Below are positions 1-64,000 of a DNA stretch of 64,000 bases, in pieces (the first letter of the stretch is position 1; each line of letters begins with the position of its first letter). The notes below the pieces were generated by a model. That model worked only from the letters and a program-made list of their open reading frames with translations, was not told the DNA's origin and made no database searches. Source of the stretch: Bacteroidota bacterium. Lineage in GTDB: Bacteria > Bacteroidota > Bacteroidia > JABDFU01. The DNA lies in assembly GCA_016183775.1 (NCBI GenBank), contig JACPDY010000079.1, positions 1 to 64,000 of the forward strand. The letters are read 5' to 3'. The translations under genes were made by a program, and so were the position numbers.

Positions 1-418
1 CATCTATACCGCAACCGGTTGTTACAACCTGTTTGAATTTTATTTCTTGCATTACGTTTCATGTTTTGCACGAAGTTAAATATTCATCCTCGGTTGGTGT
101 GCTTCATTCTAGCTCATGACCATTTCATGTGTATATATTTTAGCTTTTAAAGATCACATCCTTGCCTGTCGGCAGACAGATTCTTAAAGATAAAGGAATT
201 ACAATTCTTTTCCAATTATACCCGCTTGAGTGATTTTGCAGCAGGGAAACGGGTCAATCGTACTGATGTTAACAGGCTCTGCTTTTTGTTTGCTCTGAAA
301 ATTCAATATGAACCAGTATATAGGTCAGGAATAAAATATAAAGATTGAAAAGGTGAAAAAACACAAATCATAATGTAAATTAGGGCCATTGTTTGAATAA
401 AAATGTAAGTGTCGAGAA
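1..418. other. Intergenic, no gene seen
   Basis: No convincing reading frame was found in this AT-rich leader. Around 153-172 there is a degraded short palindrome (tgcctgtcggcagacag) that resembles the cctgcctg/caggcagg palindromes at 2039 and 40418. The promoter of the gene starting at 419 presumably lies in the last 100 bases, but I could not place a convincing TAnnTTTG box. Confidence 0.5.
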
Positions 419-1969
419 ATGTCCAAAAAACTATATAATCTCATAAAATCATTAACTCCCAACGAAAAGGGTTATTTCAGAAAATTTTCATCGATGCACG
501 TAGTTGGAAATGAGAATTTATACATGAAACTTTTTGATGCGCTTAATGAGATGGATGGCTATGACAAATCGCAGTTGCCTAAGCTTTTCAGAAAAAAGCG
601 AATGGAGAATCAACTGCCAGCATATACAAATTATCTTTTTACAAATATTCTCGACGCGCTTAAAATATATCATGCCCGGAAGACACTGGAGGCGGAGATC
701 AGGCATATGTTACTAGATGTGGAATTATTATTTGCAAAGAGGTTGTACCCCGAAGCCAGAAAAATACTGACAAAAGCACGGGGTAAAGCAACTCGCAGTG
801 AGAACTTATTTCTGCTGGTTGAGATCATTAATTGGGAAGAGAAAATTGCCAAGAATGATCCTGATTCACAATTGCTGGAAAAGATCATTCATTCAAACCA
901 CGAAGAAAGGTTGAAAATCACTGATCAGCTTAAGGTGTCGTTGCAATACAAATGGCTCCACAGCAGAGTGATCTACCTCATACATAAGATCGGACAGCAT
1001 ATAAAAGGCAATGATGAATTGAGTAAACTGGAGGAGATCATGCTGCATCCTTTACTCAGGGATGAGAAAAGTGCGAAGACGTTGCATGATAAAAACACTT
1101 TTTATTATATACACGCACTATATCATTACATTAAGCGTGAGCAAGATATAAGGAAATCCATTGAATATACGCATAAGCGGAAAAAGTTAATGGAAGAGAA
1201 TATTCAGTATGCTTCGCTGGATATGAATGCATATTTAAGCACATTTAATAACCTGATGAGTTCATATATGCAGATATTAGAGGTAAGCGAATATGATAAG
1301 TTGGTTGAGGATCTGAAAAAAATGCCTGAGCGATTTGGTAATAATATCAGTGAAAAACATGAAAATATGCGGAATGCGTATATTAACAGCGCGACTCTTG
1401 TTCGTTACTTTCTTACGGGGGAGTTTGAAAAAGGTCTGTCAGCTGTAAGAGGAAATGAAAAGACATGGGAAAATGTTCAGGCGAAGATCGGCAGGCTGGA
1501 AGTGTTGGTTTTTTATGACAATATGCGGTCACTTTCATTTGCTGCCGAGGATTTAAAAAGGGCCTTATTCTGGAATAATAGAATACTAAATGAAAGCGAA
1601 GCAGAGTTCAGATCTGACCTGTATTCGATTGCCATGATTTGGAATATTATAATTCACTATGATATGGAAAACTTTCAGCTGGTTGAATCACTTATAAGGT
1701 CGGTTATTCATGCCTTTGATGCTGATAACAGATCGCACCAATTTGAAAAGCTTTTTTTTAAAAGTATGAAGAAGATCATTGATGCAAAGGATGAAGAGCA
1801 GGTCAGGAAAGGCTTTTCTGCGTTTAAAAAAGACCTAATACTACTAAAGCGCCATACCGGCGAGATCATGGAATTGGATTGTATTTCCTACCTGGCCTGG
1901 TTGGATTCGCATATTGAGGATAGAAAATATTCAGAAGTCATTAAAAAGTATTTGCCGGTCCGTCCTTGA
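419..1969 (+). CDS. Helical-repeat (TPR-like) protein of unknown function, copy 1
   Basis: A 516-residue soluble, strongly alpha-helical protein without signal peptide or membrane segment, so probably cytoplasmic. I do not recognise a named function. It is a paralogue of the 521-residue protein at 45091-46656 and of the broken copy at 21751-22505. The shared features are an N-terminal block (LYNLIKSLTPNEKGYFRKF here, LFTLIKRLSQSEKRHFKIY in the other), a central NxYLxxxxNL stretch near residue 265, FxTGEFEKG near residue 340, FYxN near 365, and a C-terminal MELDxxxYxAWLDxHIExRKxxE block. The alternation of charged and hydrophobic residues resembles TPR or SEL1-like helical pairs. Start ATG at 419 is the only one that keeps the conserved N-terminal block. 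Two relatives lie beside giant SprB-type genes or pieces of them, which hints at a linked role; this copy has no such neighbour inside the window. Confidence 0.8.
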   Translation: MSKKLYNLIKSLTPNEKGYFRKFSSMHVVGNENLYMKLFDALNEMDGYDKSQLPKLFRKKRMENQLPAYTNYLFTNILDALKIYHARKTLEAEIRHMLLDVELLFAKRLYPEARKILTKARGKATRSENLFLLVEIINWEEKIAKNDPDSQLLEKIIHSNHEERLKITDQLKVSLQYKWLHSRVIYLIHKIGQHIKGNDELSKLEEIMLHPLLRDEKSAKTLHDKNTFYYIHALYHYIKREQDIRKSIEYTHKRKKLMEENIQYASLDMNAYLSTFNNLMSSYMQILEVSEYDKLVEDLKKMPERFGNNISEKHENMRNAYINSATLVRYFLTGEFEKGLSAVRGNEKTWENVQAKIGRLEVLVFYDNMRSLSFAAEDLKRALFWNNRILNESEAEFRSDLYSIAMIWNIIIHYDMENFQLVESLIRSVIHAFDADNRSHQFEKLFFKSMKKIIDAKDEEQVRKGFSAFKKDLILLKRHTGEIMELDCISYLAWLDSHIEDRKYSEVIKKYLPVRP

Positions 1970-1980
1970 GATTTTTTTAA

Positions 1981-2103
1981 TTATACCGAGGGACTTGATT
2001 TTAAGGATTTTGAAACCCGGCATATACGCTTCTACGCCAACCTGCCTGCCGATCAGGCAGGTTGCGGATGAAAAATCCTTAAATTGACTAAGAACCGGTA
2101 TAA
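1981..2103. repeat. Nested inverted repeats with palindromic core between convergent genes
   Basis: Three nested inverted pairs are visible. The outer is ttataccg (1981) against cggtataa (2096). The middle is ttaaggatttt (2001) against aaaatccttaa (2072). The core is a perfect 10-bp stem, aacctgcctg / caggcaggtt (2039-2063), with a 5-base loop. The structure lies between the 3' ends of two convergent genes and overlaps the last codons of the SET gene, so it may act as a bidirectional terminator. The core belongs to the same palindrome family as the element inside the giant gene at 40418-40442. Confidence 0.7.
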
Positions 2104-2516
2104 CGCTTTTCTTTCTCAGCCATTTCCTTCTTCATCAGCTTCCAGTAATCTCCTGAATAGTCAACCAGTATTTCCGAGCCACGCGGAATATTTGTGGTAG
2201 CAATTATATGAGGTATACCTTTAACATTTGTGTATTCAGAGTTATTCCGGAGTCCTTTTCTTTTATTAAATCCTTCCGCGTCATTTGCATAACGTGCCAA
2301 TTCCATCTGCCTGCGTTGGGCGTCAATACAATTTTTGGCTGAAACGTAATACAGGTAACGGGCGTTATTAATATTCTTGCCGTAACGTTTAAGACATTGT
2401 GCCCAGCTTAATTTTTCACCTTTGTATTCTACTACGAGGTCACCTTTTCGGATTAATGAAGTTGTAAAGAGACCTTTTCCGGCACGTGGTATTTTCGATT
2501 TTTTTACTATCAGCAT
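2088..2516 (-). CDS. SET-domain protein, putative protein-lysine methyltransferase
   Basis: About 142 residues, essentially a bare SET domain. Visible family features are the N-terminal SKIPRAGKGLFTT stretch (SAM-binding GxG-like), the ARYANDAEG block in the position of the RFxNHS motif, and C-terminal GSEILVDYSGDYW, matching the GEEL-xxDY motif. SET proteins transfer methyl groups from S-adenosylmethionine to lysine side chains; small bacterial members are known, but the target here is unknown. I chose the ATG at 2516 (MLIVKKSKIPRAGKG) rather than an ATG 21 bases upstream, because the upstream codons overlap the preceding gene and add no domain sequence. It starts 4 bases after the stop of the DinB-like gene and is probably cotranscribed with it. 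Confidence 0.8.
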   Translation of the reverse strand: MLIVKKSKIPRAGKGLFTTSLIRKGDLVVEYKGEKLSWAQCLKRYGKNINNARYLYYVSAKNCIDAQRRQMELARYANDAEGFNKRKGLRNNSEYTNVKGIPHIIATTNIPRGSEILVDYSGDYWKLMKKEMAEKEKRYTGS

Positions 2517-2520
2517 AATA

Positions 2521-2985
2521 TTATATTGTTGTTCCAAATTGTTTTAAATGATGAACAGCGTGTTTGTGTAAGAGCTGCACCCATTCGTTCAGATTTAAAT
2601 CACCATAAAACGGATTTGTAACAGATTTGTTCTTATCCGGTGCGAACGCTTTGAACAGGTCATTTATTTCTGTCTCCAATTCGTTAAATGCTTTATCAAT
2701 GGAAACGTTGCGTATTGCAGGTGGTTCATCAGCCATTAATGCGTTCTTAGTGTTTTCCCTGAAGGGTTTTTCAGTCATCAGGAAGGCTTTGTATTTGTCA
2801 AGAATATCAACCGGTGTATGCAGTTTTTGAGGGTCCTTGCCATTCGCGATGCGTATTGAATCGCTCATGTGTTCAACCATTTGCTGGAAATTCATTTTGC
2901 CCCAAAGAGGTTTTGTTGAAGGATCTATTTTTTTCAACAGAGGCAGGTATTTGCTTTTCAAAAAATCATGTTTCTCAGGAGTCAT
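2521..2985 (-). CDS. DinB/DUF1569-like four-helix protein
   Basis: A 154-residue soluble protein. The N-terminal WGKMNFQQMVEHMSDSIR and C-terminal WVQLLHKHAVHHLKQFG place histidines as in DinB/DUF1569-like helical bundles, where three His residues bind a divalent metal. The enzymatic role is unknown; relatives include thiol- or small-molecule-dependent transferases and many uncharacterised proteins. It is the first gene of a likely two-gene unit with the SET protein. Its start codon is only 3 bases from a tandem heptamer array (2989-3057) which occupies the space where the ribosome binding site and promoter should be, so expression may depend on repeat number. Confidence 0.75.
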   Translation of the reverse strand: MTPEKHDFLKSKYLPLLKKIDPSTKPLWGKMNFQQMVEHMSDSIRIANGKDPQKLHTPVDILDKYKAFLMTEKPFRENTKNALMADEPPAIRNVSIDKAFNELETEINDLFKAFAPDKNKSVTNPFYGDLNLNEWVQLLHKHAVHHLKQFGTTI

Positions 2986-2988
2986 GGT

Positions 2989-3057
2989 GTCAGTTGTCAG
3001 TTGTCAGTTGTCAGTTGTCAGTTGTCAGTTGTCAGTTGTCAGTTGTCAGTTGTCAGT
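2989..3057. repeat. Tandem heptamer array (TTGTCAG)n in a divergent promoter region
   Basis: About ten uninterrupted copies of the 7-base unit ttgtcag (69 bp) lie between the start codon of the minus-strand DinB-like gene and the plus-strand tatD start at 3120. Read on the minus strand the unit contains TGA and, because 7 is not divisible by 3, every frame meets a stop, so the array cannot be coding in that direction. Perfect repeats of this length are prone to slipped-strand copy-number change. Confidence 0.95.
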
Positions 3058-3119
3058 CGCAAATGTAATACAAAGTTGCTCTTCATTTGTCACAGCTTAA
3101 ATTTATTTACTTTTACATT

Positions 3120-3896
3120 ATGGTCTTAACGGATACACATACACATCTTTATGCGGGAGAATTTGATGAAGACCGGGGGGAAATGTTGAAACGTGCAATT
3201 GATAATGGTATAAACCGGTTATTCCTTCCTAATATTGATAGTGGGTCTGTTAAAGGAATGCTCACACTGGTTGAAAAATATCCGCAGAATTGCTTTCCGA
3301 TGATGGGCCTGCATCCTTGTTCAGTGAAAGAAAACTATGAAACTGAGTTAAGGTTGGTTGAGAAGTGGTTGAGCGGGCCGGAAGTTAGATTTTATGCCGT
3401 TGGTGAGATAGGATTGGATCTGTACTGGGATGTAACATTTTTTGAGCAACAAAAGCAGGCGTTCCGTAAACAGATCGAACTGGCATTGCAATACCGCTTA
3501 CCCATTGTGATCCACGTTCGTAAGGCTTTTAATGAAACAATTGAAATAGTAAGGGAGTATGCCGGGAAGGGATTGAAAGGAATTTTCCATTGCTTCTCGG
3601 GCACAATGGAGGAGGCTGAACGGGTAGTGTCATTGGGTGGCTTTAAGCTGGGAATAGGAGGAGTGGTTACCTTTAAAAACCGTGGATTGAATGAAGTAAT
3701 ACCGCATGTAGCATTGGAGCATTTGGTTTTGGAAACAGATTCTCCATACCTGGCGCCGGTTCCATACAGGGGTAAACGGAATGAAAGCGGATACCTTACA
3801 ATTATTGCAGAAAAAGTAGCCGGATTAAAGAATTGTTCAATAGAGGAAGTGGCGGAGCAAACAACTAAAAATTCTATTGATATCTTTGGTGTATAG
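3120..3896 (+). CDS. tatD: TatD family metal-dependent 3'-5' exonuclease / DNase
   Basis: 258 residues, full length for TatD. Family signatures visible are DTHTHL at the N-terminus (metal-binding His pair), GLHPC, AVGEIGLDLYWD (the E-G-D metal site), PIVIHVRKA, FHCFSG, LGIGGVVTFK and LETDSPYLAPVPYRGKRNE (catalytic Asp). TatD proteins are TIM-barrel hydrolases acting on single-stranded DNA or RNA ends, with roles in DNA repair and quality control. An upstream in-frame ATG would add 11 residues; I chose 3120 because MVLTDTHTHL fits the family N-terminus. The divergent heptamer array lies 60 bp upstream. Confidence 0.93.
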   Translation: MVLTDTHTHLYAGEFDEDRGEMLKRAIDNGINRLFLPNIDSGSVKGMLTLVEKYPQNCFPMMGLHPCSVKENYETELRLVEKWLSGPEVRFYAVGEIGLDLYWDVTFFEQQKQAFRKQIELALQYRLPIVIHVRKAFNETIEIVREYAGKGLKGIFHCFSGTMEEAERVVSLGGFKLGIGGVVTFKNRGLNEVIPHVALEHLVLETDSPYLAPVPYRGKRNESGYLTIIAEKVAGLKNCSIEEVAEQTTKNSIDIFGV

Positions 3897-3899
3897 AAA

Positions 3900-3960
3900 A
3901 GGTTTCAAGTTACAGGTTTCAGGTTAAACGAAACGACTTGAAACCTGTAACTTGAAACCT
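3900..3960. repeat. Perfect 22-bp inverted repeat between tatD and ansA
   Basis: Left arm 3900-3921 and right arm 3939-3960 are exact reverse complements, with a 17-base loop. The arms are built from a repeated aggtttca / tgaaacct word. It begins 4 bases after the tatD stop and ends 13 bases before the ansA start, so it could end tatD transcripts or protect RNA ends; there is no U-rich tail. Words of the same kind (aacctgaaac) recur inside giant genes near 27041, 31444 and 36160. Confidence 0.9.
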
Positions 3961-3973
3961 GAAACCAGACGTT

Positions 3974-5008
3974 ATGAAAAAACCTTCAATATTGCTTATC
4001 TATACCGGTGGAACAATCGGAATGATTGAAGATGTACGTTCCAAAAGCTTAAAGCCATTTGACTTTAAACATCTTACCAAACAAATACCGGAATTAAAAA
4101 AACTGAATATTGAGCTTTCGGCTATTGCTTTCGATAAACCGATCGATTCATCGGATATGAACCCTGATATTTGGGTAAAGCTGGCAAGGTTAATAGAAAA
4201 AAATTATTTCCGACATGATGGTTTTGTAGTGCTGCACGGTTCGGATACTATGGCGTATACAGCATCAGCACTTAGTTTCATGCTTGAGAATTTGAACAAG
4301 CCGGTTATTTTAACCGGCTCTCAATTGCCTTTAGGAATTATCCGGACCGATGGTAAGGAAAACTTAATAACCGCAATTGAAATAGCGGCCGAGCAGAAAA
4401 ATGGGAAACCTGTTGTTCCCGAGGTATGTATTTATTTTGAATACCAGTTGTACAGGGGCAACCGTACACATAAGTACAACGCCGAACATTTCCAGGCTTT
4501 TCAAAGTGCCAATTACCCGATCTTAGCCGAAGCCGGTGTACATATTAAATTTAATCACAACGCCATTCAGAAGGTTAACAATAAAAAACTGATCGTTCAT
4601 ACCAGGTTTGATCCTAATATTGCCATTTTGAAAATATTTCCGGGGATCAGCAAAAATGTTGTTGAATCGGTTTTAGCCGCGAGGCAATTGAAGGCTGTTG
4701 TGCTGGAGACCTTTGGTGCCGGAAACGGTCCTACTGACAACTGGTTCGTGGAGCTTCTTAAAAAGGCTATCAATAAAGGGCTTGTCATTTACAATGTAAC
4801 TCAATGTAATGCAGGAGCTGTTGAACAGGGAAAATATGAAACCAGTACCCAATTAAAAAAGATCGGGGTCATTGGTGGTTCCGATATTACCTATGAAGCG
4901 GCGATTGCTAAATTAATGTTTCTCCTCGGCCAAAATAGCTCACCCAAAGATGTTTCCCGCCTGTTATCATCCTCCCTCAGGGGTGAATTGTCGAATGCAG
5001 CAGGATAA
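3974..5008 (+). CDS. ansA: Type I (cytoplasmic) L-asparaginase
   Basis: 344 residues, normal for cytoplasmic type I asparaginases, which hydrolyse L-asparagine to aspartate and ammonia. The first catalytic motif is IYTGGTIGM near residue 10 (nucleophilic Thr) and the second is VLHGSDTMAYTASALSFM near residue 90 (HGSDT with the Thr-Asp pair). LTGSQLP, ETFGAGNGP and the late NVTQCNAG block also match the family. There is no signal peptide, which agrees with a cytoplasmic enzyme. The ATG at 3974 gives MKKPSILLIYTGGTIG, the expected N-terminus. The 22-bp hairpin lies immediately upstream. Confidence 0.93.
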   Translation: MKKPSILLIYTGGTIGMIEDVRSKSLKPFDFKHLTKQIPELKKLNIELSAIAFDKPIDSSDMNPDIWVKLARLIEKNYFRHDGFVVLHGSDTMAYTASALSFMLENLNKPVILTGSQLPLGIIRTDGKENLITAIEIAAEQKNGKPVVPEVCIYFEYQLYRGNRTHKYNAEHFQAFQSANYPILAEAGVHIKFNHNAIQKVNNKKLIVHTRFDPNIAILKIFPGISKNVVESVLAARQLKAVVLETFGAGNGPTDNWFVELLKKAINKGLVIYNVTQCNAGAVEQGKYETSTQLKKIGVIGGSDITYEAAIAKLMFLLGQNSSPKDVSRLLSSSLRGELSNAAG

Positions 5009-5046
5009 AATATAAAAAGCCTATTTTTACCGGGAAAGAATTGCAA

Positions 5047-7008
5047 GTGAGCAAAAAAGAAAGTAAAAACAAATCCTCTGGTTTTTTTTCAGACAGATCA
5101 TTGTCCAATAGAAGGATCTATATCTTTATTTTAGCTTTCTGTTTTTTACTTTATGGAAATTCAATTAAGAATGGATTTTCACTTGATGATGAATTCGTTT
5201 CTTATAACCATGAGCAGGTAAAAAAAGGTCTGGCTGGTATCCCCGAAATATTCACCTCTTACTATACCGCGGGTGCACACACACATAAATTATATGGATA
5301 CCGACCCATTGCAAAGGCGACTTTCGCTATTGAATATGCCATATTCGGAGAGAATCCTCACGTCAGTCATTTTTTTAACATTATTATTTATGCATTGATC
5401 GGTGTCGTCATCTTTAAGTCCCTCAAAAAGTGGCTTGAAAAGTATAATGTTGTTTTACCCTTATTAATAACGATGCTTTTTCTTGCCCATCCTGTTCATT
5501 CTGAAGTTGTGGTATCAATAAAAAACCGGGAGGTATTGCTGGCTTTTCTTGGAAGTTTTATGATGTTTCACTTTGCGATCAGGTATATTGAATACAATAA
5601 AATAAGAGATATTATTTGGGCAAATTTTTTCGGAATCTTTGCATTTCTATCTAAGCCGGAAACAGCGCCAGCAATATTCTTTATTCCTTTTCTATCTTAT
5701 TTTTTTACCAACGCGTCTGTGAAGAGAGGCATACTGGTACCTATGATCCCGTGGGCAATCACTGCTGGTTTCGTTACTATTCTTCATTTTTCAGGTGTTC
5801 CAATATTCGGTCGTGATGCAAGCATCATGGAGTATTATGATAATCCTTTATATTTTACAGGGGATTGGCAAATTCGATTTGGCGTTGCGTTTAATTCCTT
5901 ATTCTATTACCTGCGTATGCTTATTATTCATTATCCGTTGGTTTATTTTTATGGTTATAATACGATCCCGGTTGAGAGCTTCTTTAGTTTTGGTCCGATT
6001 TTATCATTTATGATTTACCTGGGCATGGGTATTTTTGCTTTGTGGAATTTAAAGAGAAGGCATCTTCCCGCATTGGGAATTACCTGGTACCTGATACATA
6101 TTGCGCTGTTTGCCAATATTGTTGTGCCGGCGGCCGGAATTGTTGCTGAGCGGTTTGTGTTCGCAGGATCATTCGGATTTTGCATTGTGGCGGCCTACTA
6201 TTTATTGAAGATCTCAAAAGTAAAATTTGAGACACAGTCAAAAGGACTTGCGATGAATTCTACATTGGCACTAGTTTCCGGTGTTATTTTTTTGCTGTTT
6301 GCAGGTCAAACAATTGCACGGAATAACGATTGGAAGGATAAGCTTACTTTATTTCGTCACGATATCCAACACCTTGACAATTCGGTGAAGGCTCACGAAA
6401 TACTTGCCACTTCTCTTATGAATGAACGCAATTATGCAAAGACAGAAGAGGAACGCTGGCAGTTAACTGAAGAAGCTTCGTTTCATTACAAGAGGGCATT
6501 GGAGATCTATCCGGATTTCGCAATGGCTAATAATAATTTGGGCATCATATACGCAAACCTTTATAATGATTGTGAAAAGGCTATACCTCTTTATTTAAAG
6601 GCAATACAAGTTGATAGCAGTTTTGGAGAGGCTATGATCAATCTGGGTTTTTGTTATTCCCGTAACGCAAAAGCGGATGATGCGATAAAGATGTTGGAAG
6701 AGGGGATACGGGTAGGGAAGGAGAAATTTATAAGATCTTACACTACCCTGATTGCTTTGTATTTTGAGAAAAATGAAATTGAGAAGGCTAACAAGTTATT
6801 TCAGGAAGCTGTGAACTATTTCCCGGATTCGGAATTGCCTTATGTAGAAATGGGGAATCAATTTATCGCAAGGCGGGATTCACTCATGGCTGTAAAATAT
6901 TTTGAAGGAGCTGTCAGGATCAAACCAGATCCCCGGTTAGTTGATCTTGTATCCAATTATTATAAAAAGGGCGATACACTCCGTATAAATAATCTTCCGG
7001 CTAAATAG
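5047..7008 (+). CDS. Polytopic membrane protein with C-terminal TPRs (TMTC/GT-C-like), copy 1
   Basis: About 653 residues. The first ~400 residues carry around ten hydrophobic segments (for example IYIFILAFCFLLYGNSI, FFNIIIYALIGVVIF, LLITMLFLAHPVHS). The first periplasmic loop has NGFSLDDEFV, an acidic pair placed as in GT-C glycosyltransferases and TMTC proteins. Residues ~445-640 form TPR units (HYKRALEIYPDFAMANNNLG, AIPLYLKAIQVDSSFGEAMINLG). This suggests a membrane glycosyltransferase or protein-glycosylation factor, but the function is inferred from architecture only. I chose GTG at 5047 because the sequence agtgagcaaaa is shared with the start of the second copy. The next gene is a tandem duplicate of about 60% identity by eye. 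Confidence 0.75.
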   Translation: MSKKESKNKSSGFFSDRSLSNRRIYIFILAFCFLLYGNSIKNGFSLDDEFVSYNHEQVKKGLAGIPEIFTSYYTAGAHTHKLYGYRPIAKATFAIEYAIFGENPHVSHFFNIIIYALIGVVIFKSLKKWLEKYNVVLPLLITMLFLAHPVHSEVVVSIKNREVLLAFLGSFMMFHFAIRYIEYNKIRDIIWANFFGIFAFLSKPETAPAIFFIPFLSYFFTNASVKRGILVPMIPWAITAGFVTILHFSGVPIFGRDASIMEYYDNPLYFTGDWQIRFGVAFNSLFYYLRMLIIHYPLVYFYGYNTIPVESFFSFGPILSFMIYLGMGIFALWNLKRRHLPALGITWYLIHIALFANIVVPAAGIVAERFVFAGSFGFCIVAAYYLLKISKVKFETQSKGLAMNSTLALVSGVIFLLFAGQTIARNNDWKDKLTLFRHDIQHLDNSVKAHEILATSLMNERNYAKTEEERWQLTEEASFHYKRALEIYPDFAMANNNLGIIYANLYNDCEKAIPLYLKAIQVDSSFGEAMINLGFCYSRNAKADDAIKMLEEGIRVGKEKFIRSYTTLIALYFEKNEIEKANKLFQEAVNYFPDSELPYVEMGNQFIARRDSLMAVKYFEGAVRIKPDPRLVDLVSNYYKKGDTLRINNLPAK

Positions 7009-7091
7009 ATCAGCCGTGAGTTTGTTGGGAATATATTTGTTCATTTAAACATGTAGTGTAAAAAGCTTATTTTTACTAAAATGAATTGTAA

Positions 7092-9059
7092 GTGAGCAAA
7101 AAGGTAAGCGCAGCCAGATCATCTGTTTCATCTTCAAGCGGGAGGATTACCGACAAAAGAATCTACTTTTATATTTTTGCGTTTTGTTTCATCCTTTACG
7201 GAAATACAATTAAAAACGGATTCTCGCTCGACGATGAGTATGTTTCACGTAACCACGACCAGATAAAGAAGGGGTTCGGCGGCATCCCGGAGATCCTTTC
7301 GACATATTATACCGCCGGATCAAATACAACTCATTTATACGGGTATCGTCCGATCACAAAAGTTACTTATGCAATTGAGTACGCTCTTTTTGGAGAGAAT
7401 CCTCACATCAGCCATTTTTTTAATATTATTATTTATGCTCTGATCGGTGTAGTTCTTTTCCGATTGCTTAAACAATGGCTTAAGAATTATAATATTGTTT
7501 TACCTGTTTTAATAACGTTCTTGTTTCTCGGGCATCCTATTCATACGGAAGTGGTTGCATCAATAAAAAACAGGGATGTACTGTTGAGTTTCATCGGTAG
7601 CATTCTGATGATCCGTTATATATTGAAATATCTTGAGTTCAATGCTATCGGTGACCTTGTATGGGCAATGTTCTTTGCTATTTTTGCTTATCTTTCAAAG
7701 CCGGAAACTCCACCCTCCGTCTTCATCATTCCGTTTATAGTTTACTTTTTTACCGACTTTTCTATCAAGAAAAGTCTATGGATGGTTGTGTTTTTTATTA
7801 GTTTAGGATTTTTGGTTCATTTTCTAATGAGCTGGAATCTTCCTGCCTGGGAAAGGCCGGATAAGAATATGGAGTTTCATGATAATCCCTTGTTTTATAT
7901 TAAAGATTGGAATATAAAACTTGGTCTTGCTTTTAATTCTTTGTTCTTCTATCTGCGGATGCTCATCATACATTATCCATTACTTTATTTTTATGGATAC
8001 AACACTATTCCTGTTGAGAGTATTTTTAGTTTTATGCCAATTCTGTCTTTGTTATTGTACCTGGGCATGGCAGTGTTCGCTTTCATGAATATTAAAAGCA
8101 AGAATGTTGCCGCCTTCGGAATTATATGGTACCTGCTTTATGTTTCACTGATCGCTAATATCTTAACCCCTGCTGCAGGTATTGTTGCCGAACGATTTAT
8201 TTTCGCCGGATCGTTTGGATTTTGTATTGTATTTGCATATGTTTTGTTGAAGGTATCGAAGGTAAATTTTGAATCGGTCTCAAAAAAGATCTCAGGTAAT
8301 CCAACGCTGGTGATTCTTACCGGTGTAGTTTTCTTGTGGTTTACCGGACAAACAATTTCGCGTAACAATGACTGGAAAGATCAGCTTACGCTTTTTCGTC
8401 ATGATATTAAGTACCTGGATAATTCAGTAAAGGCGCATGAAACGCTTGGAGCTGTATTGATGAAGGAAAGTAATTTCGCCGGCAGTGAGGAAGAGCGTGC
8501 CCGCATTGTCGCCGAAGCAATAGAGCATTACAAGCGTACGCTGGAGATATACCCGGACTTTGCAATGGGAGCTAATAACCTCGGTACTTTTTATGCAAAT
8601 CTATATAACGATTGTGAGAAGGCCATTCCGCTTTTTATAAAGGCGATACAGGTAGACACCGCTTTTGGTGAAGCAATGATTAATCTGGGTTTGTGTTATA
8701 CCCGGCAATCAAAGACAGATGACGCGATAAGGATGCTTGCTAACGGGATAAGAATTGACCGGGGTAAATTTATGATATCATATACCACTCTCATGTCATT
8801 ATATTTTAAAAAGAATGATTTTGAAAATGCCCGAAAGGTTTTTGATGAAGCAGTAAAGTTTTTTCCGTCTTCCGAAGTTCCTTACAGGGAGATGGGAAAT
8901 CAATACATGGAGAAAAGAGATACTGCAGAAGCTATAAGGTACTTTATACCTTCCTTAAGGTTAAAGGCCGATCCACAACTAAGCAATTCTATTTCCGCTT
9001 ATTTTTATATGAAAGGAGATACGCTCAGGGGTAAAGAGTTTAAAGTGAATGTAAATTAA
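7092..9059 (+). CDS. Polytopic membrane protein with C-terminal TPRs (TMTC/GT-C-like), copy 2
   Basis: 655 residues, colinear with the preceding gene over its whole length. It has the same hydrophobic N-terminal half with NGFSLDDEYV after the first membrane span, the shared HYPLLYFYGYNTIPVES loop, the RNNDWKDQLTLFRHDI linker, and the same C-terminal TPR block (HYKRTLEIYPDFAMGANNLG). The start is GTG at 7092, with the upstream word aaaaagcttattttta also matching the region before copy 1. The 83-bp gap has no clear terminator, so both may be cotranscribed. The two have diverged mainly in loops and at both ends, which suggests an old tandem duplication kept by selection for related but distinct substrates. 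Confidence 0.75.
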   Translation: MSKKVSAARSSVSSSSGRITDKRIYFYIFAFCFILYGNTIKNGFSLDDEYVSRNHDQIKKGFGGIPEILSTYYTAGSNTTHLYGYRPITKVTYAIEYALFGENPHISHFFNIIIYALIGVVLFRLLKQWLKNYNIVLPVLITFLFLGHPIHTEVVASIKNRDVLLSFIGSILMIRYILKYLEFNAIGDLVWAMFFAIFAYLSKPETPPSVFIIPFIVYFFTDFSIKKSLWMVVFFISLGFLVHFLMSWNLPAWERPDKNMEFHDNPLFYIKDWNIKLGLAFNSLFFYLRMLIIHYPLLYFYGYNTIPVESIFSFMPILSLLLYLGMAVFAFMNIKSKNVAAFGIIWYLLYVSLIANILTPAAGIVAERFIFAGSFGFCIVFAYVLLKVSKVNFESVSKKISGNPTLVILTGVVFLWFTGQTISRNNDWKDQLTLFRHDIKYLDNSVKAHETLGAVLMKESNFAGSEEERARIVAEAIEHYKRTLEIYPDFAMGANNLGTFYANLYNDCEKAIPLFIKAIQVDTAFGEAMINLGLCYTRQSKTDDAIRMLANGIRIDRGKFMISYTTLMSLYFKKNDFENARKVFDEAVKFFPSSEVPYREMGNQYMEKRDTAEAIRYFIPSLRLKADPQLSNSISAYFYMKGDTLRGKEFKVNVN

Positions 9060-9223
9060 AGAAACGACAACAGTTAGAACTATACCTTTTCTGTTTCATA
9101 AGTAGTACTTTTTCTAAAGTTGATCGGCTTCATTCAGGATGAATCCGGAATTGCTATTCCAGGTTGCTACAGTTTGCCATTAAAAGATAAGGTAATATTC
9201 TGATAAAATATACAGCAGGAAAA

Positions 9224-10078
9224 ATGAATTCAAATAATTCTTTACGAATTTTCAAAGGGGCTGTTGCCATAATTACGGGCGGGGCTTCGGGTATTGGTAA
9301 AGCTTTGTCAATTGAATTATCAAAGAATGGTTGTGAAGTTGTTATAGCGGATATTCAGGATAATCCGGCGCAGGAACTTGTTGCTTTGATTCGCGCGGCA
9401 GGCGGCAAGGCCGTGACAAAGAAAATTGATGTAAGGGATTTAAATGCGTTAAAGCAGCTCGTTGAAGAGACTGTTCAACGTACGGGTCGGCTGGATTATC
9501 TGTTCAATAACGCGGGGGTTTTTGTTTTTGGTGAAATGAGCCGGATTAAAATGGAAGATATTAATCTGATGATGGATATAAATTTTAAGGGCGTTGTCAA
9601 TGGCATTCAGGCCGCCTACCCTGTGATGCTTAAACAAAAATATGGACAGATAATAAATACCGCATCATACGTAGGTTTAATTCCGGAGATGTATTGCGCG
9701 ATTTACGCGGCAACCAAGCATGGAATAGTTGGATTGTCAAAATCTCTTCGTGAGGAAGCGGCAGTTCATGGAATTCGTGTCAATGTATTATGTCCCGGAA
9801 TAATAGAAACGCCATTGATATACGGAAGTGGAGCGAATAAGAATTATTTTGAAATTCCGGACACTGAATTAGAGGAGATATTTAAAAAAATTAAGCCCAT
9901 TGACGCAGGCTTATTTGCGAGAAAGGCATTGAAGCAAATAGCCAGGAACAAAGCGATCATTGTCATCCCTTCGTTTTATAAAGTAAGGATCTTGCTGTAT
10001 AACCTGTTTCCCGGCGTATATAATTATATCTTAAGAATGGCTTACAGAAAGTTCAATAGAGAACGTGCTTTACATTAA
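9224..10078 (+). CDS. Short-chain dehydrogenase/reductase (SDR)
   Basis: 284 residues of classical SDR fold. NAD(P)-binding TGGASGIGKA lies near residues 18-27, NNAGVF near 95, the catalytic Ser in NTASYVG near 140, and the YxxxK pair in YAATKHG near 155. ADIQD after the second strand carries an acidic residue at its end, which usually indicates NAD(H) preference. The C-terminal tail (ILLYNLFPGVYNYILRMAYRKF) is hydrophobic and may contact the membrane. The substrate cannot be predicted. It stands alone, 165 bp after the TPR membrane genes, with a palindrome cluster directly downstream. Confidence 0.88.
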   Translation: MNSNNSLRIFKGAVAIITGGASGIGKALSIELSKNGCEVVIADIQDNPAQELVALIRAAGGKAVTKKIDVRDLNALKQLVEETVQRTGRLDYLFNNAGVFVFGEMSRIKMEDINLMMDINFKGVVNGIQAAYPVMLKQKYGQIINTASYVGLIPEMYCAIYAATKHGIVGLSKSLREEAAVHGIRVNVLCPGIIETPLIYGSGANKNYFEIPDTELEEIFKKIKPIDAGLFARKALKQIARNKAIIVIPSFYKVRILLYNLFPGVYNYILRMAYRKFNRERALH

Positions 10079-10090
10079 ACAGAGGCATTC

Positions 10091-10176
10091 AACCCTTTCA
10101 GGGTTGGATAATGACTTATGTTATTTTTTTTCTCCGGTTTCACCGGTGGTTATTTATATTCAAGCCCTTCAGGCTT
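10091..10176. repeat. Cluster of three short palindromes
   Basis: Three small hairpins follow one another within 86 bp: aaccctttcagggtt (10091-10105), ccggtttcaccgg (10134-10146) and aagcccttcaggctt (10162-10176). Each has a stem of about 5-6 bp and a loop containing ttc. Similar composite palindromes are a recurring intergenic element in Bacteroidota genomes. It lies between the SDR stop and the transposase gene. Confidence 0.8.
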
Positions 10177-10231
10177 AACTTGGGTGCCCCCGAAAATCTC
10201 AACGCCAATATTCACAATGGTTTGGTGATAA

Positions 10232-11629
10232 GTGGCATGTAAAAAAGCCCCACAATGGCAAAGAATTTGCACAAAGTGGGGCGTGAATCGCACCACAAAT
10301 TTACTATTTTCCGATAAAGAATTGCTTGATAAAAGTTTTTTGCAAACCGATTTGGGTAAACTTTATTTAGCCATTCCTTTTGACGAAATATCGAAAAAAA
10401 TTCCTCCGACCCCTAATGAGCAAAGCTTAATGGGGTGCAAACCATGGTTTGATATAAAAGGAGGTATAGCCCTGATGTTTTTGAAGCATTACTTGAGTAT
10501 GAGTGATGCCATGCTCATTGACAGGATCAATACTGATTGGAGCATGCAACAATTTTGCGGCATATCACTAAAACCCTTTGAGCGAATTCTGGATAGAAAC
10601 CTACCCAGTAGCTGGCGGGTTTATTTTGGGAATCATTTAGATATTGAAGAGCTTCAAAAGGTTTTAGCCAGCTATTGGAAGCCATATATGGAAGATACCC
10701 GGGTCGGGTCACAGGATGCGACTTGTTATGAGAGCCATATTACCTATCCAACGGATATAAAACTGCTGTGGGATTGCTGTGAGAAACAGTATGTATTTAT
10801 TCAGCTTCAACGCGAAAAGCTATGTCTGCGTAAAAGCCGAAGCAATTATAAAAAGCACCTGCTACTGTTTACAGATTATCAGAAAAAGCGCAAGAAGACA
10901 AAGCGCCAGGAAAGACGCATAAGGAAAAAACTTTTAAAATTCTTATTCCGTTTAATGGAAGGCTGGAACGCATTGAACAACAAATACCCGATCACTCTCT
11001 CTGCCCGAAAAGCCAAGATGTTGGAGACAATAAAGAAAGTATATGTTCAACAACATAAAAAAGCATACGGAGAAAAAGGAGCGACAATCGAAGATCGCAT
11101 CGTATCCTTGAGTAAACCCTATATCCGTCCCATTGTCAGAGGCAAGGAAGTAAAACCAGTTGAGTTTGGTGCCAAAGTAAACAAACTAATGGTTGGCGGT
11201 ATTGGTTTTATTGAACACCTCAGTTTTGATGCTTTTAATGAGAACACGCATTACCAGAACGGCATATATCTTCAGCGAAAATTGTTTGGCAAATGCACAC
11301 ATCATAGCGCTGACGCTATTTACGCAACTAACAAAAACAGAAAATACGCCAGCAGTCAAAAAATACAAACCAATTTTATTCCCAAAGGGAAACAACTACA
11401 GCAATACACTTCCCAAGCTGATCAAATGCGAAAAATACTTAACAAATACCGCTCAACAGTATTAGAAGGGAGTTTTGGCAATGAAAAAAATCACTACTTG
11501 CTCAATCGTATCAAAGCAAAGACAGAGCAAACAGAAAAGTGCTGGATATTTTTTGGTATGATGACTGCTAATGCTTCGATCATTGCAAATCGGATCGAAG
11601 AAAAACAAAAACTCGCCAGAGCAGCATAG
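10232..11629 (+). CDS. DDE transposase, IS5/IS1182-like
   Basis: 465 residues, apparently complete. The first catalytic Asp is in GSQDATCYES (about residue 161), followed by YPTDIKLLWD as in IS1182-type enzymes. The second Asp is in SADAIYATNKNRKY (about 360) and the Glu is in VLEGSFGNEKNHYLL (about 412). A lysine/arginine-rich insert (KKRKKTKRQERRIRKK) lies between the first two. The protein catalyses cut-and-paste movement of its element. The longest frame begins at GTG 10232; no strong ribosome binding site decides between this and internal starts. The family assignment is by motif only. All three acidic residues are present, so the enzyme could be active. Confidence 0.85.
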   Translation: MACKKAPQWQRICTKWGVNRTTNLLFSDKELLDKSFLQTDLGKLYLAIPFDEISKKIPPTPNEQSLMGCKPWFDIKGGIALMFLKHYLSMSDAMLIDRINTDWSMQQFCGISLKPFERILDRNLPSSWRVYFGNHLDIEELQKVLASYWKPYMEDTRVGSQDATCYESHITYPTDIKLLWDCCEKQYVFIQLQREKLCLRKSRSNYKKHLLLFTDYQKKRKKTKRQERRIRKKLLKFLFRLMEGWNALNNKYPITLSARKAKMLETIKKVYVQQHKKAYGEKGATIEDRIVSLSKPYIRPIVRGKEVKPVEFGAKVNKLMVGGIGFIEHLSFDAFNENTHYQNGIYLQRKLFGKCTHHSADAIYATNKNRKYASSQKIQTNFIPKGKQLQQYTSQADQMRKILNKYRSTVLEGSFGNEKNHYLLNRIKAKTEQTEKCWIFFGMMTANASIIANRIEEKQKLARAA

Positions 11630-11720
11630 TAATCAACTGTTCATTAACAAAATCGTACACCAAAATAACGTTGCATTAAAAAACTATTGCCTGAAAAGTG
11701 AAAATCCAACCAGTATCAAC

Positions 11721-11755
11721 AAAAAAGCTCTGGTTGTTAACAATCGGAGCTTTTT
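11721..11755 (+). terminator. Rho-independent-type terminator downstream of the transposase
   Basis: aaaaaagctc (11721-11730) pairs with gagcttttt (11747-11755) around a 16-base loop, and the right arm ends in a T run. It lies 92 bp after the transposase stop and, because the stem is flanked by A and T runs, could work in both directions. Confidence 0.6.
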
Positions 11756-11900
11756 GACACTAATGTTTTTATTGGATTTTATTGAAGGGGGGAGATTACA
11801 GGAAATCCCTAACTTAATGACATTGATTTATGATATAACCCTTAAATGCACCTATGCGGAAATTTATCCCGCTCGAAGTATAAGTACGATAACATAAAAC

Positions 11901-13667
11901 TTATTTGCCGGAGGACGCTTTTTGAAATACATACTCGTTTATAACCAGTAAATCAATTCCGCTGGTTGAAAACACCGCAGCCATGTCACTTACTGAATCA
12001 ACAATTGGTTTCCCCATTACGTTAAAACTGGTGTTCAGCAAAGCAGGCACATTTGTAAGTTTGTAAAATTCATTAATGAGATTATAAAAGTGCAGGTTAC
12101 CTGTTTTTGTAACGGTTTGAAGTCGGCCGGTATTGTCAATATGATTAACTGCTTTTAGCTCACTTCTTTTACTTTCTTTTATTTGAAGTACCCTTTCCAT
12201 GTATGGAGTCGGGTGATAATTTTCAAAGTACTCAGATGCTTTCTCTTCTAAAATGGCTGGCGCGAATGGGCGGAATTCCTCTCTATACTTAATAGTTGCA
12301 TTTATTTTATCTTTCATTTCACCGAGGCCGGGGTGAGCTAAAATAGACCTGTTGCCAAGCGCCCTGGGTCCGAATTCCGCTTTGCCCTGTACCCAGGCAA
12401 CGATTTTTCCGTTTTGTAATTCTTTGGCTATATAAGGATAGAGGTCTTTGTATTCCATTTTTTTTACTTCATGACCGGAGTAGTTTACCATTTTTAAAAT
12501 ATCCTCTTCCCCGATCTTAAAACCAAGGTATGGGTCAGCCTGGTGTAATGGAATTTGTTTAAGCGGATTATGTTTTTTAAAATTTAAAAATGCCGCGCCT
12601 GCGCTGCAGCCATCATCAGCTGGCGCAGAGGGAATATATACGTTTTTAAATGGAGTAGCAGTGTGTATCTTCCCATTGAATGCGGAGTTTAATGCGCATC
12701 CGCCGGCAAGAATAAGATTTTCTCCCGGCCATTTTAAATAAATGGCGTTCAGCATTTGGGTAACAAGTGTTTCGTAATATAATTGAGCTGTAAATGCGAT
12801 GTCATACCTTGTCAACCCTTCATATTTATTTTCCTGTATTTTGTTTCTTATCTGAAATACTTTTCTTGCATTTTTGGGTTCCAAATGAAAGCCGGAGACA
12901 TATATCCACTCTGTAAGATCATTATACAGTTCATCATGTTTTTTACCGTATGGAGCCATACCCATTACTTTCCATTCTTCTCCTCCTATTAGATTGAAGC
13001 CGCAGAGGTATGTCATGTAACCATAATAATCACCTAATGATGCTCTCGATCTGTTTCTGAATACTTCCTTGATACTTTGTTCATTTGCTTTATAAATGGA
13101 ACAGCTTTTCCCATTGTCGCCACCCCCGTCTAAAACAAATATTATTGCTTCATTGAAAGGAGAAGTAAAATAACTGTATGCGGCATGACACAAATGATGA
13201 TCAAAATGTTTCAATGTTTTATAGGGCAATTTGTAACGTATATTCTGTACAAAACGAAATGCCGAACCGGCCATTGTGAGCGTGCCATAATGTGATGCTA
13301 CCTGGTAGTTTACTACACTTGCGAATTCATCACCATCGAATTTTAAAATCCGTCCGATCCATTTTACTATGCGTATATATTTGCGTAAAAAGTAAACCCA
13401 GGTGGCCAACAGTGGAAACCTGATCAGGTGTTCAAAGGCTTTCCAGTTTATAGCGATTTCGTAATCACTCATCGGGTATTGACTGAGTAGCTTTTCAATA
13501 AAAAAAAGATTATCAGCCGCCGAACTGAGCCCCATTTTATTTTGGATGAACCGTTCTGTTGCTTCAGCGAATATCAATTTTCCATCCGCATCAACGAGGG
13601 CTATCGCCGGGTCGTGATAGCCGGAGGATAATCCGATATAATATTTAGCAGGACTATTTTTGCTCAT
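11901..13667 (-). CDS. Carbamoyltransferase, NodU/TobZ/CmcH family
   Basis: 588 residues, full length. The N-terminal Kae1-like domain has YYIGLSSGYHDPAIAL at the start, the metal-site histidines in HFDHHLCHAAYSY (about residue 160), FVLDGGGDNGKS, and LILAGGCALNSAFNGK. The C-terminal domain carries GKAEFGPRALGNRSILAHP and LLNTSFNVMGKPIVDS, typical of this family. These enzymes make carbamoyl-adenylate from carbamoyl phosphate and ATP and transfer the carbamoyl group to a hydroxyl of a sugar or antibiotic. As the last gene of the ten-gene minus-strand cluster it probably performs a late decoration step. The transposase gene ends 272 bp beyond its stop on the opposite strand. Confidence 0.92.
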   Translation of the reverse strand: MSKNSPAKYYIGLSSGYHDPAIALVDADGKLIFAEATERFIQNKMGLSSAADNLFFIEKLLSQYPMSDYEIAINWKAFEHLIRFPLLATWVYFLRKYIRIVKWIGRILKFDGDEFASVVNYQVASHYGTLTMAGSAFRFVQNIRYKLPYKTLKHFDHHLCHAAYSYFTSPFNEAIIFVLDGGGDNGKSCSIYKANEQSIKEVFRNRSRASLGDYYGYMTYLCGFNLIGGEEWKVMGMAPYGKKHDELYNDLTEWIYVSGFHLEPKNARKVFQIRNKIQENKYEGLTRYDIAFTAQLYYETLVTQMLNAIYLKWPGENLILAGGCALNSAFNGKIHTATPFKNVYIPSAPADDGCSAGAAFLNFKKHNPLKQIPLHQADPYLGFKIGEEDILKMVNYSGHEVKKMEYKDLYPYIAKELQNGKIVAWVQGKAEFGPRALGNRSILAHPGLGEMKDKINATIKYREEFRPFAPAILEEKASEYFENYHPTPYMERVLQIKESKRSELKAVNHIDNTGRLQTVTKTGNLHFYNLINEFYKLTNVPALLNTSFNVMGKPIVDSVSDMAAVFSTSGIDLLVINEYVFQKASSGK

Positions 13668-13778
13668 GAATTGGTTGATCTAACTACTACGCCCATTACT
13701 TGATTGACATTTAAACCTTTGAAAGCATTGTAAAATAAAACTTTTGTTAAATAAACCTTGCCTGCCTGCTGCCGGTTG

Positions 13779-14543
13779 TCACATAAGTTTTGTAGTACTC
13801 CGTAGCTCAGCTAATTTATTTTTTACCGGTAAAGCGGTTATAAACGCGACCTGCGCTAATTTGTGAAAAATAAACAATAACCACAAAGGAAGTCGTTTTA
13901 TTTTCAGCTTTTCTGAAAGATAGAACAAGCTGAGTTGTGCAAGGACTCCGCTGCAAACATATAATTTTTTATTAGTGAATTCAGGTTTCAAAATGTCGAA
14001 TAGAAAAATAAAACGCTTACGATCGGTATGGTTAAAAGCACTGTGTTCATGCGCGTCACAGAAAAGCAAAACTTTACCGTTTTCCCAGTTTCTGGTTTCG
14101 GTACCCACCTTAAGACCGCATTCCGGCAGTTTCCCCGGAACGTTCAGGCCCATATGACAGCGTATGATAGCATTCGTATCACCATAATGAGGTGAAATGC
14201 TGGTGTGTGGTTCAAGCACGGAAAACGAAGCACTAACCAGGTTGGGTATTTTTTCAATAAGTTTTGCAGTTTTTGGAAATGAACGTAAGTTTCCAGGAAC
14301 TTTAATGCTCCAAAAGAGAAAGTTCAATGTTTTCCAATCTCCTTTTTCAACAAGCGCTTTATGAAAGTAGGGGGAAAGCCCGGCGGATCTGGCAGCAATG
14401 AATTGATCGAATTCTTCAAGGATTGTTTGCCAGTTTTCTTCAAGAGATTTAACCCAATTAAATTCATCATTTGAATAGAAATAAGGCTCATTGCCAATAT
14501 ATTGATGGTCTTTATTGTAAATTGAAAAAGAAAGTTTTGCCAT
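13779..14543 (-). CDS. Aspartyl/asparaginyl beta-hydroxylase-like Fe(II)/2-oxoglutarate dioxygenase
   Basis: 254 residues. The core reads FSVLEPHTSISPHYGDTNAI and then HEHSAFNHTDRKRFIFLFDIL, giving the two iron-binding histidines (PHYGD and FNHTD) and the arginine that binds 2-oxoglutarate (DRKR). The family hydroxylates Asp/Asn side chains or, in LpxO, the acyl chain of lipid A. The last 60 residues are hydrophobic (LPLWLLFIFHKLAQVAFITAL) and may attach it to the membrane, which would fit a lipid-linked or acyl substrate. The product of the surrounding operon is unknown, so the target is inference. It lies 55 bp after the GNAT gene. Confidence 0.85.
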   Translation of the reverse strand: MAKLSFSIYNKDHQYIGNEPYFYSNDEFNWVKSLEENWQTILEEFDQFIAARSAGLSPYFHKALVEKGDWKTLNFLFWSIKVPGNLRSFPKTAKLIEKIPNLVSASFSVLEPHTSISPHYGDTNAIIRCHMGLNVPGKLPECGLKVGTETRNWENGKVLLFCDAHEHSAFNHTDRKRFIFLFDILKPEFTNKKLYVCSGVLAQLSLFYLSEKLKIKRLPLWLLFIFHKLAQVAFITALPVKNKLAELRSTTKLM

Positions 14544-14598
14544 CGTAAGTATAAATGATCGATTAACGTGAGTCGCTGGTACGCTCCGTCCTTGTCAA

Positions 14599-15267
14599 TT
14601 ATTTGAATTCTTCTTTAAAAAAGCGATCAAATTTTTTCTGTAAATAGTCAGGGTATCCTGCATATAATTTTTTTCTGGCTTCTTCACTTACTGTACTGAA
14701 ATCAAAATCTCCTTCTGATAATTCTTTAAAGTCTTTGGTTATTTTAATTATTGCTTTCCTGATCTTCTCAGTTTTTGAGTAGAAGACCTCTTTTGTAAGT
14801 GAATAGGTCACTTTTTCTTCATCCGGGAATTCTTCATATACGCTGTATCCCATTTCAGTCACATAATTAATAACCTGTTTGTTTTTTTGTCTTACTGTTG
14901 CAAACACTTTTCTCATCTCCGAGAAATTAAAACCGAGATCACCAAAAATAATGGATGCAAGTACCGGCACAAATGAATTCAGGTATTGTTTATCCCAAAT
15001 GAAAATTCCTGTTTCTGTGGTCCTTTCTTCATAATTGTCGTTCTTGCAGAATATCATCCCGATCTTTTTCTCCTTATACTCAATTATATAATAATGATTA
15101 TAAATATTATTGATAGAGTTGAACCATTTTTTTTGCATCTCAGGGGTAATAATATCCTGGTAAAACATAAACTGGCGAACTTCCGCTGAATTACGGTGTA
15201 TCCTGACCAGTTCAATATCTTCTTCGGTAAGTCTTCTTAAAAGCACCCCATATTTGCGAATGATCAT
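14599..15267 (-). CDS. GNAT-family acyltransferase (PseH/RimJ-like)
   Basis: 222 residues. Residues 1-150 show the GNAT layout: LRRLTEEDIELVRIHRN at the N-terminus, YIIEYKEKKIGMIFC as the beta-strand pair, and the helix/strand VFATVRQKNKQVINYVTEMGYSVYEEF at the acyl-CoA end. This resembles enzymes that acylate the amino group of UDP-linked 4-amino sugars (PseH type) as well as RimJ/L-type acetyltransferases. About 60 extra residues follow (KIRKAIIKITKDFKELSEGDFDF), whose role I do not know. The start overlaps the GT2 stop in an ATGA, which indicates translational coupling and supports a shared pathway. Confidence 0.75.
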   Translation of the reverse strand: MIIRKYGVLLRRLTEEDIELVRIHRNSAEVRQFMFYQDIITPEMQKKWFNSINNIYNHYYIIEYKEKKIGMIFCKNDNYEERTTETGIFIWDKQYLNSFVPVLASIIFGDLGFNFSEMRKVFATVRQKNKQVINYVTEMGYSVYEEFPDEEKVTYSLTKEVFYSKTEKIRKAIIKITKDFKELSEGDFDFSTVSEEARKKLYAGYPDYLQKKFDRFFKEEFK

Positions 15268-15995
15268 AATAGTTCTTCTTTAATTAAAAATGGAGGTCTT
15301 TCGGGCTGCGATCTCAGAGGGAGTTTAAAAAATAATATGGCAGCATGGCACCATGATGAAAATAGTTTTAATAATGAATAACCTGATCTTCCATAAGCCC
15401 GTTTCACCATTTTTACCTTAACAAAATTAATCTTATTGGTGTATTTATATGCAATTTGATCGATATTAACGTAATAATACTGATGTTTACGGATATTGTC
15501 GGCCAATGACCTTCTTATCAGCCGGAATGAAGACCATTCACCATACTGCCTCATTATTTTTTTGGATACCAGCTTCAAAAAATTGCTTGAAATTTTCCGG
15601 AATAGGGGAAGATAATTATCATCAATTCCATAAACCATATCCGCCTGGTTCTCACCCATAGCTTCGATCAACTTAGGTATCTCTTCAGGAGGATGCTGAA
15701 GGTCATCGTCCATTGTGATCACTATTTCGCCGCTAGATTGGCAAAGGCCGCATAAGGTAGCGTTATGCTGTCCAAAGTTGGCTGTTAATCGGATGATCTT
15801 TATAAGCGCAGAATTATTGGATTTTATTTTTTTCAGAATCGTCCAACTGCTGTCAACGGAATGATCATCTACAAAAATGATCTCAAAAGGCAACGCGGAT
15901 TGCTGCAGAATTTTATTTAACCGTGTAAAAAATTCTTCAAGTGTATCTTCACTATTATAAACCGGAACGATAACCGAAAATTTTGTGTCAGCCAT
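15264..15995 (-). CDS. GT2 glycosyltransferase, dolichyl-phosphate-mannose synthase-like
   Basis: 243 residues with a GT-A fold. FSVIVPVYNSEDTLEEFF at the start, IIFVDDHSVDSSW, the NFGQHNATLCGL helix and the metal-binding MDDDLQHPPEEIPKL follow the DPM/ArnC/GtrB pattern, which moves a sugar from a nucleotide to a polyprenyl phosphate. Unlike ArnC or GtrB it lacks the two C-terminal membrane helices; only a short hydrophobic stretch (WCHAAILFFKLPL) remains. It may therefore act on a soluble or ACP-linked acceptor, or associate peripherally. The gene overlaps the following GNAT gene by 4 bases. Confidence 0.85.
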   Translation of the reverse strand: MADTKFSVIVPVYNSEDTLEEFFTRLNKILQQSALPFEIIFVDDHSVDSSWTILKKIKSNNSALIKIIRLTANFGQHNATLCGLCQSSGEIVITMDDDLQHPPEEIPKLIEAMGENQADMVYGIDDNYLPLFRKISSNFLKLVSKKIMRQYGEWSSFRLIRRSLADNIRKHQYYYVNIDQIAYKYTNKINFVKVKMVKRAYGRSGYSLLKLFSSWCHAAILFFKLPLRSQPERPPFLIKEELL

Positions 15996-16052
15996 TTTAT
16001 GTGAAAAGCAATCTGGTTAATATACTCAAGTTGAGTCAGCCGCATCATTTTT

Positions 16053-16802
16053 TCAATAATCTCCCGCTGATAATCCCCCATCTACAATGAGGTTGGTGCC
16101 GGTGATCCATTTGGAAGCATCGGAAAGAAGAAAAATGATGGCATTGGCAATATCAACAGGTTCGCCAAAACCCAACGGATATTTCTTTTCGTGTAAAGCC
16201 ATCGTTTCTTTACTTACCATTTGCTCTGCGCTATTGAAAAGTTCCGTTTTTACCATTGAAGCGTTGATCGTGTTCGCGCGGATCTTTTGCGCAGCACACT
16301 CAAGAGCGAGTACCTTTGTGAATACATCGACGCCTGCTTTGCTTCCGCAGTATAATGCTCCACCCAGATGTCCGAACCGGCTGGAGATGGAAGACATAAA
16401 TACGATTGAGCTGCCTTTGCGCATTTTTTTTGATCTGAGAAGCTTACTCGTTAACAGAACGGGTGCTGTGTAGTTTATGCCGAACATTTCGTCCAGATGC
16501 TTTTCTGTAATGAACTTTATCGGAAGCGGACGTACAATCCCCGCGCTATGAACAATTCCATTCAACTCCGGCATTTCAGAGATCAATGCATTAAGTTCTT
16601 CTTCTTTTGTGAGGTCGGCAATGATCATTTGGTGGCCTTTTCCCTCCAGCTGATCAAATGTTTGTTGAAGGTTTTGTTTATTTCTGGCAGTTATGACCAG
16701 CCGTGCTCCCAATTTGCTGCTACTGATGGCAGCCTGTCTGCCAATTCCGGAAGAGGCTCCGCATACAAGTATTTTTTTATCGTTCAGTGAAAAGCTGTTC
16801 AT
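16053..16802 (-). CDS. SDR oxidoreductase, FabG-like
   Basis: 249 residues, the usual FabG length. The cofactor motif is CGASSGIGRQ near residue 14, HSAGIVRP replaces NNAG near 85, the catalytic Ser is in MSSISSRFG near 135, and YCGSKAGVD gives the YxxxK pair near 150. VITARNKQN after strand 2 has a basic residue that fits NADPH. The C-terminal GTNLIVDGGLSAGDY is typical of 3-oxoacyl-ACP reductases. With two KAS III enzymes and an ACP in the same operon, reduction of a 3-oxoacyl-ACP to the 3-hydroxy form is the simplest role. It starts 12 bp after the KAS III stop. Confidence 0.87.
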   Translation of the reverse strand: MNSFSLNDKKILVCGASSGIGRQAAISSSKLGARLVITARNKQNLQQTFDQLEGKGHQMIIADLTKEEELNALISEMPELNGIVHSAGIVRPLPIKFITEKHLDEMFGINYTAPVLLTSKLLRSKKMRKGSSIVFMSSISSRFGHLGGALYCGSKAGVDVFTKVLALECAAQKIRANTINASMVKTELFNSAEQMVSKETMALHEKKYPLGFGEPVDIANAIIFLLSDASKWITGTNLIVDGGLSAGDY

Positions 16803-16814
16803 TTATGATCTGTG

Positions 16815-17870
16815 TTAAATTTCCAATACAGGTAAAGTAATGATCTTATTTGTTTTTACAGATACCGCGCCCCAGGAGAGCCCAACACCGAAACCGGCAC
16901 ATACAATAGATAATGGTTTGCTGCTTATCTCGTTTCTCAACTCGGAAATGATGGTGAGAGGGATGGAAGCGGAACTTGTATTCCCATATTTTTTAATGGA
17001 GTGAGGAACTTTTTCCGGCGCAATGCCTAATTTTTTTCTGATGGTTTCATTGATAAGCAAATTAGCCTGGTGAAATATGAAATAGTCATAATCTTTTTCC
17101 GTAGTATGTGTATCCTTAAATAAAGTATGGATTAGCGAAGGAACTGTAGTCAGGGAAAAGTTAAACACATCAATACCATTAAGCGCCAAATTAAGACTGC
17201 GTCGGGTGATTCCGTCGCTTATTTTTTGCAGGACCAGGGAGTCTTCCGTGATCCGGTTCCTGCTGCCACCATCCGGAACTATGATCGCGTTAAAACCGCT
17301 GCCATCACTGTTAAGATTGAAATTCATAGGAGCCGCATTTTTATCTGATTCCAAAGCAGTAACGGTTCCGGCATCTCCAAACAGGGGATAAGTACTTTTG
17401 TCTTCTTTTGAGCAAATGATGGATGAAACATCACCAGCCATCAATAACCCTTTTTTAATACCCGAACTATTCATCAGGCCTGCAATTATAGACAAACCGT
17501 AAACAAACCCGGAACAGCCAAGTCCGACATCGAATGCCAGGCAGCTCTTAGGCAGACCGAGCCTGTCCTGCAAAATAACGGCAGTAGCCGGCAAATAATA
17601 GTCACCTGATTGGGATACAAAAACAAGCAGGGAAATATCTTCCCGTTTCCAGTTCAACTCATTCAATAATTTATCTGTGGCCTCAAAACACAGATCAGAA
17701 GTGGCCATTCCTGCGGGGACAATCCTTCTTGTCTCCACACCTATGGTTTTTATCAGCATTTTCCGGTCTTTCTCAGGGATAAGATCACAATCCCAGTTGC
17801 TTTCCGAATTTTTTGGAACTGCAGCGGCCATGCCAGCGATTCTTACACCTGAGATTGAAAATGAGGCCAT
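16815..17870 (-). CDS. 3-oxoacyl-ACP synthase III-like (KAS III), second copy of the cluster
   Basis: 351 residues. The full catalytic triad is visible: Cys in DVGLGCSGFVYGLS (about residue 118), His in FHQANLLINETI (about 265) and Asn in KYGNTSSASIP (about 295). KAS III enzymes condense acyl-CoA with malonyl-ACP; divergent members load or transfer acyl groups in natural-product and polysaccharide pathways. It is clearly different from the other KAS III in the operon (20467-21492), with matching motifs but low overall identity, so two separate condensations or one condensation plus one transfer are likely. The SDR gene follows within 12 bp. A 117-bp gap with an imperfect hairpin separates it from the methyltransferase. 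Confidence 0.88.
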   Translation of the reverse strand: MASFSISGVRIAGMAAAVPKNSESNWDCDLIPEKDRKMLIKTIGVETRRIVPAGMATSDLCFEATDKLLNELNWKREDISLLVFVSQSGDYYLPATAVILQDRLGLPKSCLAFDVGLGCSGFVYGLSIIAGLMNSSGIKKGLLMAGDVSSIICSKEDKSTYPLFGDAGTVTALESDKNAAPMNFNLNSDGSGFNAIIVPDGGSRNRITEDSLVLQKISDGITRRSLNLALNGIDVFNFSLTTVPSLIHTLFKDTHTTEKDYDYFIFHQANLLINETIRKKLGIAPEKVPHSIKKYGNTSSASIPLTIISELRNEISSKPLSIVCAGFGVGLSWGAVSVKTNKIITLPVLEI

Positions 17871-17887
17871 GGTTAGTTATTGGTTGT

Positions 17888-17928
17888 TAGTTGTCTGTTG
17901 TTGGATGGATTCCAACAGCCGACAACAG
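17888..17928. repeat. Imperfect hairpin in the gap before the second KAS III gene
   Basis: Two 18-base arms (17888-17905 and 17911-17928) match at 14 positions around a 5-base loop. The left side is made of degenerate gttagttgt / gtctgttgtt words similar to the heptamer array at 2989. It lies 18 bp upstream of the KAS III start and could affect expression of the distal half of the operon. Confidence 0.6.
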
Positions 17929-17987
17929 TTCCAAACATATTCAAATCTACAAAAGAAGAAGCAAGGGCCCAAGGATTGGAAGGATAA

Positions 17988-18836
17988 TCATGGTTTTATG
18001 CAAACAATCAGGCAGCTGCCTCCAAAGGGAATACGCTCTTGTTTCCTTATCTTAACTAATTCCCAGTTGAGAATTGGCTTTAAAAATTTATCAAGTAAAG
18101 GGCTTTTTTTGTATTCGCTTTTTGGTTTATCGTGAATTGTCTGCTTTTTCTTCATTTTAAATAAAGAGGGGAGGGTTCTGAACAAAAAAATGGGTATTGG
18201 TAAAAAAGAGAAAAAATAAGTTTTATAGATAACTTTTAATCCTGAATCTTCCAGTTTTTTTTGAATTGTTTCGAGTGTATACCTTCTGAAATGGCCTGCA
18301 TAAACATCTTCAGCTGACCACAAAGACGGGTAAGCAGGTACCGTAATAAATGCTTTACCTCCGGGTTTAAGATAAAAAAATAGTTGATGTAGAAATTTTT
18401 CGTCTTTTTCAATGTGTTCTATTACATCAAAGAGACCTATGTTTGGCAATGTATTTTCTCGGAAATTGGCATCCACGAGGGAGGAACACACCAGGTTTTT
18501 CAGTCCTCTTTTTTTTGCGTTGGCAATGCCTTGTCTGCCTGGTTCAACTAAGTATGTTTCAACACCTTCTTTTCCGAGTGCGGCTGAAACATAACCATTG
18601 CCGCCACCAATATCAAAAAATGCTTCATCAGTTGAGATGTGCTGCTTTACAGTTTCAACAATGCAGTTGTTTCTGTGTGTGAACCAAAAGAAATCATTAT
18701 TCTCTAATTCAAAACAATTGTCATTTGCGTTTTCAGGATAGGATATTTGCGTGTGGGATTTCGAATACCATATGTCATCTCTGTATTCAATATTTCCTGC
18801 AATTTGTGTTAAGTCCATTTGTGGGATAGGTGTCAC
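17988..18836 (-). CDS. Class I SAM-dependent methyltransferase
   Basis: 282 residues. Motif I is FFDIGGGNGYVSAAL (about residue 80), followed by TYLVEPGRQGIANAKKRG, then FDVIEHIEKDEKFLHQLFFYLKPGGKAFITVPAYP, the post-motif region of Methyltransf_11/23 types. ENNDFFWFTHRN upstream resembles methyltransferases found in polysaccharide and natural-product clusters. The acceptor is unknown. A GTG start overlaps the stop of the P450 gene (GTGA), pointing to coupled translation with it. The C-terminal part is hydrophobic (FFSFLPIPIFLFRTLP) and then basic. Confidence 0.87.
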   Translation of the reverse strand: MTPIPQMDLTQIAGNIEYRDDIWYSKSHTQISYPENANDNCFELENNDFFWFTHRNNCIVETVKQHISTDEAFFDIGGGNGYVSAALGKEGVETYLVEPGRQGIANAKKRGLKNLVCSSLVDANFRENTLPNIGLFDVIEHIEKDEKFLHQLFFYLKPGGKAFITVPAYPSLWSAEDVYAGHFRRYTLETIQKKLEDSGLKVIYKTYFFSFLPIPIFLFRTLPSLFKMKKKQTIHDKPKSEYKKSPLLDKFLKPILNWELVKIRKQERIPFGGSCLIVCIKP

Positions 18837-20149
18837 ATTTTTTTTATTCCCATCGTTAATGGTTCCTTGGGTCGAAGTGTAATTAAAGGACTTAATTTCA
18901 ATTGTCCCGATGATACCGGTTGTAATTTAAATTTTTGAGCGATCATTATTAATGAGGTAACCATACTCATGAATGCAAAATTATTGCCAATGCAGGTTCT
19001 GGGGCCTCCACCGAATGGGAAGTATATAAAATTGTTATTCAGATTTCTGTCCTTGAAACGTTCGGGGTTAAATACTTCAGGCTGCTCCCAGAATTTACCG
19101 CTTCTATGCATTACATAAGGAGAGAAGACAATAGCATCTCCCCGGCTGATCTTCAGATCGTCAATGCTATCATCCTGTATTGCGCTTCTGGAGATATACC
19201 AAACAGGGGGATACAGGCGCATGGATTCATTTATGATCTGATTCGTATAAGGTAAGTTTTTGAAATCTTCCGGAGATGGTGGTCTTCCATTGAGGAATTT
19301 GATTTCATTATAAAATTTATCAAGCACATTCGGATGGCCGTAAAGTAAATACAGTACAAAGGTTAAAGCGCTGGATGTGGTTTCCATACCTGTAAACAAA
19401 AGGGTCATAACTTCATCCAATAATTGTTTAGGCTCTATCTTTTGTTTTGTGTCGGCATACTCGGCATTCATCAGCATATCGAGAAGGTCGAAATGCGCGT
19501 CTTGTTTTTTCTTTCGTGATCCAATGATATCTGAAATAATACCTGACAATAATTCGGCATTTTTTTTCAACGATCGCAGATCCGGGATGCCTGAGACAGA
19601 GCCTAAAACACTTACCATGCTGGCAGCGGTTTCCTCTATTAAGGCGGCAGTAATAGTTTTGATTTTTTCCTCAATATTCTTCATGTCGTCGCTGAAAATA
19701 GTTTTTAGAATGATATCAAGATTCAATTCAACTATTTCAGAATATACATCTTCAATGACTGCGCTTTGTTTTGCTTCCCATTTTTGAAGGAGAGTCGCAG
19801 TACTGGCGATCATTTGTTTTGAAAAAGCAGCGAGGTGTTGCTTGTGAAAAAGCGGTTGAATAAGTCTTCTTTGTTTAAGCCATGATTCACCTTCGTTGGT
19901 GAGTAATCCTTTCCCAATAGAGATCTTGAGTACATCAAACTCTTTGCCTTTTAAATAATTGGCCGGATTTGTTTGTAAAGCATGTTTGGTCAGGTCGGGT
20001 GAGATCAGGTGGACAATATTCGCCTGTCCAACCTTAAACTGTGTAAAATTTAAATTTTTTTCGGAATCTTTTTGCAGAAAACTTAATGCAAAGCGGTTGA
20101 CTGCAGCGGCCTTTTCGGTTTTTTTTTTATCAGGGATAGTAATGGCCAT
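18833..20149 (-). CDS. Cytochrome P450
   Basis: 438 residues. The I-helix motif is LFTGMETTSSAL (about residue 258), the K-helix ExxR is in NESMRLYPP (about 312), and the heme loop is YFPFGGGPRTCIGNNFA with the axial Cys near 385. There is no N-terminal membrane anchor, so it is a soluble bacterial monooxygenase that needs separate ferredoxin partners, none of which are in the window. In this operon it most likely hydroxylates or desaturates the acyl intermediate carried by the nearby ACP, by analogy with ACP-dependent P450s; this is inference. It overlaps the methyltransferase gene. Confidence 0.93.
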   Translation of the reverse strand: MAITIPDKKKTEKAAAVNRFALSFLQKDSEKNLNFTQFKVGQANIVHLISPDLTKHALQTNPANYLKGKEFDVLKISIGKGLLTNEGESWLKQRRLIQPLFHKQHLAAFSKQMIASTATLLQKWEAKQSAVIEDVYSEIVELNLDIILKTIFSDDMKNIEEKIKTITAALIEETAASMVSVLGSVSGIPDLRSLKKNAELLSGIISDIIGSRKKKQDAHFDLLDMLMNAEYADTKQKIEPKQLLDEVMTLLFTGMETTSSALTFVLYLLYGHPNVLDKFYNEIKFLNGRPPSPEDFKNLPYTNQIINESMRLYPPVWYISRSAIQDDSIDDLKISRGDAIVFSPYVMHRSGKFWEQPEVFNPERFKDRNLNNNFIYFPFGGGPRTCIGNNFAFMSMVTSLIMIAQKFKLQPVSSGQLKLSPLITLRPKEPLTMGIKKM

Positions 20150-20214
20150 TTGTTAAGAAATGGTTTATGTGATCTGAAATTATAGATTCGCTGCAAGCCC
20201 AAAACCGGATAGAT

Positions 20215-20451
20215 CTACCCTTTTTTGGATTTAACGATATTGTAGATGTCCTGTATGGTAAGGGTGTTATTCAGGTCTTCACCGCTTAACATCACATCGT
20301 ATTCACTGTCAATAAAAGCGATAAGAATAAGTGCCTGCATGGAACTCCATCCCTCAATATCTTTATAACTTGTTGCAGGAACCAGGGTGCCCTTTTTAAC
20401 ATCATCAAATTCCGCTTCTATTTTTTCGATAAAGGTATCAATGCCATCCAT
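20215..20451 (-). CDS. Acyl carrier protein
   Basis: 78 residues and acidic. The phosphopantetheine attachment Ser lies in IEGWSSMQALILIAFIDSEYDV, which corresponds to the D-S-L/M helix II start of ACPs, although GWSS replaces the usual DSL. The C-terminal TIQDIYNIVKSK matches helix IV. It sits between the first KAS III and the P450, with 15 bp to the former, and is presumably the carrier on which the acyl group of this pathway is built. It is not a fatty-acid AcpP by sequence (no GADSLD). Confidence 0.85.
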   Translation of the reverse strand: MDGIDTFIEKIEAEFDDVKKGTLVPATSYKDIEGWSSMQALILIAFIDSEYDVMLSGEDLNNTLTIQDIYNIVKSKKG

Positions 20452-20466
20452 ACTCGGTAAAATTAT

Positions 20467-21492
20467 TTATAAAGTAATTATAGTTCCGGCCCAGGCGAAT
20501 CCTATTCCAAAACCTGCCAATACTATTTTATCTCCTTTTTTCGCTTTGCCGCTGTTAATGGCTTCTTTCAAAGCAATTGGAATAGAAGCCGAAACAGTAT
20601 TTCCGACTTCCTCAAGATACACAAAAAACTTCTCTTTGGGAATTCTTAATTTTTTACGTAACGTTTCGAGTAAAAATGCATTGGCCTGGTGAAAAATATA
20701 CAGATCAATTTTATCTTTCTCAAGTCCGGCTTTACTCAAAAGCGTATTCACCATAGCCGGAACTTCTTTAAGAGCAAAAATAAAAATCTCCCTGCCGTTC
20801 ATTTCCATAATGCCATGTTTCATGCCATCGACATTTTTATATTTATGAAGCCATTGCTCATCAATAGCTTCACGCACACCGCTGCTTTTAACAAGCATAT
20901 GTTTTGCCCCGCTGCCATTGCTTCCGAAAACAAACGGGCCTATTTTAGCTTCTTTACCTGTGTGTCCCTCGATAAGAGTTGCGGCAGCGCCATCACCGAA
21001 CAACATTCGTAATTCCAGGTCATCGGGGTGTATTACAAAACTGGGAACCTCGGCTGTTAGCAGCAATACTTTAGTCGCCTGGCCGCTTTCAATGAGTCCT
21101 TTTGCCACACTTAACCCATTTACAAAGCCTGTGCAACCCATTGGGATATCAATAGCGCCACTGTGTTTAGGTAAATTTAAACGATCCTGTAAGATATTGG
21201 CAGTCGCAGGAGCTTTATAATCAAGGCCTTCCGTGCACAGGAGCAGGAAGTCAACAGTTGCGGGGTCAATTTTGTATTCATCAAAAAGCTTAATAGCGCT
21301 GTAATAGGCCAGATCAGAACCCGGGATGCCGAAACTCCGGTCTTCTTCGCTAAGCGCTATATGCCTTGTTTTTATCCCCGATCGTTCAAATATATCTTCT
21401 TCTGTTGTATTTGGAAATAGTTTACACAAATCAGCATTGGTAAGCGTTTGCTCAGGCAGGTAATAACTGATGTGGCTGATATAGGACTTCAC
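20467..21492 (-). CDS. 3-oxoacyl-ACP synthase III-like (KAS III), first gene of the cluster
   Basis: 341 residues. Catalytic Cys in IPMGCTGFVNGLS (about residue 113), His in FHQANAFLLETLR (about 265) and Asn in EEVGNTVSASIP (about 295) are all present, so it should be an active condensing enzyme. The N-terminus SYISHISYYLPEQTLTN matches FabH-type proteins. It starts with GTG at 21492, 18 bases from a Bacteroidota-type promoter box. It is the first gene of ten tightly spaced minus-strand genes and is immediately followed by an ACP, its probable partner. Confidence 0.88.
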   Translation of the reverse strand: MKSYISHISYYLPEQTLTNADLCKLFPNTTEEDIFERSGIKTRHIALSEEDRSFGIPGSDLAYYSAIKLFDEYKIDPATVDFLLLCTEGLDYKAPATANILQDRLNLPKHSGAIDIPMGCTGFVNGLSVAKGLIESGQATKVLLLTAEVPSFVIHPDDLELRMLFGDGAAATLIEGHTGKEAKIGPFVFGSNGSGAKHMLVKSSGVREAIDEQWLHKYKNVDGMKHGIMEMNGREIFIFALKEVPAMVNTLLSKAGLEKDKIDLYIFHQANAFLLETLRKKLRIPKEKFFVYLEEVGNTVSASIPIALKEAINSGKAKKGDKIVLAGFGIGFAWAGTIITL

Positions 21493-21509
21493 TTTTGTGA
21501 ATCTTTTTG

Positions 21510-21517
21510 CAAAGATA
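21510..21517 (-). promoter_or_regulatory. Possible TAnnTTTG (-7) promoter box of the biosynthetic operon
   Basis: On the minus strand the sequence is TATCTTTG, an exact match to the Bacteroidota -7 consensus TAnnTTTG, ending 17 bases before the GTG start of the first KAS III gene. A TTTG further upstream is at about 28 bases, longer than the usual spacer, so the -33 element is uncertain. Confidence 0.35.
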
Positions 21518-21638
21518 GAGGAAAAAAAGTATGGATTATATGATTCAAAGCATAGTCAACTTATGTGCTTAAGATAGCTGTAGTGGAGGTGTTTCGGAGA
21601 CATTTGGCCATAAAATGACTTTACAACATAGTGTATCA

Positions 21639-21750
21639 GGGGGTGCAGTAAGGTTAATATTTACATTACAACCATTTTTGTCTTTGATATTTACAATGTA
21701 AGTTCCCGGCCAAAGCTGGTTCTTATACCTGTTTATGTCAGGCTGGTAGC
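21639..21750 (-). pseudogene. Remnant of a giant-gene C-terminal module (minus strand)
   Basis: Reading frame YQPDINRYKNQL then WPGTYIVNIKDKNGCN and VNINLTAP matches the last 40 residues of the giant proteins. It is damaged: the LCPG cysteine is Trp, the SYSWPDGY stretch is shortened, and two extra C bases push the stop out of frame. It lies directly against the stop codon of the broken helical-repeat gene. Confidence 0.85.
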
Positions 21751-22505
21751 TTAACGGAGTTTTAAATATTTCTTATACGTTTCTGCAATTTTTTTTCTTT
21801 CAATGTGTGTGTCTAGCCAGGCCATATATAGTTTATAGTCCAGTTCCATTAGTTCGGGCGTTTGGTTTTTAAGGACAATTAATCTTTTTTTGAACGTCGA
21901 AATGGTGTTTTTATACTCTTCTTTGTTTTCATAGTTTACATTCGACATATTTTGTATGCATTGGATGAAAAAGCGTTGAAATAAGTATGGCATTCTTTCC
22001 TTATTCAAAAAATGAAGCGTTGTTTTGGCCAGCGGGTCGATCCGATCGAAATGGCCTAACTCATAATGAATAATAATATTTCTGATCATAGCGTTGATAT
22101 AACTATCGGTACGGACCGGTTCCTCTCTATTTAAAATTTTATTGTTCCATAATAATGCTTTTTTAAAATCGGAAATGCCGAAATAAAGTATATACATGTT
22201 GGAGTAAAATACCAGGAGATATTCCGTTGAGATTTTAACCTGGTTTTTTTTCCATTCATCTTCCTGGTTTTTTATGTTATTGATGCCTTTTTCAAACTCT
22301 CCGGTAATGATACAACGATACATAAAAAGATTTTGCATAATTGCCGTTCTCCACTTTTCATCTTCTTTTGTTACTTTACTGCCGAATTTTTCCGGTATTC
22401 CATTTAACTGTTCCACTATCGAATCAAGTTTTGTTAACTCACCGGTTGTTACATATCTTCCGCAAAGATTATACAACACAGTTAAGTAAACATTGATACG
22501 CTCTG
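21751..22505 (-). pseudogene. 5'-truncated helical-repeat protein, copy 2
   Basis: About 250 codons match the second half of the paralogues at 419 and 45091. They start at NVYLTVLYNL (equivalent to NAYLSTFNNL, about residue 265 of copy 1), continue through IITGEFEKG, LLVFYSN, FKKALLWNNKILN and RNIIIHYELGHFD, and end with MELDYKLYMAWLDTHIERKK. The first half of the gene is missing. The open frame runs on upstream to 22584, but those 26 or so codons are only the antisense of a giant C-terminal module, so the junction is near 22505. No start signal is present and it is probably not functional as such. The remaining frame has no internal stop, so the break may be recent. Confidence 0.85.
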
Positions 22506-22746
22506 AAGTGTCATTATCAGCCCACCCATAGGCGTTCAATTCGTAAAAGGTACCGCCGGTTGTGCAGCTTGTGGCTGTAAGCAATGGATCATGATCACTG
22601 CTTCAGGAGGTACAAGCCCCTACAGTTATTCCTGGCCAAATGGTTACACGAGGAGATACCAGAATAAACTTTGTCCGGGCAACTACACCGTAAAGGTTAT
22701 CGATAAAAACGGATGTAGTGTAAATGTGATGGTAAGCGCGCCCTGA
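22505..22746 (+). pseudogene. Orphan giant-gene C-terminal module (plus strand)
   Basis: In the frame ending at TGA 22744-22746 the sequence reads SVIISPPIGVQFVKG, TAGCAACGCKQWIMI, TASGGTSPYSYSWPNGY, TRRYQNKLCPGNYTVKVID and KNGCSVNVMVSAP-stop. This is a complete copy of the cysteine-rich module that ends the six giant genes, including the SPP linker before it. There is a stop three codons upstream of the match and no gene in front, so it is cut off from its parent. It faces the opposite way to all intact giant genes of the window. Confidence 0.88.
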
Positions 22747-22809
22747 TTTTGATAGAATATTTTCTTCTAAAGAAGTGAGTTAATGTAGTATTAAGTGCTT
22801 TGCAATTTT

Positions 22810-22941
22810 TTACCGTGTTATAACAATTTTTGCGCGGATAAAATTGTTATTTATTCCCGTTACAAAGTAAATACCCGTACTTAAGTTATTAATTGTTACT
22901 GTATAATTAGTACTCCTGTCAATTGAGAATGTATTCATTGG
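22810..22941 (-). pseudogene. Remnant of a type A T9SS C-terminal domain
   Basis: The minus-strand frame reads MNTFSIDRSTNYTVTINNL, then STGIYFVTGINN and FIRAKIVITR-stop. The LSTGIYFV...KIVI pattern is the last 30-40 residues of type A sorting domains. No protein-coding sequence connects to it upstream, so it is a leftover of a deleted secreted-protein gene. Confidence 0.65.
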
Positions 22942-23046
22942 TCAGTAAATAAACTGCCAATAAAAATCCGGCTCTGTTTATATAATACCGATGCTATATA
23001 TAATTTAGGAGTCCGATTAAAAACTGTGTTCTCCTTTCGATCGGCA

Positions 23047-23085
23047 TTATACCATTGGACTATTTTATATTTATGAATGGTATAA
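23047..23085 (-). terminator. Hairpin downstream of the 23115-26660 gene
   Basis: ttataccatt (23047-23056) and aatggtataa (23076-23085) form a perfect 10-bp stem with a 19-base loop, 29 bp after the stop codon of the giant gene on the minus strand. There is no strong T run after it. Confidence 0.5.
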
Positions 23086-23114
23086 CCTGGTTTTAACAAA
23101 TTATTTCTTTCAAT

Positions 23115-26100
23115 TTAAGGTGAGATAAGATTTACATTTATGATGCAGCCGTTTTTATCTTTAATATTAATGTTATAAGAACCCGGGCAAAGCTGGTTTT
23201 TATACCTGTTCACATATCCATCCGGCCAGGAATAGGAATAAGGACTTGTTCCACCGGTCGCTGTAACCATTATCCATTCTTTGCAGCCGCAACTATTGCA
23301 GTTGGCTGTGCCCTTCGTAAATAACCCGGTTATTGCAGGAGGTGAAATTACTGTAACAATATTTACTGCAGTACAGCCTTTTGCATCTGTAACAGTTACA
23401 GAATAACTGCCGGCACTTAATCCTGTTATTGTTTGTGTTGTTTGTCCATTATTCCAATTATAGGTATAAGGAGAGGTGCCGCTTCCGGGATTTATCTGGG
23501 CACTCCCATTGGTGCCCCCACTGCATGTTGTATTGGTTGGTAAAGCTGATGCCGTGATCGCCGGATTTACAGTTACTACTGCCATTGAAGTGGAGGTGTT
23601 TCCGCCGGAGTCGGTTATTGTAATAGTATAAGAGGTGGTTGATGAAGGACACGGACTTATATTTGATGTTGTTGCGCCATTGCTCCATAAATAAGTATAT
23701 GGGCCGGTGCCTCCCGAACCGTTTGATGTTACTGTGGCGCAGGAGCCCTCGCATATTGAAGTGCCCGTCGCTGTTACTGTTGGGCCGGCACAATTTATTA
23801 TGGTTATATTACTGGTTACCGTGTCCATACATGTTCCGTTGCTGACGGTATGCCTGATGCTGTAATTCCCGGTTGTTAAAAAGGTGTAAGAAAAGTCGGC
23901 AGTTGTTCCTGTTACATTTGCCGGAGGTATTGGTGAGATAAGCCAGTTGTATGTTATCCCGGTTCCGGGTGCTGTACCGGTATTCGTAAAGTTTACTGTT
24001 GCACCAAGGCAGGCAGTGGAAGATGTAAATGCTGCACTTAACCCCGGAGATTTTGCTACGTCTGCAGTTGCTGTTTTTGTGCAGCCATTTGCATCCGTAA
24101 CCAATACAGTATATGTTTGTCCGGGCAAATTCACAGCTTCAAATTGAGTACCTCCCACAGGCGACCATACATAATTATAATTACTTCCGGCCAATGGTGT
24201 TCCGCCTGATGCAGTGACTAAAGCAGAACCGTTACTATAATTACAGGTTGTACTATCTGTGGAGGTAAATAATAAAATAGCGGTTGGTTGTGTAATCTGC
24301 ATGATAGCCGTTGAAGAACAGCCGCCGGGATCCCAGACCACAACAGTATATGTGCCGGCCGCCAACCCAGTCGCAGTTGATGTGGTTTGAACCGGCAGTG
24401 TTGACCATGAATAAGTATATGGTCCTGTTCCGGTTACAATGTTTGCCACAGCCGACCCGCTGTTGACACCATTACATAACAGATTGTTTTGCGAAGTGCT
24501 TATCGTTACTCCATTGGTATTGGTCACAGTAACCACCGCGGTTTGAGAAAGTTTCTGACAGGAATTATCAATAACTGTCACAGTATATGTACCCGCAACT
24601 AATCCCGTTATTGTTGAAGTTGTCCCGCCCGTATTCCATAAATAAGTGTAGGGCGCTGTGCCATTTGTAATAGTTGTTACACCGGCAGTACCTGTGTTGT
24701 TTCCGCAAGAAGTGTTGGTGCCGGCGGCTGTAAGCACAATAGGAGGAATGGCGGGGCAAATATTCACTAACCCGGAAAGTGAAGCCACAAAGCCATTCCC
24801 GCAGGCCAGTATTTCCTGGTTAAGGCCAAAGCATATATCATATACAGCTCCTGTAGTCGGCGCCGAAGAAACCAGTGTTAAATTTGAATTGTATTTTTTT
24901 ACATCTATTCCGGTTCCAACATAAACATTATCGCAGCTGTCAACAAGTACACCGGAGTTTTGGTCGGCTGTACCTCCTGCAACGGTTATACTGTTAATGA
25001 GTGCTCCTGTTGATGCATTTCTTTTAATAAGGGTGATACCATTATAGGTGTACACGTAGCAATAAGAGGCAGCTATACAGCTGCGTCCTCCGGGTACATA
25101 ACCTGTGGAATAAACAGCGGTCGTATAGGCAGGTCCGAGGTAATTAAAATTAGCAGATGTGTACCCGCTGCTCACATCCCATGTATTTGTAAAGCCGGGT
25201 CCAGGCGAAAATCCGATCGTTCTGCTCAAGCGAGAACTTGTTGCCCACTGTGATTGCGGTACTGTCAGGCAATAATAATTTCCATTCGGTGAAAGCGTAA
25301 GTCCCCTTATTTCGCCCGGAGTTCCGGCTCCAAAAACAGGAGTCATCCCGGTGAATGCACCATTCAATAAGCCAATAGAAAAAACTCCTGCTGAGCCACC
25401 GACGAATGAATTGAGGATTTCCGGCGCACCTGCGCCCAGGAGTTTTGTTCTTGGAACATTAAAGCATAGACTAAATGCTTCCGCATTAAATATACCTGCA
25501 GTTGCATTTTGATTACTATACACAAGTACACCGGCATTATTGATCCTGTTTATAAAACCATTACTGGATCCATTTGTAATGAAAGAGCTTCCGTTGAAAC
25601 TGACTGCAAGATCTCCATACCAAAAAGAAGGAAATGGCCAACCTGTGTTATAGGTCCATATGGGAGTGCCTGTTGTATTGTATTTTCGTAACGTATAATT
25701 TGAACCTGCGCCAAATACAAATGCATTGCCTGCCAGGTCCCTTTCAATATCAAAAACTCTGTTTGGTGCTGCATAAGCAGGATTGACTGTCCAAGGATCG
25801 ATGATTATGGTCTTTGTGTCATCATATCTATCTATGTGAAAACTTACAATGTTGTTCCTTACTTCAAAACGGGAACCGATATTTTTTTTGCTTTCACCAT
25901 AAAATGTAATCGGCGTATGATCCACAATATTTCCCAGGGGAGTGGTTATAACTATGTTACCTTCTTTATCCATTTTTACTTTCCCATCTCCGGTATATTT
26001 CATTTTTACTTTGCTCACATCAGCACCGGGGTGAACTATAAGCGTATATTTTGTTCCTGATGTCAAACCGAGCGGAGTTGAAGAATCGTGAAATGTATAC

Positions 26101-26660
26101 TCTACATCAATTCCAGGGTAAAGACCCTTATAACATATTTTTTTATATCCCTTTGCAAAATTGATATCTTGTTCAGGTTTACCGCCCATCCCGTAATTAA
26201 AATATTCTGTACACATCTCAGAAGACAATATCTTCACATTTGGATTGGCGTTGATCCATTCCATATTAACAGATGATACATGTTGAATGAATATTTTCTC
26301 CTTAAGTTGTCCTTCCTTGTTGCGTTCTTTATTGTTTTCTGAATGAAGAGGTGCCTGGTGTTCCTCTTTCATCCATTCCTCGTATTTTTCTTTGTCGAAA
26401 TCTGTTTTGGATATCCTGTATGTCAATCCTTTTGTTGAATACAGCAGGTATGTGCTATTCTCTTCCGCGCCGAAGAGTATTTGTTCTCCGTTTTTATGGA
26501 CAAGTTTGTTAAATTGCCCTTTGTTCTCAATAAAAACTTTGTTTTCAAATGCGTTGCTTACCCATCCGGAAGAATTACTTTTTGCAATGGAAGAAATAAT
26601 TTGTGAAACGGCCTTCTGTGTCAGAAGACTGATGATTATAATGAAAATATATTTTTTCAT
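23115..26660 (-). CDS. Giant secreted SprB/PKD-repeat protein with cysteine-rich C-terminal module (giant 1)
   Basis: 1181 residues. A signal peptide (MKKYIFIIIISLLTQKAVSQ) is followed by an N-terminal domain (VFIENKGQF near residue 43 to KTIIIDPWTVN near 290) shared with the other giants. Residues ~290-630 look like a beta-propeller with weak, non-SBBP blades (NAFVFGAGSNYTLRKYN). Then come SprB-like repeats (GTAPYTYLWNTGGTTSTITGL), a PKD-like domain (SAAFTSSTACLGATVNFTNTG) and two more SprB-like repeats. The last ~70 residues are the conserved module with CNSCGCKEW, LCPG and KDKNGC. There is no type A or type B T9SS domain. It is probably exported and cell-surface associated, possibly in adhesion or gliding; the role is inferred. 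It is the smallest giant and the only one lacking SBBP repeats. Confidence 0.85.
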   Translation of the reverse strand: MKKYIFIIIISLLTQKAVSQIISSIAKSNSSGWVSNAFENKVFIENKGQFNKLVHKNGEQILFGAEENSTYLLYSTKGLTYRISKTDFDKEKYEEWMKEEHQAPLHSENNKERNKEGQLKEKIFIQHVSSVNMEWINANPNVKILSSEMCTEYFNYGMGGKPEQDINFAKGYKKICYKGLYPGIDVEYTFHDSSTPLGLTSGTKYTLIVHPGADVSKVKMKYTGDGKVKMDKEGNIVITTPLGNIVDHTPITFYGESKKNIGSRFEVRNNIVSFHIDRYDDTKTIIIDPWTVNPAYAAPNRVFDIERDLAGNAFVFGAGSNYTLRKYNTTGTPIWTYNTGWPFPSFWYGDLAVSFNGSSFITNGSSNGFINRINNAGVLVYSNQNATAGIFNAEAFSLCFNVPRTKLLGAGAPEILNSFVGGSAGVFSIGLLNGAFTGMTPVFGAGTPGEIRGLTLSPNGNYYCLTVPQSQWATSSRLSRTIGFSPGPGFTNTWDVSSGYTSANFNYLGPAYTTAVYSTGYVPGGRSCIAASYCYVYTYNGITLIKRNASTGALINSITVAGGTADQNSGVLVDSCDNVYVGTGIDVKKYNSNLTLVSSAPTTGAVYDICFGLNQEILACGNGFVASLSGLVNICPAIPPIVLTAAGTNTSCGNNTGTAGVTTITNGTAPYTYLWNTGGTTSTITGLVAGTYTVTVIDNSCQKLSQTAVVTVTNTNGVTISTSQNNLLCNGVNSGSAVANIVTGTGPYTYSWSTLPVQTTSTATGLAAGTYTVVVWDPGGCSSTAIMQITQPTAILLFTSTDSTTCNYSNGSALVTASGGTPLAGSNYNYVWSPVGGTQFEAVNLPGQTYTVLVTDANGCTKTATADVAKSPGLSAAFTSSTACLGATVNFTNTGTAPGTGITYNWLISPIPPANVTGTTADFSYTFLTTGNYSIRHTVSNGTCMDTVTSNITIINCAGPTVTATGTSICEGSCATVTSNGSGGTGPYTYLWSNGATTSNISPCPSSTTSYTITITDSGGNTSTSMAVVTVNPAITASALPTNTTCSGGTNGSAQINPGSGTSPYTYNWNNGQTTQTITGLSAGSYSVTVTDAKGCTAVNIVTVISPPAITGLFTKGTANCNSCGCKEWIMVTATGGTSPYSYSWPDGYVNRYKNQLCPGSYNINIKDKNGCIINVNLISP

Positions 26661-26735
26661 TTAATAAGTCATTTAATGAATTAGGGCTCTCTTTTGTGTT
26701 GTCTGTATTAAAGATAGTGATTTCCCGGTTTGGTC

Positions 26736-29700
26736 TTAAGGCGCTCCCAGACTGACATTTATACTGCATCCATTCTTATCTTTAATATATATTGTATAAG
26801 GGCCCGGGCAAAGTTGGCTCTTGTACCTGTTTAAATATCCGTCGGGCCAGGAGTAGGAATACGGACTTGTACCCCCTGTAGCGTTGACCATTATCCATTC
26901 TTTACAGCCGCATTTTGTACAATTTGCTGTGCCTTTGGCGAATTGACCAGCTAATGGCGGTGGTGATGTTATCGTTGTTGTGGTTACAGCGGTGCACCCT
27001 TTTGTGTCAGTAACTGTAACAGAATAATTACCACTTGTTAAACCTGAAACCGTTGAACCTGAAACCAAGTTGCTCCAATTGTATGTATAGCCTGGAGTAC
27101 CACTGCCTCCTGTTGCTATTGCCGAACCATTTGTCCCTGCATTGCAGGATATATTTGTTGGCGAAACTGTTACTGTTACAGCCGGATTGACTGTTACTAC
27201 TGCAGTTGAAGAGGATGTATTTCCTCCAGTATCTTTTATTGTTACAGTATAAGTTGTTGTAATGGCCGGGCAGGGATTTATGTTTTGTGAAGTCGCACCG
27301 GTATTCCATGAATAGGTATATGGACCTGTACTGCCCGCACCACTTGATGTTATTGTAGCACAGGTACCCGGGCACACTGTACTGCCGTTAGCTGTTACAG
27401 TGGGCACATTACAGTTTGTTGTTGTTATAAGAGTTTTAACCCTGTTAAAACATGATCCATTGGTAACTGTGTGCTCAATGGAATACGTACCGGATGTTAA
27501 AAAAGTATAACAAAAATTGGTAGTTGTGCCACTCACATTTGTTGGCGTAATAGGGGAGATAAGCCAGGTATGGTTTATGCCCGAACCCGTTGAGCCTGTA
27601 TTTGTAAAACAAACCTGTTTACCAACACAAGCGGGCGGATTTGTAAATGTTGCTGAAAATGGACTTGTATTGGAAATGTTAAACGTTTGGGTAGTGGGAC
27701 ACCCAATCCCATTGGTGACAGTTACAGTATAACTGCCTGGCGCCAGGCCCGAAACTGTTTGGGTTGTTGCGCCATTGCTCCAGTTATAAGTATAAGCTGC
27801 TATTCCACTGGTGATAGAAACTGTCGCGCTGCTGGATATTGCACAACTACTATTCGTACTTGAACCGGAAATAATTGTAGCCTGTGGCTCAGTTAATGTA
27901 GTTTGCGCGCTATACGAACACCCATTGGCGTCTGTTGTCGTTACCACATAAGTACCTGTTCTCAACCCCGATATTGTTGATGTGTTCTGTCCATTGCTCC
28001 AGCTATATGTGTAAGCACCGGTTCCACCTGAACCTGTCGCCGTGGCAGCCCCGTTACTTAAACCATTACAGGTAACATTGTTTAGCGTAGATGCCTGCGC
28101 TGAAAGCGGGCAAGCACATGGGTTAACTATAATGTAGGAGGTTTTTAAAACACTATCCTTTTTACAGGCAGTAGTAAGTGTTAGCTGTACCGGATAGGAG
28201 CCCGGCACAGCATATGTTATTGAAGGATTTTGGCTAACTGAACTTGAAGGACTCCCTCCGGTAAATGACCATTTAAATTTATAGCCTGTAGTGTCGCAGG
28301 AATAATTTATTATTGGTGTAAATATAACAGGCATATTACGGCATACGCTGGTAGTGCTGGAAGTGTAATTTAAGCCAAGTGTTTTGGCTTCACATAAATT
28401 TATACATAACTGGTTTATATAAACATCATAACCATAAGTACCTACACCACCAAAAACTGTTTGAAAGGCACCTGCTGTCACCGGATATCCGTTGGCATAG
28501 GTGGTGCCAGTAAGGTATAAGTTATTTCCATTGATCGCGATTCCAAGGTTCCCGCCTTCTATATCGTCTTCAGCTAAACCTCCAACATATGTCAGGCAGG
28601 TTTGAACTCCTGCCGGATTATATTTTGCAATAAACGCATCCTCAGCTCCTCCAAAATCTGACTGGATAGCACAAGTACTCAATGGATAACCGGCAGGATT
28701 ATCCTCAAATTCTCCGGCTACATAAATATTGTTGTTTATATCTGTAGCCAGGTTTGCAATTGAATTTCCCCAATTGACCCCTCCGCCTCTAATATATGTC
28801 GCCCACTGCCGTATTCCGACAGTATTAAACTTGGCTATAAAACCATTATTTGATTCAGTTAAAGTTGCTTGATAAGCCCCCAAAGAAGCTATGTTACTTG
28901 TAGAGTTGGTGGTAGCCCCTAATATTACATTACCCGATAAATCTGTGGTTATGCAGACATAATATGTTTCATATCCCGTTCCGCCGTAAAAAGTGCTCCA
29001 CAAGCGGGCCCCGGTTGGGCTAAACTTAACCAGAAATGCATCAAGTCCAAATGCACCGCTTCCCCCAAAAACCGGTTGATGTACTGTATTGCCGGGAACA
29101 GCGCCGACAGGAAAGTCTGAAGAGTAGGTCACCCCTCCGGCATATACGTTACCCGAGAAAACATCGTAAGCAATGCTATAAACACCCTCTCCACTTTGAT
29201 TAGAACCACCTAAGTATGTACCCCAGATACGATTACAATTTGAATCAAATTTTACAACAAAGGCGTCACCTATACCATTTAACACTGGTTGAAAAGAACC
29301 AGCCGTTGAAATCGCGCTTGGTGATGAGGTAGCGCCGCCCATATAAACATTATTGCCATCAGTACAGACACTAAAACCTGTTGAGCCGCCGGAACCACCA
29401 TAGTAAGTGGCCCACACTCTTGCTCCTGAAACATTAAATTTCAAAAGGAAGGCATCACGGGAGCCTCCCATAGCCATCTGATGCCCTGAAATAACGGGGA
29501 AATTAGCAGACTTTGTCGGGCCTGTAATATAGCTATTTCCAGCGGCATCAGTAGCCACATCGGCGCCATGCTCATCGTCCGATCCGCCATAATAAGTAGC
29601 CCATTGCCGGATACCATTTATATCCATCTTAACCATAAACGCATCACCAGCTATCTGCGCCGTAACACCGCCGCCTCCATAAGTTGTTTGAAATGCCCCT

Positions 29701-30797
29701 GCTGAAACAGGAAAATTAAGAGATGAAGCTTGCCCTGTAAAAATACAATTACCAGATGGATCAGTTGTTACTGAATGACCCCAATCAAAAGTTGTTCCCC
29801 CATAATAAGAAGCCCATGGATCAATAACCAAAGGAAATTCCGGGTTCCAGGTTCCAAGTTCAAATGTTACTTCGTAGATATGAGATTTGAGACATGAGAT
29901 ATGAGAATTTTTTGTAATGTTGCTTTTTTCTCTCAAGTCTAACATCTCACATCTCATATCTAATTTGTATTTGGCTTTTACATCAACAATTTTTCCATTG
30001 ATATTTTGGTAAACTTTAGGTATTGATTCGTAAAATTTATTTACACTGGTTTTAATTTCTAAATTTCCTTCGCGGTTAATATTTATATTTTCCGCTCCTT
30101 TCCAGCGGAGTTTTATTTGGCCGGGGTCGGCATGAGGTTGTATAATAAGATCGTATTTTATTCCGTTTTGTTTGTCGCCATAATAAATGACATCAATATT
30201 GTTGTAAATATTTTTATAGGTTACTTTATTGTATTGCTTTATGTTTAACACTCCATTGGGGCAGTGGGCATAGTAATAATTGTTGTAGCCGTCTATTTCG
30301 TCTTCGTTTGCCGGCTTTATACTGCTGTTACAATCTTCAAAGTCCATATCCACACGATGTACTTTAATGCTTTTCGATTGCATTAATTCATCTTTTTTTT
30401 TTTGTTCGTCAGATTCTGTCAGTGTTCCTGCATTAATTAATTCTTCTATCTGTTCGTTTACATCGTGTATTACTTCACCTATATTGCAGTATACATAACT
30501 GATACCTGTTTTGCGTAAATAAACATCCGCGCCAGCGCCAGCACCTTTATATAATACATCAGGGTAGAACTTACCGTTCATATCGGCTATTTGTCCTTTG
30601 TTAGGAGTAAAATTCATTCCGGCTCCGTTCAGACCATGCGGGGCCGAAGGGTTGCCACGCATGTTATGAGAAAATTGTGAATGTTCTTTTTTGAAGCGCC
30701 CATGTTTACCTGAATTTTCAGCTATTGAAAGGGTCGGTGCCAGGCAGAATGTTGCCAATAAAATTATCGTTGTGATGAGATCGGATTTGTTTTCCAT
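26736..30797 (-). CDS. Giant secreted SBBP/PKD/SprB-repeat protein (giant 2)
   Basis: About 1353 residues from ATG 30797, chosen because MENKSDLITTIILLATF...LSIA gives a clean signal peptide; the longer frame adds 19 residues without signal character. The N-terminal domain runs from GAGMNFTPNKGQI to LVIDPWASYYGG. SBBP propeller repeats follow to about residue 800 (WATYYGGSDDEHGADVATDAAGNSYITG type, many copies). Next come a PKD domain (CDTTGYKFKWSFTGGSPSSS), SprB-like repeats, a second PKD-like domain and the C-terminal module (CTKCGCKEW, LCPG, KDKNGC). The N-terminal domain contains an in-frame inverted repeat (29876-29961). It is closest in its N-terminal half to giants 4 and 6. Surface location is inferred from the signal peptide and repeats. 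Confidence 0.87.
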   Translation of the reverse strand: MENKSDLITTIILLATFCLAPTLSIAENSGKHGRFKKEHSQFSHNMRGNPSAPHGLNGAGMNFTPNKGQIADMNGKFYPDVLYKGAGAGADVYLRKTGISYVYCNIGEVIHDVNEQIEELINAGTLTESDEQKKKDELMQSKSIKVHRVDMDFEDCNSSIKPANEDEIDGYNNYYYAHCPNGVLNIKQYNKVTYKNIYNNIDVIYYGDKQNGIKYDLIIQPHADPGQIKLRWKGAENININREGNLEIKTSVNKFYESIPKVYQNINGKIVDVKAKYKLDMRCEMLDLREKSNITKNSHISCLKSHIYEVTFELGTWNPEFPLVIDPWASYYGGTTFDWGHSVTTDPSGNCIFTGQASSLNFPVSAGAFQTTYGGGGVTAQIAGDAFMVKMDINGIRQWATYYGGSDDEHGADVATDAAGNSYITGPTKSANFPVISGHQMAMGGSRDAFLLKFNVSGARVWATYYGGSGGSTGFSVCTDGNNVYMGGATSSPSAISTAGSFQPVLNGIGDAFVVKFDSNCNRIWGTYLGGSNQSGEGVYSIAYDVFSGNVYAGGVTYSSDFPVGAVPGNTVHQPVFGGSGAFGLDAFLVKFSPTGARLWSTFYGGTGYETYYVCITTDLSGNVILGATTNSTSNIASLGAYQATLTESNNGFIAKFNTVGIRQWATYIRGGGVNWGNSIANLATDINNNIYVAGEFEDNPAGYPLSTCAIQSDFGGAEDAFIAKYNPAGVQTCLTYVGGLAEDDIEGGNLGIAINGNNLYLTGTTYANGYPVTAGAFQTVFGGVGTYGYDVYINQLCINLCEAKTLGLNYTSSTTSVCRNMPVIFTPIINYSCDTTGYKFKWSFTGGSPSSSVSQNPSITYAVPGSYPVQLTLTTACKKDSVLKTSYIIVNPCACPLSAQASTLNNVTCNGLSNGAATATGSGGTGAYTYSWSNGQNTSTISGLRTGTYVVTTTDANGCSYSAQTTLTEPQATIISGSSTNSSCAISSSATVSITSGIAAYTYNWSNGATTQTVSGLAPGSYTVTVTNGIGCPTTQTFNISNTSPFSATFTNPPACVGKQVCFTNTGSTGSGINHTWLISPITPTNVSGTTTNFCYTFLTSGTYSIEHTVTNGSCFNRVKTLITTTNCNVPTVTANGSTVCPGTCATITSSGAGSTGPYTYSWNTGATSQNINPCPAITTTYTVTIKDTGGNTSSSTAVVTVNPAVTVTVSPTNISCNAGTNGSAIATGGSGTPGYTYNWSNLVSGSTVSGLTSGNYSVTVTDTKGCTAVTTTTITSPPPLAGQFAKGTANCTKCGCKEWIMVNATGGTSPYSYSWPDGYLNRYKSQLCPGPYTIYIKDKNGCSINVSLGAP
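29876..29961. repeat. In-frame imperfect inverted repeat inside giant 2
   Basis: Arms of 31 bases (29876-29906 and 29931-29961) match at about 25 positions. They are built from agatatgagat words and are translated as part of a DMRCEMLDLREK...SHISCLKSHIYEV segment. Giants 3 and 5 have no such segment at this point. The same element lies in giant 4 at 39965-40050, and a shorter form in giant 6 near 54935-54982. Confidence 0.8.
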
Positions 30798-31139
30798 AGC
30801 CGAATTAAAGTGCTGCTTCAAAAAAATATGAATATTTGGTCCGGATAAAGCCACTCCATAGAAATTGAAAACTTAACATAAATTACATACCCTTATTTTG
30901 CGGCCTGCACTTTTCATACAAACTAATATAATGAACGTATAATTAGAGGCGAAATTATTCGTCTTCAAAAGTAAATGATGTGATGTTATATTTAATACAC
31001 TAAATAATTGATTTATATATAATTACTATATTATAAGTCAATTATTTATTCCATTATAGATGCTTTTATAAACATCTCAAGAGCTTTAAAATATTAATTT
31101 TTAGAGGGGGGGCAAAAATTGTATACTCAGATTAAGGAG
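30798..31139. other. AT-rich intergenic region between giants 3 and 2
   Basis: No gene is seen. The region must hold the end of giant 3 transcription and the promoter of giant 2 on the minus strand. It contains one clear hairpin (31001-31048) and a small one, agatg/catct (31058-31077). Confidence 0.6.
31001..31048 (-). terminator. Hairpin downstream of giant 3
   Basis: taaataattgatttata (31001-31017) pairs with tataagtcaattattta (31032-31048) with a single mismatch and a 14-base loop. It lies about 90 bp after the stop of the minus-strand giant gene at 31140 and is a plausible terminator despite being AT-only. Confidence 0.5.
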
Positions 31140-34100
31140 TCAGGGAGCCGTCAGATTAATATTTACACTACATCCGTTTTTATCTTTAATATTTATTGTA
31201 TAAGGACCCGGGCAAAGTTGGTTCTTGTACCTGTTCACATATCCGTCGGGCCAGGAATAGGAATACGAGCCAGTCCCACCCGAAGCATTTACCAATACCC
31301 ATTCTTTGCAGCCACAATTTGTGCAGGTGGCGGTTCCTTTTACAAATTGCCCTGTTAAAGCGGGCGGCGAAATTATTGTGGCATTGGAGGTGGCAGTACA
31401 GCCTTTGCTATCTGTTATTGTAACCGTATAAGTTCCTGCACTCAAACCTGAAACCTGGAACCCGGAACCTAATCCATTACTCCAGTTATAAACATAGGGC
31501 GGTGTTCCGCTTCCCGGATTAGCACTCGCGTTTCCGTTGATGCTTCCGTAGCAGGTGGTATTTGTTGAAGTAGTCGTTGCTGTAAAGCCGGTGTTAATTG
31601 TAACAATAGCGGTTGATGTAGCTGTTACCCCGGCAGCATCCCTGATGGTAACAGTATAAGTGGTATTTGCAACAGGACAAGGCGAAATGTTTTGAGTTGT
31701 AGCGCCTGTACTCCATGTATATATATACGGTGTATTTCCTCCCACGCCGTTTGCCGTAACATTAGCGCATGAGCCGGGACATATTGAGCTGCCGGTGGCG
31801 GTGACTGTTGGGGCCGAACAGTTAATTACAGTTACATTATTGGTCGAAGTGGCCTGGCAACCTCCGGTAGTAACTGTGTGTGTAACAGCATAGGTACCGG
31901 TCGTTAAAAAATTGTACGAAAAATTTGGCGTTGTACCGCTTACACTTGCCGGAACAATAGTCCAGCTGTATGTTGCCCCTGTGTAAGTTGCGCCGGTAAA
32001 GTTTACTGTTGTGTTCATGCAAACTGTTGTTCCGGGTGAACTTGTAAAGGTAGCGGCAGGGTTAATTGTTATCGATGCTGTTGATGTGCTTGTAGCTCCG
32101 GCAGCGTCTTTTACGGTTACTGTATAAGTGCTGTTACTTGTGGCGCAGGGCGCAATAGAACTTGTCGTTGCTCCGTTACTCCAACTATAAGTATAAGGTG
32201 CGGTCCCACCTGCCGCGCCTGCTGTAATGGATTTAGCGCAATCACCACTGTTCGCGCATCCTCCTCCGAGAGTTGCAGCTGTTGGAGTGACGGGCGAACA
32301 GTTAACGACGATGACGGTATTTGTAGTGGTGGAAAGACAACCATTCAGGGTTGTATTATGAACAATTGTGAAGGTGCCGGTACCCGGCGGGGTGTTAAAA
32401 GTATATGTAAAAGTATTTCCGGATCCGCTGGTTGTAAACGCCGGTGTAATAGTATAATTATAAAGCTGCCAGGAGTTCCAGGCCGGATTCGTTATACCAC
32501 TGGTATTGGTAAATGTTATTGTGCTTCCAAGGCAAACAACATTTCCAGGTGATATGGAAAAAGTAGAAGAAACCAGGGGGTCGGGAATATACTTTACGGA
32601 ATCATTGTAAGTACATCCCTTAGTATCGGTAATAGTAACTTTGTAAACACCCGCCGAAAGGCCCGATATGCTGTTACTTATTGATCCCGTATTCCATAAA
32701 TAGGTAAACGGAGAATGACTTCCGGAGGCAGTGGCAACAGCTTTTCCGTCATTTTGGCCGCAAGAAGGCGCTGTTACAATCAATGTGGTTGGAGTATAGG
32801 TTAGTTGCACAGTGCCTGTTAAAGTATCTTTGCAATTGTTTCCATCTGTAATAATTACAGAATAAGTATCTCCAATCTTCAATCCGTTTATATCCTGCGA
32901 TGTGGCGCCATTCATCCATTGGTAATTATAAGGAGGCTGGCCTGACTTTACTGTTATATCAACGGTTCCATTTGATCCTGTTGCGCAGTCAGGTGGTAAA
33001 ACGTTCGATAGGTATTCAGACTTGCTGTTTTTTAATATAATAGTTGTTATGCTCTTGCAGCCATTTGCATCAGTTACAGTAACTACATACCTTCCCACGT
33101 CAAGTCCGGTAGCTACATTTGTATTTTGCGGGGATATTGTATTCCAGGAATAGGTTAAAGCCCCTGTCCCGCCTGTTGCAGACACTGTTGCCGTACCATT
33201 GGCATTACCGCATTTTGCATTGGTAAATGTTGAAATAGTTGCTGCAATGCCGGTGCCGGCATTAACCACAATGCTGTCTGTTTTATAAAGGCAATCTTTA
33301 TCGGCAACTGTAACGTAATATTTTCCGCTTGCCAATCCTGTGATCGTGGATGAGGTTTGGCCGTTGCTCCATGTGTAAGAATAGGGCGTTGTTCCTCCTG
33401 TAGCTGTTATTGTAGCGCTTCCGCTATTGCAGTTTGCATTGGTAGCGGTAATGTTTGTTAAAAGTGTTGAACAGAATTTCAGTACCATTCCATCATCGGT
33501 TCCAATTGAAGCATTGTTTGATTGGAAATAAGCACCTCCGCCGGGATTAACTACGGGATTACCTCCGGATTGTGCTTCACCGGTTGCAAGCAGGCATCCA
33601 TTTGGATCAATTGCTACTTCTTCCCCCCAATTGTAATTTCCTCCGTTCCCTCCTCCATAATAGGTGGCCCAGGTTCTTGCGCCCGCCGCGTCAAATTTTA
33701 AAAGGATCCAGGCTGTCCAGGCGTTACCCGTTAAACCTGCCTGAAAAAAAGTCGTACCGCCCGGATTATATGTTGGCATTCCGGGATATGAAGTTCCGGT
33801 TAAATATAAATTCCCGCACTGATCGGTAATTATTCCATTTACAGATTCACCTCCCATACTATTATTGCCTCCGTAGTATGTGGCCCATAGCCGTGCGCCT
33901 GCCGGACTAAACTTTAATATAAACAGGTCATTTCCTCCTCCTCCAAAAGCAGCCTGGTTATATGCGCCAGCCATTGCCTGAGTAGGTAAGCCTCCTCCTG
34001 AAGTTGTACCCGCAACGTAAATTGAACCAAAACTGTCCAGCGTTATATCACTGCCCCAGGTATTGCCGCCATAACAGGTAGCCCATTGTCGTACGCAATT

Positions 34101-35786
34101 TTTATTGAATTTCAGTATAAAAGCGTCTGAAGTACCTGAAAAACCTTGATTGTAAGCACCAGCCATGTTTTGCAGCGGAAAGTCGCTGCTTGAGGTGGAA
34201 CCGGTAACGTAAACATTTCCAACCGGGTCAGTAACAATATTTGCAATGCTTTCTGAACCCATACCAACACCCCCTCCATAATACGTAGCCCATCGTCTCA
34301 CACAGTTCTTGTCGAATTTAAGTATGAATGCATCCTGGGACAAATTAGATCCGCCACCACTTGTTCCCTGAAAGTAAGCACCTCCACCAGGATTAAAAGT
34401 TGGTAAACCATTCCCGCGCACATAGCCCCCTACGTACAAACTGCCGAATACATCGGTAGCCATTGCCCAACAATCATTTGCATTATAACGGGTTGCCCAT
34501 AAACGTACACCAGACGAATTAAATTTTACTATAAAAATATTGCCGGTAAGTGATACGTATGCGCCGCCTCCCGGATTTTGAACCGGAAAATTCAGACTGC
34601 TTGTATTTCCTCCAAGGTAAACATTGCCAAATCTATCGGTAACTACTTTAAATCCCCATGTTTGAGTATCACCATAATAAGTGGACCAAAGTAAAACACC
34701 CATGTTGTTAAACTTAACAATAAAGCCGAGATGTTTTCCTCCTGCCGAAATGGGGCCACTCTGATAATATGCGCCTGCCAATTGCTTTAATGGAAAATTT
34801 GTTTCACCCGCATAACCACCAATATATACGTTACCGTTTTTGTCAGTTGTAATGGAACGGGGACCATCAAACGGGTCACCGCTTGATCCGGTTCCCCCAT
34901 AATAAGTGGCCCATACTAAAGGAGGGTCAATAGTTAATGTTTGCGATGCGTCATATTGGCCTGTTTCAAATTGTACAATGTTGTTTGTTAGCCTATAGCG
35001 CGATGTTATTTTTTGACCCGGATCATTTTGGTAGGAAACCGGGATGCCCTCAAGTACTTTACCAAGAGGGGTTTTTAAGATGAGGCTGCCATCGCGCTCA
35101 AGTTTTATATCTGTTGCGCCGATATATTTTGCCGCAATTTTTCCCGGGTCGGCTCCGGGATGAATCACGTAATCATATTTCACACCTTCAGTGCCATTGT
35201 GATAAAGCACCCAGTCAATACCTGGGTAGATGGATCTGATCGTGATCTTGCTGTATGTTTTTACATTTATGATTCCATCAGGACAATGCCCGAGGTAAAA
35301 ATTTGTTGCATAGGCCTGGGGGTGTTCAGCAATTATGTTTTCTTTTTTTATCACAGCGCCAACTAATAGCATATCCATTCGATAAATTTCAACATTGCGT
35401 GGTTTTTCAACATGATGCAAAGGATCTTTTCCTAAATCAAGTTGTGTGGAAAGGTCGTGTTCTTTTTCTTTTTCTTCATCTTCTTCCTTCTCAAATTTCA
35501 TGAAAGCATAAGTAAGTCCATGAGTAGTTAAATAAACGGTTGCTTTGCCGGCAGATGTTTTAAACAATGCTTCAGGAACAGGGCATCCATCCATATCGCT
35601 GAACTGGCCTTTGTTTTCAATGAAACCTCCTGGAATATTTGCTGCAAAGGAATTAGCATACGAACGGGCTTCTTCTTCACTTTTGATTGGTTCCTGAGAA
35701 TCGGGTGCTAAAATTCCGGCATCAATTTGCCCGGAAATTGATTGCTGAACAATGATTAACGAAAGAAATAGAGTTATTTGTTTCAC
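31140..35786 (-). CDS. Giant secreted SBBP/SprB-repeat protein (giant 3)
   Basis: 1548 residues. Signal peptide MKQITLFLSLIIVQQSISGQ, N-terminal domain from GGFIENKGQFSDMDG (about residue 53) to LTIDPPLVWATYYGG (about 290), then roughly ten SBBP-type blades to about residue 780 (WATYYGGGVGMGSESIANIVTDPVGNVYVTG). Many SprB-like repeats follow (CGNANGTATVSATGGTGAL) with PKD-like domains in between, and the end is the cysteine-rich module (CTNCGCKEW, LCPG, KDKNGC). The N-terminal domain is nearer to giant 5 than to giants 2, 4 and 6, while the last ~330 residues are almost identical to those of giant 4. Probably a surface adhesin-like protein; the substrate is unknown. Confidence 0.87.
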   Translation of the reverse strand: MKQITLFLSLIIVQQSISGQIDAGILAPDSQEPIKSEEEARSYANSFAANIPGGFIENKGQFSDMDGCPVPEALFKTSAGKATVYLTTHGLTYAFMKFEKEEDEEKEKEHDLSTQLDLGKDPLHHVEKPRNVEIYRMDMLLVGAVIKKENIIAEHPQAYATNFYLGHCPDGIINVKTYSKITIRSIYPGIDWVLYHNGTEGVKYDYVIHPGADPGKIAAKYIGATDIKLERDGSLILKTPLGKVLEGIPVSYQNDPGQKITSRYRLTNNIVQFETGQYDASQTLTIDPPLVWATYYGGTGSSGDPFDGPRSITTDKNGNVYIGGYAGETNFPLKQLAGAYYQSGPISAGGKHLGFIVKFNNMGVLLWSTYYGDTQTWGFKVVTDRFGNVYLGGNTSSLNFPVQNPGGGAYVSLTGNIFIVKFNSSGVRLWATRYNANDCWAMATDVFGSLYVGGYVRGNGLPTFNPGGGAYFQGTSGGGSNLSQDAFILKFDKNCVRRWATYYGGGVGMGSESIANIVTDPVGNVYVTGSTSSSDFPLQNMAGAYNQGFSGTSDAFILKFNKNCVRQWATCYGGNTWGSDITLDSFGSIYVAGTTSGGGLPTQAMAGAYNQAAFGGGGNDLFILKFSPAGARLWATYYGGNNSMGGESVNGIITDQCGNLYLTGTSYPGMPTYNPGGTTFFQAGLTGNAWTAWILLKFDAAGARTWATYYGGGNGGNYNWGEEVAIDPNGCLLATGEAQSGGNPVVNPGGGAYFQSNNASIGTDDGMVLKFCSTLLTNITATNANCNSGSATITATGGTTPYSYTWSNGQTSSTITGLASGKYYVTVADKDCLYKTDSIVVNAGTGIAATISTFTNAKCGNANGTATVSATGGTGALTYSWNTISPQNTNVATGLDVGRYVVTVTDANGCKSITTIILKNSKSEYLSNVLPPDCATGSNGTVDITVKSGQPPYNYQWMNGATSQDINGLKIGDTYSVIITDGNNCKDTLTGTVQLTYTPTTLIVTAPSCGQNDGKAVATASGSHSPFTYLWNTGSISNSISGLSAGVYKVTITDTKGCTYNDSVKYIPDPLVSSTFSISPGNVVCLGSTITFTNTSGITNPAWNSWQLYNYTITPAFTTSGSGNTFTYTFNTPPGTGTFTIVHNTTLNGCLSTTTNTVIVVNCSPVTPTAATLGGGCANSGDCAKSITAGAAGGTAPYTYSWSNGATTSSIAPCATSNSTYTVTVKDAAGATSTSTASITINPAATFTSSPGTTVCMNTTVNFTGATYTGATYSWTIVPASVSGTTPNFSYNFLTTGTYAVTHTVTTGGCQATSTNNVTVINCSAPTVTATGSSICPGSCANVTANGVGGNTPYIYTWSTGATTQNISPCPVANTTYTVTIRDAAGVTATSTAIVTINTGFTATTTSTNTTCYGSINGNASANPGSGTPPYVYNWSNGLGSGFQVSGLSAGTYTVTITDSKGCTATSNATIISPPALTGQFVKGTATCTNCGCKEWVLVNASGGTGSYSYSWPDGYVNRYKNQLCPGPYTINIKDKNGCSVNINLTAP

Positions 35787-35855
35787 CGTATTTTAATGAT
35801 TACGTACATTATTTTTTAGCTTCTTGCTTCACAAATTAGCGAAGAGAAAAATGGA

Positions 35856-38800
35856 TCAAGGCGCAGTGAGGTTAATATTTACACTACATCCATTCTTATC
35901 TTTAATATTTATGGTGTAAGTTCCCGGGCAAAGACTATTCTTGTATCTGTTGATATATCCTCCGGGCCAGGTATAGCTGTATGGGCTTGTGCCACCTGTG
36001 GCATTTACCAATACCCATTCTTTGCAGCCGCAACTTGTGCAGTTGGCAGTGCCTTTGGTAAATTGTCCCGCTATAGCAGGAGGCGAAATTATTGTCGCGC
36101 TTGAAGTTGCCGTACAGCCTTTGCTATCCGTTATTGTAACCGTATAAGTTCCTGCACTCAAACCTGAAACCTGGAACCCGGAACCTAATCCGTTACTCCA
36201 GTTGTAAATATACGGCGGTGTTCCGCTTCCCGGATTCGCACTTGCACTTCCGTTGGTGCTTCCGTTGCAGGTTATATTTGTTGAGGTAGTCGTTGCTGTA
36301 AAGCCGGTATTAATTGTAACAATAGCACTTGATGTAGCTGTTACCCCGGCAGCATCCCTGATAGTAACAGTATAAGTGGTATTTACAACAGGGCAAGTTG
36401 AAATATTTTGAGTTGAGGCGCCGGTACTCCAGGTATAGGCATAAGGTGTGTTGCCTCCCACACCGTTTGCCGTAACATTAGCGCATGAGCCGGGACATAT
36501 TGAACTGCCGGTGGCGGTGACAGCGGGTGCGGAGCAGTTAACCACTTTTACCGTATCTGTTACATTATCTCCGCAAGTTCCATTGCTGACAGTATGGTTA
36601 ACGCTATAATTCCCCGCAGTTAAAAAAGAATAGGAAAAATTAGGTGTGGTCCCACTTACATTGGCGGGAGTGCCGATGGTCCAGCTATATGTAGCCCCTG
36701 AGCTTGTTGCTCCGGTAAAGTTTACCGTTGTACCAATACAAATTGTTCCGCTCTGAGATTTTGTAAATGCGGCAGAGGGGCCTATTATTATCGCTGTTGT
36801 TGTTGTGTTTGTTGCGCCTGCAGCATCAGTTACAGTTACAGTATATGTAGTGTTAACCGTGGCGCAAGGAAATATTTTACTTGTAGTTGCACCGGTGCTC
36901 CATTTATATGTATAGGGAGAAGTACCTCCTGCAGCTGTTGCCAATAAACTTTTGCTACAATTTCCGCTGGTCACACATCCTCCTCCCAAAGCTGCAACAC
37001 CCGGTGCGCCTGATGGACAATTTACCACAACTACTGTATCAGTTGTTGTGGAAAGACATCCGTTCAAAACTGTATTATGCACAATTGTGAATGTACCTAT
37101 ACCGGGGGGGGTATTAAATGTATAGGTGAACGTATTCCCGGAACCGGAAGTAGTGAAAGTAGGGTTGATCGTATAATTATAAAGCTGCCAGTTTGTATTT
37201 GACAGCCCGCTCATATCGGTAAATGTTACAGTTGATCCGAGACATAAAGTTTTATTCGGTGATATATTAAAAGCGGAAGATGGTGGCGGGCCCTGGGCCA
37301 CTGCAACACTGTTTGAAGCCGTGCAGCCATTCCCATCAGTTACAGTAACGGTGTATGTGCCGGCCTTTAATCCGCCGAGTGTGGTAGTGAATGCTACAAC
37401 ACCGGTACTCCATGAATAAATGTATCCGCCCGGAGCTCCGGAAGGTAATACAGTAGCAGTTCCTATACCTCCTGAAGTACAATTGTTGGGTGTGGAACTC
37501 ATTGGTAAAGCAACGGAAGGATATGTTCCAATGTTAACTGATGTTGTTCCTGAACATCCGACTGCATCCGTTACTGTTACAATATATGTTCCTGTTGCTA
37601 AATTGGTAATGATGGAAGATGTGCTGCCCGTGTTCCATAAATAATTATACGGTGATGTGCCGTCCAATGGAACAACACCGGAAAAACCATTTGACATTCC
37701 CGGGCAAACATCTCTTTGTGAAGTATTAAATGTTATAGTTATCGGAACCGGTACAGGAACAGTCGCAATTTGTGTAGCCGTACAGCCTTTACTGTCGGTT
37801 ACTGTTACAGTATAGTTACCTGTATTAAGCCCAGTGGCCATTGCACCGGTTTGCCCGTTGTTCCATAAATAAGCATAAGGAGCTGTGCTGCCTGCCGGAG
37901 TTGCATTAGCTGAGCCTTTGTTAGTTCCATTACAGGTTACATTATCAGCGGTTGTAGTTATGTTCACACCTGGTAAAATTATCACGGTTGTACTCGCTGT
38001 GCTCGTGGCTCCTGTGGCATCTGTAACGGTGACGGTGTATGTTGTATTTACAACAGGACAGGCAGAAATATTTTGAGTGGTGGCACTTGTGTTCCAATTG
38101 TAAGTATAGGGCGCCGTTCCGCTGCTGCCTGTTGAGGTAACTGTGGTGCAGTTTCCGGGACAAATATTGGGGCCGGCAGCCAGTGCGGTAAGACTACAGG
38201 ATGTTGTGGTAACATTTATATAAGAATTTTTTGTAAGGCTATCCTTTTTACATGGCGTGGTTAGTACTAATTTAACATTGTAGTTGCCCGATGCAGGATA
38301 TGTAACTACAGGTTTTGCATCAGTAGAGGTTACTGGTGTTCCTCCGGTAAACGTCCATTGATATCTGTATCCCGATGTATCGCAGCTTGTACTTACTGTC
38401 GGACTTAGTGAAACAGGTTTATTAAGGCATATGTTTGTGGCGCTTGCACTGAAGTTCAATCCAAGGACTTTTGATTCACACAGGTTAATGCAAAATTTAT
38501 CCATATAAGCATCACCAAAACCTCCTGAAAAAATTGTCTGAAATGCACCTGCGCTTACAGGGTGTCCGCCTCTTGAAGTGCATGTTACGTATAAGTCATT
38601 GCCCAAAATAGCGATGCCATAATCACCAAACAATCCTTCAAGTTCTTCTTCACCCGGGCCGCCCAGATATGTCGCGCACAGGCGTTTTCCATCCGGACCG
38701 AATTTAGAAATGGAATGATCTTCACTCCCGCCGCAATTAGGCTGAACAGCGCAGGAACTAATAGGATATGTGCCTGCGCAATTATCTTCAAATTCCATCA

Positions 38801-40790
38801 CAATATATATGTTGCCCGAGTTATCCAAAGCGGCGCCAAACAAGCAATCGCTCTGGTTCCCCCCGGCATAAGTGGCCCATAATCGTACACCGGAAGCATT
38901 AAATTTAATAATAGCTGCATCTCCTTCATTGCCTCCTCCCCCAAAAGTAGTTTGCCATGCGCCCGGGGTGGCAATATTTGTTGTGGAGGCTGTTTGAATG
39001 CATAAAATGATATTGCCTGCCAAATCAATCATAATAGAAGAACCAAAAATGCCATCGTTGTCGGGTCCGCCATAACATGTTGCCCAGGATGGGAAACCCG
39101 TAGAAGGATTTAATTTAATAATAAAGGCATCATAAAGATTTATACCAGCGGTCCAGGCCTGAACGAATGCGCCTCCCGGATTAACAAGAGGAAAGTTTGA
39201 TGAGGCAGTACTTCCGGAAACAAAAATATTATTTGCCTGGTCAACACATATTCCGTAAGCATCTTCATAATTGCTTCCTCCGTAATACGTGGCCCATTGT
39301 CTTACACCTTTATTATTAAATTTTGCTATAAAGGCATCTCCACCCGCTAATGCAGCCTTGTAAGGGTTTTTGGTAGGAAAATCTGGAGACATAGTACCTC
39401 CGCAAAATATTATATTATTCGAGGCATCCGTTATTATATTATAACCCATATCGGGTTCGGATCCACCATAATAAGTTGACCAAACAAGAAGTCCCACAGT
39501 AGAAAACTTTACGATATATGCATCACCGCGATATGTGCCCGAGGTTCCAATACCCGCAATTGTCGCTTGTATAAAAGATACGGCAAACCATGTTTTCAAC
39601 GGAAAGTCCGTTGATTGCGTTCCTCCGGTCATATAAATATCTCCATTTTTGTCGGCGGTAATTCCCTGGGCAACATCACTTGCACTACCTCCAAAATATG
39701 TCGCGAATAAGCGCGTTCCTGCAGGAGTAAATTTCACAACATACGCATCCGAGGCTCCTTTGAAAACAATTTGGGTTGCCCCCGGGCTTAAAGGAAAATT
39801 AGTGGAAGAGGTGTTTCCATTAAATACCGGATTCCCTAAAGGGTCAGTAGCTACTCCGACACCCCAGTCGTCGCCGTTTCCGCCATAATACGTGATCCAT
39901 GTGGCAGGGTCAATGATCAATGTCAGTTCCGGGTTCCAGGTTCCAAGTTCAAAGGTTACTTCGTAGATGTGAGATTTGAGACATGAGATATGAGAATTTT
40001 TTGGGCTGTTATTTTTTTCTCTCAAATCTAACATCTCACATCTCATATCTAATTTATACTTAGCTTTTACATCAACTACTTCCCCGTCTATTATCTGGTA
40101 TACTTTTGGAATGGATTCATAAAATTCATTTACGCTGGTTTTAATTTCAAGATTGCCTTTATGGTTAACACGTATACTTTCAGCTCCGCTCCATTTCAGT
40201 TTTATCTGGCTGGGGTCGGCGTGAGGCTGTACTATCAAATCATACTTTATGCCGTTTTGTTTGTCACCGTAATAACGTACATCAATGTTATTATAGATGT
40301 CTTTACAGGTTATTCTGTTGTATTGTTTCACGTCAGTTACTCCCTGCGGACAATGGGGGTAGTAAAAGTTCAGCATCCCTTCAGCTTCGTCTTCGTCAAC
40401 TGTTTGTATATTATTGTTGCCTGCCTGTCCGGCAGGCAGGCATCCGGCAAAGTCCATATCAACCCGGTGTACCTTAAGTATTTGTTTTTGTTTTAACTCA
40501 TCTTCTTTCTCTCTTTTGTTTGCTGGGGTAATTTGTCCTAATCTTTCCATATCTTCTATTCGTTCTTCCACCTCGTGCATTATTTCAGCCATATTACTGT
40601 ATACATAACTGATGCCGGTTTTGCGCAGGTAAATATCAGCTCCGGCGCCCTCACCTTTATATAATACGTCTGGCCGCAGATTTTTGTCAGCATCAATTAT
40701 TTGTCCTTTGTTTTGGGTGAACAACATGCCAGCTCCCCTGAGCCCTTCAACTTTGCTCAGGACTGGCTTAGTCGAAGGGCTCCTTCGCAT
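35856..40790 (-). CDS. Giant SBBP/PKD/SprB-repeat protein with a frameshifted start (giant 4)
   Basis: At least 1644 residues, the largest here. N-terminal domain (GAGMLFTQNKGQI to LIIDPATWITYYGG), SBBP repeats to about residue 770, PKD (CDTSGYRYQWTFTGGTP), many SprB-like repeats, PKD-like domains and the C-terminal module (CTSCGCKEW). The first in-frame ATG (40790) lies after the expected signal peptide. The frame stays open upstream to a TGA at 40896-40898 and reads KKITFKLPFPFFSFAGNSGKQ, matching the LSLAGN-type leader of giants 2 and 6, but has no start codon. An ATG at 40897-40899 is one base out of frame; removing one G near 40890 would give a normal leader. The gene also carries two or three in-frame palindromic insertions. 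As written it lacks an export signal. Confidence 0.8.
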   Translation of the reverse strand: MRRSPSTKPVLSKVEGLRGAGMLFTQNKGQIIDADKNLRPDVLYKGEGAGADIYLRKTGISYVYSNMAEIMHEVEERIEDMERLGQITPANKREKEDELKQKQILKVHRVDMDFAGCLPAGQAGNNNIQTVDEDEAEGMLNFYYPHCPQGVTDVKQYNRITCKDIYNNIDVRYYGDKQNGIKYDLIVQPHADPSQIKLKWSGAESIRVNHKGNLEIKTSVNEFYESIPKVYQIIDGEVVDVKAKYKLDMRCEMLDLREKNNSPKNSHISCLKSHIYEVTFELGTWNPELTLIIDPATWITYYGGNGDDWGVGVATDPLGNPVFNGNTSSTNFPLSPGATQIVFKGASDAYVVKFTPAGTRLFATYFGGSASDVAQGITADKNGDIYMTGGTQSTDFPLKTWFAVSFIQATIAGIGTSGTYRGDAYIVKFSTVGLLVWSTYYGGSEPDMGYNIITDASNNIIFCGGTMSPDFPTKNPYKAALAGGDAFIAKFNNKGVRQWATYYGGSNYEDAYGICVDQANNIFVSGSTASSNFPLVNPGGAFVQAWTAGINLYDAFIIKLNPSTGFPSWATCYGGPDNDGIFGSSIMIDLAGNIILCIQTASTTNIATPGAWQTTFGGGGNEGDAAIIKFNASGVRLWATYAGGNQSDCLFGAALDNSGNIYIVMEFEDNCAGTYPISSCAVQPNCGGSEDHSISKFGPDGKRLCATYLGGPGEEELEGLFGDYGIAILGNDLYVTCTSRGGHPVSAGAFQTIFSGGFGDAYMDKFCINLCESKVLGLNFSASATNICLNKPVSLSPTVSTSCDTSGYRYQWTFTGGTPVTSTDAKPVVTYPASGNYNVKLVLTTPCKKDSLTKNSYINVTTTSCSLTALAAGPNICPGNCTTVTSTGSSGTAPYTYNWNTSATTQNISACPVVNTTYTVTVTDATGATSTASTTVIILPGVNITTTADNVTCNGTNKGSANATPAGSTAPYAYLWNNGQTGAMATGLNTGNYTVTVTDSKGCTATQIATVPVPVPITITFNTSQRDVCPGMSNGFSGVVPLDGTSPYNYLWNTGSTSSIITNLATGTYIVTVTDAVGCSGTTSVNIGTYPSVALPMSSTPNNCTSGGIGTATVLPSGAPGGYIYSWSTGVVAFTTTLGGLKAGTYTVTVTDGNGCTASNSVAVAQGPPPSSAFNISPNKTLCLGSTVTFTDMSGLSNTNWQLYNYTINPTFTTSGSGNTFTYTFNTPPGIGTFTIVHNTVLNGCLSTTTDTVVVVNCPSGAPGVAALGGGCVTSGNCSKSLLATAAGGTSPYTYKWSTGATTSKIFPCATVNTTYTVTVTDAAGATNTTTTAIIIGPSAAFTKSQSGTICIGTTVNFTGATSSGATYSWTIGTPANVSGTTPNFSYSFLTAGNYSVNHTVSNGTCGDNVTDTVKVVNCSAPAVTATGSSICPGSCANVTANGVGGNTPYAYTWSTGASTQNISTCPVVNTTYTVTIRDAAGVTATSSAIVTINTGFTATTTSTNITCNGSTNGSASANPGSGTPPYIYNWSNGLGSGFQVSGLSAGTYTVTITDSKGCTATSSATIISPPAIAGQFTKGTANCTSCGCKEWVLVNATGGTSPYSYTWPGGYINRYKNSLCPGTYTINIKDKNGCSVNINLTAP
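39965..40050. repeat. In-frame imperfect inverted repeat inside giant 4
   Basis: Second copy of the agatgtgagat-type inverted repeat, with 31-base arms at 39965-39995 and 40020-40050. It is translated as part of DMRCEMLDLREKNN...SHISCLKSHIYEV, at the same place in the protein as in giant 2. Confidence 0.8.
40418..40442. repeat. In-frame palindrome (cctgcctg family) inside giant 4
   Basis: A perfect 10-bp stem (40418-40427 / 40433-40442) with loop tccgg. It is translated on the minus strand as CLPAGQAG, eight residues that are absent from giant 6 at the same position (DFAG-CLPAGQAG-NNN against DFVGANSS). The stem is the same as the intergenic palindrome at 2039-2063. Confidence 0.9.
40741..40781. 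repeat. In-frame palindromic element at the 5' end of giant 4
   Basis: agcccttcaact (40741-40752) pairs with agtcgaagggct (40770-40781), 11 of 12 positions. It is translated as SPSTKPVLSKVEGL and replaces the GNPSAPHGLN of giant 2 and GNPAAPHG of giant 6 between the leader and GAGM. Confidence 0.8.
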
Positions 40791-40948
40791 GTTTTGGGTA
40801 AACTGCGCCTGTTCTGTTTCGGTAGGCGCTTGTTTGCCTGAATTACCGGCAAAAGAAAAAAACGGAAACGGTAATTTAAATGTAATCTTCTTTTGTCATA
40901 ATTACTAATGAATAACCGCTAATGAATGGAAGCATTTCAGCGATAAAT

Positions 40949-42328
40949 TTAATTCATATCTAATACGGATAGTTTTTTTACATTTTCATGTTCTGAATCT
41001 GATGCACTTATAGTATAAATACCTTTCCCGAAACTGCTAATGTCTATTTGTGTTGAATAAATTCCACTGAAATTGGTCAGGATGTCTTTGAAAACTATTT
41101 GTCCCAATACATTCCTTATTATGATCGTATAATTGTCCTTGTTAATTACATCAAAATTCAGCGTAAAGTGACCATCGTTCGGATTTGGGAAAATTGACAG
41201 AGATATATTATTAAATTCACTTTTGTTAATTCCTGTGGTAGTAAATGCATAGATCGCCGAAGTATTGGTGCAACCTCCGGTATCGGTAACGACCACAGTG
41301 TAATTACCGTTTATTGTAACAGTATGTGTTTGCAATGTTGCCCCTGCAATAATGTTTCCGTTCAAATACCACTGGTAAGTATTTGCGACAGTTGAAGTAA
41401 GAATATTTCCGGATGAAGTAATTACAGGTTGCACAGGCATTGGATTCGTAACAATAAAATTATTCTTTGTAATGGTGGTTGTGCCGCCTCCATTGGAAGT
41501 GGTTAACACCACATTATACGTTCCAGGAGTGGAGTAGGTAACAACAGGGTTTTGAAGGCTTGAGCTGGCCGGTAATCCTCCGGGAAAGCTCCAACTCCAT
41601 ATTAATGGCGTGTTTGTTGTCTGGTCCGTAAAGCTAACCTGTTGCCCGGCACAAATACTTGCGTTGCTGGCTGAGAAGGCTGTCACTGGTCCGGGAATCG
41701 TGCCGTATTTATAGTCGAAATCAAAATAGACATCGGCATAAATATTTTTATTGTTTACCATATCCTGGGCCTGTTGATCTGTGAGTCCGAGTGTATTTGT
41801 TATTTTGATCGCGACATATCTCACAGCATTTGCAAGAGCGAGTTTAGCAATATACGTCCTGCCTTTTTGAGGAACATCAACGGTGGTTGAGGCGGCTGTT
41901 GCATTATATGCGGCTGCGAGTTCGCTTACCTGGGTAGTGTTGGTAAAATCGAAAGTTGTTGGGGTTAAAGAATATTTTGTGGCTCCATTTCCGTAAATGG
42001 CACCATTCCATATTACACTGACACCGGATGTGAAACCAACATTTTTATAATTATACCCATTACCGAAGATGCCGTTGGTCTCCACCAGGTCCATATTGGC
42101 GTGGTCGGCTGATGTGGCAGTGTTTTTATATGCGTTATTCAGAAAGTCATAACCCGATTGAAATCCATTGGCATACGTGCCATAATAATTATTGCCGTTA
42201 ATACTCGAACTGTGATGTTCGTAAATTCTTTTCCCGGTTACTGATGTTAGTGTTTGCGACATCAGTATCACTGAAGTGAAGGTAAAAAGTATAAGCAGGA
42301 TTTTGGTGGTTGTAGCTTTAAGGTTCAT
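40949..42328 (-). CDS. Secreted PKD-domain protein with type A T9SS sorting domain
   Basis: 459 residues. Signal peptide MNLKATTTKILLILFTFTSVILMSQ; an N-terminal region of ~190 residues that I do not recognise (TGKRIYEHHSSSINGNNYYGTYANGF); a PKD domain at ~220-295 (ICAGQQVSFTDQTTNTPLIWSWSFPGG); an Ig-like module at ~300-365 (VITSSGNILTS...QWYLNGNIIAGA); and a type A sorting domain from ~375 (LSIFPNPNDGHFTLNF ... VLGQIVFKD ... GKGIYTISASD). It should be secreted by the type IX system and anchored or released at the surface. The same Ig-like module precedes the sorting domain in the proteins at 42445 and 55913. A hairpin separates it from the gene upstream. Confidence 0.87.
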   Translation of the reverse strand: MNLKATTTKILLILFTFTSVILMSQTLTSVTGKRIYEHHSSSINGNNYYGTYANGFQSGYDFLNNAYKNTATSADHANMDLVETNGIFGNGYNYKNVGFTSGVSVIWNGAIYGNGATKYSLTPTTFDFTNTTQVSELAAAYNATAASTTVDVPQKGRTYIAKLALANAVRYVAIKITNTLGLTDQQAQDMVNNKNIYADVYFDFDYKYGTIPGPVTAFSASNASICAGQQVSFTDQTTNTPLIWSWSFPGGLPASSSLQNPVVTYSTPGTYNVVLTTSNGGGTTTITKNNFIVTNPMPVQPVITSSGNILTSTVANTYQWYLNGNIIAGATLQTHTVTINGNYTVVVTDTGGCTNTSAIYAFTTTGINKSEFNNISLSIFPNPNDGHFTLNFDVINKDNYTIIIRNVLGQIVFKDILTNFSGIYSTQIDISSFGKGIYTISASDSEHENVKKLSVLDMN

Positions 42329-42359
42329 GGCTATTTGTTTTTTTTAGATTTGTTTTGTG

Positions 42360-42416
42360 AAAGAGGTTATCCGGGCTTTCACCATTCGGGTGGGGGAGCA
42401 CGCAGATAACCTCTTT
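42360..42416 (-). terminator. 12-bp stem hairpin between two secreted-protein genes
   Basis: aaagaggttatc (42360-42371) and gataacctcttt (42405-42416) are exact reverse complements with a 33-base GC-rich loop. It lies 28 bp after the stop of the 42445-44916 gene and ahead of the next gene on the same strand, so it is a likely terminator or processing site. Confidence 0.6.
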
Positions 42417-42444
42417 GTTTATTTTAGACGTAGCATTCAGAATA

Positions 42445-44916
42445 TTATTCAATAATTAATTTTTTGTTCGCCCTCATTCCGCTTTCACGTGAAATGACAG
42501 AAAGAACATAAACTCCTTTACTCAGATCTGTTACGACAATACGTTCGGTGAACTTTCCTGAACGCTCCCCGACACTATTTATAAATACTTGTTGTCCGGA
42601 AATACTGAACAACTCAAAGGTGTACTGCGTTTTTTCCAGAGAAAACATCTCCAGGATTATTTCATTCAGCTCCGGATGAATATATGTTTTTAGGATAGCA
42701 AGGTTTTCCTGTTGTAAATTGCTTATGCCCGTAGTGGTGGTTGAGAAGGGGTTTGATTCAGTGGAGCATCCGTCCGCATTGGTTACAACTACTTTATATG
42801 TGCCCTGTGTCGTATATGTATAAGATTGTGAATTAGCTCCGGGGATCAGGTTCCCGTTCAGGTACCATTCATAGATCAATACATCAACATTAGTAGAAGT
42901 AAGCACATTGCCGCTTTTAGTAATTACTGGTTTTGGCGGGCCCTGGTAGACTGTGATCGAAACAGTTGAATTGGCAGTACATCCGTTTGTACCGGTGACA
43001 GTTACGGTATAAGTGATATCGCTGGTCGGACTTGCATCCGGGTTCGGGATAGTGGTTGAGCTCAGCCCGGTTGGAGGCGACCAGGAATAAGTGCCTCCGC
43101 CGCTGGCTTGCATGGGAACAAGGTCTCCGCTGCACATTGCCGCGCCGGAACCCGCGTTCGCGTTTGGTGTTGGTTTTACGTTAACTATTACCATGTCGGT
43201 ACCTGTACCGGTACAGCCATTGGCGCTTGCAGAAACACTTACTGTATAAGTAGTGGTTACAGTAGGGCTGGCAACAGGGTTAGCGATTGTAGTCGAACTT
43301 AATCCTGTTGCTGGTGACCATGAATAACTTGTTCCTCCGCTTGCAGTTAATGTAGCGCTTGCTCCGGGGCAAAAAGAAACATCACTTCCGGCATTTGCAG
43401 TAATGGCTGGCGCGGGTTTAATTGTGACGCTGACCTGATCGCTGTTGCTGCAGCCATTGACATCTTTAACCACAACAGTATAGGTAGTGGATGAACCCGG
43501 ACTTGCAACAGGATTCGAAATACTAGTTGAGCTAAGTCCGGTAGCAGGAGACCAGGAATAAGTAGTGCCTCCGCTTGCAGATAACGTTGAGCTTAATCCC
43601 GCGCAAAAAGAAACGTCAGACCCTGCATTGGCAATTACCGGTGATGGGGTTATTGTAACTGTTATGGTTTTACTGCTTGCACAACCGGGCATTTTGCTTG
43701 CAGTAACTGTATAAGTGGTGGTTGTGGATGGAGAAGCAATAACACTTGTTCCGGTTGTAGTATTTAACCCTGTTGCAGGAGACCATAAATAGTTATCGGC
43801 AGCTCCGCTCACGCTAAGTGTTGATGAAGCGCCAAGGCATATTGATACATTGGATGAAACGGTAATCGTTGGCGCTGTGCAGGTCCAATGAGCGAGCCCA
43901 ACAGGTGTTCCAACCCATAAGCTGCCATCCTTGTCAATCGCCACAGCATTTATTTGGTTACTGGGCAGGCCAGGCGTATTGCTCATTTTATATGTTTTCC
44001 ATTTGGTTCCATCGAATTTTATTAATCCACTGTCCGCGCTGGCAAACCATATAACTCCATTTACTTTATCAAAAGCCATTGAGTATATCTGGCTGCTTGG
44101 AACGGGACCGCCTTTTGACATGTGTTTGTATATTGTCCAGGTTGAACCATTGCATTTTCCAACATACGGAGAAGATCCGGTCCCAAATAAAGTGCCTTGT
44201 GATGTTACCCATATATTCCCGGAACTATCCCGGCCCATCGAGTTTGTGTAATCACCAGGGATTACAGAGTTGCCTGAATTATATTGTGTCCATGTGGCGT
44301 TTCCGTCAAACTTACGTACACCGCTGTCCCAACCGCCTGACCATATATCTCCTGAATTATCGACAGCAGCGGCGTTCATTTTGGCGCCACCCATCGCGGG
44401 AGCACTTGTGCTGTTATAAACTGTATAGCTAAAAGTAGGGCTGCTGCGTTTTATGCGGAATAAACCTGCATGTGAAGGTGCCCAAATATTTCCTTTTTTA
44501 TCGATCGCAAGTTGTTGGATGTACGCATTACCTTCGAGTGCGCTTGAAGTAATTGTGGTGCCGCTTAGTTTTCCAATTCCTGCAGGACTTCCGAACCATA
44601 TATTTCCCAGGCTGTCAATTGCAATTGAAGCGACATTGGTTGTAGGAAATGAAGGGGTGTTATTCATATTCCATACAGTCCAGGTGCTGCCGGTAAATTT
44701 ACACAGGCCTGCATTAAAGTTCGCCATTTGGGTGGCTCCTATCCATTTGTTCCCGGCGGCATCAATGGCAATTGCTGTTATACCATTAACAGGGAGACCT
44801 GAGTTACCTGTATTATACAATGTCCATTGCGCATTGGCCTGTATGACGATCATGCCAATGAATACTAAGATCAATATGACTTTAGTGCTTTTTAGTGATT
44901 GTAATTTTGTTTTCAT
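42445..44916 (-). CDS. Secreted seven-bladed propeller protein with SprB-like repeats and type A T9SS domain
   Basis: 823 residues. After a signal peptide (IVIQANAQ end) come seven blades of the two-component-propeller (Reg_prop) type, each with an AxDxxGNxWxG core: IAIDAAGNKWIGA, IAIDSLGNIWFGS, LAIDKKGNIWAPS, AAVDNSGDIWSGG, MGRDSSGNIWVTS, MAFDKVNGVIWFAS and VAIDKDGSLWVGT. Seven is the number needed to close one propeller. Next are four Ig/SprB-like repeats (YSWSPATGLSSTT type), an Ig-like module (YEWYLNGNLIPGAN), and the sorting domain (FELFSISGQQVFI ... LSKGVYVLSVIS). There are no signalling domains, so it is an exported propeller rather than a sensor kinase. The function is unknown; ligand or carbohydrate binding is likely. 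Confidence 0.87.
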   Translation of the reverse strand: MKTKLQSLKSTKVILILVFIGMIVIQANAQWTLYNTGNSGLPVNGITAIAIDAAGNKWIGATQMANFNAGLCKFTGSTWTVWNMNNTPSFPTTNVASIAIDSLGNIWFGSPAGIGKLSGTTITSSALEGNAYIQQLAIDKKGNIWAPSHAGLFRIKRSSPTFSYTVYNSTSAPAMGGAKMNAAAVDNSGDIWSGGWDSGVRKFDGNATWTQYNSGNSVIPGDYTNSMGRDSSGNIWVTSQGTLFGTGSSPYVGKCNGSTWTIYKHMSKGGPVPSSQIYSMAFDKVNGVIWFASADSGLIKFDGTKWKTYKMSNTPGLPSNQINAVAIDKDGSLWVGTPVGLAHWTCTAPTITVSSNVSICLGASSTLSVSGAADNYLWSPATGLNTTTGTSVIASPSTTTTYTVTASKMPGCASSKTITVTITPSPVIANAGSDVSFCAGLSSTLSASGGTTYSWSPATGLSSTSISNPVASPGSSTTYTVVVKDVNGCSNSDQVSVTIKPAPAITANAGSDVSFCPGASATLTASGGTSYSWSPATGLSSTTIANPVASPTVTTTYTVSVSASANGCTGTGTDMVIVNVKPTPNANAGSGAAMCSGDLVPMQASGGGTYSWSPPTGLSSTTIPNPDASPTSDITYTVTVTGTNGCTANSTVSITVYQGPPKPVITKSGNVLTSTNVDVLIYEWYLNGNLIPGANSQSYTYTTQGTYKVVVTNADGCSTESNPFSTTTTGISNLQQENLAILKTYIHPELNEIILEMFSLEKTQYTFELFSISGQQVFINSVGERSGKFTERIVVTDLSKGVYVLSVISRESGMRANKKLIIE

Positions 44917-45090
44917 ATGTATATGGATTTTAGTGTTCGGGTTATTGTGTTTCTTGTTATATAAATTTGAGACAAAACAAGGCGCAAGTCAAACCAATAA
45001 TTTTAAATTGTTTCATTTCAAGATATTATCCATTCTAATTATATTAGCTTTTTTGCTATTTTTTGGCTATTTTCATAAAAATATTGTTTC

Positions 45091-46656
45091 ATGTCATATC
45101 TGAGTTCCGACGACCTTTTTACACTTATTAAAAGACTAAGCCAATCAGAAAAGAGGCATTTTAAGATTTATGCCTCCAGACATGTAATTGGCGGGGAAAA
45201 TAATTATGTCAGACTTTTTGACGCGATCGACTCACAAAAGGATTATAATGAAGAGGAATTGCTCAAGACAGAAAAGTATATCAGGCAATTGCCTTTACTC
45301 AAAACGAGATTATACAAGATCATATTAAAATGCCTCGAAGGTTTTACCGGCGATATAAAATATGAACTGCGTAGTATGTTGAACCAGGCCGGTTTTTTAT
45401 ATCAAAAGGGATTATTCAGGCAATATTTTAAATTATTGGACAAAGCCTATCAAATTGCTTTAAAGCACGATTTGTATAGTTACATAGCCGAGATAGCTTT
45501 ATTAAAGATTTCAGGGATGGGTAGATCTGGAATAATAGATATTCATGATCTGCAAGAACTATGGGATGATGAGAAACGGGCCACAGATAATTTAATGAAC
45601 CTGACAACATACAAAAAGATATCCAGGGAGTTTGAATTTTACTGGAATGATGCAGGCATGCGGCATCCGGATAAACAAAGGTTGACCGGCATAACCAGGT
45701 TAATGGCATCTCCATTTCTACGAGATGAAAGCAAAGCGATCAATGTAGCAGCAAAAAGGATATTCCATATTATTCATGAAAATTACAATCAGGCAATTGA
45801 TAATTGGGAGCAGGCATATTTACATGGAAAAAAAAGAATAGAATTACTTGACTCGAATCCATACCTGGTTGCGGGTGATCCCAATTTATATTTAGCTTCT
45901 ATGCGTAATATATTAGTTCAATGTTCGGTTTTAAAAAAATATAAGGAAGCAGAAAAATATCTGGATGACATACAAACTGCTGCTGAAAAATACAATTTTA
46001 AGCCCGATGAGCGTGGCAGGGCTTTGATCTTTTTAGGTGTTTATGAGTTTGAAATAGATAGGATTTTATTCCTTGGTGAGTTTGCCAAAGGCTGTACAAT
46101 GATACCTGAGATCGAAAGGAAATTGATTGAACATGAAGAAACAATTTCAGAAGGACATCGGGCACATTTTTATTTATGGATCGTAACACTTTATTTTGGG
46201 GATAAACAATTCAGAAAATCTTTGAAATATCTCAATCAGATTTTGTCTCAATTCAAAGCAATTCAGCAAACAGCAGATAACGATATTTATTGCACGGCTC
46301 TTATTATGTCAATTATTGTTCGATATGAATTAAAGGATTTTGAAACACTTCCGTACATTTTACGAGCCATATACCGTCACTTACGAAAAAAGGAACGGCT
46401 ATTTAAATTTGAAAGCATAGTCCTCGATTTCATCCGTAAAAAATTACCTGCTTTAAATACTTCCAAAGAATTGATAGCTGCATTTGAAATTTTAAAAGGG
46501 GCTATGGAAAAAGCCATGAGAGATCCGGATGAACCAAGACCATTGGTTTATGTCGATTACGTTTGCTGGATCGATAGCAAAATAGATAACAGGTCTTATG
46601 CTGAGGTTGTAAAAGAGGAGGCGAATAAAATAATGAAAGTAAGGACTTCGCTCTAG
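45091..46656 (+). CDS. Helical-repeat (TPR-like) protein of unknown function, copy 3
   Basis: 521 residues, full-length paralogue of the protein at 419 and of the broken copy at 21751. Shared landmarks are the LFTLIKRLSQSEKRHFKIYASRHVIGGENNYVRLFDAI N-terminal block, SPFLRDESKA near residue 210, FLGEFAKG near 330, FRKSLKYLNQIL, SIIVRYELKDFE and the terminal YVDYVCWIDSKIDNRSYAEV. No signal peptide or membrane segment. I do not recognise a function. Its stop lies 21 bp from the stop of the convergent giant gene at 46678, so the two mRNAs may overlap. It diverges from the propeller gene at 44916 across a 174-bp AT-rich promoter region. Confidence 0.8.
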   Translation: MSYLSSDDLFTLIKRLSQSEKRHFKIYASRHVIGGENNYVRLFDAIDSQKDYNEEELLKTEKYIRQLPLLKTRLYKIILKCLEGFTGDIKYELRSMLNQAGFLYQKGLFRQYFKLLDKAYQIALKHDLYSYIAEIALLKISGMGRSGIIDIHDLQELWDDEKRATDNLMNLTTYKKISREFEFYWNDAGMRHPDKQRLTGITRLMASPFLRDESKAINVAAKRIFHIIHENYNQAIDNWEQAYLHGKKRIELLDSNPYLVAGDPNLYLASMRNILVQCSVLKKYKEAEKYLDDIQTAAEKYNFKPDERGRALIFLGVYEFEIDRILFLGEFAKGCTMIPEIERKLIEHEETISEGHRAHFYLWIVTLYFGDKQFRKSLKYLNQILSQFKAIQQTADNDIYCTALIMSIIVRYELKDFETLPYILRAIYRHLRKKERLFKFESIVLDFIRKKLPALNTSKELIAAFEILKGAMEKAMRDPDEPRPLVYVDYVCWIDSKIDNRSYAEVVKEEANKIMKVRTSL

Positions 46657-46677
46657 GTGATGTTAACCATGGTGCTG

Positions 46678-49600
46678 CTACGGTGCTATCAGGTTAATAT
46701 TTATACTGCATCCATTCTTGTCTTTGATATTTATGTTATACGTACCCGGGCAAAGATGATTCTGATACCGGTTGGTGTATCCGCTTGGCCAGGAGTAGGA
46801 GTAAGGGCCTATGCCGCCGTTTGCTGTTACCAATATCCATCCCTTACAACCGCACCCGGCACAGGTAGCGGAACCTTTGGTAAATTGTCCTACTAATGGA
46901 GCGGGTGAAATAATATTGGTGGTTGTAGTGGCCGTGCATCCTTTCGCATCATTCACCGTTACGGTATAATTGCCTGCAGCGAGGCTTGTGGCTGTTTGAG
47001 AAGTTTGTCCGGTGTTCCAAACATAAATATAAGGAGAAGTGCCGCCTCCGGGGCTTGCAAGGGCAGTTCCATTCGTCCCTCCACTGCAGGTTATATTGGT
47101 TGGTGTAACGGTTAAGTTAACAGCAGGATTAACAGTTACTACCGCCGTTGAACTGGCAGTTGCACCTGTATTATCAGTCAGGGTTACCGTATACGTTGTG
47201 GTAATAACAGGACATGGATTTATATTTTGTGTGATAGCACCATTGCTCCAGGAATAATTGTAAGGTGCTGTCCCGCCTGAACCTGTCGATGTTACCGTAG
47301 TGCAAACACCTGCGCATGTTGTATTACCGGTAGCAGTTACCGTGGGTGAAGCAGAGCAGTTAATTACCTGGATGGTTGTTGACACATTATCATAACAGCT
47401 TGCATTCTCGACCGAATGAATGACAGTATAATTCCCCGCCGTTAAAAATGTATAGGAAAAATCAGTAGTGGTACCGGATACAATAGATGTGGAATTTTGA
47501 GAAATAGTCCAGCTGTAGGTACCCGTTGTTGTACCTGTATTGGTAAAAATTACTGGGCTTCCGACGCAAACAACTCCGGCAGGTGATTGTGCAAATGTTG
47601 CAGTTACCGCATTTTGTGCTGTGGCCGTTACGCTACAAGTTTGAATGCCGGAACATCCATTGGCATCAGCAATGGTTACGGTATAAGTACCGGTTACCAA
47701 AGGCCCATCCCCTGCAGATCCGGAAGTTGTAATAGTTTTCCCCGTACTAAAAGTGAAGGCGTAAGGGGCGGTACCTCCTGCCGCAGCTATACTTACATTG
47801 GCACCTTTGCCGCATGTTGAATTGTAGGGCGTTACAGTATAGCTTAAGGGCGCCATAGCTGTAACAGGCACTGCTTGTGTTGAAACGCAGCCATTAGCAT
47901 CAGTTACAGAAACAATATAATTGCCAACTCCAAGCCCGGTTGCAGTGGTTCCCGTTTGTCCGCCGGCAGCTGCACCCCAATTATATGCGTAGGGTACAGT
48001 ACCACCGCTTGCACTTATTGTTGCAGTACCGGTATTTTTACAGGCCGATGTTTGAGTAAAACCGGAGAAATTAGCTATTAAGGATGTTGATTGGGTAATA
48101 ATAAAACTCTGCTGATAGGTACAGCCGCTCGCGTCTTTAATTGTAACAATATAATTGCCGGAAGTGAGACCGGTAATTCCCGCGCCTGTTTTTCCATTGT
48201 TCCATATATAATTATAGGGAGACGTTCCTCCTGTTGGGAAAACAGTTGCTGTACCATTACTTCCTCCATTACAGGAAACATTTGTTTGCGTACCTGTGGC
48301 CGATAAATTCCCAACAGGGGCGGTAATCGTAAAGTAGGCCGTATCCCTGTTACATACATCATCCGTTACTTCCACCCAATAAGAGCCTGGACATAATCCA
48401 CCACCGGTATTTGATGTGCTATTGGTGTTTAATACCTGAGTGCCATTGCTCCATATATAGTTATAAGGCGCTACACTGCACGTTGCACTTATGCCTACGG
48501 TGGCAGTACCATTACACAAGCAACTGCCCGCATTCACCTGGCTTTGTGTAAAGCTGGGAGGTGGGTCGGGAATGAACTTTAGTATATAGCCCTGAGTATA
48601 ACCCCCATTGAATGAAGCTGCTCCAAAGGACCTGTTATTGAAAAAAGCTCCCCCACCTGGATCTACAAAGGGTAAGCCGGTATTGGTTCCGGATGCATAC
48701 TCCCAGAACACTCCTACAACAAAAAGGTTATTGTAAGGATCTACTGCCAGCGCACCCCTAAAGTCATTACCTGTAGAGCCAATGAAAGTAGCCCATAATA
48801 ATTTTCCTGTTCTGCTGCTAAATTTAGTAACGATAACATCTCCGGGAAGTTCTTCGGAATGTTTCCATCCATAACCCCCTCCCCAGGTGTTATCGCAATA
48901 AGAGCCGCAGCCAGGATTATAGATCGTTATATCAGCCGATTCGGTGCGGAATGCAAGATATAAGTTACCGCAATTATCAAATTCTATTTCATCGCATACC
49001 ATATTTAGTTCATCTTCATCCACTCCTGCATTTGGAGCGGTCGGTATTCCGCTTCCTCCATAATAGGTTGACCAGGTAAGCGCACAGGAAGAGTTGAACC
49101 GGGTAATAAACATGTCAAATAACCCCGATAATGTTGCATCGTAATAAGCTGTACCCCAGGTCTGGGTTGGGAAATTCACTGAAGTTGTCGAACTCGTTAC
49201 ATAAATATTGTTGTTCAGGTCAAGTCCGATCAACGAAATGCCCGGCGTATCACGTCCCGCTTCCGCACCGCTTCCGCCAAGGAATGTGGACCATTGAAGC
49301 TGTCCTGTAGCAGTAAACTTTGCAACATATGCGTCGTACTTACCTCCGTTATAAGAGTTATCATTGTATGCACCTCCCAGTGATTGTGTAGGGAAATTGC
49401 CCGAACCAGTTGGCCCGGTAACATAAATGTTTCCGGAAGGATCGGTTGTTAAACTGGTTACCCAATCATCCGAGCTTCCTCCCAAATAAGTTGACCATAG
49501 AAGCTGGCCTGTATTATCAAACCCGGCTATATATGCATCATCCGCACCATTGTAAGTATTATCGAAATAAGCAGCGCCCCATGCCTTGGTAGGAAAATCG

Positions 49601-51084
49601 GTAGAAGTTGTCCATCCGGCTATGTAAATATTTCCGTTCGGGGCAATATTTATTGATGTACCATTATCCCAGTTGCTTCCTCCGAAATGTGTTGCCCATA
49701 TAAGGGTGCCGGTATTTGAAAAACGGAGAATAATAGCATCCGCTCCAATTCCAAATGATCCGGCAGGATTATACGTTGGATTATAATAAGCTGATCCCCA
49801 TGCCTGGGTGGGAATAGCTGCATGGGTAGCACCTGTAATATATATATTGTTAGCCTTATCAATAGTTAGAAAATTGGGAGAAGTAGTATTGCTGGCAGCA
49901 CCATAATAAGTACTCCAGGTAAGCACGCCTTTGTTTGTAAATCTGGCAATAAACAGTTGTTTCATAGCCGCACTATAGTATGCGCTTCCCCAGGGCATAA
50001 GAGGAAGGCTGCCCACTGTTTGCCCGGAAACATATACATATCCATTTGCATCGCAATCCACCGTCACGGGATTTACGGATGATCCATTACCACCGCTCAT
50101 GTCGTAAAAATATGTTCCCCACCAAAGTTGTGGATCAATAACCAGGGTTTTGGAATTATCATAATCGTCAAGCGAAAAAGAAATCTCGGATTCCTGCTCC
50201 TTTGGTTCGCCGGAAGCAAATGTTCGTATAAATTTTGCAGGGATGTTTTCCCGGCTTTTATCCATATAGCACATCGGCGTATTTTCAGTAAGTGTTCCTA
50301 AATGTGTTCTAATATTTATGTTGCCTTCTGTGTCGATGTCCAGGTCCTTTTCCGAACGGTACAATAATTTTATTTGTTTGGGGTTAGCGCCCGGGTGAAC
50401 AACGAAATCATATTTAAAACCTTTGCTGTCCGAATTGTACAATACCCAATCAATGCCGGGATAAATTTCTTTGATCGTTATTTTTTTGTAAGTATGTACG
50501 CCAAGAATACCTTCAGCAGCCTCCTGCTCGGTATAATAATTGCCCGTCCAGACGGACGCGCCTTCTGTGATTACATTTTCCTTTTTTATGCTGGCACCCG
50601 TTAAGTTCATGTCAATTCGTAAGCATTCATATCTAATCTGCTCGCGCATTTTTTTCAAAAGTTCGTGCTCAATAAAATTGTCAAAATTATTTTCTTCCTC
50701 TTCCCTTCCCGAATTCTTCTCAGGCAATGTGTCCGGCTTTATAAACATATACGAAAGTCCTTTTTCGGTAACATACATATTCACCCCGGGCGCTTCTGTT
50801 TTAAAAAGGATAAAAGGTGTGGGCTTGCCCTCACTATCCATCATCTGCCCTTTGTTTTCCAGAAAGCCTGGTTGCTGCTGGGCCGATATCCATTGCTGTG
50901 CCTGTGCTTTCAGCTTGGGATCAGTGACTTTTTTAAGTCCATCTTCTTTCGCTTGCTTTCCTTGATCAGCTGTTCCTCCAAGGAATGGAGATTGCGAATA
51001 CATGTTACCGGAGATAAGCAGTGCAGCTATGAAAAAGCGGAACATTTTTATAATAATCATTTGGATAAACATCATTTTGCTCAC
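46678..51084 (-). CDS. Giant secreted SBBP/SprB-repeat protein (giant 5)
   Basis: Up to 1468 residues. The longest frame starts at GTG 51084 and overlaps the stop of giant 6 (GTGA), but MFRFFIAALLISGNMYSQ at 51045 is the better signal peptide, and both may be used. N-terminal domain from PGFLENKGQMMDSEG to TLVIDPQLWWGTYF (about 320), SBBP-type blades to about 830 (WSTYLGGSSDDWVTSLTTDPSGNIYVTG), SprB-like repeats including CNGGSNGTATVFPTGGTSPYN, a PKD-like domain (VCVGSPVIFTNTGTTTGTYSW) and the C-terminal module (CAGCGCKGW, LCPG, KDKNGC), where Gly replaces the Glu of the others. The close junction with giant 6 suggests cotranscription. Confidence 0.87.
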   Translation of the reverse strand: MSKMMFIQMIIIKMFRFFIAALLISGNMYSQSPFLGGTADQGKQAKEDGLKKVTDPKLKAQAQQWISAQQQPGFLENKGQMMDSEGKPTPFILFKTEAPGVNMYVTEKGLSYMFIKPDTLPEKNSGREEEENNFDNFIEHELLKKMREQIRYECLRIDMNLTGASIKKENVITEGASVWTGNYYTEQEAAEGILGVHTYKKITIKEIYPGIDWVLYNSDSKGFKYDFVVHPGANPKQIKLLYRSEKDLDIDTEGNINIRTHLGTLTENTPMCYMDKSRENIPAKFIRTFASGEPKEQESEISFSLDDYDNSKTLVIDPQLWWGTYFYDMSGGNGSSVNPVTVDCDANGYVYVSGQTVGSLPLMPWGSAYYSAAMKQLFIARFTNKGVLTWSTYYGAASNTTSPNFLTIDKANNIYITGATHAAIPTQAWGSAYYNPTYNPAGSFGIGADAIILRFSNTGTLIWATHFGGSNWDNGTSINIAPNGNIYIAGWTTSTDFPTKAWGAAYFDNTYNGADDAYIAGFDNTGQLLWSTYLGGSSDDWVTSLTTDPSGNIYVTGPTGSGNFPTQSLGGAYNDNSYNGGKYDAYVAKFTATGQLQWSTFLGGSGAEAGRDTPGISLIGLDLNNNIYVTSSTTSVNFPTQTWGTAYYDATLSGLFDMFITRFNSSCALTWSTYYGGSGIPTAPNAGVDEDELNMVCDEIEFDNCGNLYLAFRTESADITIYNPGCGSYCDNTWGGGYGWKHSEELPGDVIVTKFSSRTGKLLWATFIGSTGNDFRGALAVDPYNNLFVVGVFWEYASGTNTGLPFVDPGGGAFFNNRSFGAASFNGGYTQGYILKFIPDPPPSFTQSQVNAGSCLCNGTATVGISATCSVAPYNYIWSNGTQVLNTNSTSNTGGGLCPGSYWVEVTDDVCNRDTAYFTITAPVGNLSATGTQTNVSCNGGSNGTATVFPTGGTSPYNYIWNNGKTGAGITGLTSGNYIVTIKDASGCTYQQSFIITQSTSLIANFSGFTQTSACKNTGTATISASGGTVPYAYNWGAAAGGQTGTTATGLGVGNYIVSVTDANGCVSTQAVPVTAMAPLSYTVTPYNSTCGKGANVSIAAAGGTAPYAFTFSTGKTITTSGSAGDGPLVTGTYTVTIADANGCSGIQTCSVTATAQNAVTATFAQSPAGVVCVGSPVIFTNTGTTTGTYSWTISQNSTSIVSGTTTDFSYTFLTAGNYTVIHSVENASCYDNVSTTIQVINCSASPTVTATGNTTCAGVCTTVTSTGSGGTAPYNYSWSNGAITQNINPCPVITTTYTVTLTDNTGATASSTAVVTVNPAVNLTVTPTNITCSGGTNGTALASPGGGTSPYIYVWNTGQTSQTATSLAAGNYTVTVNDAKGCTATTTTNIISPAPLVGQFTKGSATCAGCGCKGWILVTANGGIGPYSYSWPSGYTNRYQNHLCPGTYNINIKDKNGCSININLIAP

Positions 51085-54000
51085 GGCGCACTTACCGTTA
51101 TATTTATACTACATCCATTCTTGTCTTTAATGTTTATTGTATATGAACCCGGACAAAGATTATTCTTATACCTCTTACTATAACTGTCCGGCCAGGAATA
51201 AGAATATGGACTTGTGCCACCGGCTGCATTTACCATTATCCATTCTTTGCAGCCACAACCAGTGCAACTGGCGGTACCTTTGGTAAATTGTCCAACTAAC
51301 GGCGGTGATACAATTACTGTGGCAGTGGTTGTCGCTGTTTTTCCCCCGGCATCTGTTACAGTTAAAGTATAAGTAGTGGTTAAGGCCGGACAGGGGTTTA
51401 TGTTTTGAGTTGAGCTGCCATTGCTCCATGCATAAACATAGGGAGTTGTGCCTCCGACAGGATTGGATGTCACTGCAGCGCAGGAGCCCGAGCATATTGA
51501 AGAGCTTGTAGCAGTTACGGTTGGCGCTGCTGAACAGTTAATTACATTTATCGTGTCTCTGGCAACGTCACCGCATGTTGCGTTGCTGACAGTGTGGTTA
51601 ACAATATAATTGCCTGCAGTTAAAAAAGTATAAGAAAAATTGGATGAACTACCACTGACAATTGGAGGATTGTTAATAGTCCAGCTATAGGTTGCTCCGG
51701 GAAATGTTGTTCCTGTATAATTTACGGTAGTACCTGTGCAAACAGTTCCGGCCGGTGGAGTTTTTGTAAATGCAGCCAATGGGCCAACTGTTACAGCAAC
51801 AGTAGCGCTGTTTGTGGCCCCGGTAGCATCCGTTACCGTTACTGCATAGGTGCCATTACTTACAGGACAAGGAAATATTTTTTGTGTGGTAGCCCCGGTA
51901 TTCCAGAGATATGAATAAGGAACTGTGCCGCCCGTCACTGCTGCTGTAATGCTTTTGCTGCAGTCCCCTCTTGGAATACATGAGCCTCCAACAATTCCTA
52001 CTCCCGGTTTACCGGCAGGGCAATTTACCGCAACAACGGTATCTATTGTTTCGGCCAGGCATCCGTTCTGAACAGTTTTATGGCTGACTATGTATGTACC
52101 AGGATTGTTAAAGGTAGCACTGAAATTATTGGTATTTGAGGAACCAAAGCCATAAATCAGCCAGCTTCCCCCGGATAGTCCGCTGGTATTAGTAAATGTT
52201 ACAGAAGTTCCAACACAAACAGTTTTAGCAGGGGATATTGTAAATGATGAAGGCGGGGGCGGGCCCTGGGGTACATTCACGCTGGTTGATGCAGTGCATC
52301 CATTTCCATCAAATACAGTAACAGTATATGTTCCCGCTTTTAACCCGGTAAGTGTACCTGTTGATCCTGCTCCCGGCAATCCTGAGCTCCATGAATACTG
52401 GTATCCGCCTGGCGCTCCGGATGGTGACACAGTCGCGCTTCCAATACCTCCCGAAGTACAGTTATTGGGTACAGAACTTGTTGGTAATGCAAGGGAAGGA
52501 TTGGTTCCCACAGTAACTGCAGTTGTTGCCGTACATCCGCTTAAATCTGTAACAGTTACTGTATATGTTCCTGTTGTTAAATTGGTAATAAGAGAATTGG
52601 TGCCTCCTGTATTCCATAAATACATATAGGGAGGTGTACCATCCATAGGAACAATACCTGTATACCCATCGGATTTTCCGGGACAAACATTCCTGCCTGA
52701 AACAGACAAGGTTATTGTTACCGGGGTTGGTGCAGGCACATTAGCCACCTGTGTACCAGTACAACCTTTGCTGTCCGTTACCGTTACAGTATAATTACCT
52801 GCAGTAAGATTTTTGGCTATCGCCGTTGTTTGTCCATTATCCCATAAATAAGTATAGGGAGCTATGCCGCCGCTTGGTGTTGCCGTTGCAATACCTTTAT
52901 TGCTTCCGTTGCAGGTAGAATTGTCGGCGGTAGTACTTACACTTACTGTCGGTAAAATAATAACAGTTGTACTTGCGGTGCTTGTGTTTCCAACAGCGTC
53001 TGTTACCGTTACGGTATAGGTTGTATTTACCAAAGGACAGCTTGAAATATTTTGTGTTAATGCCCCGGTATTCCAACTATAATTATATGGTGCAGTTCCA
53101 TTGCTGCCCGTAGCAGATACAGTGGAACACTTTCCCGGGCAGGTTCCCGGTGCAGCGGCTGCAACCGTAATACCACAGGGTGTCACATTAATATAAGAAG
53201 TTTTTGTAAGGCTGTCTTTTTTACACTGTGTAGTAAGCACCAATTTAACAGAATAGTTTCCGGCAGCAGGATAAGTAACTGATGGGTTCAACTCCGTAGA
53301 AGTAGCGGGACTTCCACCTGTAAAGGTCCACTCGAATTTGTATCCGGTAGTGTCGCATGTGTTGTTTACTGAAGGTGTATATGTAACAGGCTTGTTAACA
53401 CATACGTTGGTAGCGCTCGCCGTATAGCCCAAACCAAGCACCTTGGCTTCGCATAAATTAATGCAGAATTTATCCATAAAGGCATCCATTCCTCCGCCGC
53501 CATGTATAGTCTGAAATGCACCGGCTGTTACCGGGTATTGACCCTGGGTGTATCCGGTAATATATAAGTCGTTTGCAAAAATAGCCATGTTGTTAGCCCC
53601 GGTATTTTCATATTCATCTTCCTGGGGCCCTCCTATGTATGTTCCACAACTACGGATTCCATTGGTATTAAACTTCACAATATAAAAATCTTCCACACCG
53701 GCAAAATTGGGCTGATAAGCACAGGAGAGACTCCCGGGATAAGTTCCTCCATTCATGTCTTCCCATTCCCAGCACACATAGCTATTCCCGGCAGCATCTA
53801 TGGCAAAGCCATTCAAACATTCATCATTATTGCCTCCCACATATGTGGCCCACACACGGGCGTAGGAAGAATTGAATTTAATAAGAGCAACATCACCATA
53901 GCTGGTGCCGCCACCACCACCACCGTATGCAGGTTGGTAAGCTCCCGGAGTTGAAATATTAGTTGTAGAAGCAGTACTAATACACAAAATAACATTACCT

Positions 54001-55862
54001 GAAGCATCAACCGCAACCCCGCTTCCAGTACCACCATCATTAGCCGGCCCTCCATAACAGGTCGACCATAATGGAAAACCTGTGGCGGGATTTAGTTTGA
54101 TAAGAAATGCATCATATGGAAAACTTGCGCCCCCGAAACCAACTTGTACAAAAGCCCCGCCAGGATTAACCAGGGGGAAATCAGTGGAAGTTGTATTACC
54201 ACAAGCAAAAATATTATTGGTCTGATCGACGCATATTCCATAGCCCCCATCCGACCCGCTTCCTCCATAGTATGTGGCCCATTGTCTTATCCCTTTATTG
54301 TTAAACTTTACAATAAAGGCATCTGAAAAGTTGTTTAATGCCGCTTGGTAAGGATTTTTGGTTGGGAAATTGGTAGAGGATGTATACCCCGTAAAAATTA
54401 CGTTATTTGCTGCATCTGTAATTATATCATATCCGCCATCGGCCTGCGAACCGCCGTAATAAGTAGACCATACCAAAAGTCCGACCGGAGAAAACTTTGA
54501 AATATAGGCATCTCCATTCCCGCCTGCCGCCTGCGTATACGATGTTGGAAACCATGTCTTAGCCGGAAAATCAGTGGATTTGGTGGATCCTGTTATATAA
54601 ATATCGTTGTTTTTGTCAGCAGTAATACTCATACCGAATTGGCTTTCAACTAAACTCCCTCCAATATAAGTTCCGAAAATACGTGCACCATTCGGATCGA
54701 ATTTTACCACATACGCATCCCCTTGCCCTTTATAAAAGTTTTGATAGGCTCCTGCATTTACAGGAAAATTCATGGAATACACAAGTCCGTTAAAAACAGG
54801 ATTGCCGGCAGCATCTGTAGCTGCTCCAACACCTCTTTCTTCGCCACTTCCCCCATAATAGGTGTTCCAGGTAGCAGGGTCAATGATCAAAGGGTAGTCA
54901 GGGTTGTAAAGTCCCAATTGGAAAGTAGTTTCATAGATATGAGATGTGAGATGTGAAGTTTGAGACTCATGTCTCGCATCTAATTTATATTTTGCTTTTA
55001 CATCTATTACTTTTCCATCAATTACCTGGTAGACTTTTGGTATGGATTCGTAAAATTCATTTATACTGGTTCTTATTCTTAATTTTCCATTTTTAATTAT
55101 TAATTTTTCTGCGCCGGTCCACCGCAGTTTTATCTGATTGGGGTCTGCATGCGGGTTTACGATCAGATCATATTTAGTCCCTTTTTCACTGCCACCATAG
55201 TATTGTATGTCAATATTGTTGTAAATATTTTTGTACGTGATCTTATTATATTGTCGTACATCAGTTACTCCCTGCGGGCAATGCGGGTAATAGTAATTGA
55301 GGGATCCTACGGCCGCATCTTCCTCCTTCACTGACACTTCGACTCCGCTCAGTGTGCCAGTTCCGGAGGACACGTCCTCAATGGTTTGCATAGAGCTGTT
55401 TGCGCCCACAAAATCCATATCAACGCGATGCACTTTCAGGATTTGCTTTTGGTTAAGCTCTTCTTCTTTTTGTTGTTTGTTTTGAGCAGTTATTTGTCCG
55501 GATATTTCCAATTCTTCCAGTTGCTCTTTTACTTCATTCATTACTTTAATCAAATTGCTAAATACATAGCTCAAACCTGTCTTTCGCAGGTATATGTCAC
55601 TTCCCTTGGTCGAACTTTTGTATAATATATCAGGACGAAGATGGTTATCGATATCAATTATCTGGCCTTTGTTTTGAGTAAATAACATACCGGCTCCCCC
55701 ATGCGGGGCAGCAGGGTTGCCAGGTACTTTCCGGGTAAATTGTGTTCGATCTTTTTCACCGGGAGTTCGCTTGTCATTGCCGGCTAAGGAAACCGACGGC
55801 AGCAGCCATACAGCAATTTGCAGTTGCAAAATTGGAATGAACGATCTGCCGGTTAATCTCAT
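51081..55862 (-). CDS. Giant secreted SBBP/PKD/SprB-repeat protein (giant 6)
   Basis: 1593 residues. Leader MRLTGRSFIPILQLQIAVW...VSLAGN, N-terminal domain GAGMLFTQNKGQI to LIIDPATWNTYYGG (about 325), SBBP repeats to about 800 (WATYYGGSGSDGGYGICVDQTNNIFACG), PKD (CDTTGYKFEWTFTGGSPATS), SprB-like repeats, PKD-like domains, and the terminal module (CTGCGCKEW, LCPG, KDKNGC). It lacks the last ordinary SprB repeat found before the module in giants 2-5. Its first half is closest to giant 4. A DVSSGTGTLSGVEVSVKE insertion in an acidic linker matches a short DNA repeat. Location at the cell surface is inferred. Confidence 0.87.
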   Translation of the reverse strand: MRLTGRSFIPILQLQIAVWLLPSVSLAGNDKRTPGEKDRTQFTRKVPGNPAAPHGGAGMLFTQNKGQIIDIDNHLRPDILYKSSTKGSDIYLRKTGLSYVFSNLIKVMNEVKEQLEELEISGQITAQNKQQKEEELNQKQILKVHRVDMDFVGANSSMQTIEDVSSGTGTLSGVEVSVKEEDAAVGSLNYYYPHCPQGVTDVRQYNKITYKNIYNNIDIQYYGGSEKGTKYDLIVNPHADPNQIKLRWTGAEKLIIKNGKLRIRTSINEFYESIPKVYQVIDGKVIDVKAKYKLDARHESQTSHLTSHIYETTFQLGLYNPDYPLIIDPATWNTYYGGSGEERGVGAATDAAGNPVFNGLVYSMNFPVNAGAYQNFYKGQGDAYVVKFDPNGARIFGTYIGGSLVESQFGMSITADKNNDIYITGSTKSTDFPAKTWFPTSYTQAAGGNGDAYISKFSPVGLLVWSTYYGGSQADGGYDIITDAANNVIFTGYTSSTNFPTKNPYQAALNNFSDAFIVKFNNKGIRQWATYYGGSGSDGGYGICVDQTNNIFACGNTTSTDFPLVNPGGAFVQVGFGGASFPYDAFLIKLNPATGFPLWSTCYGGPANDGGTGSGVAVDASGNVILCISTASTTNISTPGAYQPAYGGGGGGTSYGDVALIKFNSSYARVWATYVGGNNDECLNGFAIDAAGNSYVCWEWEDMNGGTYPGSLSCAYQPNFAGVEDFYIVKFNTNGIRSCGTYIGGPQEDEYENTGANNMAIFANDLYITGYTQGQYPVTAGAFQTIHGGGGMDAFMDKFCINLCEAKVLGLGYTASATNVCVNKPVTYTPSVNNTCDTTGYKFEWTFTGGSPATSTELNPSVTYPAAGNYSVKLVLTTQCKKDSLTKTSYINVTPCGITVAAAAPGTCPGKCSTVSATGSNGTAPYNYSWNTGALTQNISSCPLVNTTYTVTVTDAVGNTSTASTTVIILPTVSVSTTADNSTCNGSNKGIATATPSGGIAPYTYLWDNGQTTAIAKNLTAGNYTVTVTDSKGCTGTQVANVPAPTPVTITLSVSGRNVCPGKSDGYTGIVPMDGTPPYMYLWNTGGTNSLITNLTTGTYTVTVTDLSGCTATTAVTVGTNPSLALPTSSVPNNCTSGGIGSATVSPSGAPGGYQYSWSSGLPGAGSTGTLTGLKAGTYTVTVFDGNGCTASTSVNVPQGPPPPSSFTISPAKTVCVGTSVTFTNTSGLSGGSWLIYGFGSSNTNNFSATFNNPGTYIVSHKTVQNGCLAETIDTVVAVNCPAGKPGVGIVGGSCIPRGDCSKSITAAVTGGTVPYSYLWNTGATTQKIFPCPVSNGTYAVTVTDATGATNSATVAVTVGPLAAFTKTPPAGTVCTGTTVNYTGTTFPGATYSWTINNPPIVSGSSSNFSYTFLTAGNYIVNHTVSNATCGDVARDTINVINCSAAPTVTATSSSICSGSCAAVTSNPVGGTTPYVYAWSNGSSTQNINPCPALTTTYTLTVTDAGGKTATTTATVIVSPPLVGQFTKGTASCTGCGCKEWIMVNAAGGTSPYSYSWPDSYSKRYKNNLCPGSYTINIKDKNGCSINITVSAP
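55329..55358. repeat. In-frame short repeat element inside giant 6
   Basis: The word acacttcgactccgctcagt is typical of dispersed Bacteroidota repeats and shares cttcgact with the element at 40741. It is translated as the TGTLSGVEVSV part of an ~18-residue insertion absent from giants 2 and 4 at the same linker. A small palindrome, gaggac/gtcctc (55366-55379), follows. Confidence 0.65.
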
Positions 55863-55912
55863 GGTATTTTGTATAGGTTTAAATCAATCAGATTCCTACA
55901 TGAAAAATGTGA

Positions 55913-58432
55913 TTATTCCACTATTATTTTTTTGTATGATTTTATCCCGTTACCTTCAGCTTTAATGGAGATGATATATATTCCTTTTGCTAAATCATTT
56001 GCCGGTATTCGTTCGGTAAACGTTCCCGAACGCTCTCCACAATCGGTATGGCTAAGCTGTTGTCCTGCAATATTATATAACTCTGCAATATACTTCTCTT
56101 TCACCGGAGAATATATTTTTAGTATAATTTCTCCAATAATTTCGTCAAAATAGCCAGTAACAATATTTTTTGAGGAAAATTCATCAATACCTGTAAGCAG
56201 AAAAGGCGAAGAGGTGCTGGAACAGCCATCGGCATTGGTTACTACAACATAATAGGAGCCTGAGCCGGTCATTGTATAGCTTTGGTTGCTGGCGCCGGAT
56301 ATAATATTCCCGTTCTTATACCATTCATACATGAAGACATCGATACTGGTTGAAGTAAGCACATTTCCGTTCCGTGTAATAACAGGCTTGGGAGGTGCAG
56401 GGAATACTGAAACAGAAACAGTGGAATTGGCGGAACAACCATTTGTAGCAGTAACTGTTACGGTATAGGTGGTAGTATTAGCCGGGCTTGCATCAGGATT
56501 GGCGACGGTTGTGGAGCTTAATCCTGTTGCCGGTGACCAGGTATACGTACCGCCGCCGGTGGCTTGCAGTGTAAAAACATCTCCGCTGCAAATAGCTCCA
56601 TCGGAGCCTACGGTTGCATTCGCCTGGTTTACGGATACTTTTATGTTTGAAGTTGCTGAACAAGAAGCGCCTTTGAGGGCTGTTATTTTATAGGTGGTGG
56701 TTACAATTGGGGAAGCAACTACACTGGTTCCGGTAGTTGTATTTAAACCAGTTGATGGAGACCAGGAATAGCTGTCGGCATTTCCACTCACAGTAAGCGT
56801 AGTTGAAATTCCCGAACATATCGTTTTATCAGCGGACGGAGTGATGGTTGCTCCAACCAACGCAGACCTGATCATTGGGCCCGGGTTAGTTGGATTACAA
56901 ATTGGTGTAGCAAAACTCGCTGCGCAGTTTACGTTTCCTCCTTCTACTAATTCAGGATGTATTGTGCGTGTAGTTTCGCCGGGAGTAACCGCATAATTCA
57001 TAGTATACTTTGGCCGTATAATATGTCCAAACTGGTGCGCATGTCCGAATTCGTGAAGAACTATCGATTCAAAGTCAACTTCCGAATTAGTAGCCGGTGC
57101 AGGCCCGAATTGCCAGGCATAGTTGTTTGTTCCATCGCTGGGTTGATTGGTAAATACATGGTCAAAGCCCATCAGGTAATATCGACGGGTGTTTCCTGTA
57201 CCACAGGATGTTTTGTAAGTGGAAGTGGCTATGCCCATCGTGCCTGGAGGTAATTCGCCCGGGTTGCCAAACCTTACAGTGATAATTGTGTCAACTGCAG
57301 AGGTGGTGCTCGCCGTGTTGGATCCTAAATCCCAATTAATACCCGTAGCACACGACCAGTTTTTTAAAGCCCTGGTATATGCGGCAACAGCGGCCGCATT
57401 TCCTGCAAAAGCTGTGTTCAGATGAATGGTATAACCACCCTTTCCATTGACGTTAGTATGAACAACCTGAGAAAAGCCATCGGTAAAAGGATGTTCATAA
57501 AGCGCCCATTTTATATTCAATGTATCGGAACTAACCGTTCTGACAGTGTTTACTACAACACTGATCTTACCTGTTCCTGCAAAAACTAATTTTGATCCGC
57601 CTGCGGACTCCCTGTTAGGTACGTAAACCTGTATTTCGGTATCGGTCCATTTAACATAGTATAAATTATCAAAGGTAACAGATGCATCATACAGATCGGC
57701 CCATGTTTTACCTCCATCGTCCGCATTTGCAAATCCCACGTAATTTGATCCTCTCGTTGCCCCAAACCCCGATCCTTTTATAGTAAGAATAGATTTGGAT
57801 CCCGCTGAAATTGTTGTTGGAGAGAATGAAGTTATAGCAGCTGCGGCAGCTTGCTTCTTTGCAGCCCTGTTATTTTGCAACGCTTGCAAATTAAACTTGT
57901 TATAATCAATAACTGATAACGCAGTTTTTTGACTTATGAAATCATACAGTTTGGTTTTAATATCTGAATATCGGGTAAAAACATCAGCCGCGCTGAGTTC
58001 AGCAAGGTTGTATTTTATAAAACCCAGCGATAAGCAATTCGGGATGTAGCTAACGGATTTATTTGTTGCAATAGAGTTGTTTGTGTAAAAGTTGCAAAGA
58101 AAAATGCCGGTTTCTCCTATACCCAGCTCTACACCAGGGTTTACCTTAACCCAAGTATCACCAACTACGCCTCCATCAGATATCATTTCTATTTTTTCTG
58201 AACTAATCTCGCCTTTAAATACTTTATACAGCTCAATTATATTTGAAGTATATATACGGCTTTTATCCTCGTTCCAGAATGAAGTTTTACTAATTACCTT
58301 TCCCTCAATAATTATATCCGACTCGGCAATTCTTTTTTCCAAAGGAACATTTAACAAAAGACATTGTGCAGTAGAGAATGTAAAATTCGCTGCCAGGAAA
58401 ATTGCAAATAAAAGCTTGTAGAAAGGTTTCAT
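55913..58432 (-). CDS. Secreted metzincin-like metalloprotease with TIG and Ig-like domains and type A T9SS domain
   Basis: 839 residues. Signal peptide MKPFYKLLFAIFLAANFTFSTAQ; an N-terminal domain of ~170 residues with AESDIIIEGKVISKTSFWN; a TIG/IPT domain near 200-300 (ITSFSPTTISAGSKSILTIKGSGFG); a catalytic domain near 310-530 with the zinc motif HEFGHAHQFGH and a Met-turn candidate YTMNYAV; two SprB/Ig-like repeats; an Ig-like module (YEWYKNGNIISGA); and the sorting domain (AELYNIAGQQLSH ... LAKGIYIISI). The zinc motif has Gln where metzincins have the conserved Gly of HExxHxxGxxH, but all three His and the Glu are present. A short HPELVEGG insertion just after the active site resembles a dispersed repeat. 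Predicted extracellular endopeptidase. Confidence 0.83.
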   Translation of the reverse strand: MKPFYKLLFAIFLAANFTFSTAQCLLLNVPLEKRIAESDIIIEGKVISKTSFWNEDKSRIYTSNIIELYKVFKGEISSEKIEMISDGGVVGDTWVKVNPGVELGIGETGIFLCNFYTNNSIATNKSVSYIPNCLSLGFIKYNLAELSAADVFTRYSDIKTKLYDFISQKTALSVIDYNKFNLQALQNNRAAKKQAAAAAITSFSPTTISAGSKSILTIKGSGFGATRGSNYVGFANADDGGKTWADLYDASVTFDNLYYVKWTDTEIQVYVPNRESAGGSKLVFAGTGKISVVVNTVRTVSSDTLNIKWALYEHPFTDGFSQVVHTNVNGKGGYTIHLNTAFAGNAAAVAAYTRALKNWSCATGINWDLGSNTASTTSAVDTIITVRFGNPGELPPGTMGIATSTYKTSCGTGNTRRYYLMGFDHVFTNQPSDGTNNYAWQFGPAPATNSEVDFESIVLHEFGHAHQFGHIIRPKYTMNYAVTPGETTRTIHPELVEGGNVNCAASFATPICNPTNPGPMIRSALVGATITPSADKTICSGISTTLTVSGNADSYSWSPSTGLNTTTGTSVVASPIVTTTYKITALKGASCSATSNIKVSVNQANATVGSDGAICSGDVFTLQATGGGTYTWSPATGLSSTTVANPDASPANTTTYTVTVTATNGCSANSTVSVSVFPAPPKPVITRNGNVLTSTSIDVFMYEWYKNGNIISGASNQSYTMTGSGSYYVVVTNADGCSSTSSPFLLTGIDEFSSKNIVTGYFDEIIGEIILKIYSPVKEKYIAELYNIAGQQLSHTDCGERSGTFTERIPANDLAKGIYIISIKAEGNGIKSYKKIIVE

Positions 58433-58565
58433 AGTTTATGGTTTTTGTAATAGTGAAAAAAATATTTTAATGTTTTTCTGCCGGCTATTAAACGAATGGA
58501 GTATGGAATTTTTTTCTTCTATCCCTTATTTTAGTGCCCAAACCGGTTGTCCGGATCATTTCATT

Positions 58566-61500
58566 TTAATTTACCGAACATTTATTACTAAACACGCGGT
58601 TCCCATCCGAAACCTGAATGGCATACATACCTTGTGAATACCCTGACATATCAATTACAGAAGAAGCCTGAGTTCCCGTTACTATTAGCTCTCCCGAATA
58701 GACAACCTGTCCCATCATATTAATGATCATTACCTGTTTATCATCATTCGTATTAAAATTGCCATTCATCATAATCGTTAATTGTTTATCTAACGGATTA
58801 TAATTAGTATAAATGGCTGTTGAAGAAAGCAACGGATCAATGCCTGTACATATATCTACAGTTATTGTTTTTGAATACGTATTATCAGTGCCGCAGCTGT
58901 TAGTCGCTGACAAGGTAGCTGTATACGTTCCGGTGGCCGGGTAGGAAACGGAAGGTGATACCAAACCAGATGTTGAGGGCGAACCTCCGGGGAAGTTCCA
59001 GCTATAAGAACTTACATGCGTACTGCCCGAAGCATTAAAAACCAGGGAAGCATTCTTGCAAACAGTTGCATTGGCAGGAGTTGTAGTAACAAGCACAGTA
59101 ACAGGATTGTCAATTTTGATATCTATCGCCGATGATCCCGTACAAGCTCCCGTTGAACCGGATATACTGTAAGTAATATCAGCAGTTGGAGAAGCAGTGA
59201 CAACTGCTCCGGAGGTCGCACTCAAACCTGTGGATGGAGACCATGTGTATGAACCGGTTGCTCCGGATGCAGTAAGTGTTGTGGAATTCCCAGAACACAT
59301 TGCGGTACCCTTTGAAGAAGTAATACTAATGGCCGGTGCGGGATTCACTGTTATATTTGTTACGGTTGAATCAAGTTCATGACATCCGCCACCTATTACA
59401 AACAGCTTCACCTTATAACTGCCTGCTGTACCATAAATAATACTTTGAGACACAGCGTTTGATATTTTAGGGTTCCCTCCAACGCTATACCAGATCAAGG
59501 TATCTTGGTGAAGTGATCCTGTTGCATCCACTGTTATTGCCGCACCCTGACATATTGTTGTTTGGCTTACTGTTGAAGTAGCTACAACCGGTTGATTGGT
59601 CAAAAAAGGAAACAGGTACAGTGATGCCTGTACGGCCCAATACGCACCGGTCACAGCCATCTGGTTCCATGAATTATCCATTCTTTGTTCCCATACTCCG
59701 CTTGGCTTGGTTTCTCCAAGCGAATTGGATACGATCAGTAAAGTATCCCTGGAAGTTGTCCAATTCAAATTCGAATAATCAATACCAATATAGAATTTTT
59801 TGTTAGCAGGTAAATTTATCACAGGCCTGAACGCAATATCCAAATATTGTTTTGCTTTTATCGCATTTCTGCACTGTTGGATTGTTTTTGTTGTGGAACC
59901 CAATAGCGTTCCGGGTGAATTGCCTGCGCCATCTGCTGCATACACATTAATGGTTATTGTTTTGCTCAAATTAGTGGAGTTTGCAAGATAAACCCACATG
60001 TTAGCGCGTGTAAGTATTGAATAAGGAGAACTTGACGCATCAAAATATTGCGCCTTTTGTTTTCTCGCATCCAGCCCATTGAGACCCATTATCCAGCCAT
60101 CTTTATTGGTAGGAATAGTTGCGCTCGCGCCATATATGGCAGGATGCCAGGCAGGAGAAGCACCTTGTATCATTGAGTAATTTATATAATCACAACCATT
60201 GGCAGCTGTAACTGTTATGTATGCACTTTTTGTTTTGGTATCTGTTCCATTGCTATTACTTACCGTCAACGATACATTATACGAACCCGCCGTTGAATAA
60301 ACTATTGGCGGCGGATTTTTTCCAGTATAACTGGCAGGTGTACCCCCGGTGAAAGTCCAGTTCCATGTAGTAGCTTTATGAATGCTTTGATCCGTGAATA
60401 TTATTTTACCTCCTGCCGGAACACTTACAGCATTTGCTATAAAATCAGCTGTCGGTTTCCATGCCAGAGAAGCCTGTACACATTGCATGGTTTTATCCGC
60501 ATTGATCCGGCCTGCTCCCAATTGACCGATATAAGAAGGATTCTGTGCATCAATATTGTCCGCATTATTTTTCAAACATGTTTCAACATCAACATTAGTC
60601 AGGTATGGATTCAATGATAACATCAATCCGCACAAGCCCGCAACTAGGGGAGATGACATAGAAGTGCCGCTCGGCGAGGAATAGCCCGCTCCGGTATTTG
60701 TTGTTAAAATACCTTCGCCGGGAGCCGCCAGGTCCACGTCAGGTCCAATGCTGGAAAAAGAAGATTTAACATCAGTCTGATTTGTGGATGCTACTGCAAT
60801 AACGTGAGGGTATGCTCCGGGATAGGAAACCTGGCAAATACCACAATTTCCTGCTGCCGCAACCAGTACACAACCTTTACTGAACGCGTAATCTATTGCA
60901 TTCTGATCGGTGAGTGAAACAGCTCCAGTTCCATACGACATATTAATAACTCTCGCTCCCGCAGAAGCTGCATAAACAAGTCCTGCAGCTCCACTGGTTA
61001 TAGTTGAACCAGAAGCTGCGCTGGCCTTTACTGCCATTAATTTAATGCTGTATCCAATGGATGCTATGCCAGTACCATTATTTGAAGCAGCAGAAACTAT
61101 TCCGGCAACTTCGGTACCATGTGGACCGGAATTAGAAGGATCACTATCATTGCTTCCTACATCGTACCCATTCACATCATCAATGTATCCGTTATTATCA
61201 TCATCTTTATTATTACCCGGAATTTCTCCGGCATTCACCCATATATTAGCTATCAAATCAGGATGGTTTAGTTGTACGCCCTCATCGATAATTGCAACCA
61301 CTATCGCCGAGCTGCCTGTGGAATAATTCCAGGCGTTTGCAGCACCGATCTTCGCTAATGCCCATTGCGATGAGTAACTTGGATCATTCGGTGTAGCCAT
61401 TGATCTGTATAGGGGTACTTTCTCAACATACTCAACAATTTCAGAAGCCCTTAACTTACGAATCAACAGATCGATATCGGCATAGTTATTGAACTCCAAT

Positions 61501-61832
61501 TCAAAAGTGCGTTGTAATACGTCCGATTCTTTGGCGGCATAAAAGGGCCTACGGAAGCTTTTAAAAATAAACTGTTCTGCCAGCGATGCCAAAAAAGGAT
61601 AGGAATTTATATCCGTATGCATAGGATCATCCTTTATTCCCAAATTCAAGGGAACATTATTTTTCAGCTTAATATATACTCTGCCATCAACGTAGTTTTC
61701 ATTTACCGTTTGGCCGGACAAGATCATTGCATTTGTTATGCAGGCACATACTATAATTAGCAGTCTTTTTGAAAGAACAATTTTTCGGGCAAAAACAATT
61801 ATTTTGAAGAATAAAGTATGACGATTTTTCAT
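58566..61832 (-). CDS. Secreted S8 subtilisin-like serine protease with PKD domains and type A T9SS domain
   Basis: About 1088 residues from ATG 61832; an in-frame ATG at 61865 is also possible. After the leader (ending ITNAMILSGQ) comes a prodomain (~40-150). The peptidase carries the triad Asp in VVAIIDEGVQLNHPDL, His in GPHGTEVAGIVS and Ser in SPSGTSMSSPLVAGL, with NNKDDDNNGYIDDVNGYD as a likely calcium loop. PKD domains follow (TFTGGTPASYTGKNP near 500; SYSWNFPGGSPSTSG near 970), with an unassigned module between them (KTITINVYAADGAGNSPGTLLG) and a further PKD/Ig-like repeat. The sorting domain ends the protein (VMIINMMGQVVYSGE ... YSQGMYAIQVSD). All catalytic residues are present, so an active exported protease is expected. 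Confidence 0.92.
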   Translation of the reverse strand: MKNRHTLFFKIIVFARKIVLSKRLLIIVCACITNAMILSGQTVNENYVDGRVYIKLKNNVPLNLGIKDDPMHTDINSYPFLASLAEQFIFKSFRRPFYAAKESDVLQRTFELEFNNYADIDLLIRKLRASEIVEYVEKVPLYRSMATPNDPSYSSQWALAKIGAANAWNYSTGSSAIVVAIIDEGVQLNHPDLIANIWVNAGEIPGNNKDDDNNGYIDDVNGYDVGSNDSDPSNSGPHGTEVAGIVSAASNNGTGIASIGYSIKLMAVKASAASGSTITSGAAGLVYAASAGARVINMSYGTGAVSLTDQNAIDYAFSKGCVLVAAAGNCGICQVSYPGAYPHVIAVASTNQTDVKSSFSSIGPDVDLAAPGEGILTTNTGAGYSSPSGTSMSSPLVAGLCGLMLSLNPYLTNVDVETCLKNNADNIDAQNPSYIGQLGAGRINADKTMQCVQASLAWKPTADFIANAVSVPAGGKIIFTDQSIHKATTWNWTFTGGTPASYTGKNPPPIVYSTAGSYNVSLTVSNSNGTDTKTKSAYITVTAANGCDYINYSMIQGASPAWHPAIYGASATIPTNKDGWIMGLNGLDARKQKAQYFDASSSPYSILTRANMWVYLANSTNLSKTITINVYAADGAGNSPGTLLGSTTKTIQQCRNAIKAKQYLDIAFRPVINLPANKKFYIGIDYSNLNWTTSRDTLLIVSNSLGETKPSGVWEQRMDNSWNQMAVTGAYWAVQASLYLFPFLTNQPVVATSTVSQTTICQGAAITVDATGSLHQDTLIWYSVGGNPKISNAVSQSIIYGTAGSYKVKLFVIGGGCHELDSTVTNITVNPAPAISITSSKGTAMCSGNSTTLTASGATGSYTWSPSTGLSATSGAVVTASPTADITYSISGSTGACTGSSAIDIKIDNPVTVLVTTTPANATVCKNASLVFNASGSTHVSSYSWNFPGGSPSTSGLVSPSVSYPATGTYTATLSATNSCGTDNTYSKTITVDICTGIDPLLSSTAIYTNYNPLDKQLTIMMNGNFNTNDDKQVMIINMMGQVVYSGELIVTGTQASSVIDMSGYSQGMYAIQVSDGNRVFSNKCSVN

Positions 61833-61865
61833 AGTGACTTTTTGTTTTATATTGTTTGATTTCAA

Positions 61866-62130
61866 CTAATATAAATTTCACTCAAAAATGCTGGCAAGTC
61901 AAATCAAATGTGTATAAAAATCATTAGATCAATTTTGATTAATATTATAATGTGGTTTGGAATAAAACCAATTAATACTGTTTTATTGACTATTAATAGG
62001 TTTAATTATTAAATTATCTGAATTATTATCAGTATATCAAATAAATATTAGTTAATTAAACCTCTCATCTCTTCCGTTCCTGAAATGGTAATTGTGCTGT
62101 TGCGTAAAAACTTATTCAGGCGGTATTCGG
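61866..62130. other. AT-rich intergenic region upstream of the subtilisin gene
   Basis: No reading frame of note and very high AT content. It probably contains the promoter of the subtilisin gene on the minus strand. A degraded gene piece begins at about 62131. Confidence 0.5.
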
Positions 62131-62280
62131 TTTAATCCTCGTTCCGGAATGAAGTTTTACCATTGCCGGTTCAGCCATTCTTTTTTTAAAGGAAAATTTA
62201 GCAGAAAGTCTTCTGCAGTAGGGGATATAAAATTCACTATCAGAAAAATCGTATATAAAAAGGCAGCAGAAGGGTTTCCT
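62131..62280 (-). pseudogene. Remnant of the 5' end of a metalloprotease-gene paralogue
   Basis: About 150 bp align with the first codons of the gene at 55913-58432. The stretch taatcctcgttcc, then gaatgaagttttac, matches the NEDKSR-coding part, and further blocks match the FTFS/LLLNV part (tttttttaaaggaaaattta) and the leader. An internal gap of about 24 bases and changes at the start codon (tttcctgg for tttcatag) destroy the frame. It shows that a second copy of this secreted-protein gene, or part of it, once existed here. Confidence 0.75.
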
Positions 62281-62407
62281 GGTTTATCATTTTTACATTT
62301 TCAGTATTTTACTTCAATACATGATCAATTTTGACATGCGTAGTCCTACTCTACTGAAGTCGTTTTCTCCTGCAATTATACACCAAAACGAGGACTATTT
62401 TCACGAT

Positions 62408-64000
62408 TTATTTCGCGATAACCAGTTTGTGTTTGACTAATTTGTCATCCGATGAAGCAACAACATAATATATACCAGTGGGAATGTCAATTTCCGGTTT
62501 AATTATCACTTTGTCCGATCCATTTTCAATAATAACACTCGAACTGTATATTTCCGTCCCAATTATATCAAGCACCACAACTAGTATAGTTTTTTCTTTT
62601 TTTTCATTTAGCCGGAGCATAAAAGTACCCGTTGTAGGATTGGGAAATAACTGCTCGATAAAGTCCTTGCTAATTTGAACAGCCACTGTAGGTGAATATT
62701 TATATTTTCCGTCAAAGTCAGTTTGCTTCAGTTTGTAATAAGATACACCACTTAATGGTTGTTTGTCTTCTGCTAAATATTCCTTTACAGCAGTGCTGTT
62801 ACCGGCTCCTTTTATTGTGGCTAGCTGTTCGAAGTGAAGATTATTTGCGCTGCGTTCGATGGTGAAATAATCGTTATTTGCTTCTGTTGCAGTTACCCAG
62901 ACTAAATCTACCCGATCGTCATTTTTCCTTGCTGTAAAACTAAGCAGCTCTATGGGTAAAGGAGAACTTGACAGGGCAAGTGTACGAGGGGAGAACTGTG
63001 TAATACCCGGTTCTGTAACAACATTGGTAGTGCCATCGGCTGTTTGTCCTGGCAGTGCGGCATCCCACAAATTGTTGGACGTATTATATCGTTGGGCTTG
63101 CAGCAAGCCTTCATTTCCTGCTACTCCACCGGTAACTTCAGCCTGATTATACGTATAGCTAATGGTAGCTGTACCGCTCGGTCCGCTTTTATCAATCTGC
63201 CAAAAGCGGTCAATTGCATTTGTACTGTTATCTGCACCTGACTTAAGCAAATTAGTAACATTATCGGGTGCTGTGGGATAAGGTGTGTTATTGGATGCTG
63301 TTGGGTAGGTTGAAACGGCAACGTTTCCGGCAGTTCCGGCGGTTAGTTGGAAAGTGAGTGGGATATAGGTGCCGGTTGCCGTGGCAAATGGGTATATGTA
63401 TGAGCCGGTAGTGCCTCCTACGTTCCAGTTTATTTTACTTGCATTATCGGTTGTCTCACTTTTAATATAACCAGTTGTGCGCGTGCAGGCTCCTGTTGAA
63501 TTATTGGTTAAATAAAGTGTATGTGAATTGAGGTTGATATTTCCTTTAGTCAAACTGAGTACATTACTTACCCGCACATCCCCTGTTAATGTTGCAGCAA
63601 CTATGGTACCCCAGATATTGGAAAGTTTCAGATCATAGAAACTCATATTTGCCGATCCATTTGTGCAAGTAACATTAGCCGTACTCGCGGCAATATTTAT
63701 TTTTGAAGTGTTTGTAGAGGCATCTACCGTGCCTGCGATATATGTCCAATTTGTAGTCGATCCATTATCCCCTACATTGATAATATCTTTTAACGTAAGT
63801 GTGCCGCTTGGTTTATTGATAGTAATGTTCGGCGTGCCTCCAAGTCCCTCAAAGGTAGCCCCGAAAAAAGTTTGGTTGCCGGTACCGCAAATATTAATAG
63901 TTGCTGTACCCTGGCTGCCAAAACCCGAGGACTGACTTACATTAATATCACCTATGGCATTAATACTGCCTGTATTAATATAAACACCTCCGCCACCGCT
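62408..64000 (-). CDS. Secreted protein with type A T9SS domain, 5' end beyond the window
   Basis: 530 residues are visible. The first ATG in the window is at 63646, but the frame stays open upstream to 64000 (GGGGVYINTGSINAIGDINV, ...NQTFFGATFEGLGGTPNI), so the gene is partial. The glycine/asparagine-rich N-terminal part, with repeated short beta-strand units (ANMSFYDLKLSNIWGTIVA), looks like a beta-helix or polymorphic-outer-membrane-type passenger. Next is an FN3/Ig-like segment (ELLSFTARKNDDRVDLVWVTATEANNDYFTIERS), common just before Bacteroidota sorting domains. The end is a type A sorting domain (EQLFPNPTTGTFMLRL ... VLDIIGTEIYS ... IPTGIYYVVAS). Probably a surface or released adhesin-like protein. 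Confidence 0.87.
   Translation of the reverse strand, partial: SGGGGVYINTGSINAIGDINVSQSSGFGSQGTATINICGTGNQTFFGATFEGLGGTPNITINKPSGTLTLKDIINVGDNGSTTNWTYIAGTVDASTNTSKINIAASTANVTCTNGSANMSFYDLKLSNIWGTIVAATLTGDVRVSNVLSLTKGNINLNSHTLYLTNNSTGACTRTTGYIKSETTDNASKINWNVGGTTGSYIYPFATATGTYIPLTFQLTAGTAGNVAVSTYPTASNNTPYPTAPDNVTNLLKSGADNSTNAIDRFWQIDKSGPSGTATISYTYNQAEVTGGVAGNEGLLQAQRYNTSNNLWDAALPGQTADGTTNVVTEPGITQFSPRTLALSSSPLPIELLSFTARKNDDRVDLVWVTATEANNDYFTIERSANNLHFEQLATIKGAGNSTAVKEYLAEDKQPLSGVSYYKLKQTDFDGKYKYSPTVAVQISKDFIEQLFPNPTTGTFMLRLNEKKEKTILVVVLDIIGTEIYSSSVIIENGSDKVIIKPEIDIPTGIYYVVASSDDKLVKHKLVIAK

Follow-up and report, generated by a model that had tools for sequence, protein, structure and literature searches.

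The window, a stretch of 64,000 nucleotides from a Bacteroidota genome (assembly GCA_016183775.1; 4.54 Mb, 97.7% complete), contains six giant genes, which are paralogues arranged in tandem arrays with remnants in between (Table 1). The six proteins share a terminal module of 73-79 residues with five invariant cysteines, which in every giant stand at positions -61, -58, -56, -24 and -10 relative to the last residue. An initial annotation, made from the sequence alone, had described one C-terminal module on all six proteins, and the equal distances between the cysteines and the stop in the six minus-strand frames bear this out. The stop codon, which had been placed within two residues of the final proline, in fact follows it directly. 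The consensus proposed for the module stands overall, although its leading SPP is not strict (VSPP in giant 6, SPAP in giant 5), and the G-rich PYSYxWP stretch is present but is not specific to the module, as it belongs to the ordinary SprB core. The two module remnants reported near the giants are real.

Table 1. Giants, terminal modules and module remnants of the window
Feature	Positions	Strand	Content and remarks
Giant 1	23115-26660	-	signal peptide-like start, DUF7948, SprB and PKD-like repeats, module
Giant 2	26736-30854	-	DUF7948, SBBP propeller, PKD, SprB, module
Giant 3	31140-35786	-	DUF7948, SBBP propeller, SprB, module
Giant 4	35856-40790	-	DUF7948, SBBP, PKD, SprB, module; without clear signal peptide in this frame
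Giant 5	46678-51084	-	DUF7948, SBBP, SprB, PKD-like, module
Giant 6	51081-55862	-	DUF7948, SBBP, PKD, SprB, module
Module of giant 1	23118-23354	-	stop 23115-23117
Module of giant 2	26739-26975	-	stop 26736-26738
Module of giant 3	31143-31379	-	stop 31140-31142
Module of giant 4	35859-36095	-	stop 35856-35858
Module of giant 5	46681-46917	-	stop 46678-46680
Module of giant 6	51084-51320	-	stop 51081-51083; 73-residue core modelled by AF2
Orphan module remnant	22510-22743	+	complete module with its own stop; no protein upstream
Truncated module remnant	21641-21736	-	second half only; LWPG replaces LCPG

Scans of the giants against Pfam and NCBIfam, including the models TIGR04183/PF18962, TIGR04131 and NF033708, did not detect a sorting domain in the module. 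Five further secreted proteins encoded in the window have type A sorting domains of the type IX secretion system (T9SS), as had been annotated; one of them (42445-44916) scores 21.5, below the cut-off of 23.

The module recurs throughout the genome. Among the stretches extracted from it, matches to the module at more than 95 bits number 144, a count of paralogues and not of independent events, and 141 of them finish exactly at a stop codon, with proline as the last residue in all 141; the remaining three are extended by five residues or frameshifted. The next matches are broken copies with 75, 70 and about 50 bits, and no complete ordinary SprB repeat exceeds about 40, a gap that, together with the number of copies, places the recurrence far beyond chance. 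No strong copy lies inside a protein, either among these matches or in the loci drawn from named genomes, and all 140 complete modules examined contain exactly five cysteines, in agreement with the invariance first noted in the window. A signal peptide-like start, called by a simple hydrophobicity rule and not by SignalP, was found in 106 of 117 complete module open reading frames over 400 amino acids. Only two of the 106 are lipobox-like, and lipoprotein anchoring of the module proteins was rejected on this basis. DUF7948 is carried by 99 of the 113 module proteins scanned, and the passengers comprise DUF7948/SBBP, Kelch, PKD and other starts. Together the module reading frames amount to about 144,000 codons, or roughly 9% of the genome. 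The same genome has at least 150 matches to type A sorting domains beside its 144 modules and about ten DUF7948 proteins with type B, which is an extreme number of terminal-domain proteins for a genome of 4.5 Mb.

To establish the distribution of the module, searches covered 80 relatives, two orders, and 396 genomes each from the class and from the phylum, with overlap between the sets. Within the genus, strong copies occur only in the window's genome and two others (G002 and G003). Elsewhere they are found in G028 (three copies), whose order consists of two genomes only, and in six of the seven genomes in the order to which G027 belongs (ten copies). More than 400 other Bacteroidota genomes yielded no strong copy at the strict thresholds of the broad searches, which would miss divergent relatives. 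In G028 and the order of G027 the module takes a variant form, CxCPC...LCDG...DANGC, which is always C-terminal and ends unrelated proteins, including M43 peptidases and lamin-tail proteins. The module region of JAEUTS01 (Bacteroidia bacterium isolate new MAG-335) is identical to one of G002. As far as seen, the module-bearing genomes are draft assemblies in many contigs. All eight module genomes tested have a match to SprA (TIGR04189) above the cut-off, and the PorV and PorP/SprF families are present in module genomes.

T9SS cargo has been reviewed under three classes, types A, B and C, with the export signal at the extreme C-terminus (PMC10202324). The C-terminal domain contains both a secretion signal and a targeting signal, and PorV receives type A domains, cognate PorP/SprF carriers those of type B (PMC12618676, PMC9143113). 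The strongest evidence for the module as a sorting domain is its replacement of type B. It is absent from three congeneric genomes, G001, G004 and G005, and although this absence rests on assemblies that are 56-72% complete, it is backed by 25 closed DUF7948 proteins, 24 of which end in type B and one in type A (G001 and G004). By NCBIfam, type B forms 34 of 38 DUF7948 C-termini, comprising these 24 and ten from the window's genome, where about 100 DUF7948 proteins end in the module and ten closed ones in type B. The same kind of DUF7948 protein thus ends in either domain. In a second case of replacement, two neighbouring genes of G080 (L166) have near-identical passenger stretches, and the one at 3788-7573 ends in type B, the other, at 7677-8963, in the module.

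Type B (TIGR04131; Pfam CHU_C) resembles the module in its extreme C-terminal place, in its DUF7948 and lamin-tail-type passengers, and in ending long, repeat-rich secreted proteins. The module, however, has no sequence match to type B over the domain and lacks the YDRWG/WDG/GNVTLLR motifs, and a profile comparison with type B C-termini matched only the repeat preceding the type B domain. Type B, whose known carriers are PorP/SprF proteins, has no comparable five-cysteine pattern. Type A (TIGR04183, PF18962), which is abundant in the window's genome, is likewise a small terminal beta-sandwich (PMC11285876) exported by the T9SS and is recognised by PorV (PMC12618676), but it is not homologous to the module (profile comparison, probability 4). 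Type C (NF033708, ChiA) is also a rare terminal domain that is neither A nor B (PMC10202324), and a search with NF033708 gave no match on the module. A sortase signal of the LPXTG/PEP-CTERM type was ruled out, as the last 79 residues, by reading, contain neither a hydrophobic helix nor a basic tail.

Profile comparison relates the module to SprB repeats (PF13573-type) with a probability of 99.8 and an E-value of 2e-28 over 71 columns and, judged by sequence, the module is a descendant of these repeats. The initial view of the module as an SprB repeat with an added CxxCGC knot was therefore right in essence. The four-cysteine subtype of SprB repeat is homologous over the whole length of the module, with the same Ig-like core and four of the five cysteines in common. 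The module differs in its fixed terminal position, where SprB repeats are internal and in tandem, in an extra central cysteine, in the conserved KGTAxC, KEW and RYxN, and, in this genus, in the terminal proline. When the module is aligned with 74 SprB repeats from other Bacteroidota, every repeat has Cys1 and Cys5; Cys3 and Cys4 are equally frequent (61%), the set of Cys1, Cys3, Cys4 and Cys5 is found in 45 of 45 four-cysteine repeats, and Cys2 is found in none of the 74. By this co-occurrence, four cysteines of the module probably form two disulfides, C1-C5 and C3-C4, as in the four-cysteine repeats, and the same logic suggests that the central Cys2 is without a partner inside the domain. Cys2 lies one residue from Cys3 and forms with it a Cys-Xaa-Cys pair, CGC here and CPC in the other lineages.

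The AF2 model of the giant 6 module core is a six-strand Ig/PKD-like sandwich with a mean pLDDT of 86.9. Because its alignment contained the 74 SprB repeats, the model depicts the shared fold and is of little use for the loop specific to the module (residues 11-20, mean pLDDT 73). A model from ten near-identical modules (pLDDT 52) was discarded. A fold search of the PDB returned Ig/PKD-like domains only, none with an E-value below 0.001, and the fold is generic.

The initial annotation had proposed that the module is a C-terminal domain in its own right, standing where known T9SS cargo have their sorting domain, and had named three findings that would speak against it: a mainly internal position, occurrence in genomes without a T9SS, and an existing family model. 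None of the three was encountered, as the module is terminal, its genomes have SprA, and neither Pfam nor NCBIfam holds a model for it; the expectation that it would sit on proteins with signal peptides is also borne out by most of the complete frames. These sequence features make it probable that the module is a class of tag, for export or surface attachment, that has not been described before. The replacement of type B, the strictly terminal position, the unrelated Sec-exported passengers, and the restriction to genomes with SprA point to a further T9SS class, and it is likely that the module is a new kind of C-terminal sorting or targeting domain, interchangeable with type B.

The evident descent of the module from SprB repeats, and the one or more SprB-type repeats that precede it in the proteins inspected, would also fit a module that is only an end-capping repeat, stabilising the C-terminus of the stalk while the export signal lies elsewhere. 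Such a role is unlikely. Type B occupies the same place in sister species, and a mere cap would leave about a hundred proteins without the known signal or a replacement for it. The module also ends proteins in which a single SprB repeat precedes it, and SprB stalks elsewhere have no such conserved caps: the patterns used to scan the named genomes are common to ordinary SprB repeats, which make up most of the matches, and in the 80 loci obtained the only terminal high-scoring copies are the module itself.

A purely post-export anchor, in which export proceeds by another route or a cryptic signal and the odd cysteine serves to cross-link the protein at the surface of the cell, would account for the odd number of cysteines, one of them specific to the module. 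There is a precedent of sorts in the T9SS/gliding apparatus, where Cys-Xaa-Cys pairs of SprF and PorG make disulfides with GldK (PMC12635249), and the likeness to CGC and CPC is by motif only. Those pairs, however, sit in the periplasmic tails of membrane proteins, whereas the cysteines of the module are in cargo. Moreover, the described cargo classes have their export signal at this very place (PMC10202324), and losing type B removes the known one, which makes an anchor with no part in export quite improbable.

Among the modules, mean amino-acid identity is 0.73 while identity at four-fold sites is 0.39, near saturation against the 0.29 expected from codon usage if the sequences were unrelated, and the module is thus kept by selection and not by recent copying. 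Although the giants are tandem paralogues with remnants between them, recent duplication or gene conversion giving a uniform C-terminus of no special function is very improbable, as the four-fold sites rule out recent conversion, all five cysteines are invariant, conservation is far lower in the repeat that immediately precedes the module in the same proteins (0.42 against 0.71), and the same five-cysteine end is found on unrelated proteins in other orders.

If the module is a T9SS sorting domain, the protein would cross the inner membrane by Sec, consistent with the signal peptides seen, and the SprA translocon would be the site at which the T9SS recognises the folded Ig-like module at its C-terminus. 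Hand-over to an outer-membrane carrier, as of type A to PorV and type B to PorP/SprF, would then set the location on the surface. A part for the odd Cys2 in covalent attachment is plausible, as the odd number of cysteines and their predicted pairing are compatible with it, and one may speculate, prompted by the SprF and PorG pairs, that the Cys2-Cys3 pair makes a redox link to a partner. Of the redox or lipid linkage suggested in the initial annotation, the former is thus favoured indirectly by the odd, module-specific cysteine, and no observation favours the latter. The fullest form of this scheme would be a fourth T9SS class derived from a surface-adhesin repeat, with Cys2 in a disulfide to a dedicated outer-membrane carrier, about 9% of the genome exported and covalently fixed to the surface, and type B displaced; taken as a whole it is doubtful. 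None of the 16 full-length PorP/SprF-like genes of the window's genome is tied to a module gene in the short flanks inspected; several adjoin type B genes and some stand alone.

How the different T9SS signals are recognised, and whether their destinations differ, has been raised as a question in review (PMC10202324), and a fourth class replacing type B on otherwise similar proteins would provide a natural experiment on it. Current models would miss this T9SS cargo, which would comprise about 140 proteins of this genome and, in other lineages, the M43 peptidases and lamin-tail proteins. The module would also illustrate how a repeat from the interior of an adhesin can turn into a sorting domain.

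Several features were observed beside the module genes. In G028, two of the three module genes (L160, L162) adjoin a cluster of type B, PorP/SprF-like and PorE/OmpA-like genes, an adjacency that may be chance given the 34 PorP-like genes there, and a 287-amino-acid protein upstream of one G028 module gene has no Pfam match. In each of three inspected genomes from the order of G027 (L163, L165, L167), the module M43 peptidase lies near a protein of 413-449 amino acids whose C-terminus is type B-like. A second cysteine-rich SprB variant, CxCNG ... LCPG, is found deep inside giant 5 and recurs in L041, L051 and L067, located N-terminal to ordinary SprB repeats. An IS transposase-like gene, identified by reading, adjoins a biosynthetic cluster in the window (10232-11629, plus strand), and such mobile DNA may contribute to the reshuffling of the giants. 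Finally, a cytoplasmic, weakly TPR-like family of about 520 amino acids is represented in the window at 419-1969 (plus), 45091-46656 (plus) and, as a fragment, 21751-22584 (minus). The family is found again in 31 of the extracted loci (L043, L056, L058, L064, L067 and others), its members mostly 21-40% identical, and one member in G001 (L277) has a DUF7948 gene of type B nearby. A divergently oriented gene of this family stands within 900 bp upstream of 21 of the 71 module giants for which that flank is available, and the family is possibly a divergent regulator.
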